Part shown: positions 1 to 64,000 of the stretch, piece by piece
How the letters are laid out: every line of letters begins with the position of its first letter
Numbering within the stretch: the stretch's first letter is position 1
Source: Antedon mediterranea
Taxonomy: Eukaryota > Echinodermata > Crinoidea > Comatulida > Antedonidae
Assembly (NCBI RefSeq): GCF_964355755.1
Contig: NC_092670.1
Location: 32,971,795 to 33,035,794, forward strand
Reading direction: 5' to 3'
DNA: 64,000 nucleotides
Notes under the pieces: model-generated
The model's input: the letters and a program-made list of their open reading frames with translations, nothing else
What the model was told of the DNA's origin: nothing
The model's database searches: none
Translations under genes and position numbers: made by a program

Positions 1-365
1 TCTGCAATTTACCAAGCATTTGTTATTCTTTTTTACCACTTTTCATATCTATGAGAGGATTTCATTTGATTATAAATGTTACCATTATTATTAGAACTAA
101 AAAATTTAACATATATCCCTCGAATAAGCACCTCCCTCAAATGACCTCCGCCTCCCCAAAGGGCCCTACCAAACAATAAAAACTATACTTTAAAATGTTA
201 TTAACCATCTAAAACACTGTGAAACAAAGTAGTTCAGTTTTACGAATGTCAAGCATTTTCAATAATGGTAACCGACAGAAAATGTATAAGGAGAACATTA
301 TCATTTCGAGAACCATCGTCTACACTTCCTAGAGGGGGAGCGAGCGAAGCGAGCTCACCCTCTAG
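1..365 (+). mobile_element. Helitron-like family H1, copy a (3' part, cut by window edge)
   Basis: This stretch matches the 3' third of the element at 44874-46195 almost base for base and the reverse complement of 8735-10090. It ends in a palindrome (about 328-365) with the stem CTAGAGGG.GAGC / GCTC.CCCTCTAG and a terminal CTAG followed by T, as expected of a Helitron 3' end inserted between A and T. No replication-initiator or helicase coding is visible, so it is non-autonomous. It lies in the first intron of the receptor gene whose first exon is at 612-678. Confidence 0.7.
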
Positions 366-611
366 TAATTTTAAATTTTCTTCGCCTCTTGTAATTTACA
401 TTATCATGCAAATGTAAGATGTTTATTAGCCGTGGTTAACATGTTTTGAATCATAGAGCCATGGGTTCAGAATTTATCGACGACTAGTTAAGTTTGAGTA
501 GGCCTATGTGGAATGTTGGATATGTGTACAACAACCCGATACTTCCGGGTAATAATTATGGTACAAAAAATACTGCTATACTAAAATAGAAATAATTATT
601 TTCAAACTCAC

Positions 612-678
612 CAGCATCACAAATGACGTAGTATGTACCAACCAAAATTAACAGTAAAATACGTTCTTTTGGTATCAT
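612..678 (-). CDS. First coding exon (signal peptide) of adhesion-GPCR family gene 0, partial
   Basis: On the minus strand an ATG at 678 opens a 22-codon exon starting MIPKERIL, followed by a hydrophobic run (LLLILVG) and ending ...VICDAG at a GTGAGT donor with phase 1. The same length, phase, hydrophobic core and VICDxG end occur in the first exons at 23274-23337, 44774-44843 and 54538-54604, so this is the secretory signal exon of another member of the tandem receptor family. All remaining exons would lie left of the window. The flanking sequence is duplicated at 54290-54720. Signal cleavage is predicted near the CDA, inferred only from the pattern. Confidence 0.7.
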
Positions 679-2103
679 TTTGAAACCAAAATACTAAAAT
701 CAGTGTAAATACAAGCAAAAATGTCACTGAACTTATTCCACTGATGGTAATTTTGATTTGCACTAAATAACTAATACGAGAATAAACTAACGAAATGCCA
801 ATGATAAAATTAGACGTGTTATGACGTCTGACATTGTTATATCAAATGTACTATAAAATAATATTATTTGTATCATGTTTCAAAAGGTACTTCACATATT
901 ACTTCACATCGTTGTATTAATAAAACTATAATTAGCAGAAGAATACAACTGACACAGTATAATATATCGTTTACAGAATGAATGAAATGTATACACAATG
1001 CAATTACAATACATAGCTGTCAAATATCTTTTCAAACTCACAATCGAGCTATGACTAGACAATAATACAACAATGAGACAGAAAACCTTCTTTCTTTTTA
1101 TTTTTGGAGACATTTCTTCAAGTTTAGGCCTATTTGTAGTTCATATTACTAATATTAGCTTAAAGATGTATTGTCCCCAAAACATGAAATAAAGATTCAT
1201 TTAAGATAACTTTAAATAGGCCATTTCACAGTTTTAATAATGTTAATAACTTCCGTAAAAAGGAAAAAAATTGCTTTCAATTATGAAAATACACATTTTT
1301 TCCAGTTGATATGTCAGGCAAATATCTGTTTTCGATTCAAATTTAGATAGAGTGAATAGCTATTATGTGACATTAAAATGGCATATTCAACAACAACAGT
1401 TTAAACAAATATTATTTCTTTAGGGGGACAAATAATTTCTTTAAGATTTTCACTCATGAAAACTATTTAAGATTGTAACCGTATTGATTTCAACCCAGAA
1501 GAAATGTGCTTCAATGTTATTACTAATAAACAAATAAAAAAAAACACAAAAATTAACTTACATTCCTAATTTCATCATCATAATTAGTGATACAATACAT
1601 TGTCATTAAACTAATACACAGTAGATATGTAGGTTCTGCTTGTAAGAATTATGTTTCCAATATGCACAACAACATTATTCAATAAATACATTGACCGAAC
1701 AATTGATTGATATTTTAAAATTAGATTGAGCAAATCTCTTTCTGACACATATTATTCATACCATAACGTTTTTTCTTTAATATGTAGGTTTTAACTAAAT
1801 AAGTGTAGTGCTATTATATACATTTTAGTTTAATATTATGTAAATTATTTATAAAAAATGAATAAATACAATTTTACATTATAAGTGCATTTATTTATAC
1901 AAATATAATCTGATGTGTGACAAATGCAGAGTATGAAAAAAATATAATTCTAGAGCCACGAAATATCGAAAACGAAACTGAAATATCTTTTAGTATTGCA
2001 TCAATGAACTACAATAACATGCGTATGTGAATATTATCATTTCAATCCACTTAAGCCTTGGTGACATAATGTTTGCATTAGCGTGAAGAAAATAACTATA
2101 ATT
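679..2103. other. Intergenic spacer between gene 0 and gene A
   Basis: No convincing exon is visible on either strand; short open frames here lack domain similarity and splice context. Bases 679-800 and 1860-2103 are repeated at 54605-54720 and 58023-58258; the 800-1860 part is absent from that duplicate. A candidate poly(A) signal for gene A (AATAAA on the minus strand, at 1890-1895) is conserved in the duplicate. Confidence 0.5.
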
Positions 2104-2178
2104 TCAAGTCATTTGCGTTGTCACAGTTGACGTAGTAATTCGGTTTTTCTTAAACCTCTTCTTAAAACATTCGTTTAT
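2104..2178 (-). CDS. Gene A last exon: basic cytoplasmic tail
   Basis: Acceptor AG at 2179-2180, 75 bp, ending TGA at 2104-2106. It encodes a tail beginning INECFKKRFKKN and ending in a Thr/Ser-rich stretch. It joins in frame to the TM7 exon ending LLDNE, giving the NE(V/I)...FKK.F pattern found after TM7 in adhesion GPCRs. Exons of identical length sit at 36066-36140 (gene B) and 58259-58333 (gene C), which is the main support for the 3' end of this gene model. Confidence 0.75.
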   Translation of the reverse strand: MNECFKKRFKKNRITTSTVTTQMT

Positions 2179-2528
2179 CTACGAAACGATAAAATACCAG
2201 TATTATTATAATTGAATTAAATAGCAATCGTACAATCATACAAATACATAATAAAGTCTAAAAGATATATTCTTCGTAAACTTTAATCGGAACATATAAT
2301 GTGGTAATCTACTGTACAAAATAATTGTACGAGATGTGAGAAGGATGCCTGAGTAAAAACTGGTTTTGAGTTATCGTGTCTTTTGTTTTTACCAAAACTA
2401 CATACTCCCAGAATATGAGCCTAAATATAATATAATTTGTCATGCGCCACCTGGTTTAGAATATTTTGGGACACTGGTTTTTGTTGTAATCTTACTGTAG
2501 GCCTAATCAGCAATAACGGTAATAATAC

Positions 2529-4464
2529 CTCGTTATCAAGTAGACCGTAGATGACGAATATAAATATGCCTTGGCATCCGTTCAACACGTTGAATAGGTA
2601 ATCAATAAATGTTGTATCAGAACTGACAGCGAATGGTCCAATGAGCCATGTGGTACCCATTAAAGGTAGAAGCATTGCAGTTCCTTTGGCTGCTTTCCTG
2701 TACATTTTAATAAGACTTGTAATTAATTGAAATTCTAACGTATATCTAACGAACAATATTCTATAAAGTTGATAATTTAAAAGACATTGTAATTTCAAAA
2801 TTATTTCTAACCTCAACTGTTTGAGTTTTGTTTTCTCTCCTGTTGATTTTCCTACCATGTTTCCAGATCTTTTGTAGATTGTCAAGACAACGTAGTTCAA
2901 AATAGCTGTATTAATCTGAAAAAAATAATACACTTGATTTTGAGTTTGAGGTTTGGATCTCATAATAACAGCAACATTAGTGTATAGGCCTATTTGTTTT
3001 TGGTATTGACCACGAACTAATTACGCAGTAATGGTGCGGTGTTTGGTTTATTTCGCATGACCAAAGAAAACAGGTTAAAATCTTATTCGAAAGACAGTAT
3101 GATCTCAACAAATTATAGTTTGTCTCCAGTGATCTTTCTCCCTCGCCATTTATGCATACATACATTTAACTGTCATGTTAATTGGTCTTACCAAAGCAAT
3201 ACATGCTGCGGGTGCTACAAACGTCCATATCATTCCTGTTTCTGGACTGAGCCAACATCTAGAAAAACAATTTAAAAAAAACATAATTAAAATAACACTA
3301 CACTAAGAACTTCAGTGATGCATTGGTCATCACTACCTAATTACTGATATCTGTACCGTAATGTAAACATAAACCATTATATAAAGATACAACTTACAGG
3401 TTATCGACATTAAACTTAGAAGCAAATGATCCAACAGAAATCGCAACGATCACGAAGGAAACTCCATAACAGAATATGAAATAATACCGAAGTAGGTAGA
3501 AGTTTGCGTTACTTGACATAGAAAGCTTAGACTGTAAGTATACTGCTTCTGCGCACATCCAAGTGAATGTATTAAGTGATGTGAAATGAAGAAGAATACT
3601 TATGCATTTACAAACAATCTGAAAAACGTTAATAAAATGAAACATGTTGGTTTAGTTTAAATTAGTTTAATATAAAAATAAGTTTTATTTAAACAAGAAA
3701 TTTTTCTTACAAGAAAGGCTGCTCGACTCATTGACAGTTTTAATTATTGTTTTTCCTTCATTACATTATGCTTTTATTGATATTTTATTTAATAGATTAA
3801 GAAACACTGATTATTATCAATACTTTTTGTAAACATTTGAAATTCTCTATTTGGTTACGTCGTTAGTATTATCCATACTTGTTTGCTTAACAATCAGTAA
3901 ATATCTGAAATGCTCTATATTACGTCGTTAGTTCATGTAATATGCATGGGCCGTTCACGGGGGCTGAAGTGCCTATTATATTATTATCAGCCGATTTTTT
4001 TATAGACTCTCTTCTTCCTTCTTCTGTGCTTTTATGTGTGCCTATACACAGTTCGATTTTACAAATTCCCATTTTTTTTGGGAATAAAAAGTAAAGTAAT
4101 AATTTTGTATAATTTAAACGAATAAAGAAAAAAAAAACAAAAAAAAAACAACTTACCTCATTTTCTGTTTTGTCGATTCCAAATAAGAACAGAGATTGCA
4201 TTATAATCATATTAATCACCAAGTTCTTATGAATTGAATTGCGCACAGATTTCCACAACTCTCTAAGAATTAAATGTCAAATTATTATGTTCGTTTACGA
4301 ATATACTACGTTGTTAAAATATGCCTTACGCATTAAAAATATAATAAAATCGAAACTTACGAAAACGAGAAGTACATGATGAGTGTTATCACCAAAGCAA
4401 TAACTGATAGTTATACACAGACTGTTGACATTAAGCTTAGAGTTTCACTGTTTTCAACAGAAAC
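2529..4464 (-). pseudogene. Gene A seven-transmembrane region (TM1-TM7 exons)
   Basis: Six exons carry the class B2 (adhesion) 7TM bundle. TM2 has RNSIHKNLVIN (family pattern IH.NL); TM3 has LHFTSLNTFTWMC.EAVYL; TM5 begins CWLSPETGMIW; TM6-7 has KGTAMLLPLMGTTWLIGP and VLNGCQGIFIFVIY. The TM1 exon (4361-4464) starts VSVENSETLSLMSTVCV and is then interrupted by TAA at plus-strand 4411-4413; after the stop the frame continues SVIALVITLIMYF, matching gene B. All splice sites remain canonical and the downstream frame is open, so the stop may be recent, or a secreted ectodomain could be made. Readthrough or error cannot be excluded. Confidence 0.75.
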
Positions 4465-4733
4465 CTTTAGGGATAAATATTTTATAATTAATTATGAAAT
4501 TTTGATAAACTACAACATAATAAGATTATTAGATACAAAGATTAGATTAAAGTAAACTTGGCGTATATTTTTGTGTTGTAAGGTTTACTTTCTGCAAAAT
4601 ATAATCTATGCAATCGTATGGTGGTTAAACATTCGTGATACACACTTTTTGGGTTAAATATGATTTGGATGGAAGCACTAGCGAAACACGAAAAAAGTCG
4701 AAACAAATATTTTTCATTATTTTGCTAACTTAC

Positions 4734-5693
4734 ATTGTCTGTTGTAACTTTCATTAACACGCTAAAACTCGTTAGATGTTCAGAATAACACGACACTTGA
4801 TCCAGAGAATACGACGTGGTTACCATGCCAGCATCACTCCAAGTACTGTACAAGAACAATACCAGAAGGCAGCATTGTTGATTCACGATAACAAATATTT
4901 AGTAAAGATAAGAGTATAAACACTGAAGAATAGAACATGTTTATGAGTTCGATTCTAGAAAACGGAAATTATTTCAAGTAGAACACGAAGTAAGACAATG
5001 TCAGGTAACACAAAACTTTGTACGGAATTATACGAGGATATTCTCCATCTTGTGAAAAAGATCCTCTAACCGTAATGCATAGGCATTGCAAAAACTTACC
5101 TTCGTGTTTCGTCCAAGAACACGCAAAACATCTCCCATTTATCCTTGTTAGTCACTGAGGAACTCTAGAAGAAGATTAATTAAACTACTCATTAAAGAAC
5201 TTAGTACATCGTTTGAGAACAGTAGGGGATTACCCCGGTGTACTAGTACACATACAGCCATTGGTCATAACTGGGCCCTCTCTGGAAGACCAGTCTTTGA
5301 CTGAAGAGGTTGCCCAGTATAAATATATATAAGAAATTCAAAGTTGCTGTACTTACAATTCGCTTGGTCATGGTAAATTCTATTTTCGCTTCCAAGGGCA
5401 TTTGGTCATAGAAATCGTAAACGCTACATGAAAATACCATTCCGTTGAAATATCTAAATGCAATGTTTGCTTTAAATCTGATGGCAAGAAATTCAGAAAA
5501 GTAAGATATAGGATTTGTTTTAAAGAGTAAAAAAAGAATTATTCTCATTTAGAAATCATTTTTTTAATCTACATATTTAATAAGACTTTATATAAAGAAA
5601 TAACTTACAAATTAGAAATATCAACACTTTCATTTACAGCTTCATTCTCGCCCATTGTGTTGTTACTGTAAGATGCTATAATTAGCATATCAC
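4734..5693 (-). CDS. Gene A GAIN domain and GPS exons
   Basis: Four exons (5609-5693, 5357-5477, 5100-5164, 4734-4845) encode the end of a GAIN-type autoproteolysis fold. Visible landmarks are RYFNGMVFSC, FCVFLDE, TWSDAG and the cleavage box HLTSFSVLM, where the family is cut between Leu and Thr. Of the four cysteines usual in a GPS, the first (CVF) and third are present, but the second (normally GC) is GM and the fourth is Ser. Gene B shows the same two substitutions. The exon junctions run phase 1, 2, 0, 2, 0, identical to gene B. Confidence 0.75.
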
Positions 5694-6147
5694 CTTGAAG
5701 AAAAATAAATTAAAATTACAAATAATAATTACCAAAATAAAATAGCGAATCTATATTCTTAGTCATAAAAAGAACATATAATACAAAATATAGAGAAAAG
5801 AAGCATGAATATGTTTTATCTTTTTCAGAAATTGGTCAAGAAGCCGTATGATTAATAATTATTACCAAAAAACAAGAAGAATGAATGTATGAAGTGTCAT
5901 TTGTAAAATAAAGTAATAACAAATAACATATAGAAATAAATTGAATAGAGAAAAGAAAAATGAGTTTCGTCTGATTAGCAGCATCAAAGCATTTGGCTTT
6001 TTTCGGTTGTGTTATTGTGTCGTTATGTTACTTTAATTTAAATTCGAATTACTATGCTCTTCATAGTCCTTTCATATTAAACTATTGTAATTGAAAGAAT
6101 GGCACGATCACCATATTTGGAAAAAATCTCAAATAGACTTAAATAGA

Positions 6148-8560
6148 TAGCAAGTGATGGGTCTAATCAAACCTGTATTTTCAGCTATAATTTTCAGATC
6201 AAAATCCAGCTGATTATCGTCCTGTTCCAGACTGCTATTAACGGATATCTTGCTCTCTCTCACTACTAATCCAACTACAAAAAAAACATAAATATATCAT
6301 CATGTCTTTCTAACAACACTACAAGACACTTCCAAAACCTGATTGAATATTTATTTAGTTTTGATTTGAATATATACTTTTTAGGAAGCTCAAATTGGAA
6401 GCTCAAATAAATAAGAACTTGCCATATGTTTCTTCCTCATAAACTGTCCGCTCCATTGCTTGTAAGTTCGATATTTCGGATAAAACTCCTTGTTCAAACT
6501 CGTGGAATTCAGTTATGAATAATTCCATTGTCTAAAAAAAGAATTAAGTATGTTACAACTTTACAACTAAAACTAAATCTACTAACGGAATTATTCTTAT
6601 TCTCTAACGATCATGCATAGATTGGAATTATTTGTTTAATTGTTACCTATTGTGTTCATAAATACGAACTATTTACGAAAAGTAGTCTAAATTTGTTAAA
6701 AGAGAAAGGAATAAAAATAAAATATCATTAAGTAAAAATAGTATGTTGTAAAAAAATAAACTGTAATCATCCTACCATTTCTGTTTCTGAAGATTCCACA
6801 TCGAAGCAAACAAAAAAACCCAATAATGATAAGCTTATTAAAATTAAAATAATTATATAAAACAGCATAGTTAGTTTATTAACACAGCTAAAAATCTACC
6901 AGGCTGGGAGTAAACAAGGAAAATTCTAAAAACATAGGCTGAGAAAAGCATTTTTTCAGATTGAAATGTGGCTTACAACAGTTAGTAGAACTTTTGTGGG
7001 TTTATGCCTAAGTTTTTGGAATAGTTTTAAAGCTGTTAGATTTAGTAATAAATAACTTATTGTTAAGAATATGAGATTCATCGACGAATCATTGCATCAT
7101 AACAGCTGTGATTTAAGACTTCCTTCTGTTTTTTTTGTAGACCATTACACTCAAGCAACACAAACATCTAATTAAAGATTAAATAACAAAATATATTCGT
7201 TTAGTAACCATATTAAGGTTCATCTGCAAAAAAATTGCAAAGAAGCTGATTTCAACGGATTTGTGCAGGTATGGGTATACAGATATAACCAAAAAAAGTA
7301 AGGAAGAATAGGAGGTGGGGAAACATTTTTTGGGGGTGTTAAAGGTCATTGACCTCATTTTATAATCCTAAAATTGTATCTTCGCAACAAAATATGGTAT
7401 ATGGTTGAGCTTGGTGTCAAAATGCACAAACTTATGCCAGGAATTAAATAAAATTAAATTGGACCCATATGACCATATCTTGACCTTCAAAAATCAGGTC
7501 AAAGGTCAACATACCCATTTTTTGGGTTTAACACATACTTATAATGCACTATCAAGTCAAATATTACATTATAAAGTGCATGTCAACTGATTTGTGTAGT
7601 TATGGGTATACAGATATACCAAAAAAAAGTAAGGAAGGAAAATTATTTTTTTTTGTGTGTTAAAGGTCATTGACCTTTAAAAATACTAAAAATCTTCGCA
7701 ACAAAGTATGATATAAGGTTGATCTTGATGTCTTGGTCTAATCAAACCTGTATTTTCAGCTTGAATCTTCAGATCAAAATTATCGTCATGTTCGAGACTG
7801 CTATTAACGGATATCTCGCTCTCTATCACTACTAATCCAACTACAAAAAAAACATAAATATATCATCATGTATTCTTCTAACTACACTACAAGAGACTTC
7901 CAAAACCTGATTGAATATTTATTTAGTTTTGAATATTCACTGCTAAAGACTCCAGTTTCAAACAGTGGTTTAATTTGACTATATACTTTTTAGGAAGCTT
8001 AAATTGGAAGCTCAAATACATAAGAACTTGCCATATGTTTCTTCCTCATAAACTTTCCGCTCCATTGATTGTATGTTCGATATTTCGGATAAAACTTCTT
8101 GTTCAAACTCATGAAATTCAGTTACGAATAAGTCCATTGTCTAAAATTAAGTAAGCATGCTGTAAATACTAACTAACAAATCAACTTACTAACTAAACTT
8201 TGAATGATCTACCAGGGAAGAATCCGATTGTAATTTAATTTAACTCTCCCCTGGATCTACAAACAGACTTATCCTTATTATATGAAGATCACGCATGCTT
8301 AGATTGGAATTAATTTGTTGTAATTGTTATTGATTATTGTGTTCCTAAACACAAACTATTTATTAAGTAACCTCAATTTGTTAAAAGAGAAAGGAATGAC
8401 ATAAAATAAAATAACATTAGGTAAAAATAGTATGTTGTAAAAAAATAAACTATAATCATCCTACCATTGCTGTTTGAAGAATCCACATCGAAGCAAAAAA
8501 ATAATTATGATAAGCTTATTAAGTAGGTTATACGTTGGTATTTGTATCAAACAGAATAGC
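6148..8560 (-). repeat. Internal duplication of three stalk exons in gene A
   Basis: The segment of about 0.7 kb at 6148-6870 is repeated at about 7735-8555 with clear similarity through introns and exons. Each copy holds a 5 bp microexon (6776-6780, 8465-8469), a 109 bp exon (6423-6531, 8032-8140) and a 102 or 93 bp exon (6173-6274, 7748-7840). The three exons together start and end in phase 1, so both sets can be spliced in series without breaking the frame, or used alternatively. Gene B has a single set. Confidence 0.75.
7255..7740. repeat. Imperfect direct repeat, period about 335 bp, in gene A intron
   Basis: The run containing TATGGGTATACAGATAT, AAAGTAAGGAAG, TTAAAGGTCATTGACCT and CTTCGCAACAAA occurs twice in the same order, near 7268-7395 and 7602-7705. 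It lies between the two copies of the duplicated stalk exons. AGGTCATTGACCT is a near-palindrome within each unit. No coding is seen. Confidence 0.65.
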
Positions 8561-8734
8561 TACAGTTTACGGCCAATAAAAAAGGCAAATCTGAAAACAT
8601 ATGCTGGGGAAACATTTTAAAGAGCTTTTTTCTTGGGTAAAATAGGATCAGAAAGAGACGCAAGGTTAATTACAATCGTTGTTGATATTACCGTTGTCAA
8701 CACACTTACTGAAGACAAGCTACTTTTATTATAA

Positions 8735-10090
8735 CTAGAGGGTGAGCCGATGGTTTTCGGAATGATAATGTTCTCCTTATACGTTTTCTGTCGGTTACCA
8801 TTATTGAAAATGCTTGACATTCGTAAAACTAAACTACTTTGTTTCACAGTGTTTTAGATGATTAATAACATTTTAAAGTACAGTTTGTACTGTTTGGTAG
8901 GGCCCTTTGGGGAGGCGGAGGTCATTTGAGGGAGGTGCTTATTCGAGGGATATATGTTAAATTTTGTAGTTCTAATAATATGGTAACATTTATAATCAAA
9001 TGAAATCCTCTAATAGATATGAAAAGTGCTAAAAAAGAATAACAAATGCTTGGTAAATAGTAGATAACAGTGCGGTGAATTCTACTACAAATAGTACCGT
9101 ATAATTGTGTTGTTATAAATATGTGGATGGACGTTTATTAGATAGTTGGGTTGGGGGGGGGGGGGGTTATTATTCAAAGTGATGTTTTATTGGAGAGGCG
9201 TTTATTCAAATGAATACCATCCTAATAATTATTAATACATTATTTAATTTAATCATCTTTTGAAACTAACTGCCGTGACAGAGTGGGCCCAAGAAAGAAG
9301 ACATTATGGTACGGCTAGCAACATGGGCAGACATCTCGGTCCTAACGGGACACAGGAAGATAGCCTACAGTTATACCTGCAAGCTTACTCAATAAAACTC
9401 AGCTATCGGGATTTCACTCGAAAAATGTCTTATCATCAAATCTCCCTATGTAATTTTATAATACTATTCCCCACAATATATTCTGATTCTTTATGGCGTA
9501 TATTTAATTTGATCTTTATTATTTGCAGTATAATTCCTATTATTTAACTACTGTACCTTCAAACACGCGCCGCGGTATGTTTTAAAATAAACAAAAAACT
9601 GAAATGGCTATGATTAATGGCCTATCAAAAAACTGAAATGCCTATGATTAATGGCCAAATATATCTGGTTTTTTTTTCGTCTTCCAAAGGGACACTGTAT
9701 TGATTGATGGAAAGTGCCTGTTTCCAGTTACCTTTAGGGTCAAATCTATTATTTTAACTGCTCCCTTGTGTATAAAAGAGAGAAAATATTTGAAACCAGG
9801 TTGTTGCAAGGTGAACTTATCTTAAACCCGGAAATTACTTTGACCTGGAAGAATTGAAATTGAGATGAAAATCTAATGTTGAAATCATAAATTGTGTTAA
9901 AAAACTCGTTATAATATCTTCCTAAGATAGAAATATGGAACAATAGCGTCGCCGTGAACACTAATGTTATCAAATCTACATTTCGCGGTACATCTCAGAT
10001 AGATAAGGTAGGTATCCAAGGCGGAGATTTGTACCGAAGTTTTTGCATTGTGCTCGCCTATGTCAGAATTAACCATAATTTATATATAGA
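8735..10090 (-). mobile_element. Helitron-like family H1, copy b
   Basis: On the minus strand it begins A|TCTATATATAAATT (TC at 10089-10090) and ends ...CTAG|T (8735-8738). It aligns over its whole length, inverted, with 44874-46195. The terminal palindrome seen in copies a and c is collapsed here: the sequence jumps from CTAGAGGGTGAGC to CGATGGTT. It carries a run of about 15 G near 9150 and GGCGTTTATT motifs. The 95-codon plus-strand frame inside has no recognisable domain. It sits in the intron between the HYR and stalk exons of gene A. Confidence 0.7.
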
Positions 10091-10310
10091 TAACTGTTTT
10101 GCACCGAACTCCAGTCAATATTTATTTTACGGTCATGAAATGAAACAAACTTTTGTTAAGTCACTATTTGTGATACATTCTGGGATATAAGCAACAAGGC
10201 CTCTTTATAAGACGTCTTGTGTAGGAGGCCTATTTAAAGAGACAACAACGGAGTACCAAGTAAGTGGTATGTGTTTTCCATTATTTTGTGGATCTAAAAC
10301 TTGAACTTAC

Positions 10311-10909
10311 GTTCAACGTTTATTGTAAACGTACAACTGTTTGAATTGTTGGATGAGTCTGTAACTGTAAACGTATACACATGTACTCCTAATCCAATAT
10401 TAGATTGGAATGTTGAATTAGGAACTGGTGATACAACAAAGTCGTTTGAGTTGTCATTTGCAGTTATATCAGTGGAGTAGTCAACTGATGTGGAGACTGT
10501 GGTCGTTTGTATTGTAACATTTACAGGACATTCCACTGTAGGGGATTCCGTATCTGTAACAATAACAACATTATGGACATTTTAAAGTGAGCATTGTCAA
10601 ATGCAATTGTTAAACGGAAGTGGTTTTCGTAATAATGTACTATATTTCACAAACCTTCAACATTTAAGGTAAAATTGCAGCTCGCTCTATTGTTATAAGC
10701 ATCTGTAACATTGAACACAAACAGGTGACTTCCAATCGCAAGAACAGAGGGAAATATTTCTATTGGATTTGGGGAGATTTCCAATGGTTGGTTAGAGTTG
10801 TCCGTTGCACTAATATCGGTTGAATAGTCAACGGTGGCCGTGGAACTATTGAAATCAGTGACTACTCTCAAATTGTCAGACGGACAGATAATAATAAGCT
10901 TTTCGATAT
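10311..10909 (-). CDS. Gene A: two HYR (hyalin repeat) domain exons
   Basis: Exons 10655-10909 (255 bp) and 10311-10553 (243 bp) are each symmetrical phase 1-1 units encoding one HYR domain, an immunoglobulin-like extracellular module. Each has the pattern C-P near the start, VDYSTDI followed by A.DNS, then a P.P..F..DIG.H.. type turn and a C-TF.I/LNV end. Gene B has one such exon. The phase-1 symmetry explains how an extra copy could be gained without a frameshift. Upstream is the CTLD, downstream the stalk. Confidence 0.8.
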
Positions 10910-11079
10910 CTAAGAAATAGACGAATTGCTTGAGTTAGATACACGTTATCCATCATAATACAAGGCCAACTATGAATTGGAAAATAATGTCATATTTTTT
11001 AAACAGTAAACAAAATGTATCAAACTATCATATTCACACGAACACACTGTACTCATTGGAAACAAGCCTCTGGGCTTAA

Positions 11080-11222
11080 AGGGCCATCCCCTGCTTTCCA
11101 TGCTTATTTTCTTGTCTAGTCTTGTATTTTTATATTTAATGTTTCTCTTTTTATCTCATTTACATTATACTGTTTTATATATTTGTACTGTATTTGGAAA
11201 GCAATAAATATTACTTACTTAC
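11080..11222 (+). repeat. Possible 3' end of a non-LTR retrotransposon
   Basis: AAGCCTCTGGGCTT forms a short hairpin near 11067-11080 and is followed by a T-rich stretch, an AATAAA signal and a terminal ACTTACTTACT run. Short terminal repeats after a hairpin are common at LINE 3' ends. No reverse transcriptase is attached, so this is a weak call. Confidence 0.3.
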
Positions 11223-11259
11223 TCTAGTTCTAGAGCTTTATTCACATGTACTTTACATT

Positions 11260-11640
11260 GGTTATTGCGTGAGTGGCACAGTAAGGTTCGTTAGCTTGTA
11301 TTACATGGAAGACTAATAGCATATGAATGCTCAGGTGTGTATTATTATTAGTACGCATACAATCCTCTAGTATTTTATCTTATTTTCGTATTTCGGTAGT
11401 GCGTGAGTGAGAAAATTAGATAAATTAGCTTCTATTATATTGAAGATTAATTAGCATATGAATGCTTAAGTGTGTAATATTTACGCATAAAGTCCTCTCT
11501 ATTATTTTTTTTATATCTTTCTCTTATTTTTTTTCTCTTTTTCTTTTCGGTAGTGCGTGAGTGAGACAATGAGATACGTTATCGTCTATTATATGGACTA
11601 ATTAACATATGAATGCACATGTGTGTAAAAAGTATACCAT
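11260..11640. repeat. Tandem repeat, about 2.6 units of 133-152 bp
   Basis: GTGCGTGAGTG starts units near 11264, 11398 and 11552. Each continues with a TTAGCTT..ATTA block, GCATATGAATGC(T/A)..GTGTGTA, ACGCAT and (in the first two) a pyrimidine-rich end before TTTCGGTA. The copies differ by many substitutions and by the length of the T-rich part. It lies in an intron of gene A. Confidence 0.65.
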
Positions 11641-11806
11641 CTTTACAAAGCAACAACACAAGAGAGTTGACTACAAATACTTGTTAAAGTTGTTTTTTTT
11701 TTCGTTTCTCCCAAGCAGCTCTTGAGTTTAATTAAAGGGAATTTAACAATTTAAAGCTTGAAAATATCTAGTGTAAATCTACACTATGTAACCAATCATT
11801 ACTTAC

Positions 11807-11928
11807 TTTTTTCACATATAACTACCACATTTGGATGTGAACACCGTTTATCACTCCAAGTACCACTGGGTTTATGCAGAACAACACAATCTCCGTTATT
11901 GTTATATTAGGTTCACCTTCTTTCCAAT
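11807..11928 (-). pseudogene. Gene A second CTLD exon, frameshifted
   Basis: The minus-strand exon opens in phase with the first CTLD exon as NWKEGEPN, giving the EPN calcium/sugar-binding motif. The rest (GDCVVLHKP, GTWSDKRC, VVICEK), the conserved second half of a C-type lectin fold, is in another frame. The exon is 122 bp where gene B has 132 bp, a difference not divisible by three. Splice sites (AG at 11929-11930, GTAAGT at 11801-11806) look intact. Confidence 0.7.
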
Positions 11929-12018
11929 CTAAAGAAACGTAAGTAAACAAACCACAATGTAATCGGAACTGCTTTAGTGTTTAGTAAAACGAAGCACACA
12001 TACCTAAACTTAAAAAAA

Positions 12019-12770
12019 CAAGGCCAACAGCCATTAAGTCGCGTGCTACAATGCGTAGTGATACCGGACCGACAGACAAACAGACCGACAGACAGACAGA
12101 CCGACAGACAGACGGACCGACCGACATAGTGAACTATACTGACCGAAATTACTGAACATGTTTAAAAATGTTGAAATGTTTAAAAACATTTATATTTTTT
12201 TAATTTACACGTGCGTAGTCTGTCACTTTTGATGTGCTCGTATAACGTAATTTCGAGTTGAAAAGTAAGTCAAGAAAACAGAAATCGGGCAAAAAGAGTG
12301 CGTAATAACATTTAACGCGCAGTGCGCGCGCAAAAATCTGCGCACTCATGGCAATTTTGTAAACGCTTAAAATTGCCTGAAACGTACTCTTATTTCATCG
12401 AAAATAAATTTTGAAGATTTTAGGCGCGCGTACGCATGCGTTACATGCGCTACGCACGTAATTGTATTGCCATATGATGATTTATGTCCTGAAATTTATG
12501 AGTACCAAATTTTATTTAATTGTGATTCATGGTTGTTAAGATATGATTACAAACGTGATTTCGTTAAATCGTGCGTAGACCGCGTAATTTTTTATTGCGC
12601 ACCGTGAAAACATAACCACATCGATTCCTGGCCATAAGGAATATTCTGAGAAAAATTGATTTAGCTAGATTAAACTGATATCAAGATAAGGTCATAAAGC
12701 GATAAAACGCATAGTGATACCGGACCGACAGACAGACAGACAGACCGACAGACAGACCGACAGACAGACC

Positions 12771-12801
<31 letters not shown>

Positions 12802-12845
12802 CGACCGACCGACATAGTGAACTATAGAGTCGATTCCACGCGACT
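12019..12845 (-). mobile_element. Helentron/DINE-like microsatellite element, long copy 1
   Basis: Subterminal inverted repeats AGTCGCGTG (12037-12045) and CACGCGACT (12837-12845) bound two CCGA/CAGA microsatellite runs (about 12063-12125 and 12720-12812) and a central non-coding core with GCGCGC-rich blocks. The core and both ends align inverted with 24955-25664. Outside one inverted repeat every copy keeps a short tail, here TTGGCCTTG (inverted). These features fit Helentron-associated non-autonomous elements (DINE-1-like), but family membership is inferred. The apparent SVCLSVCLS open frame is only the microsatellite read as codons. Confidence 0.6.
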
Positions 12846-12984
12846 AAAAGGATTCGAAAATTTAAAAAAATAAATAAAACTGACATAATCAAAATACATT
12901 TTGTGTCTTAGTTGTTATGATATCCGCCGTATTTGATCTTAAATATTATTAAATCACACAGTTCTGTGCAATAAACTGTCTTGT

Positions 12985-15015
12985 TATTTGTAACCCCCTA
13001 TTTAAACACAAGAAAGGTAGAAGAGCAACATGGATATCTCCAGACGGGAAGAGGCAAAATCAGATAGACTATTCTAGTGCAAAAACAGATGAAGCATAGT
13101 ATAAAGAACGCTCGTACATACAACTCTTCGGATATTGGCTCTGACAGTACCCTAGTACTAGCAAACATCAACATGAATTTTTTAAAACGTTCATTTAAAA
13201 ACCACAACAACCAAGCGTATAATGTAGACTGATTAATAAGAATGTTGAAGAAGACTTCAGATTGCGATTAAACCAAGCCTTTGAACCTCTCATACAAACG
13301 GAAAACGAATATTTAGATATAGAAGAGTTATATGGAAAATCCAAAATAATAACAAATAATACCACAAAAAAAGTAATAGGATATAAGAAACGAAAACCAA
13401 TCAGCAATATGCCAATAGAATTTGAAGAATTATGCGAGAAACGAAGAGAAACAAGACTAAAGATGTTAAGCAACCCAAATAATATAGAAATAAGAGAGCT
13501 ATACCGCCAACTAAACAAAGATGTAAAGAAGGAGATTAAGAGACGCAAAGCGAAGGTAATCGAAAAGAAAGTGAAACAACTAGAAAGTGACTTCAGGTTG
13601 AATAACAGTCACAACCTGTTTAAAACAGTCAAAGAACTAGTAGGAAAGCCGAAAAAAAATCACTAACTAAGCTAACTAAAAAGGGAAAAGTTTTAAAGCG
13701 CTGGGAAGAACATTTTGAAAAACATCTCAACACGGAATTCTACCAAGAACCAGCAGCGATAAATAACATAACAGTGACTGAAGAAGTGGTAACCCCACAT
13801 GAAAGATTGTCCATCGAAGAAATAGCGTTAGCAATTAAATCACTAAAATCTAGAAAATCACCAGGAATAGATGAGATCACCATGCAGGTGGAGCCCAATG
13901 CAAACGAGGTCATACACATGGCTTCAGTCGCGTGCTAAAGTTAGTGTTTACCGACCAACCGACAGACAAACCGACCGACATAGTGAGTTGTACAGTCGCG
14001 TTGCATGCGACTAAAAATTCGAGAATATTTAATTGTATCTGGGAAGAAGAGATACTACCAACAGATTGGCAAAAGATGTTAGTTACACCAATACATAACA
14101 AATGAGACAAGCTCGACCCATCAAATTATAGATCGATTTCTTTACTTTCAATATCCAGTAAAGTATTCTGTAGAATAGATAATAATAAATAGGATAAAAG
14201 AACCATTTGAAGCAACGTTAGAAGAAAACCAAGTGAACGCAATTTTTGTAATACGACAGATAATGGAAAAGGCTAAAGAACACCAGGTACCTGTACACTT
14301 CTATTTTATTGACTTCAAAGCTGCATTTGATACAATACAACGTCAAGGATGTCTTCTATCACCAACACTTTTTAACATTTTTCTGGAATTTGTTATGAAA
14401 GATCTAAATAGTATTCAACGTTCATTTGATCAGAACAGCAACATCTCACTAGACGTAAGATACGCAGATGACACCACCCTAATCTCATGCATCTTTACGA
14501 AATTACAACTGTCGACCGAAGCGCTTGAGATAGCGTGTAACAAGTGGGGTATTCTAACATCACAATAGACAGCAAGAATGTTGAGCATGTACCAGAGTTC
14601 ATTTTCTTATGCAGTGTAGTACCGGGCACTTTTGCGACATATGCATAAAAAACGTGGTGTCTAAAAAATATATGACAGCAGAAAGCTAAACACATTTGAA
14701 ATTATATGCCAAGAGCAATACTCGGTGTTACGCGTTGAGACAGACTAAGAAATGAAGACATAAGGGACAGATAAGGAACAATCTCCGAAATAATAATTCA
14801 AAACAAACGAATACGCTGGTTCGGACATGTGATTAGGTGCAGTCCAAACACATATGTTAACAGAAGTTACTAAACATACTTTAACAAAAGACCAAGAGGT
14901 CGTCCGCCAAAGAGATGGAGGATCAACTAAAAGATGATACCGGCTTACCTCTACTAACAGAACGGAACGCGCTATAAAAGAAACCGCTGGCGCGATAAAA
15001 ACAACAAGAGGATTA
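12985..15015 (+). pseudogene. Degenerate non-LTR retrotransposon (RTE-like), 5' truncated
   Basis: Broken plus-strand similarity runs in several frames: end of an endonuclease (RRATWISPDGKRQNQIDY, DIGSDS.LVLA) near 12998-13180; a basic linker 13262-13660; RWEEHFEKHLN and IALAIKSLKSRKSPGIDEIT up to about 13885; after an insertion, ILPTDWQKMLVTPIH and NYRSISLLS; HFYFIDFKAAFDTIQRQ at 14233-14345; CLLSPTLFNIFLE and VRYADDTTL with the RT YADD box near 14460; and a C-terminal RIRWFGHVIR.. / KRPRGRPPKRW region at 14810-14930. Many stops and frameshifts show it is dead. The palm lies partly deleted between DTIQRQ and GCLLSP. It sits between the two CTLD exons of gene A. RTE assignment rests on motif style only. 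Confidence 0.7.
13904..14012 (-). mobile_element. Helentron/DINE-like element, minimal copy, inside the LINE
   Basis: About 109 bp: AGTCGCGTG at 13926-13934, a short run of CCGACC/GACA units, and an inverted partner (GTCGCG..GCATGCGACT) ending at 14012, with the family tail GAGGTCATACACATGG on the other side. It interrupts the reverse-transcriptase frame between GIDEITMQ and ILPTDW, so it inserted after the LINE. It lacks the long core of the 0.8 kb copies and shows that the ends plus microsatellite make up the minimal unit. Confidence 0.6.
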
Positions 15016-15153
15016 CGCAATTAAGTCAAGTCATTATTAAATCATCGTTTAAAGGGGTTCTGATGCCATCGTTTATTTGGGGAAGGTGATTATGGAGAGG
15101 TGCCATGGGATAATAAGGAGTTCTTCCTACATAAAACATGAATAAAACCTTAC

Positions 15154-15417
15154 TTGTAAAGTTTGCAGTCATCTCAGACAGCCACTCAAAAACGCCTTCT
15201 GTGTTTATATCATTGTAGGAAATCCAAGCTTTATTTGAATTGGAATCCTCAGTAAATCGTTTAAGTATCCATTCGTTTTCTTCTGCACTTGAAATTTCAA
15301 CCAAATCACCAGTAAAAGTCTGGCATGTACTCCTTTTAGAACTCCACGTATCAGCTGTGTTCGTGAGCCAGTAACATTTTGAAAATACGGCATTGTAATG
15401 CCATCCTGTCGGACACC
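15154..15417 (-). CDS. Gene A first CTLD exon
   Basis: This 264 bp phase 1-1 exon encodes the first half of a C-type lectin-like fold: CPTGWHYNAVFSKCYWL, TWSSKRSTCQ, GDLVEISSAEENEW and AWISYND, the usual WIG-type core as WIS. The matching exon in gene B is 44144-44398 (255 bp). It begins at GG|TGT after the phase-1 end of the signal-peptide exon. The frame is open. The role is extracellular ligand or sugar binding by family; ligand unknown. Confidence 0.8.
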
Positions 15418-15562
15418 CTGACGTGTTTGGAGAGAAATTAATTAATTAAATAATGTTATTATTATCAAAAAAAAGCCAAAGATATGAAAAAAGGAGCTCG
15501 AAATTCGAATTATATTTTTTTATACTAATTAGTAAAAAGATTGCACAACAATCACCCGACCA

Positions 15563-15763
15563 CTGAAATGGCTATGATTAATGGCCAATTTTTTTTTCGT
15601 CTTCCAAAGGGACACTGTATTGATTGATGGAAAGTGCCTGTTTCCAGTCACCTTTAGGGTCAAATCCATTATTTTAACTGCTCCCTTGTGTATAAAAGAG
15701 AGAAAATATTTGAAACTAAGGTGAACTTATCTTAAACCCGGAAATTACTTTGACTAGGAAGAA
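15563..15763 (-). mobile_element. Helitron H1 internal fragment
   Basis: About 200 bp nearly identical to 9595-9845 (copy b), including CGTCTTCCAAAGGGACACTG, the GGAAAGTGCCTGTTTCCAGT palindrome and TAAACCCGGAAATTAC. Neither terminus is present. It lies just upstream of the first CTLD exon of gene A. Confidence 0.65.
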
Positions 15764-16329
15764 TGCGTTTAGATTATAAATGCATAGCTTGTACCCACGT
15801 TTCCACATGTTTAGTTTTTCCACGTATTTTTACATAAAAAAAAACAAAATGCTGTGGATGACAAAACATAAATTCAAACAAACCAAACATGTACAGAATT
15901 ATTATCAATTTTATTTTTCCTTAACATTGAAATACATTTTAGTTGTACTTTTAACTATTCACATTACACTATTGCATGATCGGTGTATGATAAGCTTAAC
16001 TAGATTCTGATTGATTTTACTGTTACTTCAAGCCACTGCTGCTGGATCCATTATAACAGTTGACTACTTTTGTACAACACTTACAAACAAATCAATCCAG
16101 CTTAAAATGAAAGTAAAACTCTATCTTAATATTTGGTGTAAATTAATTGTGCTATAAAACAAAGTGAAATTATAATAACAAAAGTGCAAAGTGCATACGA
16201 TAGTGAGTTTAAGCACAGGGGAATAATTATTCACCATCATTTTTTGTTTAGCTCAAATCGCTTTTCAAATTTTTTTAAATTGGTACTTTTAAATACCTTA
16301 TTGTCAAAATCTTTAAAAACTTGTTCCTG
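15764..16329. other. Intronic or intergenic AT-rich stretch
   Basis: Short open frames only, with poor coding character; I see no domain, splice pair or repeat with a clear partner in the window. Confidence 0.4.
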
Positions 16330-19300
16330 TAAGAACACAAGTATTTGGTACTGTTTGGGATTAGACAAGTCCCAAACAGCCCATTAATAATAGGACCATC
16401 TTAATTATGCCGGCATCACTACAATCAATAGCCTCTCCATCGGCCAAAATGAACCCACTATTGTATTTATCTTCATCATCGAAGCTGACATCACAACCAG
16501 GTTAGGTGGCTCAGATCGTTTAGAAGTTGGTTTGAAGTTTTTCGCCTAAAATAATGAATGACCACCAACATTTTTAGACCTTTAATTTTAAACAATATAT
16601 ATGGGTAGGACTTCAGTACAACCAAATTATTTATTTTAGCCAGTCTTTATACCTAAAATTAATTGGAAATCCTTTGAATTATTTGTTTATTTGTCTTTGC
16701 TTACAATGGACAGACAAACCCACAACAATACTCTAAAGTTATGCCAGAAACAGCCAAATCCCCACTATTCCATCTAGCCAAAGAACACAATAATGGAAAT
16801 TAAGTATACAGTATAAATAACAACATTTAGTACGTACCTCCACTAAACTTATCACATCTTCATGCTGTTTTGTGCTTTTTAGGTTGACTGCCTTTTGAAG
16901 CTGTAGCGAAACCAAACAAACACTTTTGTCACTGTCATCATTCTATCAAGAAATTTAACATAATTAGTATAATTAAATATAGACTACATACAGTTTGCCA
17001 TCTTATATAGTTGTTATACAAGAAAATGCACGACAATTCAATTCAGGTATCCAGAGGCTTCTGGGGTGGATGCTAGGTTGAAATTAGGCTGGGTGGAAGC
17101 ACTTGAAATAAGCTCTAAAAAATTACATCTCTGCTGTATAGGTAAAATACATTCTGATCATTTAAACTAAATTATTAGAAACCAATCCCATTAAATTAGA
17201 CATAGTTCTAGATCCATAAAACAATGTGTATGCTTACATTTTCTGGCTCTGTATTCATCAGAATGTTAATCATCTTTTGCATATTTTCTTAAAGTTTCTC
17301 ACAGTTAGTTCAGCCATCAGCAAGAAGAACTCTTTCATTATCTATAAAAATAAGAAAAAAAAAGTTAATAGGCGTCATGTAAACTATCTAATGTATTACA
17401 ATGAACATTTTTATTCCCTGTATTATATTAACTATCTAGGTCGTGCCCACAGATGGTTCTCGAATACATAATGATTTCAGCGTTAAAAAACTGGCGATTT
17501 CAAATGTACAATAATGCAGGACAATAATACATGTCGTTTACAGGAACGAATAAATAGACACTGTGATTTATGTACTCAACTAAAATTAGCACCCTGGGAA
17601 TTACTTCCGAAAGAGAAACTTGTTACAAAATGAGACCAATTGTTTTAAAAGTCAGATTTAAACTAACTTATTTTGTGTTTTGTATGTAACATTATGGTTG
17701 AGGGATGGGAAAGAGGATGGGTGCAAAGAGGAACAATTTTTAATTATATTTTTTATTTTGTAACGAAATATTAATTGTTTTCATGTTTTACAAATAATAT
17801 ACCACTAAACACAGTAAAACATTGCGATGTAATACTTTGTTGAAACTATCACCGTCGTAGTCGATTGAAATAGTACAGTACATGTAACGATACACTACGA
17901 CGTATGTTTATATATAATGTTAAACAATTTTTCAAAACCACCTCTATTCGGGGAAAATCATAAATTTGATTTAATCGTCAATAAATATTAAATTATCTAA
18001 CTCAACTTAATTAGTAGGCCTAATGGTTTTCAATTGTTTCTTAGAGCCAATTCATAATTAAGTTGGTTCCTACCCTACCCACCAAAGTTGTTCTGCGTTT
18101 AGGGCATGTGATGCACCGTATAGGCTTATCCTCTACTGGCTTTACAACGCTACTCATGCCAGGGCAGTGAGGGAAGGGTGATGATGTGGGTGGTTTAAAT
18201 GCAATAATAAATATTTGTACATAATATACGGCGACTGAAAACGCTAGCTCATTATCCGTTTAAAAAAATTTATATCCAACCTCTGCAGTACAGATTGGAA
18301 AAAAAATGGATCGAATTTCTGTTATGAGTATACAGTACTTGCCTTTACGACGCCTGAGGGAATAGACACTTGTGTAACAGAGATTGGAATGTTCCATTCA
18401 TCGCAAATCAATACATTTATATAAACGTATATTAAATCTATCAAAATAGTATTTTTTAAAGAAAATCGGCCTGTCTTCAACATTATGATGCTGTACTCGA
18501 GCTGTTCAACCGGTTTTCAGCCATTAAAAACAATTATCGTAGGAGGAGATAGGAAAATGCGAAGCCTCCTCGCATTTTTGTGGCGGGTATTTTTCAAGAT
18601 GGACATCCATTAGACAGTGTATACCACGATCGAAAAACACCCCTATTTGGGGCAAATCGTTGAACCTAAATTCGTTTTAATCGTCAATAACTAATTACCG
18701 AACTCAATTTAATTAGTAAACAGGGTTACATCAGGTGGTTAAAATCAGTACCGACAGTACGAACCAACTTTATATACCATCGAGTAAACATTCTAGAAAT
18801 AACGCGCGATTTACCGAATTTTGCCCTTACGTAAATTTATATATAGATTAATATCATTCAAATAGGTTATGGTAACAACTTTGACATTCTGTGTGTGTGT
18901 GTTTGTTTTTGAAAAACAATGTGATGCGCCCAGGTACGGTATAACCATACAAATGTCATCATGACCATTATAAAGGCACATGATAATTATTTTTTTTGTC
19001 AAATAAAATTTGACAGTCTGGACCAAGCATTTCAAGTTTAGGTAACGTAGTCATACGTATGCCATTTGATCACGCACATTACAACACAAACAATTAAAAA
19101 ATGTTCAACCTCCTAAAATTAAAATTTGTTTCAATCACTCACTCATACATTAAGATACTACATAACAAAATATAGCATTATGAAATTACATTAAAACTCA
19201 CTGGTTTTAAGGATAGGAAATTCTGTGACAATGGTATGTACATAACCATCCTTCAATAGTCTTAGCCAGTCTCTTCTCTTGGCAAATGTTTCTCTCTGCA

Positions 19301-19393
19301 ATCTTGTCAGTTTTGGTTTGTCCATATTTACTTCACTGTACTGCTGCTTCATTATACCAATTGCTTCCTGATATGTTTCTTCAGTATCATCAC
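16330..19393 (-). pseudogene. Decayed multi-exon gene of unknown function, split by a Helitron
   Basis: Minus-strand segments look like exons. 19202-19393 (192 bp, phase 1-1, AG and GTGAGT borders) reads DDTEETYQEAIGIMKQQY, RETFAKRRDWLRLL and VHTIVTEFPILKT. 17238-17341 has splice borders but two in-frame stops around ERVLLADG and NMQKMINILMNTEPEN. 16838-16942 (105 bp, GTACGT donor) is open (DDSDKSVCLVSLQLQKAV). Near 16395-16552, RSEPPN and DVSFDDEDKYNSGFILADGE are in different frames. The 19.2 kb exon resembles, in style, proteins with a FAKRR...FP.L segment seen in invertebrate SAM-domain-like families, but I do not recognise the gene. Helitron H2 copy 1 lies between the exons. It is embedded in the 8 kb between the first two exons of gene A. 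Confidence 0.45.
17436..18847 (-). mobile_element. Helitron-like family H2, copy 1
   Basis: Minus-strand start A|TCTATATATAAATTTACG (TC at 18846-18847), end ...GGCACGACCTAG (17436-17439). It aligns end to end with 38840-40300, but the 36 bp terminal palindrome is missing, the copy stopping at the inner CTAG. Internal landmarks shared by all H2 copies are CGCGATTTACCGAATTTTGC, GGATGTCCATCTTGAAAA, TCGAATACA and CTGTGGGCACGACC. No coding capacity. Confidence 0.7.
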
Positions 19394-19723
19394 CTTAAAT
19401 TAGAACAAATAATAATATACTGTAGTGTTAATATAGTGGAACTGAAAATTAGAATATAGTTCAATACAACATTTGAGTTAGATAATTACATAATTAGAAA
19501 ATTGATTGGGCCTAGGCCCCTAGGCCTATACTAGAATTAGAAACACACTACAAAAAATATTTGGATTTAAAGTACGCTGTGGCTAAAGATACGGTACCGT
19601 ATTCTAACTTCTGTTTACTAAAGGTACGGTAAAATTGCATTACGTCATAATCAGCCAATGGGGTTCTGGTACGTGTGTGACGTCATCATATAAGGATTTT
19701 TTTTCATATCGCGTCTGTTGTAT

Positions 19724-20131
19724 CAAAGAACTTATAACACAAGAATCTCCTGTTCGTCCGAAGCGCGTAACAATTTTGAAAGGCATTGTGGGATAGAATA
19801 GAGCTATGGGTGGCGCCATTGTGAGCCATGGAGTAGGGCGCCCGCATCAAATTAGAAAGTCAAAATCATAGAGGGGTTCTGCTAATGCTCTAGGGGGGAT
19901 AGAGTAATTGACTGAGGAGAAGGGCGCCCGCATCGAATTAGAAAGTCAAAATCACAGAGGGGATCTGCTAATACTCTAGGGGGTAGAGTAATTGACTTCC
20001 TAGTTTGGAGGGGGCGCTGCTCCATGCTGTGAAATGGCGTCGCCCAGTTTGACCTTTTAACCCTGGACTTCCGATACTGTGTTTTGAATGCAAATTGAAG
20101 AACAGGAGATTCTTGTGTTATAAGTTCTTTG
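19724..20131. mobile_element. Nested 408 bp TIR element
   Basis: Perfect 32 bp inverted repeats (19724-19755 and 20100-20131) start CAAAGAACTTATAACACAAG. GTTGTAT occurs immediately outside both ends (19717-19723 and 20132-20138), consistent with a 7 bp target duplication. The interior has an 87 bp tandem duplication. It is inserted within the larger TIR element at 19575-20744. Confidence 0.7.
19833..20008. repeat. Two tandem copies of an 87 bp unit
   Basis: Units start AGGGCGCCCGCATC at about 19834 and 19920 and run through AATTAGAAAGTCAAAATCA, GAGGGG, CTCTAGGGGG and GAGTAATTGACT. The copies differ at a handful of positions. The repeat lies inside the nested TIR element. Confidence 0.7.
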
Positions 20132-20779
20132 GTTGTATGTAGAGAATTCCTGTCGCCGGCGGCGCCAGGCTGCATGGATGTGTGTGCGCTGATGAGGGTT
20201 TTATTTTTATTCCAAATGGCCTTTAGGTCTATGTTTTTTTATTAAACTTTGTTTACAATATGGTGACCATAAACAACAAGCAAATGCGGACAATAAAGGG
20301 GCCCTCAAATACTATGATTTTTAGACAGTAGCCCCAGGGCTGAGTCAATCATCAGCGCACACATGCAGCTGGCCCCAGCCTGGCATCGCTTTCCCTACAC
20401 ACAAACAAACTCATATAATGAGGTTATAGTTCGTAGTAAGTAGGCCTAGGCCTCTTTTGAAACGGTTTTCTGTATTCTAGAATTAGAATCAACATGTTTT
20501 GGCTTTTTAATAATAATAACAGACGTAGGCTACATTTAGTTTTTGTCTTACACGACGGCGATAATAGCGATAAATGAAGCATAAAGAAAATGCGGTTGAT
20601 ACTGTTTTCGCGATATGAAAAAAAAATCCAAAGTCCTTATACGATGACGTCACACACGTACCAGCTGGTTATGACGTAATGCAATTTTACCGTACCTTTA
20701 GTAAACAGAAGTTAGAATACGGTACCGTATCTTTAGCCACGGCGTTTAAAGTATCAACAGTAGTTCATATTGAGAAAAT

Positions 20780-20990
20780 CACTACTAGGCCTAGTACTAC
20801 TATCTATTAAGTTGTGCCTACTAACACCGGCTACTCTACTTTAGCCTAGGCCTGACTGAGGAAGGAGCCTACATGCTTCTAGCCTAGCCCCCCCTACTAT
20901 ACTAGCCTAGCTCGGCCTAGCTAAGCTAGGCCTAGAGTAGTAGAGGCCTGGTATGGCTGAGGCTAGGCCTATGCTAATAATATAATAATT
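20780..20990. repeat. GGCCTAG-rich simple-sequence stretch
   Basis: Dense imperfect repetition of CTAGGCCTA, CTAGCCTAG and AGCTAGG words. Similar words recur singly across the window and densely at 60585-60900, so this is genome-wide simple sequence rather than a defined element. Confidence 0.5.
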
Positions 20991-21289
20991 ATTACAATAG
21001 AAGACGAACAAATGGGATCCTTACGTGTACACATCATTTTCTGTGTATTTAATTTTAGTAATACTAAACCGATCATGTGGATAAGAGTATTTAATTGTGT
21101 AGAAAGAAGAAGACGATATGAGACGTCATGACAGTTGATTTTTTTTTTCAAACAACGGCGCCAGAGAGAGAGGTCAGCGGATCAACCTTCTTTCATTGGT
21201 TTATATCTCAAAGCATGTGATCACATGGGCCACGAGGGCGGACTTTCAATTTGTCTTGTTTTTAGTCTAGTCCGTACTTTTTGTCAAAT

Positions 21290-22218
21290 ATACGCCCCGG
21301 GGTGCGATTTTTTTTTTCGTACATAAGTTGGGAACCCCCTCATGAAACGTCACAAAATAAACATGAATAATTCATCAGTTTAAATGTTCTTGTTCCGTGT
21401 GCACCCAAGCGTATAGCAACAAGAAGTTATTACACAAGTGCGGTACGATTCTAGGCCTATCTCCGCGCTGTTGTTGCGGCGTGCGATTTCATAGAAGAAT
21501 AGCGGTGTTTTGTGTGGATTGTCGAAATAATCAGCCTTTAGTTTATAATAGTGTTTTTAATAATTATAATGTATTACTAAAGAATTACGTGTTAAAATTA
21601 TAGTTTCTATTAATACTATTAGGCCTAGGCCTAATTATTAGTCTCTAAACATATGTCTATTCTCGTAGAGCTGTGTGTGTGTGTGTTATAGGTATGACAC
21701 AATCCGAGTAATAAGTCAGCAAAATTAAACAATAAACATTACACAAAAATACATTTTTTATTCTCGTGGGTCTAATCTTCCCATCTCATGTGTTCATATA
21801 CGCGCATTTTTAAAGTTCCTTTGAGTACATGCATTGTTTGATAATAAAATAGCAGAATTAAAAAAAATACAGTACACAAATTATACACATTCTTTATTCT
21901 TGTGGGTCTAAGCTTTCTTTGGGCTATGTCCAATGAATTACTACTTAGTTTAATGTCTTGCCTAGCTGTCGATTAGCCTCGACTCGACACATTTTGTGTG
22001 AAGAAGAGTGCGCGAAGGCAATCGCGTGAATTGACTTAGAATCCTAGGCCTACTGTAGAAAGTATCGTATCGCAGTTGTGTAATCGCTTCTTGTTGCTAT
22101 ACGCTTGGGTGCACACGGAACAACACATTTAACTGATGAATTATTCATGTTTATTTTGTGACGTTTCATGAGGGGGTCCCCAACTTATGTACGAAAAAAA
22201 AAATCGCCCCCGGGGTAG
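21290..22218. mobile_element. 0.93 kb element with about 170 bp inverted repeats
   Basis: Left arm about 21290-21463 and right arm about 22043-22218 are inverted copies, sharing CCCCGGGGTGCGATTTTTTT, CGTACATAAGTTGGG, CATGAAACGTCACAAAATAA, CATGAATAATTCATCAG and CGTGTGCACCCAAGCGTATA. The loop of about 580 bp holds no recognisable gene. The arms are about 90 percent alike by eye. Target duplications are not evident, so it may be a foldback or MITE-type element whose exact ends are uncertain. Confidence 0.65.
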
Positions 22219-22420
22219 TTTTGTTGAGGGACATTTTAGGGGAAGTTTATTTGAGGGAGGTGTTTATTTATGGGCGGAATTTATTCGAGGAAAAAGTATA
22301 AATAAACGCCCGGGGCGTTTGTTTGAGGGATTTTTTATTCTAAATAACGTTCCACTGTGGGTGAGAGAGGAGTTTATTCGAGGCTGGGACCAATATAAGA
22401 GCGGCAGCGATTATTCGCAT
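22219..22420. repeat. Repeated GGCGTTTATTCGAGG-type motif
   Basis: Variants of G(G/A)(A/C)GTTTATTYGAGG occur about five times (for example near 22243, 22258, 22278, 22369), beside an inverted CGCCCGGGGCG. Related words occur inside Helitron H1 (near 8935 and 9195). No coding is likely. Confidence 0.4.
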
Positions 22421-22525
22421 AAATGGTGTGTCGATACCAATAATACAATTGATAGGTATAGAAGGTTAAAATTGAATTCCAGACAAGTCCAAGTTTATAT
22501 TTATATAAATCATAAGGTATTTAGT

Positions 22526-22945
22526 TTTTAAAGCTCCACATGTTTAGCGACCATAGGATAAATTCAACTCATGGCCTATGAATGCTAAACATGTTTAGCT
22601 AGTGACATGTTTATACACGATCTTATAGGCTAAACACGTAACCAACATGTTTTAAAGCTCCACGTGTTTAGCTGATTATCCATCAGCTCTACATGTTTAA
22701 TTGACCCATGAGTGGAGCCCATGCGTGGAGCTTTAAATTACTGCAGACATAATCCTATACAGGCAAGCTATACGCTTGCTAAACGCTTGCTAAACGTGTT
22801 TATTCCTAAACATGTGGATAAATTCAACACGTATGAGACAGGTTGAATGCTAAACATGTGGAGCAATACAACACATCAGTCTACACGTGTTTATATTTTA
22901 AACACATACTTGTAGGTTAAACACGTTTAAAAGCTCCACGTTGTT
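22526..22945. repeat. Cluster of TAAACA(C/T)GTGGAGC-type motifs in both orientations
   Basis: About thirteen copies of AAACAYGT or its inverse lie within 420 bp, often joined to GCTCCAC (or GTGGAGC) and twice to GGATAAATTCAAC. Boundaries are AAAGCTCCACATGTTTAGC at 22530 and AAAAGCTCCACGTTG at 22930. It lies in the first intron of gene A, 0.3-0.8 kb beyond the signal exon. It could be a short satellite, a transposon interior or a cluster of protein-binding sites (TAAACA is a forkhead-type core). Confidence 0.5.
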
Positions 22946-23273
22946 TTTACAGTGTACATGTAATATATTTGTTAGTCTAAATTTAGGCCTATATATACAA
23001 AGATGAACTACGAGTATCGGGTCTATTTAGTTTCTCTTCAAAGGTGGCAAGTAAATGCATTCAGGAAGATGTGTGCAAAATGATGAAAAATTAGCATGCG
23101 ACTTTTGTAGGCCATAAGCGTTATTATCTAATACTTAGATACTAATACAATAAGACGTACACATTTATACGAACTATAACAAATAAAATGCGCGCACAAA
23201 CACAAAATAAAACCAAAAAAATTAGCAAATCAGCCTAAAATCATGACTAAAACTATACTAAATAAAATCATAC

Positions 23274-23337
23274 CTGCATCACAGATTACTTGATGTGTAA
23301 TAACCAAAATTGACAGTAGTGTACTTCTTGCTTCCAT
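23274..23337 (-). CDS. Gene A first exon: signal peptide
   Basis: ATG at 23337, then MEARSTLLSILVITHQVICD and a phase-1 end at GATGCAG|GTATGA. The hydrophobic core and the CDA end match the other first exons. The 5' flank shares ATAGTTTGATGAAT with the copies at 30125 and 44843. It is the nearest upstream signal exon to the CTLD at 15154-15417, so I assign it to gene A; the link is inferred. Confidence 0.65.
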
Positions 23338-24204
23338 TTTTACACAAATTCATCAAACTATCAAATAAAACGGCTAATTAAAAACATTATTGAAGTTGAA
23401 ACATTCGTTGCTGTATTTATGGAGGCATACAGTAATTACTGTTACACACGATGAACTATTACTATGATCTATACTGTACCTATCCTTCTCATAAAGATAA
23501 AATAATTACCTGAATGAATAAAACTATTGATGAACATGCATTACACGCCAATGAAATTGATTGGAAGAAAAAAACAAGGAATAACTAAATAATTACACGA
23601 TACTTCTCTGTTACCATGGTGTTACATGTTACGCATAAATAAAAGAGTACACAAAATAAGCTCACAATACGCTAGTAAACCACACTATATCTAAACAATC
23701 ACCAATTTGTATTTTCAAGATGCTATCAGATGACCGAGAATCGGGTGATCTTCTAACTAGTGTAAGCTATTGTTTGTATCAAAATCATATTATGTAGTGC
23801 TGATCAATTTTAATGTTAATAATATTCAAGTAAACGCTTATTTCTTTCCTTTTTTAAAGATTTTACAAATGAATATTAGTAAGTGAAATTTAAATTTACA
23901 TAAACCCCCTGCCTCTAATTATCGCAAAACGCCATACAATGCATGGTGTGCGAACATATGTCACTCCAAGATACAGTACCCTAATATTGAAGTACCTATG
24001 TTTTTTTAAACTTTGTAAGCATTTTAATATTAATAATATCAAATCAATATATAGCCTGATGTGAAATTGTTTTAATCTTAACGATTATAGACAAGGTGTT
24101 TAAATCAAAGATGCTCTCCAGCTAGAATGCCATCTTGAGATGAGAGAGCATCGTCTTGTATCATTCAGTACATTTTTTTGTGTTATTAAACAAGATTCGT
24201 GCCA
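23338..24204. promoter_or_regulatory. 5' flank of gene A with conserved upstream block
   Basis: The flank is similar to those of the 30.1 kb pseudo-exon and gene B. The block GTTACCATGGTGTTAC (around 23609-23625, 270 bp upstream of the ATG) recurs at 30388 and 47415 as GTTACCATGGT. The rest shows no exon. Confidence 0.4.
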
Positions 24205-25989
24205 CCTATATCGTGCCCACAGATAGTTCTCGAATACACATAATAAATTCATCGTAAACAAACTAGCGATTCCAAATGTACGTACCACAGGACATGTTTA
24301 CAGGAATGAATTACTAGACACGGTGATTCGTATGTAGTCAACTAAAATTAGCACCCTTCCGAAAGAGAAACTTGTTTTTATTCTTTTTATTTATTTTTTT
24401 ATTTATTCAGATCCAACAGTGTATCAATTTTGTTACAAAATGAGTTAAACTTTTTTTAACACATTGTTGAAACTGTCATAGTCGACTGAAATAGTAAGGT
24501 ACATGTAACGATACACCACTACGATGTTTACATTGTGTGTAATTATTAATTTATACAAACGTTGATGATAAGCAACTGTCAGTAACTAAATATTTGTATT
24601 CATGTTTTATAAATAATATACCACTAAACAAAGTAAAAAAATTGCTGAAACTGTCACTGCCATAGTCGATAGAAATCGTAAAGTAGGCTACATGTAACGA
24701 TACACCACTACCGCGTTTATATTTTTTGTAATTATTAATTAATACAAACGTTGAGAAGCAACTGTCAGTAATAAAGTTTATTCATCGCTTCAAATGGCGA
24801 TCAAAATTATACCTAAAGTTTATCCCCCAAGGCTTCATACATTTACCTACTTGTGTTAAATACCAAATATTCATACAGGGAGACTGTTGTCCTATTAATC
24901 ACTACGCAATACATTTGTATAAACGTATTTTAAATCTATCCAAATAATATTTTTAGTCGCGTGGAATCTATAGTTCACTATGTCGGTCGGTCGGTCGGTC
25001 GGTCTGTCGGTCTGTCGGTCTGTCTGTCGGTCCAGTATCACTATGCGTTTTATCGCTTTCTGACCTTATCTTGATATCAGTTTAATCTAGCTAAGTCAAT
25101 TTTTCACAGTATATTCCTTATGGCCAGGAATCGATGTGGTTATGTTTTCACGGTGCGCAATACGCAAGATTTAACGAAATCACGTTTGTAATCATATCTT
25201 CACAACCATGAATCACAATTAAATAAAATGTGGTACTCATAAATTTCAGGGCATAAATCATCATATGGCAATACAATTACGTGCATAGCGAATGTAACGC
25301 ATGCGTACGCGCACTTAAAATTTTCAAAATTTATTTTCGATGAAATAAGAGTACGTTCCAGGCAATTTTAAGCGTTTACAAAATTGCCATGAGTGCGCAG
25401 ATTTTTGCACGCGCACTGCACGTTAAATGTTATTGCGCACTCTTTTTGCCCGCTTTCTGTTTTCTTGACTTACTTTTCAACTCTAAATTACGTTATACGA
25501 GCACGTCAAAAGTGACAGGCTACGCACGTGTAAATTAAACAAATATAACTGTTTTTAAACATTTCAACATTTTTAAACATGTTCAGTAATTTCGGTCAGT
25601 TGGTAGGTTGGTCGGTCGGTCGGTAAACACTAAGCACGCGACTGCAGCCATCTATATGGCCTTGGTTTTTTCTTAAATCGGCTTGTCTTCAATATTATGT
25701 ACTCGAGCTGTTTAACCAAATTTCAGCTATTAAAAACAATTGCCGTAGAAGGAGATAGGTAAATGTGAAGACAGTAACCATAAAACACCCCTATTTGGAA
25801 ATCGTTGAACCTCAATTTGTTTTAATCGTCATTAAATAATTATCCAGCTCAACTATAAAAGTAAACAGGGTTACATTAGGTGGTTAAAATCAGTGTGGAA
25901 CGTATGCACCAACTTTATATACCATTGAGTAAAAATTCTAGAAGTAACGCGCGATTTACCGAATTTTTCCCTTACATAAATTTATATAT
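24205..25989 (-). mobile_element. Helitron H2 copy 2, interrupted
   Basis: Homology to H2 runs from 24205 (ATATCGTGCCCACAGAT, palindrome missing) through 24954 and resumes at 25665-25989, ending inside the TATATAAATT 5' end. The gap is filled by the microsatellite element 24955-25664. The 5' terminus abuts another H2 copy beginning at 25991. The first part also holds an internal duplication of the ATGTAACGATACACCACTAC region (24490 and 24690). Confidence 0.65.
24955..25664 (+). mobile_element. Helentron/DINE-like microsatellite element, long copy 2
   Basis: Begins TTTT|AGTCGCGTGG (24955), has (CGGT)n/(CTGT)n at 24984-25031 and 25605-25623, and the inverted CACGCGACT at about 25635-25643, followed by the short tail CCATCTATATGGCCTTG. 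The core aligns inverted with 12130-12700. It splits an H2 Helitron inside a T-tract, giving a clean insertion example with no visible target duplication. Confidence 0.65.
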
Positions 25990-25990
25990 A

Positions 25991-26880
25991 CTAGATGGTA
26001 CGCTCATAAATTCGATTTAATCGTCAATAAATATTAAATTATCTAACTCAACTTAATTAGTAGGCCTAATGGTTTTCAATTGTTTTTTAGAGCCAATTCA
26101 TACTTAAGTTGGTTCCTACCCTACCCACCAAAGTTGTTCTGCGTTTAAGGCATGTGATGTACCGTAGGCCTATTCTCTACTGGTTTTACAACGCTACTCA
26201 TGCCAGTGAGGGAAAGGTGATGATGTGGGTGGTTTAACTGCAATAATAAAGATTTGTACATAATATACGGCGAGTGAAAACGCTAGCTCATTATCCGTTT
26301 AAAAAAAAATTATATCCAACCTCTGCAGCACAGATTGAAAACAAAATGGATCGAAGTATACAGTACTGTACTTGCCTTTACGACGCCTGAGGGAATAGAC
26401 ACTTGTGAAACAGAGATTGGAATGTTCCATTCATCGCAAATCAATACATTTGTATAATCGTATATTAAATCTATCAAAATAGTATTTTTTAAAGAAAATC
26501 GGCCTGTCTTCAACATTATGATGATGTACTCTAGCTGTTCAACCAGTTTTCAGCTATTAAAAACAATTATCGTAGGAGGAGATAGGAAAATGCGAAGCCT
26601 CCTCGTATTTTTGTGGCGGGTATTTTTCCAGATGGACATCCATTAGACAGTGTATACCACGATCGGAAAACACCCCTATTTGGGGCAAATCGTTGAACCT
26701 AAATTCGTTTTAATCGACAATAACTAATTACCTAACTCAATTTAATTAGTAAACAGGGTTACATCAGATGGTTAAAATCAGTACCGAAAGTATGAACCAA
26801 CTTTATATATCATCGAGTAAAAATTCTAGAAATAAACCCAGATTTACCGAATTTTGCCCTTACGTAAATTTATATATAGA
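25991..26880 (-). mobile_element. Helitron H2 copy 2', internally deleted
   Basis: The 3' end is present as ...CGTACCATCTAG (25991-25994 inverted) but the sequence jumps from GGTACGCTC directly to CATAAATTCG, omitting about 0.55 kb found in the full copy. The 5' end TCTATATATAAATTTACG is at 26860-26880. It lies directly against the 5' end of H2 copy 2. Confidence 0.65.
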
Positions 26881-26911
26881 TATATAGGTGTAATTTTAAG
26901 TTCTATGAACA

Positions 26912-27604
26912 TAATATACGACATTTTATGTAGTTAAATATTTTATGGTTTTTATCATATATATTGGACTCACTCACTAATTTATGCAACATTCGCTATG
27001 TTTCAAATACATTTTATGTAACAATAAGGCAAAAGAAACTCTGTTGAAATGTGAATTTATCTAAAATAAAAAGCAATGTAAATGAAAATATTTTGTTATT
27101 CAAAATAAAAAGCAATGTTAATATTTTGTTAGTTTAAATAGCTAGTAAGTAGTAATTTACAGTTAAAAGAGAGAATATGCCTTGTTAATTGAATATATGT
27201 TTGATCGAACAAATGCAACGGTAATAGTATATTATGATTGTAAATATCTATAAAAAAAAAATGAAAAAAAAAATGCTAAGAGAATGGGAATGTGTTAGAA
27301 TAGAAATAAAGAAGAAATCAGTACTAGTAGAAATTATATAAGAATAGGATAGATACAAACAAAAACAATAATGATAATATGTTACGAAATGAATACAACT
27401 GATTGTTCTAATCAGAAGAAAAAACAAACATTGTTAATTGAATATTAGATGTTAAGTAGGATGGATTTATTGAAAATAACATGTATTAATAGAAATGTAT
27501 TATATATTATATGAAACGAGAGTATATACAAAAATTGTAATACATTTATGAAAGATTGAATGATGAATAAAGGTGGTGGCTACCACAAAAGATAAAAAAA
27601 AAAA
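26912..27604 (+). mobile_element. Retroposed sequence with poly(A) tail and 11 bp target duplication
   Basis: TTCTATGAACA occurs at 26901-26911 and again at 27605-27615. Between them is 693 bp ending in AATAAA, a short hairpin GTGGTGGCTACCAC, AAAAGAT and 11 A. This is the structure of a target-primed retroposition. No reverse transcriptase or known SINE promoter is recognisable, so it is a 5'-truncated LINE tail or a processed transcript of unknown origin. Confidence 0.75.
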
Positions 27605-27615
27605 TTCTATGAACA

Positions 27616-28083
27616 AGAGAATCCGACATAAAAGATTGAATGAATTGATTACGAATACTACTGTGTGTTTAAGTGCTCGCTAGATATGCTGATATAGAGA
27701 GTGTGTAAGTGTTCGAAATCTTGCTTGTTGTAACTGTCAATGTTACTGGAAACCGACGACGGATACAGTTGTCACTGCACAATTGCTTTTTGTAACCATT
27801 ATATACTAACAGAGAATTTGGGTTTGATTAGAAATTAAAATGAGCCATGATTGTGAAAAATTGGATTGCTAATAATAAAAGTCGTTTAATTTTTACCTGG
27901 CAAATAAAAATGTCATGTTATTATTGTTAATTGTCTGCGTTTTTTGTTGTTGAGAGCTGCCACAATAGTCCGTAGATCTATTGTATATATAATGGGAATT
28001 GACGATTGGTGTTTACATCAACCTGTACATTTGTATACGAAATAATTTAATTACATTTACATCCAGCTTTACTTTAATGCTAA
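27616..28083. other. Spacer without recognised features
   Basis: AT-rich, no exon or repeat partner recognised in the window. Confidence 0.4.
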
Positions 28084-29730
28084 GATACAACTAATATAAT
28101 TACCATTGTAAAAGACAAAGCAAACTTACTTAACCAATTTTTTTATTCTGTTTTTAGTCCTGTTAACAACGATTTGGATGTTCCTAATCTTCCTGAATAT
28201 CCCATCGATTGCTTATCTAAACTTGAGTTTAATCAGGAGGTTATAGAAAAGCACATTAATGAAATTGATTCTCATAAGGCTTCAGGTAATGATGGTCTAA
28301 GTAATATTGTTTTGTCTTTAGCTGCCAAACCTCTTTCTTTCCCTTGTAAAATTTTATTTGAAAGATGCATTTCTGAAAAACGTTTTCCGATAAAATGGAA
28401 GCAAGCTAACGTGTGCCCTATCTTTAAAGCTGGTTCTAAATCTGATGTACGCAATTATAGACCGGTTTCATTGTTGCCAACTATTTCTAAAGTTTTTAAA
28501 AAAATTGTTCACGACCAAATTTTTAAACATATATCACCAGTTATTAGTGACCATCAACACGGATTTTACCCAGGAAGGTCTTGTGAAACAAATTTGTCTG
28601 TTCTATTGTCACATGCGTATGACGCAATAAATGCAAAAGGGCAATGCGAAGTTGTATATACAGACATGGCTAAAGCCTTTGACAGGGTCTCCCATAAGTT
28701 GCTCTTGTTTAAACTTCAACAATTTGGTCTAAATCACGATTTAATTTTATTTTTTACAAGTTATTTATCGGACAGGTTTCAGAGAGTCACTTTTGATGGT
28801 AACGCGTCTGAATGGCTTCCAGTTTTATCTGGCGTGCCTCAGGGGTCTATTTTGGGGCCTCTTTTTTTCATTATGTTTATTAACGATTTTTCCTTTGTTC
28901 CTCGTCATTCTAATGTTCTTATGTTTGCTGACGATATTAAATTATTTAAGTCTATACAAACTTTAAATGATATGTTGTTGTTACAAGAAGACGTTGACAG
29001 ACTCATTCACTGGTGCGACACTTGGAATATGTCAGTCAATGCCTCTAAATGCAAATCAATGTCTTTTACTCTTAAGAAAAAACCCATCTATTTTGACTTT
29101 TATATTAAGAATATTATACTTGAAAGAGTCTCTGTTCACAAAGACCTTGGTGTTTTTTTAGATAGTTCATTAACCTTCTGTAAACATATTGATTTTATAG
29201 TCTCTAAATGCAATAGACTTTTGGGTTTTCTTTGGAGACATTACAGACATATCAACGATAAAAAGGCATTAGTTATTTTATACATATCTTTAGTTAGGTC
29301 GAATCTTGAATTCTGCAGTGTTATTTTTAACTCTATTTCTCTTGCCCAGTCTTCTAGATTACAAAGTGTACAGAACAAGTTTTGTCGATTTTATGTGCGT
29401 AAATTTGGTTCTATTAGCAAAGACGTTCTTATTAATTTAGCGGGTAGGCGTAAGTTATTTGATTTAATTTTTCTTTTTAAGGCTGTGAACTCAATTTTTC
29501 ATGGTAATTTTGAAGTGTACTTTCCTATTTCTGTTCCACAATATCAATTGCGTTATCCTGCTTTATTTTCTATATCAAGAGGGAGGGTAAATATTACTAA
29601 AAATGGTTTTGTTAATCGTTTGCCTAAGTTATACCACTCACTATGTAAAATTGATGGATCTGTTGATATTTTTTTTGATTCCCTTGCTTGTTTCCGTCAC
29701 AAGGTTTTGTCTAATGTCAGTAATATTTAA
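28084..29730 (+). CDS. LINE ORF2 fragment: reverse transcriptase (CR1/Jockey-type)
   Basis: An open frame of about 548 codons without its own start (first ATG-like codon near 28174 is TTG; the frame is open from 28084). It begins with the linker KANLLNQFFYSVFS, then the RT domains: KASGNDGLS, PIKWKQANVCPIFK, NYRPVSLLPTISK, HGFYPGRSCETNL, VVYTDMAKAFDRVSH, GVPQGSILGPLFF and the catalytic MFADDIKL at about 28921. The C-terminal thumb and tail run to TAA at 29728-29730. No stop or frameshift interrupts it, unlike the RTE-like copy at 13-15 kb, so it is young. The clade is judged from motif style only. Without the endonuclease it cannot move by itself. Confidence 0.8.
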   Translation, partial: DTTNIITIVKDKANLLNQFFYSVFSPVNNDLDVPNLPEYPIDCLSKLEFNQEVIEKHINEIDSHKASGNDGLSNIVLSLAAKPLSFPCKILFERCISEKRFPIKWKQANVCPIFKAGSKSDVRNYRPVSLLPTISKVFKKIVHDQIFKHISPVISDHQHGFYPGRSCETNLSVLLSHAYDAINAKGQCEVVYTDMAKAFDRVSHKLLLFKLQQFGLNHDLILFFTSYLSDRFQRVTFDGNASEWLPVLSGVPQGSILGPLFFIMFINDFSFVPRHSNVLMFADDIKLFKSIQTLNDMLLLQEDVDRLIHWCDTWNMSVNASKCKSMSFTLKKKPIYFDFYIKNIILERVSVHKDLGVFLDSSLTFCKHIDFIVSKCNRLLGFLWRHYRHINDKKALVILYISLVRSNLEFCSVIFNSISLAQSSRLQSVQNKFCRFYVRKFGSISKDVLINLAGRRKLFDLIFLFKAVNSIFHGNFEVYFPISVPQYQLRYPALFSISRGRVNITKNGFVNRLPKLYHSLCKIDGSVDIFFDSLACFRHKVLSNVSNI

Positions 29731-29870
29731 ATGTTGTCTTGTTATCTGTTGATTTTTGCTTGTATATTATATGTTATATTTTACGACTTTCAGCCCTGTT
29801 AATGGTGACGTTTGGTCACTGTAGGGTGATGATAAAATAAAATAAAAAAATAAAATAAAAATTAATTTCG
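28084..29870 (+). mobile_element. 5'-truncated non-LTR retrotransposon with intact RT frame
   Basis: The copy starts in the linker before the reverse transcriptase and ends in an (AAATA)n tail after 29850. The 3' UTR holds a hairpin at 29794-29826 (CCCT...GTGAC-GTTTG-GTCAC...AGGG) just before the tail. The endonuclease is absent. Truncation and tail are typical of target-primed insertion; flanking target duplications were not resolved. Confidence 0.75.
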
Positions 29871-30063
29871 TAAATTTATATACAAGAACGTAAAGTAACC
29901 GGCACAAAATGAATTGTAAACCGACTGGTTTAGAGTATATTAGTATGTGTAAACTACGCTAGAAGACATTTCACAAGCAAATCACCCCAACATTATGGAA
30001 AACATAATAACAGATTTAAACTAACAAAATATGGACAGTACAGAAACTCAAATAGAAACTATC
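29871..30063. other. Spacer next to the decayed first exon
   Basis: No feature beyond weak similarity to the first intron of gene A near 23210-23270. Confidence 0.4.
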
Positions 30064-30125
30064 ATCATCACAGATGATGAAATGCGTAATAACCAAAATT
30101 GACAGTAGTGTACGTACGTCTTCAT
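30064..30125 (-). pseudogene. Decayed signal-peptide exon of the receptor family
   Basis: On the minus strand RTLLSILVITHFIICDD is clearly the same signal exon as 23274-23337, but the ATG at 30125 is out of frame with it because of an ACGTACGTAC insertion-like run, and the donor is lost (GATGATAG|TTTC instead of GATGCAG|GTATG). The flanks on both sides (29960-30430) are related to those of gene A. No following exons are recognisable before 23.4 kb. Confidence 0.6.
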
Positions 30126-31028
30126 TTATGCATCAAACTACAGAAATAAAAATAAACGCATTGATGAAATGGCTAATTTTAAATACTATTGAGTAAAATA
30201 TGCAACAAACTATTACACTTGATTGAATATTACTTTGATTTATACCTATTCTAATATAGGTAAAATACCTACCTGAATGGATCACACAAAATGATGAACA
30301 TTAAATACACGCCAATTAATTTGATTGAAAAAGACTAATATTCTCGTACCGTGCAAGAAATAACTTATTGTACAATGCATCTCCACAAGTTACCATGGTT
30401 TTACTTGTCATACGTACATCTTGAATAATGATTTGATGAACAACTATTAAAAATTATATATTTTATATTTCATACAATAAAAAAAAAAATAACAAGGCAA
30501 CCATACACCAACATACATGCATTTTATTTACTGAATACATTAAATACAATATCTCAATTAAGTAGTTATATACAAAATGCCAAATGTGATTAGAAAGCGG
30601 TAGATAATAATAATAAAACATTTACAACATTATTGAAATTCTGTTAAATACAGAAATATAAAACCGTGATTTAGTTATAGATATGAGATTCAGCAAACAT
30701 TGATAAAATACAATGTACAAATTAATAACTTCCGGTAGTAAAACCGTGATAAAATAAGTTTTAAACATTGTGAAATAAATGTCAAGTATAGTTACAACAG
30801 ATACAAACATTATTTAAAAATCGATTGCTGGTTAATTTATTAGAGCATTGCACAACTGTTGAGTAGTTAACAAAACCACTGGTTCTGCCGATCACGAGGG
30901 ATTTTAACACATTTTTTTTGTATTTATTTAATGTCGACATATTGCAAATAAATGGGAATTAATATTCTATATGAAGTTCTAGCAAGACAATCTAACAACA
31001 GCACATTGAGCTTGCCTTGCCAAGATAG
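30126..31028. other. 5' flank of decayed exon and spacer up to gypsy-1
   Basis: Contains the conserved GTTACCATGG block near 30389 and no recognised coding. The sequence from 30430 to the LTR at 31029 is AT-rich with no repeat partner. Confidence 0.4.
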
Positions 31029-31162
31029 TGTGATGTGTTTGTCACATGGAAGTGAGCCCTCTAGAGAAAAAGAGAGGGAGATGAATAAAGATGGACGACA
31101 ACTACAACGTGTTTTGTTATGTTCTTATTGTTGGTTTCAGCCTAACGAGCGAGCCCGTAACA
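31029..31162 (+). repeat. gypsy-1 5' LTR
   Basis: 134 bp TG...CA repeat matching 35371-35509 with a few substitutions and one 5 bp indel (GGAC against GGACCGGAC). Contains CTCTAGAGAAAAAGAGAG, a perfect-stem hairpin candidate. Confidence 0.9.
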
Positions 31163-31495
31163 AATTGGGGGGTCATCCGTGAACAAAGTACGGAATTGTA
31201 GTTGTAGATCGAACTGATGGTAATTTTAGTTACTTATTCTAAGCTGGTTTTAGGTTTAGAGGCGTTTTATAACGAACGAGGTTTGGCGGTCGTCGAGCCA
31301 GTACACTGTGTTATTGTTTTAGGCTTGTGTAGGCTTGCCTGTGGTAGTAGAAGTCGGTTTGGCTTTGATTTTAGGGGTCTAGTTATTGAGACCACGGCGC
31401 ACGGTAGGTTTGATACTGTGTGGGTTTAGCAGGTATTTCATTACTGGTGCCTTAATTATCGTCATATTGGTTATTATTTTAACATGTGTTTTTGT

Positions 31496-32960
31496 TTGTT
31501 TCGAATAGAAACTATGTCAGAAAGTGATTTTGACGAGGAATTTTTGGACAGCATGTCCATTGAGGTGGTAGCTCAGCTATCAGAGGAGCGTTTGCGACTC
31601 CTAGGTACTAGGGTTGGAGCATCTATAAATGATTCCATGAATAAATATGACTTGATAAATGTGATTGGAAATCATGTTGGTTTAATCATGAATCCGTAAA
31701 AACTGCGGGGAATGAGGTCGAGTTGGCTAGAATTGAGTTGGAACGTGAAAAATTGATTTTTGAAAGAAGAAAAATAGAGATGCAAACTCAAAGAGAAATG
31801 GAAAAAGAAAAACATGAATTTGAGTTAAGAAAATTAGAATTAGCTAACCAAATGGGTCACACCACACGGGTTTCTACACCTAATGATTCAGAGATTACTC
31901 AGAATATTAAATGGGTTCCAAAGTTGAGGACAAGGTAGAGACATATTTTTTAGCTTTTGAGAAAATTGCTAATAGATTAAAGTGGCCTGCTAGACACTGG
32001 ACTGTGTTGTTACAAACTGCTCTTGTGGGTAAAGCCCAAGAGGTATTTTCTGCATTGGGTGATGATCAATGTGAAAGCTATGATGCGGTTAAAACTGCTG
32101 TTTTGTCAGCTTATGAGTTAGTTCCAGAGGCGTATCGTCAGACATTTAGGAACTTAGGTAAACCTTATGATCAAACGTTTACAGAATTTGCACGTAAGAA
32201 GCAGATTCTTTTTGATAGATGGTGTAGTTCGGAAGGAGTAAAGGGTGAATTTGGAAAGCTTCGTGAGCTTATGTTAGTTGAGGAGTTTAAATCTTGTTCC
32301 CCTACTGAAGTTCGTACACATCTGGAGAAGCAGAAAGTTGATAATTTAATGAAAGTGGCTTCTGTTGCCGATAATTATGTGCTCACGCACAAGGTTGTGG
32401 ATACCAAATCGGTTTCCAAATCTGTTGATGATTCTAAGGTCCAAAGTCAGAAAACTACAGTTAATAACAGTAGTAGTAAATTTGTCAGAACTTGTTTTTA
32501 CTGCAAAAAAAAGGGTCATATAAAGGCAGATTGCTGGTTGTTTCAAAGCAAAGCTAAAGGGGATAATAAGAAACCCCAATCACTTCCAAACACGTTAGTA
32601 AATACAGTCCCGTTGAAAGTGACAGCGAGTCATGACGTTGATGAATGTGAGAATGTGATCCAATCTTCAGGTCCGGAAAAAGTGCGAAAGCTATTTAAGT
32701 CTTTCCTCTCTACTGGTTCTGTAGCATTGATCAACGATGTGAATCTGAGTAAAGTTCGTGTCTTAAGAGACACAGGGGCGTCACAATCCCTGATAATAAA
32801 ATCGGCATTGTCATTTTCAAACGAGTCTTCTGCTGGAGCAAGTGTGCTCATTCAAGGTGTTGAAGGGGGTTATAAAGAAGTCCCACTTCATGTAATTCGG
32901 ATTGAAACAGATATTGTTAGCGGAAATTTTGTTGTCGGTGTCGTTCCAAGTCTTTCAGTA
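31496..32960 (+). pseudogene. gypsy-1 gag and protease
   Basis: A gag-like N-terminus with MSESDFDEEFLDSM (31484-31699), a charged coiled-coil segment (31723-31900; ELEREKLIFERRK) and the capsid/nucleocapsid frame 31911-32963 are in three frames, so two frameshifts separate them. The last frame has YFLAFEKIANRLKWP, a CCHC zinc knuckle CFYCKKKGHIKADC and a retropepsin site VLRDTGASQSLI. The protease then ends early at VVGVVPSLSV, where the deletion begins. Known role: particle proteins and polyprotein processing. Confidence 0.8.
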
Positions 32961-33825
32961 TGAGGTGTCAAAGATATTTAAACAAGTCTTAGAGCAGTTA
33001 GGTGTTGCCCATATAAGTTCAAGTGCTTACCATCCACAGTCTCAAGGGGCACTTGAGAGATTTCATCAAACACTTAAGAATATGATTAAAACCTATTGTT
33101 TTCAATGTGAAAAGGAATGGGATGAGGGAGTTCCCTTATTGTTATTCGCTGTTCGTGAAACAGTGCAAGAGTCCTTAGGGTTTAGCCCATTTGGGTTGGT
33201 GTATGGTCATTCGGTCCGAGGCCCTCTTAAAATAGTCAAAGAAAGGCTGTTAGGGAATGCAGAAGAGTCTGTATCGATACTAGATTATGTGTCTGAATTT
33301 TGTGATCGATTAAATCGTGCTCGTGAGATGGCTAGAAAGAATCTTGTGAAGGCTCAGGGTAAAATAAAGAGATTGTTTGATAGGAAATCAGAAAAGAGAA
33401 GCTTTAATTCAGGTGATGAAGTGTTAGTTATGTTGCCTCTTCCCAGTCAACCATTATCTGCAAGATTTGCTGGTCCTTACAAAGTATTAGAAAGAGTAGG
33501 AGAAGTTGACTATGTGTTAGATACTCCAGATAGGCGTAAGAAGAAGCGATTGTGTCATATAAACATGTTGAAACCATACACAGCGAGAAATAATAGCGAT
33601 ACCTGTACGTCAACACCAGTTGCGTGTGTTGTTGAAGAGAATTCTGAAGAGTTTGGTGATCCTGATACATGTGTTAAGTTCAGTAATTCAGATGTTCTTG
33701 CAAACATTGAAGAGAAAGTTGGTCATTTATCTCGTGATCGTAAGGTTAAAATTGTTAGTTTGATATTTGGAAATCTGCAGTTGTTTTCGGATGTTCCAGT
33801 TCTGAACGAACTTAGTGGAGCATGA
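32950..33825 (+). pseudogene. gypsy-1 integrase, N-terminally deleted
   Basis: The frame resumes in the middle of the integrase core at FKQVLEQLGVAHISSSAYHP, keeping the final catalytic Glu context (SQGALERFHQTLKN) and the C-terminal domain with GDEVLVMLP and a GPY/F motif (FAGPYKVL) then HINMLKPY. The HHCC zinc finger and the first two catalytic Asp are missing, so the deletion removed about 300-400 residues between protease and here. The tail LFSDVPVLNE belongs to the RT N-terminal extension, after which the frame shifts. Confidence 0.8.
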
Positions 33826-34747
33826 CGTTAAGACAGCTGATTGTTCACCAATAAAACAAAATCCATATAGAGCAAATCCGTTCAAGATGAAGATATTACA
33901 AAATGAGATTGATTACATGATTAAGAATGATATAATCGAGCCTAGTTGCAGTGCTTGGAGTTCTCCATGTATATTAGTTCCAAAGCCAGATAAATCGTAT
34001 CGTTTTTGTACTGATTATCGGAAGGTTAATGCTAAATCTACTACAGATTCATATCCCATACCGAGGATAGACGACTGTATTGATCGTGTGGGTAGTGCTA
34101 AGTTTGTCAGTAAATTTGATCTTCTAATGGGTTACTGGCAAATTCCTTTAACCGAGCGAGCGAAAGAAGTGTCAGCTTTTGTAACTCCCATGGGTCTTTA
34201 TCAGTATAAAGTCATGCCTTTCGGTTTAAAGAATGCACCAGCCACGTTCCAGAGATTGGTTAATGGTATAATTTCAGGGTTGGAGGGCTGTGAAGCTTAT
34301 ATAGACGATTTGGTTGTTTATAGTGATACATGGGATGTTCATGTGCAGAGAATTAAGGCATTGTTTGACAGGTTGATAGCTGCAAAGTTGACAGTAAATT
34401 TGGTGAAAAGCAAGTTTTCCTGTGCAGAAATTGTGTTCTTAGGTCATAAAGTTGGTTGCGGAAAAGTGAAACCATTAAGTGCTAAGATTAAGGCAGTCTG
34501 TGATTTCCCAGTTCCAAAGAGTAAGCAGGAGTTAATGCGTTTCCTGGGAATGCCTGGGTTTTATCGACGTTTTTGCAGAAGTTTCTCCACGCTTGTAGCT
34601 CCATTAACGAATCTGCTGAAAAAGAATGCGAGCTTTGTGTGGTTGGAGGAATGCAATGATGCGTTCATTAAAGTTAAAGCGATGTTATCAAATGAACCAG
34701 TGTTGATGGCTCCACAATTTGAAAAAACAGTTCTCGTTGATGATTGA
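33815..34747 (+). pseudogene. gypsy-1 reverse transcriptase
   Basis: The RT is nearly complete: EIDYMIKNDIIEPS, SPCILVPKPD, RFCTDYRKVNAKS, FDLLMGYWQIPL, MPFGLKNAPATFQR and the catalytic YIDDLVVYSD, followed by FLGHKVGCGKVKP and FLGMPGFYRRF. It overlaps the integrase frame at 33815 by a frameshift and ends at 34747 by another, entering RNase H in a new frame. The palm itself is open and looks catalytically normal. Confidence 0.85.
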
Positions 34748-35102
34748 TGCCAGTGATGTTGGTTCTGGTGCTGTGTTGGCGCAAACAGACGAGAATGGTG
34801 TTGACAAGCCTGTGTGTTTCTACTCAAGAAAATTCAAACAGCATGAGAAACGTTATTCTACTGTTGAGAAGGAGACATTAGCTTTGATGTCAGCGTTAAA
34901 GCACTTTGAAGTGTATCTTGGATCTACTCCGTTTCCAATTGTAGTTTGGACTGACCACAACCCATTAACGTTCTTGGCAAGAATGAAGGACAAGAATCAA
35001 CGCCTGTTGAGATGGAGTTTAGCAGTTCAAGAAATAAATCTGGAAATTCATCATATCAGAGGAAAAGACAATGTTGTAGCTGACGCTTTGTCAAGAGTTT
35101 AG
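34719..35102 (+). pseudogene. gypsy-1 RNase H
   Basis: DASDVGSGAVLAQ, FYSRKFKQHEKRYSTVEKE (catalytic Glu), WTDHNPLTFL and DNVVADALSRV are the expected RNase H motifs, with stop at 35100-35102. It is the last pol domain, confirming that integrase lies upstream of RT. The non-coding tail to the polypurine tract spans 35103-35370. Confidence 0.85.
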
Positions 35103-35370
35103 ATAAAACATGCATGAAATGATTTTAAAAGTTTTGTTGATTTTAAAAGTATTTATTTAATTGTAATATGTTAGTTGTGATAGAGTGATGCATTAATGGC
35201 ATACACGGATTTAAAGTAATTAGAACTTGTGAAATTTTAAAGAAGCAGTTGAAGTAAATTCATATCAACGACCTGTTAAAATACCGTAACTACTGTATAA
35301 GAAAAGATTTAAGATGTTATAGTAAACAGTTATAAGTTTAATCATATCAAACTTTCTTTAAGTGGGGGTG

Positions 35371-35509
35371 TGTGATGTGTTTGTCACACGGAAGTGAGCT
35401 CTCTAGAGAAAAAGAGAGGGAGATGAATAAAGATGGACCGGACGACAACTACAACGTGTTTTGTTATGTTCTTATTGTTGGTTTCAGCCTAACGAGCGAG
35501 CCCGTAACA
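35371..35509 (+). repeat. gypsy-1 3' LTR
   Basis: 139 bp copy of the 5' LTR, preceded by AGTGGGGGTG and followed by the ATAG target duplication. Confidence 0.9.
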
Positions 35510-35513
35510 ATAG

Positions 35514-36065
35514 TAACAGTCTTTGGCTGCGACAAATACCAATAGTAAGGAGCGTGTATCTGATCGTGTCGCAGCCACAGATAAATACTTTGATCCCGAA
35601 GCTCAGTATCCTATTTTTAGAATGCCTTGGTCCTAGAAGCATCTTAGATCTTGAGATATTAACATTGTAAACATCATAATTGGTTAATCTTGTCCAATTC
35701 AGATACTCGATTAAATGGAAATAAATTCATGCTTGCATGGCTTACAATTGATCATAACTTTTAAAATAATTGGTCAAATTGTACAAGCTTTACATTATTT
35801 CCAAGCTTATTATCATTTAACGTGTACGTGCGTGTATTGTGCAGTAACAACAATGAAGAACAAAATCTATTTAATAAGTGTGTAAACTATAGAAAATGAC
35901 GTTATATGCCTATACATATTTTAGTAGAGCATCCATAAACTACACAAATATTTCAATGTTAATTAACCCAAGCATTTAAGGCACAACATCGTTGCAAACC
36001 ATACATTACATTACGTTCATTTAAACAAATATCTAGCGAATGTTTGGTATCAATACTTTTAAAAC
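35514..36065. other. Spacer downstream of gene B
   Basis: No exon. A 10 bp perfect inverted repeat GGCTGCGACA / TGTCGCAGCC spans 35525-35576 with a 32-base loop; its meaning is unknown. Confidence 0.4.
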
Positions 36066-39000
36066 TCATGTTACTCGCGTGGTCACCGTTGACGTTGCAA
36101 TCTGGTTCCTTTTAAACCTCTTCTTAAAACATTCGTTTGTCTAAAATTCGAGCAAAACATAACAGTTATAGTAGAATTAAATGAATTAAGTATTTTAAGT
36201 TTTTCTTATACCCATTACATGATGTAGGCCTATGTACGTGTGATTTCCGTGTACTAATCTTATCAGCTTGGCCAACAGACAATTCCACCAACCTAGTTGT
36301 CATTTGAACTTATTTTCGGTGGCAATAATGATGATGATGATGATGGTGGTGGCGATTAAGATGGTGGTAATCGTACAAATAGTACTAATATAATGATAAT
36401 ACCAATACCTCGTTATCAAGTACGCAGTAGATGATGAATATAAATATGCCTTGGCATCCGTTCAACACGTTGAATATGTAATCAATACATTTTGTATCAG
36501 AACTGACAGCGAATGGTCCAATGAGCCACGTGGTACCCATTAGAGGTAAAAGCATTGCAGTTCCTTTTGCTGCTTTCCTGTACATTTTGATAAGAATTGT
36601 AATGACAAAATTAAAATGGAAACTGCAACGTTTATACCATATTCTGTAAAAGGTCTTAATTTAAAAATTGTTTTAAGTTTAAAATTAGTTCTAACCTCAG
36701 CTGTTTAAATGTGGTTTTCTCTCTTGTTGATTTTCCTACCATGTTTCCAGATCGTTTGAAGATTGTCAAGACAACGTAGATCAAAATAGCTGTATTAATC
36801 TGAAAAATATCGATATTGCTTTTTTGATTTTGAGTTAGAGCTTTGGATTTCATGACAACAAAATTGGCGCATAGGCAAATTTGTTTTGGTATTGGTCACA
36901 AAAGAATTGCGTAGTTGTGCAGTAACGATGGTTGTTTATTGCGCATGACCAAACGAAACGCCTTCAAATATTTTCTTGAAAGATGGTATGATTGTGTCTT
37001 CATTTATCTATCTTCCTCGCCATTTTGTAAACATATACTACCAAGTGAATTTAGTCTTACCAAAGCAATGCACGCCGCCGGTGCTACAAACGTCCATATC
37101 ATTCCTGTTTCTGCACTAAGCCAACATCTAGAATAACAATTAAGAATTTAAAAAAAACATTGAAATAACATTGGTATTATAATAATTATCGAATTACTTC
37201 TTAGTTACTAATGTAAACAAATAACATTATTAGATAACTTACAGGTTATCGACATTAAACTTAGAAGCACATGATCCAACAGAAATCGATACAATCACAA
37301 AGGAAACTCCATAACAGAATACGAAATAATACCGAAGTAGGTAGAAGTTGGCGTTACTCGACGTAAAAAGCTTAGACTGTAAGTACACTGCTTCTGTGCA
37401 CATCCAAGTGAATGTATTAAGTGATGTAAAATGTAGGAAAATGCTTATACATTTACATAACATCTTTAAAATAAATTTTCAACATAATAAGTAGAATTCA
37501 AAAAAGAATGGAACACATCATAATAGGCCTACTAAAAATAGAATGTTAACTTGATGATTAACTGAAATGAACAAAGGAAATACTAATGGTTACATTATTA
37601 AAACTTACCTCATTTTCTGTTTTGTCGATTCCAAATAAGAACAGAGATTGCATTATAATCATATTAATTACTAAGTTCTTGTGAATTGAATTCCGCACAG
37701 ATTTCCACAATTCACTATGTAAAAATTTAGATTTAAATACATTTTTATATAATATTTACGACTTAACGAGTTGTTATAAGTTTATTTTAACTAACCCCAT
37801 TGACGAAAAAAAAAATACTGAAACTTACGGAAATGAGACGTAAATGATGAGTGTTATCACCAAAGCGATAACTGATAGTGATACACACACTGTTGACATC
37901 ACACTAAGAGGTTTACTGTCTTTAACAGAAACCTGCAGATACGGTACACAATGTGTATATGTGAATTTTTTTTAAAGATCTTTTTGTCATGATTTAAAAG
38001 GTATTTTATTTAAATTATTAATATACTGCAAGTTACAAGTTAAATACCCCAAAAACAACTATCGTATTATAAATGTACTATACTGACAAATTGGTGGTTA
38101 ACATTTTTCGAAGTAAGTCAAAATGACAATGGTGTAGGGTGAACCTTTATTGAGTGGAAACCAAATAAGGGTATTCGGAAAATGACGAATCTCAACAAAT
38201 ATTAGTTTGCTAACTTACATTGTCTGTTGTAACTTTCATTAACACGCTAAAACTCGTTAGATGTTCAGAATAACACAACACTTGATCCTGAGAATACGAC
38301 GTAGTGACCATACCGGCATCACTCCAAGTACTGTACAAGAACAAAAGCAGAAGGCAGCATTGGTGAGTCATGATAAAAATGTATGCAAAGCAGGTAACAA
38401 AAAAGAAGAATAATTTCCAAGTTTTAAATGGTGAAAATTATTACCTGTATAAATCCTGTTGTTGATGTATTGGTGTAACACAAGATAATTCATGTCCATT
38501 CTGAATATATTTTATCGCATTACGGAAGGTTGTTTAACCGTAAAAGATGAACATAATTCTAACTTACCTTCGATTTTCATCGAAGAATACACAAACTGGC
38601 TCCGATTGATCTTCTTTAGTTATTAAGGAACTCTTAAGCAATATAATTAACAACACTATATATTAGTGATTAGTAATTAGTAAAATTTAAATACTAATTT
38701 TTAATTCAGGATTTCATAACAATTATAAACATTATCTACTGCTGGTAATCAGTTAAAGAAGAAGCAATTCAAATTTTCAAATCTTAAATGATACAAAAGT
38801 TGATAGAAATTAATTTAAATATACTTTAATTAAGTATTACTAGATGGTACGCTCGCTTCGCTCGCGTACCATCTAGGTCGTGCCCACAGATGGTTCTCGA
38901 ATACTAATAATGTCAGCGTTAAAAAACTGGCGATTTCAAATGTACGTACCGCAGGACAATAATACATGTCGTTTACAGGAACGAATAAATAGACACTGTG

Positions 39001-42000
39001 ATTTATGTACTCAACTAAAATTAGCACCCTGGGAATTACTTCCGAAAAAGAAATTTGTCACAAAATGAGACCAATTGTTTAAGTCAAATTTAAACAAACT
39101 ATTTGTGTTTTATATGTAACATTAGGGTTGAGGGATGGGGAAGAGGATGGTGCAAAGAGGAACAGTTTTTAAATATATTCTTTATCTATTTATTCTTTAT
39201 TTATTTAGTAACGAAATATTAATTGTTTTCATGTTTTACAAATAATATACCACTAAACACAGTAAAACATTGCGATGTAATACTTTTTTGAAACTATCAC
39301 CGTCCTAGTCGATTGAAAAGTACAGTACGTGTATAACGACACATAACTACGACGTGTATATGTTTATATAATGTATAACAATTTGTGAAAACCACCTCTA
39401 TTCGGGGCAAATCATAAATTCGATTTAATCTTCAATAAATATTAAATTATCTAACTCAACTTAATTAGTAGGCCTAATGGTTTTCAATTGTTTCTTAGAG
39501 CTAATTCATACTTAAGTTGGTTCCTACCCTACCCACCAAAGTTGTTCTGCGTTTAGGGCATGTGATGCACTGTAGGCCTATCCTCTACTGGCTTTACAAC
39601 GCTACTCATGCCAGTGAGGGAAGGGTGATGATGTGAGTGGTTTAACTGCAATAATAAAGATTTGTACATAAATATACTGCGACTGAAAACGCTAGCTCAT
39701 TATCCGTTTAAAAAACATTATATCCAACCTCTGCAGCACAGATTGAAAAAAAAATGGATCGAATTTCTGTTATGAGTATACAGTACTTTCCTTTACGACG
39801 CCTGAGGGAATAGAAACTTGTGGAACGACACAGAGATTGGAATGTTCCATTCTTCGCAAATCAATACATTTGTATAAACGTATATTAAATCTATCAAAAT
39901 AGTATTTTTTAAAGAACATAGGCCTGTCTTCAACATTATGATACTGTACTCGAGCTGTTCAACCGGTTTTCAGCTATTAAAAACAATTATCGTAGGAGGA
40001 GATAGGAAAATGCGAAGCCTCCTCGCATTTTTGTGGCGGGTATTTTTCAAGATGGACATCCATTAGACAGTGTATACCACGATCGGAAAACACCCCTATT
40101 TGGGGCAAATCTTTGAACCTAAATTCGTTTTAACCGTCAATAACTAATTATCTAACTTAATTTAATTAGTAAACAGGGTTACATCAGGTGGTTAAAATCA
40201 GTACCGAAAGTACGAACCAACTTTACATACCATCGAGAAAAAATTCTAAAAGTAAGGCGCGATTTACCGAATTTTGCCCTTACGTAAATTTATATATAGA
40301 TTGCATTAAATGGATAGATACTATTGTGTATGTAATGGAAAACTGGGAGACTCCGTCCGTCCTTTGAAATCGTTTGTATAATATATACAATATATCATAT
40401 TGCATATTATAATTCAATATGTACTCTCCTTTCCAAGGATAGTTTGTAAGATAGTGTTATATAGTGTATAATATATTGTTTACACTGTGAATTTTTAGTT
40501 TTATATGTTTTTACATGAATAATGTGTAGGCTTAATCATGTACCTATAAATTAGATATCTAATATAGGTCCATGGCGTAATATTTTCATGTAAATAATGT
40601 TATCACTGCACTTTCGTGTTTGTGTTACAAGCATCACGAAACCAACAGGTTTATGAATATTTATCCTATTTTACTTATCGTAATTATATCACTGAATACT
40701 CTAATAAGTTTATTTGTACTAACAATTTGCCTGGATACCATGAATTCTATTTCTGCATTCAGAGGCATCTGGTCGTATAAATCATAAACATCAATAGAAA
40801 ATACCATTCCATTGAAATATCTAAATTCGATGTTCGATGTACTAAATCTGATAGAAAGAAATGTAACAATATATATAATAACTGTGTGTATACTTTATAT
40901 TGTAACTAAATAAAAGTAAAATAACAAGAATAATTAACATTTCAGAAAGTATAAAGATACTTACAATTTAGAAATGTTAACACTTTCATTTACAGGTTTA
41001 TTGGAGCCCGTTGTGCTGTTACTGTAAGATGCTATAATTAGCATATCACCTTAAAATAAAAATTACAATTAATATTGGTATTGTAGTGGTACAAACAATT
41101 AGATTATAAAAGTGGTCATTACGGAAATAGCAAACAGATCATGCATGCATTATGATCCGTGCGAATAAGCATGTAAAGTACACGAGGAGAAAAAAGTGAG
41201 GTTTTTTCTGTTTCTATAGTTACTTCATTTTGCCAAAAAAAAAAAAAAAACATTTTCAATTATTTATTTTATTATTTATTGACTTTGGTTGTTTTGTGTT
41301 TTTGTTTATTTGTTGACGTCATTAGTCTTATTTCAATGCATTTATATTCTGAAGTGATAATACTAATACTTCCTCACATGATCTCAAAATTTTCAATATA
41401 ATAAGATTACGATTATTATTACGATTATTATAAATTTATTAATTGTTTAGTATAGCGTTGCTATTTATATTCCTACTAAATTCATATATTGCACAAGAAA
41501 AATACAGGTCTCAACAGCAAACCTGGAGTTTTAGCGTTAATCTTCAGATTAAAATCCAGCTGATTATTGCCATGTTCCAGGCTACTATTAACATTGTCTC
41601 CGCTCTCAACGACTGCTAACCCAACTACAAAATGTGAATGTGGTTCGAGATATGCAAGAAAAAAAAAATGTATAATACAATGTTACGATAATGTTTTTCA
41701 ATTATTGTAATGTTCGAATTTCTGTTGTTTAAACGAACACATACGTTATGTCTAATAATTAGTTTTTATTCAACTTAATATCCATTCTAAACAGTGATTC
41801 CTAATTAGCCTTCAAACTTCATCCTATGTGTATTGTGTAATAACACTTGCCGTATGTATCTTCTTCATACATTTTCCGCTTCATTGATTGTAAGTTCAAT
41901 ATTTTGGTTAAAACTTCTTGTTCAAATTTGTGAAATTCAGTGCTGAATAAATTCATTTTCTGAAAATAATTCTATTTATAATTACTAGATTGATCATTCT

Positions 42001-44843
42001 TGTACGCATAGAGAACAACTAAGCATTTTGTGTTTAGGAACATAATACATAACAATTTGAAAATTAAATTGTTATTTATTATGTTCCTAAACACAAAATA
42101 CCAGTTTCCATATTATTCCATAATGGTGGGAAAAAAGTATGTTATAAAATAAATTAATTAATGATTGAGTGAATCTCACTCTTCGCTTGTTTCAATTGAT
42201 AAAATATTCAGTATCCTACCATTTCTGTTCCAAGAATCCACATTGAAGCAAAAAAAAAATAAAAAAATAAAGCTATAACAAGTTGATTAAAAATTGAAAA
42301 TATGGAGTTAAACGTTGTATAAGGTTATCAAACAAAAATATTAAAAGTTAACAATTAGAAATAATTCAGTGTAGATATTTATACCAAGTGTGAAGCCAAA
42401 ATATAATATAAGTTTATTTACATAATAATGATATATCAATATTTTTGGAAAATGATAAATTTACTAACCTACAACAATTGTAAACGTACACGACGTTATA
42501 TAATTATTATAATGATCATAAATTTCAAAGTGAAAATTATGTTTTCCAATATCAAGATCACAAGGAAATATTTCAAAAGGGTTCGGTATAATTGTAACAA
42601 AGTCAATGAAGGCCTTTTCTACCGTCACTGAATAATTCACATTGACTGATGAAGTAGGTAAATCTGCGCCTACGATCTCATTAGAAGGACACTTCATATC
42701 TGGTGGTTCGATATCTGAAAGAAATTAATGTATCATATTCGGCAAAAAATGATGTATATAATACTGTTTAATCAATGTCATATCGGACTTCAAAAACAGT
42801 TTAAATATTTTACATAGTAAATGAAATTATAATTACATGACAAATACAATCAATTTTGGCTAATTAAAGTTTTTAAATTAATGACATGATTAGTCATGAT
42901 TAGTAAGAGTAATAATTATCGTGACGATAGTAAATATTTATCATGATGTTATTTGATTAGATTTTTCAAAGTATTATGTATTATATAAAGACAGTCGAAA
43001 TGGATGTCCTTGGTTCTAGAATGAAATGTTTGTGTATCTATTTATATTCATTCGTTATCATTCACAGTATAATCTGATTGATGACTTCGTAAAATATATC
43101 GGGGAAAACTATATTCGGAGAGAGAAGGCTCACATCTTTATTCGGTCCATGTTAAAAAAATACAGAGGGCGTTCTACTTAATATCTCGTTTTAAAGATCA
43201 GGTAAGTTGACATGTTAAGTATGTATTCATTCAGAACGATAACTTAAAAAATGTGCACGCTATCATACTAACAAACAACAGACAGACAGACAGGGCTTTT
43301 AGCAACATTATATTTTGCCAAGTATTGTAATATACAATTTGAAGCTGAAATTCTGATAAAGAAATATCAGAAATACTTTAGCCTATGTGTAAATCTACCA
43401 AATGGAATAAATTAATTCTTACGCATTTCACATATAGCTACAAAATGCCTCTTTCGACATGAACCATCAAACCAAGTACCGGTACTGTTTACATAATTAC
43501 CCAGAGCAGCACAATCCTCGTTACTCAAATCTTTGGGTTCATTAACATGCCAATCTAAAGAAATGAAGTAGTATAACTATTAAACAAGACAGGGCCAGTG
43601 TTTTTATTCGGTATTTCTCATGTGTTGTGGTAATAAGGAGCTAAATACATGTTTTAATATCAAGAAACGTACGTAATCTTCCGGTGCCAATAACACTGAA
43701 AAAATGGAATTAACTAATTAAAATAAAAATGAAACACCTAGGTTTTTTTTATCAATTTGTTCTTATATTTTTATTTTTTTATCTTTTTTAACATAGTTAT
43801 TATAGTATCACAATAGAGCATTAGTTTTTCTGTCCTTTTATACACCAATGATAATTAAGTCTCCAGTGTTATATGGGTATTAATTTGGTTTTGTGGAGTG
43901 TGGTATTATCTGTTTAATTTAGTTTACTCTTTATTATTTTAAATGTATATATTTGTGTATAGTTTATTATTGAGTATGCGCCATTACTATGTGTTTCACT
44001 GTTTTGAAAGCGTTTTACGAATATTTTACCATATTTTTATTATTACTGATACTAATACTCTAAAACGAATTTAGACTTATGTCAAATGGTAATAATTATA
44101 CACGGAGATTTCTAAATTTACGAAATAATTAAACCAAGCCTACTTGTATAGTTTGCACTTCTTCCAGACACCCATTGAAACTGGCCTTCTGTATCACTGT
44201 AGCCAATCCAAGCAGCGTAATATATATAGTTTTCAGTAAATCGTTGGAATACCCACGAGTTCTCGTCTTCACTTGAAATTTCAATCAAATCACCATTCAT
44301 TCCTTGGCATATTTCTCTCATAGAATACCAAGTACCAAGTGTGTTTGTAACACAGTAACACTTCGAATATGCTGAGTTGTAATGCCATCTTGGACACCCT
44401 GGAAAATAGTATTAGTGTCTTGTATCATGTTTGTTAACATCATGCTTCCAGTTTTAGAAAAATGGGATCAGTTCCTACTCAAATTATATAAAGATATATT
44501 ATAGTCATGAGACTCGCAGTTTATTGAACATGGAATTAGTTTCTCCTCCTGCAAAAGTAGCGGGTAAAAAGGAAGTAATGAATATTCTAATTTGTAGATC
44601 ATAAAACACAATCCTCGTCTTTAGCTACTCTACTATACTTATAAAATAAACAAAATAAATACAAAGAATATAAAAATGTTACTAGTCAAAAGAAACAAGA
44701 TAAATTATGATATTGAACAATTCCACGTTATGTACTTCCACTTATTATGAAACCAATAAGATACTAAACTCACAGGCATCACAGATGACGTAATGTGTAA
44801 CAAGAATTGACAGTAACGAAACTCCTCTCGTGTTTATATTCAT
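36066..44843 (-). CDS. Gene B: intact CTLD-HYR-GAIN-7TM adhesion GPCR, 18 exons, 716 aa
   Basis: Minus-strand exons: 44774-44843 signal peptide; 44144-44398 and 43423-43554 CTLD; 42469-42714 HYR; 42220-42224 microexon; 41851-41959, 41523-41624, 40965-41049, 40724-40847, 38568-38632 stalk/GAIN; 38219-38330 GPS; 37829-37932 TM1; 37609-37714 TM2; 37243-37463 TM3-4; 37061-37127 and 36696-36799 TM5; 36409-36577 TM6-7; 36066-36140 tail. The sum is 2151 bp, 716 codons plus TGA, with all junction phases matching. By residue: 1-23 signal, 24-152 CTLD (NEPKD, TWFDGSC, FVAICE), 153-234 HYR, GPS cleavage box HLTSFSVLM near 420-428, seven TM about 440-690, tail ECFKKRFKRN. Family role: plasma-membrane receptor self-cleaved at the GPS, signalling through G proteins; a carbohydrate or microbial ligand is possible but inferred. 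A Helitron H2 lies in the intron 38633-40723. Confidence 0.85.
36326..36360. repeat. Short (ATG/GTG)n microsatellite
   Basis: AATGATGATGATGATGATGGTGGTGGCG in the last intron of gene B. Confidence 0.7.
38840..40300 (-). mobile_element. Helitron-like family H2, full-length copy 3
   Basis: This is the most complete copy (1461 bp). On the minus strand it starts A|TCTATATATAAATTTACG at 40300 and ends with a palindrome (38841-38876: ACCATCTAG-type stem around GCGAGCGAAGCGAGC) and CTAG|T at 38840-38843. No open frame of note. It is inserted in the GAIN intron of gene B without disturbing splice sites. Confidence 0.75.
42220..42224 (-). CDS. Gene B 5 bp microexon
   Basis: Sequence AAATG between acceptor GGAACAG and donor GTAGGA. 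The HYR exon ends in phase 1 and the following 109 bp exon must enter in phase 0; only an insert of length 2 modulo 3 restores this, and the 5 bp exon does so, yielding Glu-Met. Equivalent sequences occur in gene A at 6776-6780 (AAATG) and 8465-8469 (CAATG), with conserved flanks. A slightly longer exon using another acceptor is possible in gene A only. Confidence 0.6.
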
Positions 44844-44873
44844 TCTTCAAACTATAGAAACAGTTCGTTCATA

Positions 44874-46195
44874 TCTATATATAATATGGTTAATTCTGAC
44901 ATAGGCGAGCACAATGCAAAAACTTTGGTACTAATCTCCGCCTTGGATACCTACCTTATCTATCTGAGATGTACCGCGAAACGTAGATTTGATAACATTA
45001 GTGTTCACATCGACGCTATTGTTCCATATTTCTATCTTGGGAAGATGTTATAAAGAGTTTTTAAACAAAATTCATGATTTCAACATTAGATTTTCATCTC
45101 AATTTCAATTCTTCCCGGTCAAAGTAATTTCCGGGTTTAAGATAAGTTCACCTTGCAACAACCTGGTTTCAAATATTTTCTCTCTTTTATACACAAGGGA
45201 GCAGTTAAAATAATAGATTTGACCCTAAAGGTGACTAGAAACAGGCACTTTCCATCAATCAATACAGTGTCCCTTTGGAAGACGAAAACAAAATCAGATA
45301 GTAGGACTGGAGCTTAAGTTGGCCATTAGTCATAGCCATTTCAGTTTTTTGTTTATTTTAAAACATACCGCGCGTGTGTGAAGGTACAGTAGTTAAATAA
45401 TAGAAATTATACTGCAAATTAATAAAGATAAAATTAAATATACGCCATAAAGAATCAGAATATATTGTGTGGAATAGTATTATAAAATTACATAGGGAGA
45501 TTTGATGATAAGACATTTTTCGAGTGAAATCCCGATAGCTGAGTTTCCTTCCTGTGTCCCGTTAGGACCGAGATGTCTGCCCATGTTGCAAGCCGTAATG
45601 TCTTCTTTCTTGGGCCCACTCTGTCACGGCACTTAGTTTCAAAAGATGATTAAATTAAATAATGTATTAATAATTATTAGGATGGTATTCATTTGAATAA
45701 ACGCCTCTCCAATAAAACATCATTTTGAATAATAACCCCCCCCCCCCCAACCCAACTATCTAATAAACGCCCATCGACATATTTACAATAACACAATTAT
45801 ACTATTTGTAGTAGAATTCACCGCACTGTTATCTACAATTTACCAAGCATTTGTTATTCTTTTTTACCACTTTTCATATATATTAGAGGATTTCATTTGA
45901 TTATAAATGTTACCATATTATTAAATCTAAAAAATTTAACATATATCCCTCGAATAAGCACCTCCCTCAAATGACCTCCGCCTCCCCAGAGGGTCCTACC
46001 AAACAATAAAAACTATACTTTGAAATGTTATTAATCATCTAAAACACTGTGAAACAAAGTAGTTTAGTTTTACGAATGTCAAGCATTTTCAATAATGGTA
46101 ACCGACAGAAAATGTATAAGGAGAACATTATCATTCCGAGAACCATCGTCTACACTTCCTAGAGGGGGAGCGTGCGAAGCGAGCTGACCCTCTAG
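44874..46195 (+). mobile_element. Helitron-like family H1, full-length copy c
   Basis: 1322 bp from A|TCTATATATAATATGG to the palindrome (46158-46195) and CTAG. It aligns inverted with 8735-10090. It starts 30 bp upstream of the gene B start codon, and its 3' end is joined without a gap to the 5' end of Helitron H2 copy 4. Confidence 0.75.
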
Positions 46196-47214
46196 TCATA
46201 TATAAATTTACCTAAGGGCAAAATTCGGTAAATCGCGCGTTATTTCTAGAATGTTTACGGTACTCGATGGTATATAAAGTTGTTTCGTACTTTCGGTACT
46301 GATTTTAACCACCTGATGTAACCCTGTTTACTAATTAAATTGAGTTCAATAATTAGTTATTGACGATTAAAACGAATTTAGATTCAACGATTTGCCCCAA
46401 ATAGGGGTGTTTTTGATCGTGGTATACACTGTCTAATGGATGTCCATCTTAAAATGCCCGCAGACAATAATACGAGGATGCTTAGCAGTTTCCTATCTCC
46501 TCCTACGATAATTGTTTTTAATGGCTGAAAACCGGTTGAACAGCTCGAATACAGCATCATAATGTTGAAGACAGGCCGATTTTCTTTAAAAAATACTATT
46601 TTGATAGATTTAATATACGTTTATACAAATGTATTGTTTTGCGATGAATGGAACATTCCAATCCCTGTTCCACTAGTGTCTATTCCCTCAGGCGTGGTAA
46701 AGGCAAGTACTGTATACTCATAACAGAAATTCGATTCATGTTTTGTTTCAATCTGTGCTGCAGAGGTTGGATATAGATTTTTTTTTAAACTGATAATGAG
46801 CTAGCGTTTTCAGTCGCCGTATATTATATACAGGTACAAATCTTTATTATTGCAGTTAAACCACCCACATCATCACCCTTCCCTCACTGGCATGAGTAGC
46901 GTTGTAAAGCCAGTAGAGGATAGGCCTACGGTGCATCACATGCCCTAAACGCAGAACAACTTTGGTTGGTAGGGTAGGAACCAACTTAAGTATAGCTCTA
47001 AGAAACAATTGAAAACCATTAGGCCTACTAATTAAGTTGAGTTCGATAGTTTAATATTTATTGACGATTAAATCGAATTTATGATTTGCCCCGAATAAAG
47101 GTGGTTTTAGTTTTACATTATATAAACATATACACGTCGTAGTGATGTATCGTTACATGTACTGTACTAGATTTCAATCGACTAGGACGCGAGCGAAGTG
47201 AGCGTACTATCTAG
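46196..47214 (+). mobile_element. Helitron-like family H2, copy 4
   Basis: Starts TCATATATAAATTTACC immediately after the CTAG of H1 copy c and ends ...GCGTACTATCTAG|T at 47211-47214. Orientation is opposite to the other H2 copies. About 0.4 kb near the 3' end is missing relative to copy 3, between TTTCAATCGACTAG and GACGCGAGCGAAG. Confidence 0.7.
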
Positions 47215-47955
47215 TAAACATAATTAAAGTAACAACTTCTGTTAAACATAATAATATATAAATAATTGACTATAAACTTATAAAAGTATGCTACAGTACA
47301 ACTAAGCATTGTAATCGATCTTGAATATGATCAGCATCACCTGATATTCTCGTAATGTACTTGACAAGTACAATTAAATTCTATAATTACTATTTTTGAA
47401 GCTTCTCTATATTAGTTACCATGGTATATTGTCTACACATCAAGTCACAGTATCAAATGAAACTTGTTTAATACAACAATAGTCGTTTCTAAATTAAGGC
47501 ATTTTTAGTATATAATTGGGCGGTTTAAAATTTGTTCTGTGTCTAATACATTTAATGTAAACACAAATCAAATTGTTGGTAAAACTGAATAACGATTATG
47601 TGACTCTAAAATGGCACCAACAAAAAGAATGTTATAACATAATTAATTTATATGTTTTTATTATTCACACGGTCTGTCTTACAAACTTCCACTTTGAAGC
47701 AAACTAAATGCATGCGTTTTTCTTTCTCTTTCACCCACTTTAATTTCAGTTACAGACAAACATGATTGTAGCATATTGTAGTGAATTTATCTTAGTTGGT
47801 TCCGAGCTTTCTCAGGCGTATATATTTCCACGCGACGTACACAGCTGTCACTGAATGATAACACATACAAAAAGTATATTTAACTCAACTGGAACTTTTA
47901 TTCCTTGTAATTCGATTCTACCATTACCAGTCAAGCCTTGATATTTTCTTTATCA
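47215..47955. promoter_or_regulatory. Displaced 5' flank of gene B
   Basis: If the two Helitrons are removed, this sequence joins the 30 bp upstream of the gene B ATG and resembles the gene A flank (TAATTAAAG..., then TTCTCTATATTAGTTACCATGGTAT near 47402-47425). No exon is visible. The rest up to the gypsy-2 LTR is featureless. Confidence 0.4.
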
Positions 47956-48166
47956 ACTTTCCGTTTATCTACTCTGATCTTATTCTCTCTTCTCCTCTAA
48001 TATCTATTACATTCTACTTTTATACTGGATATGCAAATTTTAGGCTTCAGAGGAGGATAACATTTTCCCTCCAAAAATTATACGATTTTGATTGGCTAAT
48101 AATAAGGCGGACCTGTTCTAAAGCATCCTTCTCTAAACACAGAGAATCACATCATTTAATATGACA
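47956..48166 (-). repeat. gypsy-2 3' LTR
   Basis: 211 bp direct repeat, minus-strand start TGTCATATTAAATGATGTG; matches 52808-53018. Confidence 0.85.
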
Positions 48167-48267
48167 TTCCCCTTTTTGGGAAAAAGATTGTGTCAATCTT
48201 TCCAAAAATTTAACATTTAAAACCATTTTACTTTAAACTATTTACTAATAACACCTCTATAATATTA

Positions 48268-49571
48268 TTATGCACGGCTTAATCCATCTGCATTTTCATT
48301 TAATGATCCTTTCTTGTAAATAACTTTAAATTTATATCCTTGTAAAAACAGAGCCCATCTCATAAGTCTAACATTGGCACCCTTCATTGAGTCCATCCAT
48401 CTCAATGCCTGGTGGTCAGTATGAACTTGAAATTCACAACCATACAGATAATACTTAAGTTTATTGATAGCCCAAACAATAGAGAGGCACTCTTTTTCTG
48501 GCACAGAATATCTCTGCTCATGTACAGATAACTTTCTACTTAAGTACACAATGGGATAATCATTACCCTCACCATCTATTTGGCTCAGCACTGCACCTAT
48601 GCCATAATTTGAGGCATCGGTTTGCAATATAAACATCTTATCAAAATTTGGGGCTTTTAATACATTATCATCAGTAAGTCGTTTCTTTAAAGTTACAAAG
48701 GCATTTTCACATTGTTCATTCCACTTAACGGTATTACTTTTACTCTTTAAAGTTAAATCAATCAATGGCTTAGCAATATCGGCATAGTTCTGTACAAATT
48801 TTCTGTAATAGCCCGTTAATCCGAGAAATGATCGGACTTGTTTCTTAGACAAAGGTCTGGGGAACTTTTCCACAGCCTCAACCTTATCAATCATGGGTCT
48901 AATTTCTCCATTACCAATCTTATGCCCCAGAAATTCTACCTGTGCATAGGCAATTTTACATTTCAAAGGCTTTGCTGTCAATCCAGCACTACTGGGTCAA
49001 ATTGTGTAGTCTTATTTAGTGATCTAAAATCTGTCACCATTCTAATTTGATTCTGGCCTTTCTTCAGGGCAATAATAGGTGCAGCATAGGCACTAACAGT
49101 AGGTTCTATTATACCCATAGCCAACATACTATCTAATTCCTCTTTCAATTTACCCTTTAATGCTTGGGGCGTTCTATATGCCCTATGCCTTATAGGCATT
49201 TCACCATTAGTCTTAATTTCATGTGTCACTAAGTGAGTTCTACCTGGTACATCCGAGAATACATTCTGTTGGTACTTTAACAATTCTGTTAATTGTTTAG
49301 TTTGTGTATCATTTAAATTACTACTAACGTTAACATCTCTCCATGTTTGTGATTGATGATAAGACAATCCTATGTCTATTTCACTATCTAACTCATTGTC
49401 ATGGACTGTTTCAATTAAGTCTACTTCTTCTATCGACTGAACATTTGTTACTACATAATAACCATCTTTACTTATTTCTACTTTATCATACCATCTCTTT
49501 AACATATTAACATGTAGAATTTGTTTTTCTTTTCTTCTACCTCCTATGTATATTTCATAATTTACATCATT
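48268..49571 (-). pseudogene. gypsy-2 RT (core deleted) and RNase H
   Basis: The RT N-terminus (FSDVPGRTHLVTHEI, MLAMGIIEPTVSAYAAPI, RMVTDFRSLNKTTQFD) stops at about 49003 and is joined, out of frame, to the end of the palm/thumb (AGLTAKPLKC, VEFLGHKIGNGEIRP, FLGLTGYYRKF). The segment that should hold MPFGL.NAPATFQ and Y.DD is missing, about 120-130 residues. RNase H is complete: QTDASNYGIGAVLSQ, YLSRKLSVHEQRYSVPEKE, HTDHQALRWM, NENADGLSRA, ending at 48268. The element therefore cannot supply its own RT. Confidence 0.85.
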
Positions 49572-49574
49572 GAC

Positions 49575-51797
49575 CTATTTTGTAACCGTGAAGGGGCCTT
49601 GCCATTTACTGCCTAACTTACTATTTCCTACTGGAAGGAATATCAACACTTTGTCCCCTTCTACAAATTCTCTATCAATAGCATTCTTGTTATAATTGTG
49701 GGACATAATTTCTTGTTGTTCAAGTTTGTTTACATTAGCATCTTTCATTAATTCCTCCATTTTTTCTCTTATGTCTAACATGTATTTGATAACATCAGTA
49801 GATGTTTCTTCATCTTCTACCCAATTACTTTTGAGTAAACTCAAGGGTCCCCTCACCTCTCTACCATAAAGCAATTTAAAAGGTGAATGGCCTGTCGCTT
49901 TACTAGGAACTTCTCTGTATGCAAACAGAAAGGGGGGTATGTAGTTATCCCAATTTTTTCTTTTCTTAACTGTAAGTGTCCTTATCATATTTTTCAATGT
50001 ACCATGAAATCTTTCAACAAGCCCATTGCTTTGGGGGTGGTATACTGTAGTCTTTAATTGATTAATCCCCAACATACTACATATAGATTGCATAATTGAA
50101 GACATGAAATTAGTTCCTTGATCATGTACAATCTCTTCGGGTAATCCTACTCTAGTAAAGACTTCTATTAGAGCCCTGGCTACTGTTTCAGCTCTAACAT
50201 TGGGTAACGGGATAGCATCCGGATATCTCGTAGCATAGTCAATTATAGTAAGCATATATTTGTTATTACGGCTTGTTCTAGATAAGGGTCCAACAATGTC
50301 TATCGCTATACGTTTAAATGGTGTACTTATAATCGGTAATGGTATCAAAGTATGTTTCCTTTTACTTTTACCCTTATCTACCTTTTGGCATTCCTTACAG
50401 ACTTTACAATAGACTACCACATCTTTAAATATACCTGGCCAATAGAATTGGTTCAGGACCCTACTTTTAGTTTTCTCAACACCCATGTGACCTGCAAATG
50501 GCACATTATGACCTAAGTGTAATACACCCTGTCTACACTGAGTGGGTAATACAATCTGTTCCACTTGGTTATTCTTATCTTTAATACTACTCCAATTTCT
50601 CATCAATATACCTTGTCTCATAAAGAAACATACCCTATGCTGACCTATTTCTTCTATAGGGACTACCCTGTCAAACACTCCTTTGAGTGAGTCATCCTTA
50701 GTTTGCAATTTGATCAGTTCTTGTTTAGTTAGGTTCAGCTTGTGCTGTTGTTCATAAGTTTTATGTTTGACTGTTTTATCTTTAGCTTTATCCTCATTTT
50801 CGTCAAACAAATTATTCATTTCTGTTCCATTCATATCATCTAAACACTTAGTTTTATTTACTTTGTTGTCATTTACTACTGTTTTCAACAACTGTACATT
50901 AGTTTCTTTAGGCGGCTCTTCTATCGGCTTAAAGTTACTATCTTTCCCTAACAATATCATTTCGTCTTGTATTCTAACATCATTTTCTATTCTGGCTTGC
51001 TCCCTAGTTAGGACGAACATTTCTTTAGCCATTGTTTCCCCACAATTCTGGTCCAAATCATGACCCAATAACATGTCCCTCTGTAATCCTTCGATTACGG
51101 CTACAATCACTTTTCCTGTCACTATCTTACTTTGTATAGCTACCTCAGCTAAGGGGACGGTAATATCGCCTCCTATACCTCTTAACGTAACCCATTTTCC
51201 TGGCAAGTAACATTTGTTAGGCACTAGACTTTCCTTAACAGCTGACTGGGTACATCCCGAGTCTCTTAGCATAGTTATATCCTGTCCTTCTAATTTTCCT
51301 GTTATTGTACACATCTCCATTTTATTTTCTACACTATCTATAACTACTTGGGGTCTATCTGATATTAGTCCTTCACATCTTAAGCCATCTTTCACATTCG
51401 GGCCCTTCTTAGTGTCACTAGTCTTTCCTTTTGCTACCATCTTAGGACAATCCCCTATTTTATGTCCCTTCTCCTTACAATTAAAGCATAGGCCATTAAT
51501 CCATTCATTTGAAGGTTCTCTCTGTTGGAAATTTCTACCATAGTTATGGAATTTGCCTCCCCTTCCGCGATACCTATTGTATCCTTGCTGCCTAGCTCCA
51601 GGGTTATTCTGAGTCGTACTATTCTTAGGTTTACTATTTTCTTGGCCCTTATAATACGTAAGCTTATTTTCAGAATTTACGGCATTCCAATAGCCACGGT
51701 CACCTCTATTAGCTATATAATCATCAGCTATCATAGCCATATCATAGCTCTTATTTACTTGTTTATCTCTAAGATAAAGCCTCAGATCTTCAGGCAT
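49575..51797 (-). pseudogene. gypsy-2 nucleocapsid-protease-integrase frame
   Basis: A 740-codon open frame: CCHC zinc knuckle CFNCKEKGHKIGDC, retropepsin MLRDSGCTQSAV (DSG), then HHCC finger (HLGHNVPFAGHMG, CKVCKEC), integrase core with IAIDIVGPLS (Asp), VHDQGTNF (Asp) and YHPQSNGLVERFHGTL (Glu), and a C-terminal GDKVLIFLP / WQGPFTV motif. It ends at a TAG (49575-49577), beyond which the same frame continues for the RT N-terminus, so one stop separates the two. The integrase looks catalytically complete. Its upstream junction with gag is a frameshift at about 51790. Confidence 0.85.
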
Positions 51798-52549
51798 TTT
51801 ATCATTTTATTAAGTGCCTGTTCCATTATAATCATTTCAATAATGCCTGCAGCATCATCTTCTTTTACATTAGCACATTTCATCCAACATTTTAAATAAT
51901 GGGAGAGCTCATTCAGCCATTCCCTGATGGACATATCTTTAACTCTGTTTGAATTTCTAAATTTAAATCTGTAGGTCTCTGCGGACACATAATACTTTTC
52001 TAAGATTGCCTTCTTTAAGGTATCATAATCTACACATTCTTTTACGGTTAAGGATGCATATGCTGTCCTAGCTTTACCAGACAGTTCAGATGCTAACCTA
52101 GCGGACCACGTATTCTTATCCCAACCTGTGGCTTCTGCCAAGTGTTCAAATGTTCTAAAATATATATCAATATCATCTGATTCCTTCAAAGTAGGAACCT
52201 TTACCTTCATTTCATCTACTATATTCCTAGCATTACTGTAGCTAGACCTATTTTCTAATTCCATCATTTTCACTCTTTCTTGTGATTCAATTTTTCTTTG
52301 CTCTATATCTGCTTCTAATCTTAATTGGTATTCTTACTTTTTGTTTTCGGCCTCGAACTTCATTCGAAAATATTCGAGCATCATATCTTTAGGCATACCG
52401 CCGGGTATTTCGGGCAAATCAATATCCCTAGCCATTTTATCATATATTTCATTGACTTGGTCAACCTCTTCTTGGTCAACCATATCTTCCCTAGTATCTT
52501 TGTCTGACATAGTCTTATCTATATTTTTACCCGATCTTAAAGTTGTCAT
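51782..52549 (-). pseudogene. gypsy-2 gag, N-terminal and capsid parts
   Basis: Two frames: 52334-52549 starts MTTLRSGKNIDKTMSDKD with an acidic N-terminus and ends at TAA; 51782-52273 has DIDIYFRTFEHLAEATGW, LSGKARTAYASL and MSIREWLNEL, the usual gypsy capsid pattern. A stop and then a frameshift (overlap at 51782-51797) separate them from each other and from pol. Confidence 0.75.
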
Positions 52550-52807
52550 GCTAATAACAATTTTACTAATGAAATCTGTAAACTTATGTTCCTATACAAA
52601 ATATGTTATAAAAGTATTTGTATTACCTTGATTCCATTCAGTTATGTAAAAAATATGAAATCCACATAAATTTTTAAATGCAATACAATATAAGACATTA
52701 ATTTACTTCAAAGTCACAAACAACGTTCCAAGTTCGCTCCGTACAAAAATTTACTTTCGAAATAAAAAATAGTTTACAAAGTCAGCTTTGCAAATCTTCT
52801 CCAAATT

Positions 52808-53018
52808 ACTTTCCGTTTATCTACTCTGATCTTATTCTCTCTTCTCCTCTAATATCTATTACATTCTACTTTTATACTGGATATGCAAATTTTAGGCTTC
52901 AGAGGAGGATAACATTTTCCCTCCAAAAATTATACGATTTTGATTGGCTAATAATAAGGCGGACCTGGTCTAAAGCATCCTTCTCTAAACACAGAGAATC
53001 ACAACATTTAATATGACA
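52808..53018 (-). repeat. gypsy-2 5' LTR
   Basis: 211 bp direct repeat with the 3' LTR; on the minus strand followed by AATTTGGAGAAGATTTGC, where a primer-binding site is expected but not identified. Confidence 0.85.
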
Positions 53019-53154
53019 CATATAAAGTATAAAATATATACAAATACTGATTGTTTATGAGTGTAATGGTACAAATAATGGCATGAGGTGAATGATGAAA
53101 GTTTATATATCAACGAGCCGAGTTGATATATTGAACAATATTGTAATGTGGTGG

Positions 53155-53287
53155 ACATTAATGTTACTCAATCTACGTTTCGCGGAACATTTGAGACAGA
53201 TAGGGTAGGTATCAAAAAGGTATAGATCTGTACAACAGTTTTTGCATTGTGGCTACCTATTTCTAGAAGTAAGCATACTTTTATAGA
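53155..53287 (-). mobile_element. Helitron H1-related 5'-end fragment
   Basis: Minus-strand start A|TCTATAAAAGTATGC at 53287; the following 120 bp parallels the first 130 bp of H1 (CACAATGCAAAAAC, AGATCT..ACC, ATACCTACC, CGCGAAACGTAGATTGA). It is diverged and the 3' part is not found nearby. Confidence 0.5.
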
Positions 53288-54289
53288 TGTAATACTTCCA
53301 CTACTCTAAATATGATGATCAACAAACAACGTCTTAAAAATGTCCTATACGTCTTATGTTGCGTTCTCTTTAAAATATACGATTTTAATCCTGCGCACAG
53401 CTGTGTGTCTAAAAGTTATTTCAACAACAAAGCAGATGGTGTCCATTCCTATATTAGATGCCCATGTATACCTAATAACCATAAAACACTCTGTATTGTA
53501 TTTGTCCCAAAAGCTTCAAACGCGAGAAAGCTTAATAACTAGTAGGTAGGCCTATATAAACAGACAGAAACATTGATTACATGTCGAAATCAATCGTCAA
53601 TGTAGTAGACCGAACTGCCAGGTAATTAAAACAACATTACATACTGCCTTCTATAATTATATTGACTGAAGCGGAGGCTGCTAGCGTCAGGTTTTAATCA
53701 ATCATTACTCATAATTTGCATACATTTACATGTGTAACTAATCACTACAATCATCATGCAAATGTAAGATTTTGTTTTTTATCTTTCGTGGTTAACCACC
53801 ACCTTTATTCTTTTCAATTCAAGTTTTTATACATTTTCTACCTTTTTAGTCGCGTGCGTGTCGGTCGGTTGGTCTATCGGTAAACACTAAATCAAATTTG
53901 AGCACGCGACTGTACATAACCATGCATATGGCCTTGTGTTTTCTTACGTAATACTGTTTTCTTTGTTTGTATCCTCTATAATACTATTTTAACACATAAT
54001 CATTTCATACTTATATTAATATTAATAATACTGGGTTGGGCCCACGAAGGAGAAAAACTAATGTCTACCACCACATTCAACTAATGCTAATAATATGTAA
54101 AGTTGTAAACGTGTTTTTTTAATTTATAACATAATTGTAACCTATAAGAGGTTTCATCATTTTCTTAATGTTTATATTTGTAGTGTTTAATTATATTTTC
54201 TTCTGCCAAATATTTGACTCCGGTATACAAAAATGTATACCTTATATTTACATCATTTTTTAAAGAATACATAATAGTTTTTTATTATT
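53288..54289. other. Spacer without gene
   Basis: No coding recognised. It includes an 86 bp microsatellite-element copy (53849-53935) and an odd copy of ATCATGCAAATGTAAGAT (53753-53770) that also occurs at 394 and 54313. Confidence 0.4.
53849..53935 (+). mobile_element. Helentron/DINE-like element, minimal copy 2
   Basis: TTTTT|AGTCGCGTGCGTG, GTCGGTCGGTTGGTC, GGTAAACACTAA, AGCACGCGACTG and the tail CCATGCATATGGCCTTG. The ends and tail match 24955-25664, but the 0.6 kb core is absent. Confidence 0.6.
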
Positions 54290-54720
54290 CTTTCGCCTCT
54301 TGTAATTTACATTATCATGCAAATGTAAGATATTTATTTGTCGTGGTTAACATGTTTTGAATCATAGAGCAATGGGTTTAAGTCATGGGTCTGTCACGAT
54401 ATCAGAAGTTATCTTACGACTAGTTAAATTTGAGTATGTGAAATGTTGGATATGTGTACAACAACCCGATACTTCCGGGTAATAAATATAGTACAAAAAA
54501 TACTGCTATACTAAAGTAGAAATATTTTCAAACTCACCACCATCACAAATGACGTAGTATGTACCAACCAAAATTGACAGTAAAATACGTTCTTTTGGTA
54601 TCATTTTGACACCAAACTACTAACATCACTGTAAATACAAACAAAAATATCACTGAACTTATTCCACTGATTGAAATGTTGATGTGCACAAAACAACCAA
54701 TACGAGCATAAACTAAAGAA
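54290..54720. repeat. Segmental duplicate of 367-800 with an orphan signal exon
   Basis: Starts TTCTTTCGCCTCTTGTAATTTACATTATCATG as at 377 and follows it through the first exon and its 5' flank. The duplication resumes at 58023 (matching 1860 onwards), the 800-1860 part being replaced here by a LINE and a Helitron end. Confidence 0.75.
54538..54604 (-). CDS. Orphan signal-peptide exon of receptor family
   Basis: MIPKERILLSILVG and VICDGG with a GTGAGT donor; 22 codons plus one base, near-identical to 612-678. No CTLD, HYR or 7TM exon lies between it and the gypsy-2/Helitron block downstream on the minus strand, so it is probably a non-functional by-product of the segmental duplication, although intact itself. 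Confidence 0.6.
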
Positions 54721-54729
54721 CCTATTAGA

Positions 54730-57588
54730 AATGATAGAAACCGCCATGGCGGCGGATGTGCTTTTTACATATCTAATTCTATACACTTAGTTAATTCCCA
54801 TATTTGTAATGATCTCTTGTCAGATGTGATAAGGTGTGAAATACAAGTTTCAAACTGGACGATTTTGACTTATGTATGTTATAGGCCACCACAAAGTGAT
54901 GTTCAATCTGATCAGGATCTACTTGACTATTTTCAAAACAGTACTAATAACTTTGTTTTGTCTCGACACAGCTTAACTTTAATGATGGGCGATATGAATG
55001 CTCAAAATAACAACTGGTACAATGATGGAAACACAAATAGATTTGGAAAATTATTTTACGAATTTTTACAACAAAACGGTTTAACTCAACACATCAATAT
55101 GCCAACACGTTGTATAAAAGACCAACGGTCTTGTATTGACCATATAGTTACTAGTCAAAATGTATATATTAATGATTTTGGTGCATTGTGCCCACTTTTA
55201 AATTGTGATCACAGTCCAGTATATGCAAATATTGATATTCGTATCACACGGGACAAGCCATACAATCGTAAAATATATCTTTTTGAAAAAACTGATTTTA
55301 ATTTATATCGTAATGCTCTTAATTCTGTAAATTGGGAAGAAGTTTATTCATCTTCAAAGGTTGAAGATGTTTGTCATAATTGGATTGACTTATTTAATAA
55401 TTGTGTTGATAACTATATTATATCTAAAATTATAACTGTGCGTCCTAATGAAAAGCCTTGGATTAATGCGCATATTAGAACTCTTATTCGCAAAAGAAAT
55501 CGCGCCCATTCCACTCGAAATAACTCAAATTCGCATATGCAACGTTTTAAGAAAATTCGCGCAAAAGTTGTTAAAGCAATAAGAAAAGCTAAACAAACTT
55601 TTTTGGATAAACAATTTGATTTATTAATGAATAAAAACTGTGATTCAAAAACTTGGTGGTCTACCATAAATTCAGTTTGTAATTCCAAACAATATTATAA
55701 GATTCCTCCAATCAAATTAAACGATGATGTCCTAACTTTAAATAGTGAGAAAGTTAAAGCGTTTAACAATTATTTTAAATCTCAATCGTTTATTCCTAAT
55801 CATGATGATTTTCCTTCGGACTTCACATATAGAACTGCATCGAGACTCTCAACTCTCAAATTATCTGTTGATGAGATCATGAAATTATTAACTATGCTGG
55901 ATAAAAACAAGGCGATGGGACCTGATGAAATTCACAGTATCATACTAATAGAATCTGCTGAAATTATTGCACCACATTTGACAAAGCTTTATAACTTCTG
56001 CATAAGCCAAGGATATTTTCCTGTGGAATGGAAAAAATCAAATGTCATTCCTCTGCATAAAAAAGGCAATAAATCCCTTATTGAGAACTACCGCCCTATA
56101 TCCATACTTTCTAACTTTGCAAAAATTTTTGAGCGTGCAGTTTTTGATATAGTATATAAATACTTTGTGGATGATAAACTTCTTACTCAATTCCAATCTG
56201 GTTTTACACCAGGTGACTCAACAACGTATCAACTTCTTTATCTTATAGATACATTTAATAGAGCTTTAGATTTAAGGAAAGAAGTAATCTCGGTATTTTT
56301 GGATATTTCCAAAGCCTTCGATAAAGTTTGGCATAATGGGATTATATACAAATTAAATCAATATGGAATTAATGGCACTCTTCTAAAATGGTTCCAAAGT
56401 TACTTAAACTCACGTGAGCAACGTGTTATTATTGAAGGAACTACCAGTCCTTGGGTGACCATTACAGCAGGAGTACCCCAAGGATCTGTTTTGGGTCCAT
56501 TTTTATTTATTGTATTCATAAATGATATGGTTGATAATATCAAATCTAATATTAGTTTATATGCAGATGATACTTCGTTATATGATATTTGTACAGATCG
56601 TAATATTTCAGAACAAAAATTAAATGGTGATCTTAATGTCATTTATAATTGGGCAAAAAAATGGAAAGTAACATTCAATGCTAACAAAACGAAAGCTATA
56701 CTGTTTACACGTAAACATTTAGATAACTATGTTAATTTAAATTTCAATAATGTAAATCTACAATTTGTAAATGATCATAGGCATCTTGGTGTAATGCTTA
56801 ATGCAAAACTCAAGTGGGATTCCCATATCCAATCTGTAATTAACAAAGCGTCTTTATCTTTAAATATGCTACGTCGTGTCAAACATATTCTACCTCGACA
56901 GGCTCTCTGTCACATTTACATATCACACGTTAGACCATTAATGGAATATGCAGCTCCTGTTTGGTGTAATATCCCAGTTAAATTAAGTGATGAACTAGAA
57001 AATATCCAGATTTCTGCAGGTAGAATATGTACTGGTGCGTGGAAACATACAAGTCATAATGCATTAAGACAAGAATTAGGCTGGTTATCATTGGAAAAAC
57101 GTAGACAATTTCTTAACCTAATACTGTTTTTTAAAATTATTCATAAGTTAACACCAGTGTATCTTTACTCCTTATTTAATTTTTCTGACAATATTGAAGT
57201 TTATAACTTGCGTAACATCCGAAATATAATAATTCCATTTTGTAAGACCACATCATATCGTTTATCTTTTGTCCCATCTATTATAACACATTGGAATGAG
57301 TTAAATAATGAAATAAAAAATTCCTCATTTCTTGTTGAGTTTAAAAAATTGCTACTGAAATCCAATTTGTTTGAAACAAAAAAACGTTCTTATTATGATA
57401 CAGGTGATAAGAAGATTACCAAATTCACACTAGAATCCGACTTGGTTTCAGCTGTCTCAATTCGCATTTATTCTTACATGGACTTCGGGACAATCCAAAT
57501 TGTACTTGTGGCTTTAATGTTGAGAATCCGCTTAATTTCTTATGTTACTGCCCTAATTATAATACACAAAGAGATATTCTACTTGTAA
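54730..57588 (+). CDS. LINE ORF2: partial endonuclease plus reverse transcriptase
   Basis: Open from about 54730 without an initiator (the annotated-looking start at 54817 is TTG inside the endonuclease). The endonuclease part shows RHGGGCAFYISNS, TYVCYRPPQ, GDMNAQNNNW and CIDHIVTS; the Asp/His finish is HSPVYANIDI. The RT has KAMGPDEIHS, NYRPISILSNFAKI, SGFTPGDSTTYQL, VFLDISKAFDKVWH, GVPQGSVLGPFLF and the catalytic LYADDTSLY near 56560. The C-terminal region extends to 57588. No disabling mutation is seen in the retained part, but the N-terminal catalytic third of the endonuclease is missing. It resembles the CR1/Jockey group in style. Confidence 0.8.
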   Translation, partial: NDRNRHGGGCAFYISNSIHLVNSHICNDLLSDVIRCEIQVSNWTILTYVCYRPPQSDVQSDQDLLDYFQNSTNNFVLSRHSLTLMMGDMNAQNNNWYNDGNTNRFGKLFYEFLQQNGLTQHINMPTRCIKDQRSCIDHIVTSQNVYINDFGALCPLLNCDHSPVYANIDIRITRDKPYNRKIYLFEKTDFNLYRNALNSVNWEEVYSSSKVEDVCHNWIDLFNNCVDNYIISKIITVRPNEKPWINAHIRTLIRKRNRAHSTRNNSNSHMQRFKKIRAKVVKAIRKAKQTFLDKQFDLLMNKNCDSKTWWSTINSVCNSKQYYKIPPIKLNDDVLTLNSEKVKAFNNYFKSQSFIPNHDDFPSDFTYRTASRLSTLKLSVDEIMKLLTMLDKNKAMGPDEIHSIILIESAEIIAPHLTKLYNFCISQGYFPVEWKKSNVIPLHKKGNKSLIENYRPISILSNFAKIFERAVFDIVYKYFVDDKLLTQFQSGFTPGDSTTYQLLYLIDTFNRALDLRKEVISVFLDISKAFDKVWHNGIIYKLNQYGINGTLLKWFQSYLNSREQRVIIEGTTSPWVTITAGVPQGSVLGPFLFIVFINDMVDNIKSNISLYADDTSLYDICTDRNISEQKLNGDLNVIYNWAKKWKVTFNANKTKAILFTRKHLDNYVNLNFNNVNLQFVNDHRHLGVMLNAKLKWDSHIQSVINKASLSLNMLRRVKHILPRQALCHIYISHVRPLMEYAAPVWCNIPVKLSDELENIQISAGRICTGAWKHTSHNALRQELGWLSLEKRRQFLNLILFFKIIHKLTPVYLYSLFNFSDNIEVYNLRNIRNIIIPFCKTTSYRLSFVPSIITHWNELNNEIKNSSFLVEFKKLLLKSNLFETKKRSYYDTGDKKITKFTLESDLVSAVSIRIYSYMDFGTIQIVLVALMLRIRLISYVTALIIIHKEIFYL

Positions 57589-57802
57589 GCGCTAACTCAA
57601 TTATTGAGGATATCTTAGCCAAGGATTTTTCTTTAACATTTAATTTTACATTTTTAAGTGAAATTTTTATTTTTGGTTCCGATCTTCTTTCGAATTGTGA
57701 AAATGCTTTATTATTTTATTATGTACAACAATTTCTTGTTAATTCTGGAAGATTAAATTGATGTTTCTGTTAGTTATTTTAAAATGTTGTATTTGTTAAT
57801 CT

Positions 57803-57846
57803 GAGGCGCCTTGAAGCTAAGATGGTTCCATCTTGTAAGGCGCCTC
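57803..57846 (+). other. 3' UTR hairpin of the LINE
   Basis: GAGGCGCCTT (57803-57812) pairs perfectly with AAGGCGCCTC (57837-57846), and inside it AAGATGG (57819-57825) pairs with CCATCTT (57828-57834). It sits 15 bases before AATAAA and the tail, where many LINE-encoded RTs recognise their RNA. Confidence 0.75.
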
Positions 57847-57890
57847 TGTGTAATATACTGAATAAAAAAAAAAAAAAAAAAAAAAAAAAA

Positions 57891-58022
57891 CGACAATGTA
57901 TTAGTCCTGCGGTACGTGCATTTGAAATCGCCATATTTTTTACCCTGAAATTACTGTGTATTCGAGAACCATCTGTGGGCACGACCTAGATGGTACGCGA
58001 GCGAAGCGAGCGTACCATCTAG
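57891..58022 (+). mobile_element. Helitron H2 3'-end fragment
   Basis: Contains TCCTGCGGTACGTGCATTTG, TCGAGAACCATCTGTGGGCACGACCTAG and the complete terminal palindrome with CTAG at 58019-58022 followed by T. It is truncated on its 5' side by the LINE poly(A) tail. Confidence 0.7.
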
Positions 58023-60046
58023 TAAATACAATTTTACATAAGTGCATTTATTTATACAAATATAATCTGATGTGTGAAATGCAGAGTATAAATACATTAT
58101 AATTCTAGAGCCACGAAATATCGAAAACGAAACTGAAATATCTTTCAGTATTGCATCAATGAACTATAATAACATGCGTATGTGAATATTATCATTTCAA
58201 TCGACTTAAGCCTTGGTGACATAATGTTTGCATTAGCGTGAAGAAAATAACTTTAAATTCAAGTCATTTGCGTTGTCACAGTCGACGTAGAAATTCGGTT
58301 CTTCTTAAACCTCTTCTTAAAACATTCGTTTATCTACGAAACGATAAAATACCAGTATTATTATAATTGAATTAAATAGCAATCGTACAATCGTTTTCTT
58401 ATACCAAATACATAATAAAAGTCTAAAAGATTTAATCTTCGTAAACTTGAATCGGAACATTATCATAGTGAGGTAATCTACTGTACGAATAATTGTACGA
58501 GATGTGAGAAGGATGCCTGAGTAAAAACTGGTTTTGAGTTATCATGTCTTTTTTTTAGCAAAACTACCTACTCCCAAAATATGATCCTAAATATACTACA
58601 ATTTGTCATGCGCCACCTGGTTTAGAATATTTTGGTTTCTGTTGTAATCTTACTGTAGGCTTAAACAGCAAAAATGGTAATAATACCTCGTTATCAAGTA
58701 GACAGTAGATGACGAATATAAATAAGCCTTGGCATCCGTTCAACACGTTGAATATGTAATCAACAAATGTTGTGTCAGAACTGACAGCGAATGGTCCAAT
58801 GAGCCACGTGGTACCCATTAGAGGTAGAAGCATTGCAGTTCCTTTGGTTGCTTTCCTGTACATTTTAATAAGACTTGTAATTAATTGAAATTCTAACGTA
58901 TATCTAACGAACAATATTCTATAAAGTTGATTAATGTAATGGACATTGTAATTTTAAAATTATTTCTAACCTCAACTGTTTAAATGTAGTTTTCTCTCCT
59001 GTTGATTTTCCTACCATGTTTCCAGATCTTTTGTAGATTGTCAAGACAACGTAGATCAAAATAGCTGTATTAATCTAAAAAAATGTACAGTTGATTTTTA
59101 ATTTGAGGTTGGGATTTCATAATAACAGCAACATTAGTGTATAGGCCTATTTGTTTTTGGTATTGACCACGAAATAATTACGCAGTAATGGTGCGGTCTT
59201 TGGTTTATTTCGCATGACCAAAGAAAACAGGTTAAAATCTTATTCGAAAGACGGTATCATCTCAACAAATTATATTTTGTCTCCAGTGATCTTTCTCCCT
59301 CGCCATTTATGTATACATACTTAACTGTCATGTTAATTGGTCTTACCAAAGCAATACATGCTGCGGGTGCTACAAACGTCCATATCATGCCTGTTTCTGG
59401 ACTGAGCCAACATCTAGAATAACAATTTCAAAAAGCACAATTGAAATAACATTAAATAGAAGAACTTCAGTGATGCATTGGCTACTACCTATTATTATCT
59501 TATTACTGAACCGTAATGTGAACATAAACCATTATAAAAAAAAAAAGAAAAACAAAGAAAACTTACAGGCTATCGACATTAAACTTAGAAGCAAATGCAC
59601 CAACAGAAATCGCAACGATCACAAAGGAAACTCCATAACAGATTATGAAATAATACCGTAGTAGGTAAAAGTTGGCGTTACTTGACATAGAAAGCTTAGA
59701 CTGTAAGTATACTGCTTCTGCGCACATCCAAGTAAATGTATTAAGTGATGTGAAATGTAGGAAAATGCTTATGCATTTACAAACAATCTAAAAAACGTTA
59801 TTATAATGAAACACGTTGGCTTAGTTTAATAAATGTAAAGTGTTATTTAAACAAGAAATATTTCTTACAAGAAACGCCGCTCGACTCATTGACAATTTGA
59901 ATTATTATTTTTTCTTAATTAAATTATGCTTTTATTGATATTTCAATTAATAAATTAAAAAACAGTGATTATTATCAATACTTGTTTGCTTAACAATCTG
60001 TAAACATCTGAAATGCTCTATTTGGTTACGTTGTTTGTTCATGTAA
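58023..60046. repeat. Segmental duplicate of 1860-3950
   Basis: Colinear with gene A 3' region, very similar in exons and introns, until the match breaks at about 60040 where the Harbinger element begins. Confidence 0.75.
58259..59787 (-). pseudogene. Gene C: last five exons of an adhesion GPCR
   Basis: Minus-strand exons 59567-59787 (TM3-4, 221 bp), 59347-59413 (67 bp), 58971-59074 (104 bp), 58687-58855 (TM6-7, 169 bp) and 58259-58333 (tail, TGA) have exactly the lengths of genes A and B, open frames and canonical splice sites. TM6-7 reads KGTAMLLPLMGTTW and VLNGCQGLFIFVIY. No TM2, GPS or ectodomain exon is found between 59788 and the window end, which is occupied by a PIF/Harbinger transposon. 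Either the transposon sits in the TM2-TM3 intron of a complete gene continuing to the right, or this is a truncated duplicate of gene A; I cannot decide. Confidence 0.65.
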
Positions 60047-60364
60047 AGCCTGGTTTCCAGTCGACGTAAGACTTGCTTCCGCTTACGATTGCGTCGTTTT
60101 CTTACGATTACGCTTGCGTTCCGATCAGTAGACCAAAAACTAACGTCGACACAAAATTGTCATAATCGCGTTGGACCGCAAACATTTAGATTATTACATG
60201 TGCTGATTCCGTCGTTACGAAAGTTGAATTTATCGCAAGTCTGTCCTTCTTGCGCTTACGTCGAGTTGAATTTTTTCCTTGCGACAACACTGGCTCATAC
60301 ATTCCTCGCGAAAAGAGAGGAGGCCATTTTCCAAAACATAAACAGTGAGCAGTGAGATTTCAAT

Positions 60365-63363
60365 ATGGTTATTCGTAGGAGAGGACGTGAGTTGGCCAAA
60401 AAGATACTTTATTTAAGAATATTAACGAGAAGGATTAAGAGGAGAAAGGAGTTGAACAAAGCACCAAGAATCCACAAGTTCTGGGAGAGGAAAGTGCTAA
60501 AAGAAAGAATAGAGTTCGGGCAGTACCATACATTATTTAAGACACTGATAAAAAACGACAGAGAATGGTTTTTTAGGTAGGCCTATACTATCTTTTTAGG
60601 CCTAGGCCTAGTCTAGATGTTTAATTGTAATTTGCATTTATAATTATAATGTTTACCTAGGTCTAGGCCTAGGATATATGGATTTTTTAAGGCCATGGAT
60701 TGGTCTAGGCTAGGCCTAGTTATTATATTTAGCTAGGCCTAGTTAGTAGAGTACATCATACATGGACCTGGCTAAAGATGAAGGTCACAGTTCATTTCAG
60801 CCGCCGAGCTGGCGTCTATATAAAGACGATGGTGAGTAAAATAGGCCTAGCTAGGTTAGGATAGGCCTATATAGGCTTACAGTATTCAGGCCTATATGCT
60901 ATGATCAAGACACTCCTAGACAGATCTTTATTCTAGGCTAGTAAAGTAGGTAGGTTACTACAACTAGAATCCAGTCCACACATGGTCTACACTACTACTA
61001 CTGTACACCCATCTACAGTGGTAGCCTAGAGAAGTACTAAACGGATAGGAAGTATGTATTACTCCTACTGTTGTTTTTTTGTTGAAAAATTAAAATCTAA
61101 ATTGATTAAATAGTGCATACAGTACACAATGAACAATTGTAGTCTAAATAAAATATCCCAAACAAAGTGCATTTATTGCCATAGAAGATTGAATACATAA
61201 TCACAAATCATGAATTAACTTTGACATTTGGCAAATCAATTCTGTTATTACTTCTTAAAATAGTCACGGAACAATTGCATAATTTGTAGTTCCATATCTT
61301 CCTTGTCTTCCTCGTTTACTCTTCGCATTTTCTTTGCTACCATCGTGCCGAATGTATCGGCTTCGTCTTCTTCTCCGCTTCCCTTAATCAGATCTATAAG
61401 GTCACTGTCTGTTACCCCACTCTCAACCTGAACAATTGAAATTAATGAAAGATTTTGACATTTCTATCTAAAAACAAATTTCAAATTTTCCACACTCTTC
61501 TAGCACTGTTTATTCAACAACAAAAAATAGGTATGCTTTTGCAAATTCATGATTATTTTAATATGCTATGTGAGAATACCTACATGCTTTTCTGTTTTGG
61601 AACATTTTCCTTTTGGCGTCTTTGACCAAGCTTTTTTAACCACTGCTGAAAATTAAAACAAAAAAGCTTCGGTAATTTTGCAGCTTGGCATGACATTATG
61701 TCTGGAAACGCCATAGTACTGCTTATCATTATCAACACACAACTTTTTAGTACAATAGTAAATTACCAATATTGATATATAGTAATGATTTAAATACTTA
61801 CGGTTCGGTCTTTCGACTGTCCTCTTGACTACTAAAAAGAAAAACAAATTAAAGTGTAGTTTCAGATATACATGAATTTCTTGAATAGGTGATGGCCTAG
61901 GAATAGTGGTGCACCTGCCCACCCATTCTAGCATAATAACACTTTGTATTATATTGTTAACTATCATGATTGAATATTTACCTCTTGTAACATCAGCTTT
62001 TATTTGGGCAGCATCTGCTGAACCTTCTTCTTCCAGACTTCCTTCATATCCTGCAAAAGCCCCTTCCAAGTCGTCCGAGACATTATCCAATAAGTCGGCT
62101 TCTTCTGTTTCATTTTGCAACTCAGTACCTTCTCCTAAAATTACAATAAATAATGTTTCTTTTTTATTTTTAAGCCTTAAAAGTATGTAGTGTTGGTACA
62201 AACTATTTTGTAGTAATGTGAATGTAAAATGTCATTTTTTGTTATTTATAATTTTGTTTATTGTCTTCAGGTATTTAAGGATGACGCCGGAAAGATTTAG
62301 TCATCTTCTGTCTGCGGTTGAGCCCTATCTAAAGATAAGACAAGACAGAGGTCGTACTGCAATTTCAGCAGAAGAAAGGCTTGTGATAACTTTGCGTTAT
62401 CTGGCAACGGGTGACTCGATGGCATCACAAACATTTAACTTTCGGGTTGGTCGTGCAACAGTTTCTAACATAATCCGGGAAGTTTGTGATTCAATTTGGA
62501 CAGCTTTAAATAAGAAATACCTAAGGCTACCATCAAGTGAGAGTGAATGGATGGCAATTGCAGAAAAATTTGAAAGTGATTGGAATGTCCCTCATGCGAT
62601 TGGTGCAGTAGACGGTAAGCACATTGCTATCGAGTGTCCCAAATTTGGCGGCTCGATGTACTATAACTATAAAGGCTTTCATAGTACAGTATTAATGGCA
62701 ATTTGTGATGCCAGTTACTCATTTGTATGGACAAGCATTGGCTCATATGGGCGGGATAATGATGCCGCTATTTTTGGTGCGTCATCATTTTTCAAAAGAG
62801 CTGATTTTGGAACGCTAAAGCTGCCACCACCATCGGTTGTGGGTGGTCAACAATTGCCTTATGTTTTATTAGGGGATGATATATTTCCTCTTAAAACTTG
62901 GTTAATAAAACCATATGGTGGCAACAATTTGACTGATGAAGAGGAAGTGGCAAATTATAGGACATCGAGAGGACGCCGAACCATCGAAAACACCTTTGGT
63001 GTAATGGCTGCAAGGTGGCGCATATTTAGGCGTCCTATAAGAGCAAATATTGAAACTGTTGACCAGATTACAAAAGCTGTAATCTGCCTACACAATTACC
63101 TAATGCAAACTGATAACGCACACTACATACCCAGCGGGTTTGTTGACAGCTGGAGCAATGGAGAATTTAAAGAAGGGGAATGGCGCAGTGTTGTGCAAGA
63201 TGATGAAACTGGCCTTCAAAATATAAGAAGGGTGGGGTCAAACAATTATACGGCTACTGCCAAAGAAACAAGAGATAGGTTTCGAGACTACTTTAACAGC
63301 CAGGAAGGTGCTGTTCCTTGGCAGTATGATGTGGTACACAATTGCGGTCCTTTGGCATCTTAA
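60365..63363 (+). CDS. PIF/Harbinger transposase (two exons)
   Basis: Exon 1 60365-60576 starts at ATG (MVIRRRGREL) and ends DREWFF at a GTAGGC donor; exon 2 62271-63363 starts after GTCTTCAG as RYLRMTPERFSHLL and ends TAA. Together they give 1305 bp, 434 residues, in frame. The DDE_4-type catalytic triad is visible: IGAVDGKHIAI (Asp), VLLGDDIFPLKTW (Asp) and RGRRTIENTFG (Glu), with NYKGFHS and GSYGRDNDA between, and an N-terminal helix-turn-helix-like segment (FNFRVGRATVSNIIREV). Length and motifs are normal for the family, with no lesions, so the enzyme may be active. A poly(A) signal AATAAA is at 63615. It cuts and joins the transposon ends in the nucleus, usually with the partner protein encoded on the other strand. 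Confidence 0.85.
60585..60900. repeat. TAGGCCTA-rich stretch in transposase intron
   Basis: Dense AGGCCTAGGCCTA-type words like those at 20780-20990; simple sequence, no coding except the candidate exon at 60762-60831. Confidence 0.5.
60762..60831 (+). CDS. Candidate orphan first exon
   Basis: ATG at 60762 opens MDLAKDEGHSSFQPPSWRLY and ends KDD at a strong GTGAGT donor in phase 1. Composition looks coding and differs from its repeat-rich surroundings. The transposase exon 2 requires phase 2, so it cannot be an alternative first exon to that acceptor. Partner exons are unknown. Confidence 0.3.
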
Positions 63364-64000
63364 AAGTGTTGTTAGTAAATTGTTTAAAATAAGTATTTGT
63401 TAAAAATAATCTTCCTGTTTTGTAAATAATCTATATGACCTTTTTTTTAATCTATATTCAAATATGGTCGTCTGTGTAATTTTGAATATTGACGAATCTT
63501 GTTTATTGAAGAAAAAAATAACAATGTTGTAGTTTATGCTTGCTATAACTTGCATTCATAATTATTTTTTGTTTTTTTGTCCTAGTACTATGGTTTACAT
63601 TTCCAAACATTCCAAATAAAATAGTTATTTCTTTCCTATCTTTGCTAAATAGATTTTACATGAGCAAAAATTATTTAAATATATTGCTGATGTTGCAGAA
63701 CGTTAATAAATATTTATATTTGATTGCTACTTGAAGATGTTATTAAATGTTGTTAATGAGATATTGAGATGTAAAATTACTTTTATTAGTTTATCCTCCT
63801 TTCAAATAGTGTGATAAAAAATTTAGTGTGTGCTGGTTGATAAATACAATTATTTACCTGAGTCGTCAAAGTCCAGCTCCAACACTTGTTGAGTTTCGGA
63901 AAGAAGCCGTATGCATTCAGATGAAGCTTCTGACTCGGTTAATGAAATTGACATTTCTTCAGACTCTAGTGTCTTCCTATGATTTATATGTTTAATCAAC
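61248..64000 (-). CDS. Harbinger partner protein (acidic, BESS-like C-terminus), partial
   Basis: Minus-strand exons that splice plausibly: from about 64000 to 63857 (SECIRLLSETQQVLELDFDD; continues off window), 61984-62136 (GEGTELQNETEEADLLDN, highly acidic), a short one near 61807-61836, 61584-61646 (KKAWSKTPKGKCSKTEKH) and 61248-61427 (ADTFGTMVAKKMRRV, ELQIMQLFRDYF, stop TAA). The C-terminus resembles the BESS-type dimerisation segment of the MADF/Myb-like proteins that accompany PIF/Harbinger transposases and help them enter the nucleus and bind ends. The DNA-binding N-terminus would be to the right of the window. Exact borders of the two short exons are uncertain. Confidence 0.55.
63364..63856. 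other. Transposase 3' UTR / partner-gene intron
   Basis: AT-rich, with AATAAA signals at 63615 and near 63705; no exon recognised on either strand. Confidence 0.45.

Follow-up and report, generated by a model that had tools for sequence, protein, structure and literature searches.

What does this locus encode, and how did so many related copies come to stand side by side? The window, by which we mean the whole stretch of Antedon mediterranea DNA analysed here (64,000 bases), is part of a cluster with at least seven related receptors, some intact and some broken: seven copies of the subfamily 7TM exons lie within about 240 kb, with 81-100% identity and on one strand only. The best reading of these sequences is an expanded family of class-B2 adhesion GPCRs with lectins as heads and, at the GPS, a canonical tethered-agonist motif. 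The window itself probably holds the middle of their tandem array, in which receptors would be self-cleaved at the GPS, their agonist tethered, and copies turned over by unequal recombination.

Genes A (2104-23337) and B (36066-44843), both on the minus strand, each comprise a signal peptide, a C-type lectin domain (CTLD), HYR, a short GAIN-like region with GPS, a 7TM region and a tail. An earlier note on this DNA had placed the exon series at three or more positions (A, B, C). Its recurrence on the minus strand was borne out, but inside the window gene C has just its five 3'-most exons, namely TM3-4, a TM5 pair, TM6-7 and tail. The remainder, from TM2 up to the signal exon, is found beyond the 64,000 bases, at window-extended positions 65798-78563; with it gene C is complete, with 1052 aa and five HYR exons. 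Three additional first exons had also been proposed; those at 678 and 54604 were recovered, but the third (~30.1 kb) lacks both ATG and donor. The signal exon at 678 most likely belongs to the neighbouring gene Z, as its first exon. Repeats at 17.4-18.8, 24.2-26.9, 38.9-40.3 and 46.2-47.2 kb were considered as recurring exons; they occur in both orientations and were taken as interspersed repeats. A repeat at 0-0.4 kb, 45.9-46.2 kb and 8.7-10 kb was considered as a signal exon and rejected.

Features of the receptor genes in the window (window positions; all on the minus strand)
Gene	Feature	Position	Strand	Remark
Z (probable)	signal-peptide exon	612-678	minus	other Z exons before window position 1
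A	tail exon	2104-2178	minus	75 bp, stop
A	TM6-7 exon	2529-2697	minus	169 bp
A	TM5b exon	2812-2915	minus	104 bp
A	TM5a exon	3192-3258	minus	67 bp
A	TM3-4 exon	3398-3618	minus	221 bp
A	TM2 exon	4157-4262	minus	106 bp
A	TM1 exon	4361-4464	minus	104 bp, in-frame TAA 4411-4413
A	GPS exon b	4734-4845	minus	carries CYSEHLTSFSVLM
A	GPS exon a	5100-5164	minus	65 bp
A	GAIN exon 4	5357-5477	minus
A	GAIN exon 3	5609-5693	minus
A	second copy of GAIN exons 1-2	6173-6531	minus	own microexon 6776-6780
A	GAIN exon 2	7748-7840	minus
A	GAIN exon 1	8032-8140	minus	ends at conserved GC donor
A	5-nt microexon	8465-8469	minus
A	HYR 2	10311-10553	minus
A	HYR 1	10655-10909	minus
A	CTLD exon 2	11807-11928	minus	122 nt, 1-nt frameshift near 11891
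A	CTLD exon 1	15154-15417	minus
A	signal-peptide exon	23274-23337	minus
	decayed signal-exon remnant	30019-30132	minus	no ATG, no GT donor
B	tail exon	36066-36140	minus	75 bp, stop
B	TM3-7 exons	36409-36577, 36696-36799, 37061-37127, 37243-37463	minus	Pfam 7tm_2
B	TM2 exon	37609-37714	minus
B	TM1 exon	37829-37932	minus
B	GPS exons	38219-38330, 38568-38632	minus
B	GAIN exons	40724-40847, 40965-41049, 41523-41624, 41851-41959	minus
B	5-nt microexon	42220-42224	minus
B	HYR exon	42469-42714	minus
B	CTLD exons	43423-43554, 44144-44398	minus
B	signal-peptide exon	44774-44843	minus
	orphan signal exon, gene-Z type	54538-54604	minus	67 nt then GTGAGT
C	in-window exons, TM3-4 to tail	58259-58333, 58687-58855, 58971-59074, 59347-59413, 59567-59787	minus

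The gene structures are highly regular towards the 3' end. Exon lengths of 221, 67, 104, 169 and 75 bp were exact in all five copies with splice sites set (Z, A, B, C, F), as had been claimed for A, B and C; upstream of GAIN, however, the copies are not identical, with one HYR exon in Z, two in A, one in B and five in C. The HYR exons of Z, B and C, seven in total, are symmetrical (phase 1-1). Splice sites follow the GT-AG rule throughout, the sole exception being one GC donor found in 4/4 modelled copies (Z, A, B, C). When this GC-AG intron and a 5-nt microexon were included, the gene B model reached the same length as first proposed, 716 residues. Three copies, Z, B and C, were shown to be open from ATG to stop (716, 716 and 1052 aa, respectively, as spliced models). 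Disrupting changes are present in genes A, D and F, though these might reflect assembly error. Of the three copies first noted, B and C are intact but A is not: gene A has a frameshift in its second CTLD exon, a stop in TM1 and a doubling of GAIN exons 1-2, and in the second of these doubled copies GAIN exon 1 is identical at the protein level to that of gene Z.

The same exons could also be read as separate neighbouring genes in alternation, lectin-HYR genes for secreted lectins and GAIN-7TM genes. Free-standing heads do occur on this chromosome: C-like lectin-HYR heads lie 1.2 Mb off, where the subfamily 7TM is absent from their neighbourhood (CTLD then four HYR at C1:31.767 Mb; CTLD then at least three HYR at 31.792 Mb), and the CTLD or CTLD-HYR genes at 32.879-32.918 Mb likewise lack a subfamily 7TM on their 3' side. 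In the array, however, the stretches searched between HYR and GAIN exons contain no signal exon of the array type, the splice phases agree from the final HYR exon via the microexon into GAIN in 4/4 modelled copies (A, B, C, Z), and the microexon motif aligns in 7/7 stretches of six genes (A twice; G left out). Genome-wide, among the matches listed (139 GPS, 150 HYR and 150 of 154 CTLD), 15/139 GPS matches had a same-strand HYR match within 45 kb on their 5' side, versus 0/139 on the 3' side and 0/139 on the opposite strand. For CTLD, the corresponding count was 12/139 versus 3 and 4 in the controls, although these 12 are not independent, as some share one CTLD match; CTLD and HYR stood together 5' of GPS in 3/139. 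We consider separate genes improbable, and infer that heads and 7TM tails are transcribed and spliced as single receptor genes.

Domain searches identify the parts of these receptors. A Pfam search of the spliced 716-residue gene B product, proposed earlier as a check, returned 7tm_2 (6.1e-47), Lectin_C (1.2e-15), GPS (1.1e-8) and HYR (7.2e-5). Gene C gave comparable matches (7tm_2, 7.5e-47; Lectin_C, 2e-16; HYR, 4.3e-25), with three HYR stretches passing Pfam and five HYR exons recognised by homology; the first 469 residues of Z matched Lectin_C (3.1e-20). HYR exceeded the Pfam cut-off in B, C and Z. As in class B2, a secretin/adhesion-type 7TM region directly follows a GPS with cleavage motif and tethered agonist. 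The GPS carries CYSEHLTSFSVLM in 7/7 array copies, and HLTSF is retained in these seven and in 2/2 copies of a second cluster, which repeats the lectin-HYR-7TM design. The Pfam GAIN model had no match, only the GPS part being recognisable; GAIN exon 1 to the predicted cleavage site spans about 190 residues. The top PDB sequence match, as a best-match ranking only, was ADGRD1 (8x9s, 9.7e-47), aligned from GPS to just beyond TM7, and ADGRL3 also matched (8.2e-42). Together, the Pfam and PDB sequence matches, the splice phases and the three fully open spliced models support the array of lectin-HYR adhesion GPCRs described previously. Since PKD1 likewise couples a C-type lectin to GPS, Polycystin-1-like receptors might also be proposed. 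We give this virtually no credence: the 7tm_2 alignment spans profile positions 3-250 of 250, the top PDB match is an adhesion GPCR, and in place of the Polycystin-1 11-TM C-terminus after GPS, the 7tm_2-type 7TM region runs directly from the TM6-7 exon into a last exon of 24 residues that ends the protein.

Comparison with known receptors places the array beside other class-B2 proteins. It resembles ADGRD1 and ADGRL in having GPS then 7TM, HL|T and the tethered-agonist motif. ADGRD1 has a pentraxin-type head and ADGRL an olfactomedin/rhamnose-lectin head; the array instead has a C-type lectin plus HYR head, a very short tail, and a short pre-GPS region that the Pfam GAIN model does not match. 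In amphioxus, adhesion GPCRs likewise bear C-type lectin (and other) heads, with lineage-specific head shuffling. In PDB sequence searches, the array CTLD matched mannose-receptor-family domains best, including those of the mannose receptor and DEC-205; these receptors are of type I, have multiple CTLDs and lack a 7TM region. According to the searchable text of one study, choanoflagellate and filasterean adhesion GPCRs likewise join a GAIN-7TM module to varied extracellular domains, ascribed to domain shuffling (PMC12716839); 'HYR domain' and 'hyalin repeat' are each indexed once for that paper, with no mention in its searchable main text. Lineage-specific receptors are also described in Ciona, where, in the available text, 21 of 24 unclassified adhesion GPCR models have GPS only and the other three LRR or EGF, none having CTLD or HYR (PMC2396169). 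Our literature search found no tandem array of adhesion GPCRs that joins a C-type lectin to HYR and shows head/tail mosaicism. The combination of CTLD, HYR and 7TM is indeed unusual, but it is not unique to this locus, as the clusters at C1:34.97-35.02 Mb and C1:39.57-39.67 Mb share it.

The lectin heads differ in their sugar motifs. EPN and WND are the motifs of calcium-dependent mannose-type C-type lectins, and both occur in Z; C and F have EPN with WHD, A has EPN with WSD, and B has EPK with WFD. Whether several of the copies bind sugar is therefore doubtful: B departs from both motifs, and WND is replaced by WSD in A and by WHD in C and F.

We compared divergence of heads and tails among Z, A, B, C and F. 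The copies are young (GPS+7TM dS 0.07-0.27). Protein identity was 46-66% for CTLD versus 88-96% for GPS+7TM in 9/10 pairs, and 84% versus 97% in the pair C-F. Synonymous divergence of CTLD reached about sevenfold that of the 7TM region (CTLD dS/GPS+7TM dS: Z-A, 0.87/0.12; Z-C, 0.57/0.13; A-C, 0.31/0.12). At fourfold sites, the contrast had p < 0.05 in six of ten pairs, uncorrected for multiple tests and with few CTLD sites (15-40); four of these six pairs involve Z, and the contrast was absent in A-B (p = 0.74) and B-F (p = 0.78). A protein tree of the 7TM region did not separate Z, A, B, C and F. With D and G as the root, Z groups with A, C and F in the DNA trees (89/95 for 7TM; 96/95 for GAIN), whereas in the CTLD tree, which carries a long-branch warning, it joins heads at 33.119 and 33.214 Mb (100/99). 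These patterns point to different histories for the heads and tails of single genes. Along with the 5-nt microexon and the conserved GC-AG intron, such differing histories are what is new here.

Divergence of this kind bears on what the array is for. It may be that a conserved developmental or cell-adhesion receptor with a lectin stalk was merely duplicated in tandem, neutrally and with no recognition role. Adhesion GPCRs elsewhere are mostly adhesive or developmental, dN/dS was below 1 in each segment and pair, and copies were also lost (A, D, F). Less easily accommodated are the far greater divergence of CTLD than of GPS+7TM, the variation in HYR number from one to five, and the many CTLD/HYR/GPS clusters across the genome; we regard neutral duplication as possible but rather unlikely. 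The recognition role suggested in the earlier note fits a fast-diverging lectin, a conserved 7TM region, broken copies and a variable HYR number, but no positive selection on CTLD was seen (dN/dS 0.42-0.90 across CTLD pairs, never above 1). In its fuller form, lectin-HYR heads would be swapped on a common self-cleaving 7TM tail by recombination among the copies, and also with a reservoir of tail-less lectin-HYR genes, so that one fixed signalling part receives interchangeable heads for immune, allorecognition or gamete use; we put this forward only tentatively, as an unlikely extension.

Under the preferred reading of a tandem class-B2 array, an intact product (B, C, Z) would comprise a signal peptide, one C-type lectin domain, a stalk of one to five HYR (Ig-fold) modules, a short GAIN-like region, a GPS with the HL|T motif, the TSFSVLM tethered agonist, seven helices and a short tail. 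The lectin head would bind an extracellular or cell-surface ligand, presumably a glycan in copies that retain the calcium motif, and the GAIN region would be self-cleaved at HL|T. Removal or pulling of the head would then expose the tethered agonist to the 7TM region and lead to G protein signalling. Unequal recombination would turn the array over, leaving conserved tails with diverged heads and some copies broken.

The heads of adhesion GPCRs shuffle over long evolution; here, such shuffling may be read in single young gene copies, in which head and tail ages appear to differ within one gene, and gene A bears the scar expected of unequal exchange. The array could serve as a natural experiment on two questions: can recognition by a lectin be coupled to a tethered-agonist receptor, and do invertebrates use GPCRs as diversified receptors for non-self or gametes?

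The earlier note had read this DNA as a tandem array of lectin-HYR adhesion GPCRs. That identity is borne out by Pfam, by open spliced models and by PDB matches (ADGRD1 best, ADGRL3 next); the array is real, and is larger and partly decayed compared with the earlier description. We refer to the tandem 7TM gene copies as Z, A, B, C, D, F and G, to the signal peptide, C-type lectin (CTLD) and HYR modules as the head, and to the GAIN-like/GPS/7TM part as the tail. All receptor exons lie on the minus strand, and frame-by-frame self-comparison shows 7TM-region blocks recurring at 2.4-3.7, 36.3-37.5 and 58.6-59.9 kb of the window (C1:32971795-33035794; C1 is contig NC_092670.1 of a 354 Mb genome in 18 contigs). 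Exon chains were built from sequence reading and an exon-peptide search that covered a contiguous 134 kb and two additional stretches.

The 716-residue gene B model matched Pfam Lectin_C, HYR, GPS and 7tm_2, as did the full gene C model; the first 469 residues of Z matched Lectin_C, HYR and GPS. Three stretches of C's five HYR exons pass Pfam singly. The Pfam GAIN model had no match in the searched models, and the region of approximately 190 residues between HYR and the cleavage site is therefore named GAIN-like. The GPS reads CYSEHLTSFSVLM in all seven array copies, and HLTSF is retained in both copies of a second cluster (C1:34.97-35.02 Mb). In the PDB, the CTLD best matches mannose-receptor-type domains. 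Z retains the whole calcium/sugar motif of C-type lectins (EPN plus WND); A, C and F retain part of it, and B has lost it.

The recurring exons of 221, 67, 104, 169 and 75 bp kept their exact lengths in all five copies compared (Z, A, B, C, F). In Z, B and C, each of the 13 exons that encode CTLD or HYR begins in phase 1 and has a length divisible by three, which gives the 1-1 symmetry required for domain shuffling. Joining the last HYR exon (phase 1) to GAIN exon 1 (phase 0) requires an intervening microexon of 5 nt, (A/C)AATG; its predicted motif, TTGCTTC...ACAG-(A/C)AATG-GTAGG, aligns in seven of seven stretches (two from A and one each from Z, B, C, D and F) and better than the remainder of its intron. 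A GC-start intron (G-GCAAGT) is likewise predicted after GAIN exon 1 in the four modelled copies. Both details, predicted from genomic sequence rather than RNA, are absent from the earlier note; with them included, gene B has the 716 residues claimed for it.

Of the three full receptor positions proposed in the window (A, B and C), B is complete and open, and it is the only such gene inside the window. Across the seven 7TM copies, three are open (Z, B, C) and three appear disrupted in the sequence as assembled, where assembly error may play a part. A has a TAA in TM1, GAIN exons 1-2 present twice and a second CTLD exon of 122 nt, against 123 (Z), 132 (B) and 126 (C); D has a 1-nt frameshift in TM2; and F has an HYR3 frameshift, an HYR5 insertion and a lesion where HYR1 ends. 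For the seventh, G, the 7TM and GAIN exons were located, unspliced.

Features of the array and related heads (window positions unless marked C1; gene C numbering continues past 64,000)
Feature	Position	Strand	Remarks
Gene Z	C1:32948.3-32972.5 kb	minus	stop-free spliced model, 716 residues
Gene B	36066-44843	minus	stop-free spliced model, 716 residues
Gene C	58259-78563	minus	stop-free spliced model, 1052 residues
Non-LTR-type reverse transcriptase	28084-29730	+	RVT_1 4e-33
LTR-retrotransposon stretch	31911-35102	+	gag-like with Pfam SCAN, integrase by eye, RT/RNase H
LTR-retrotransposon stretch	48268-52333	-	gag-like, integrase by Pfam, RT/RNase H
Non-LTR-type reverse transcriptase	54712-57588	+	RVT_1 4.5e-33; endonuclease domain in same 958-aa frame
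DDE_Tnp_4 transposase, open frame	62191-63363	+	within gene C intron
Head module	C1:31.767-31.771 Mb	opposite to gene C	CTLD + four HYR, like gene C head
Head module	C1:31.792-31.801 Mb	opposite to gene C	CTLD + three HYR in stretch read

Mobile elements punctuate the array. Both LTR stretches run gag-like, integrase, RT/RNase H, an integrase-before-RT order that we take to be that of Gmr1-like elements; the transposase is presumably PIF/Harbinger-type. The second non-LTR element is probably recent, since a copy ~73 kb away matches it at 98.8% identity over 1.1 kb.

The 221-bp exon peptide matches 31 places in the genome: seven at 81-100% identity on the minus strand of C1:32.949-33.186 Mb, and the remainder at ≤53%, except one at 59% over 59/74 residues. 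In the second cluster this exon series occurs twice, the latter copy being truncated where the stretch read ends, with 7TM exons 49-90% identical and CTLD and HYR exons, some weak, 5' of them. Among the matches listed, units at C1:39.57-39.60 and 39.64-39.67 Mb carry CTLD, many HYR, GPS and 7tm_2 in the same order. Within 45 kb of the 139 GPS matches listed, at least 15 have HYR 5' on the same strand (3', 0; opposite strand, 0), at least 12 have CTLD there (3', 3; opposite, 4; some of the 12 share one CTLD match) and at least three have both; these are lower bounds from 150 of 154 CTLD matches and the best 150 HYR matches, outside which the array's own HYR fall. The genome's repertoires of these domains are very large: the matches listed comprise at least 154 CTLD, 150 HYR (1415 candidates), 139 GPS and 160 7tm_2. 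HYR-GPS-7TM clusters, with no CTLD among matches listed, occur at C1:6.55-7.3 Mb, and a GPS array of 11 matches at C7:2.285-2.321 Mb.

Heads also appear to occur apart from tails of this subfamily. The 221-bp exon peptide matches place no 7TM of this subfamily near the two head modules at 31.767 and 31.792 Mb, whose HYR are 82% and (31.767 only) 90% identical to the first and fourth HYR of C, and 74% and 89% to the first and second of A. At least four CTLD matches lie on one strand of 31.767-31.801 Mb. Further CTLD exons, some CTLD-HYR, flank the array at C1:32.879-32.918 and 33.207-33.231 Mb; 3' of the former, the same peptide matches include no subfamily 7TM. Orphan gene-Z-type signal exons (window 54604; C1:33164833) could start distant heads, act as alternative first exons or be lost-head remnants.

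Synonymous divergence differed between heads and tails: dS for CTLD, GAIN and GPS+7TM was 0.87, 0.17 and 0.12 (Z-A), 0.57, 0.14 and 0.13 (Z-C), and 0.31, 0.10 and 0.12 (A-C). At fourfold sites, the CTLD versus GPS+7TM contrast reached p < 0.05 in six of ten pairs of Z, A, B, C and F, four of them involving Z (uncorrected for multiple tests; CTLD sites few); with p = 0.74 for A-B and 0.78 for B-F, the contrast is not uniform. Trees agree with it in part. By its CTLD, Z clusters with the 33.119 and 33.214 Mb heads (100/99), whereas by its tail it falls with A, C and F (89/95, and 96/95 for GAIN, in trees rooted on D and G). The CTLDs of C and F cluster with the 31.767 and 31.793 Mb heads (99/99). 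The second GAIN exon 1 of A encodes the same protein as that of Z (37/37 residues) within 1.6 kb 93% identical to Z; judged from sequence, this Z-like duplicated stretch is the scar expected of unequal exchange. dN/dS was below 1 throughout (CTLD 0.42-0.90; GPS+7TM 0.16-0.31).

An amphioxus adhesion GPCR paper reportedly describes C-type lectin heads. No description of an adhesion GPCR combining C-type lectin and HYR was found in the PMC literature as far as covered, and the portion covered of a 2026 adhesion GPCR review leaves HYR/hyalin unmentioned. From established adhesion GPCR biology, i.e., GAIN/GPS self-cleavage and a tethered agonist (PMC12716839, portion covered), we infer that a ligand would be engaged by the lectin head, that the N-terminal part, once cleaved, would be shed or pulled, and that TSFSVLM would then activate the 7TM. 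In the covered portion of a sponge study (PMC6208332), expression of an adhesion GPCR gene increased after microbial stimuli in one of the two sponges examined, and GPCR genes were downregulated in the other; this response makes an immune role for the array thinkable at most. A recognition role is plausible given a head diversified over a conserved tail, and the head/tail mosaicism is the part worth following.
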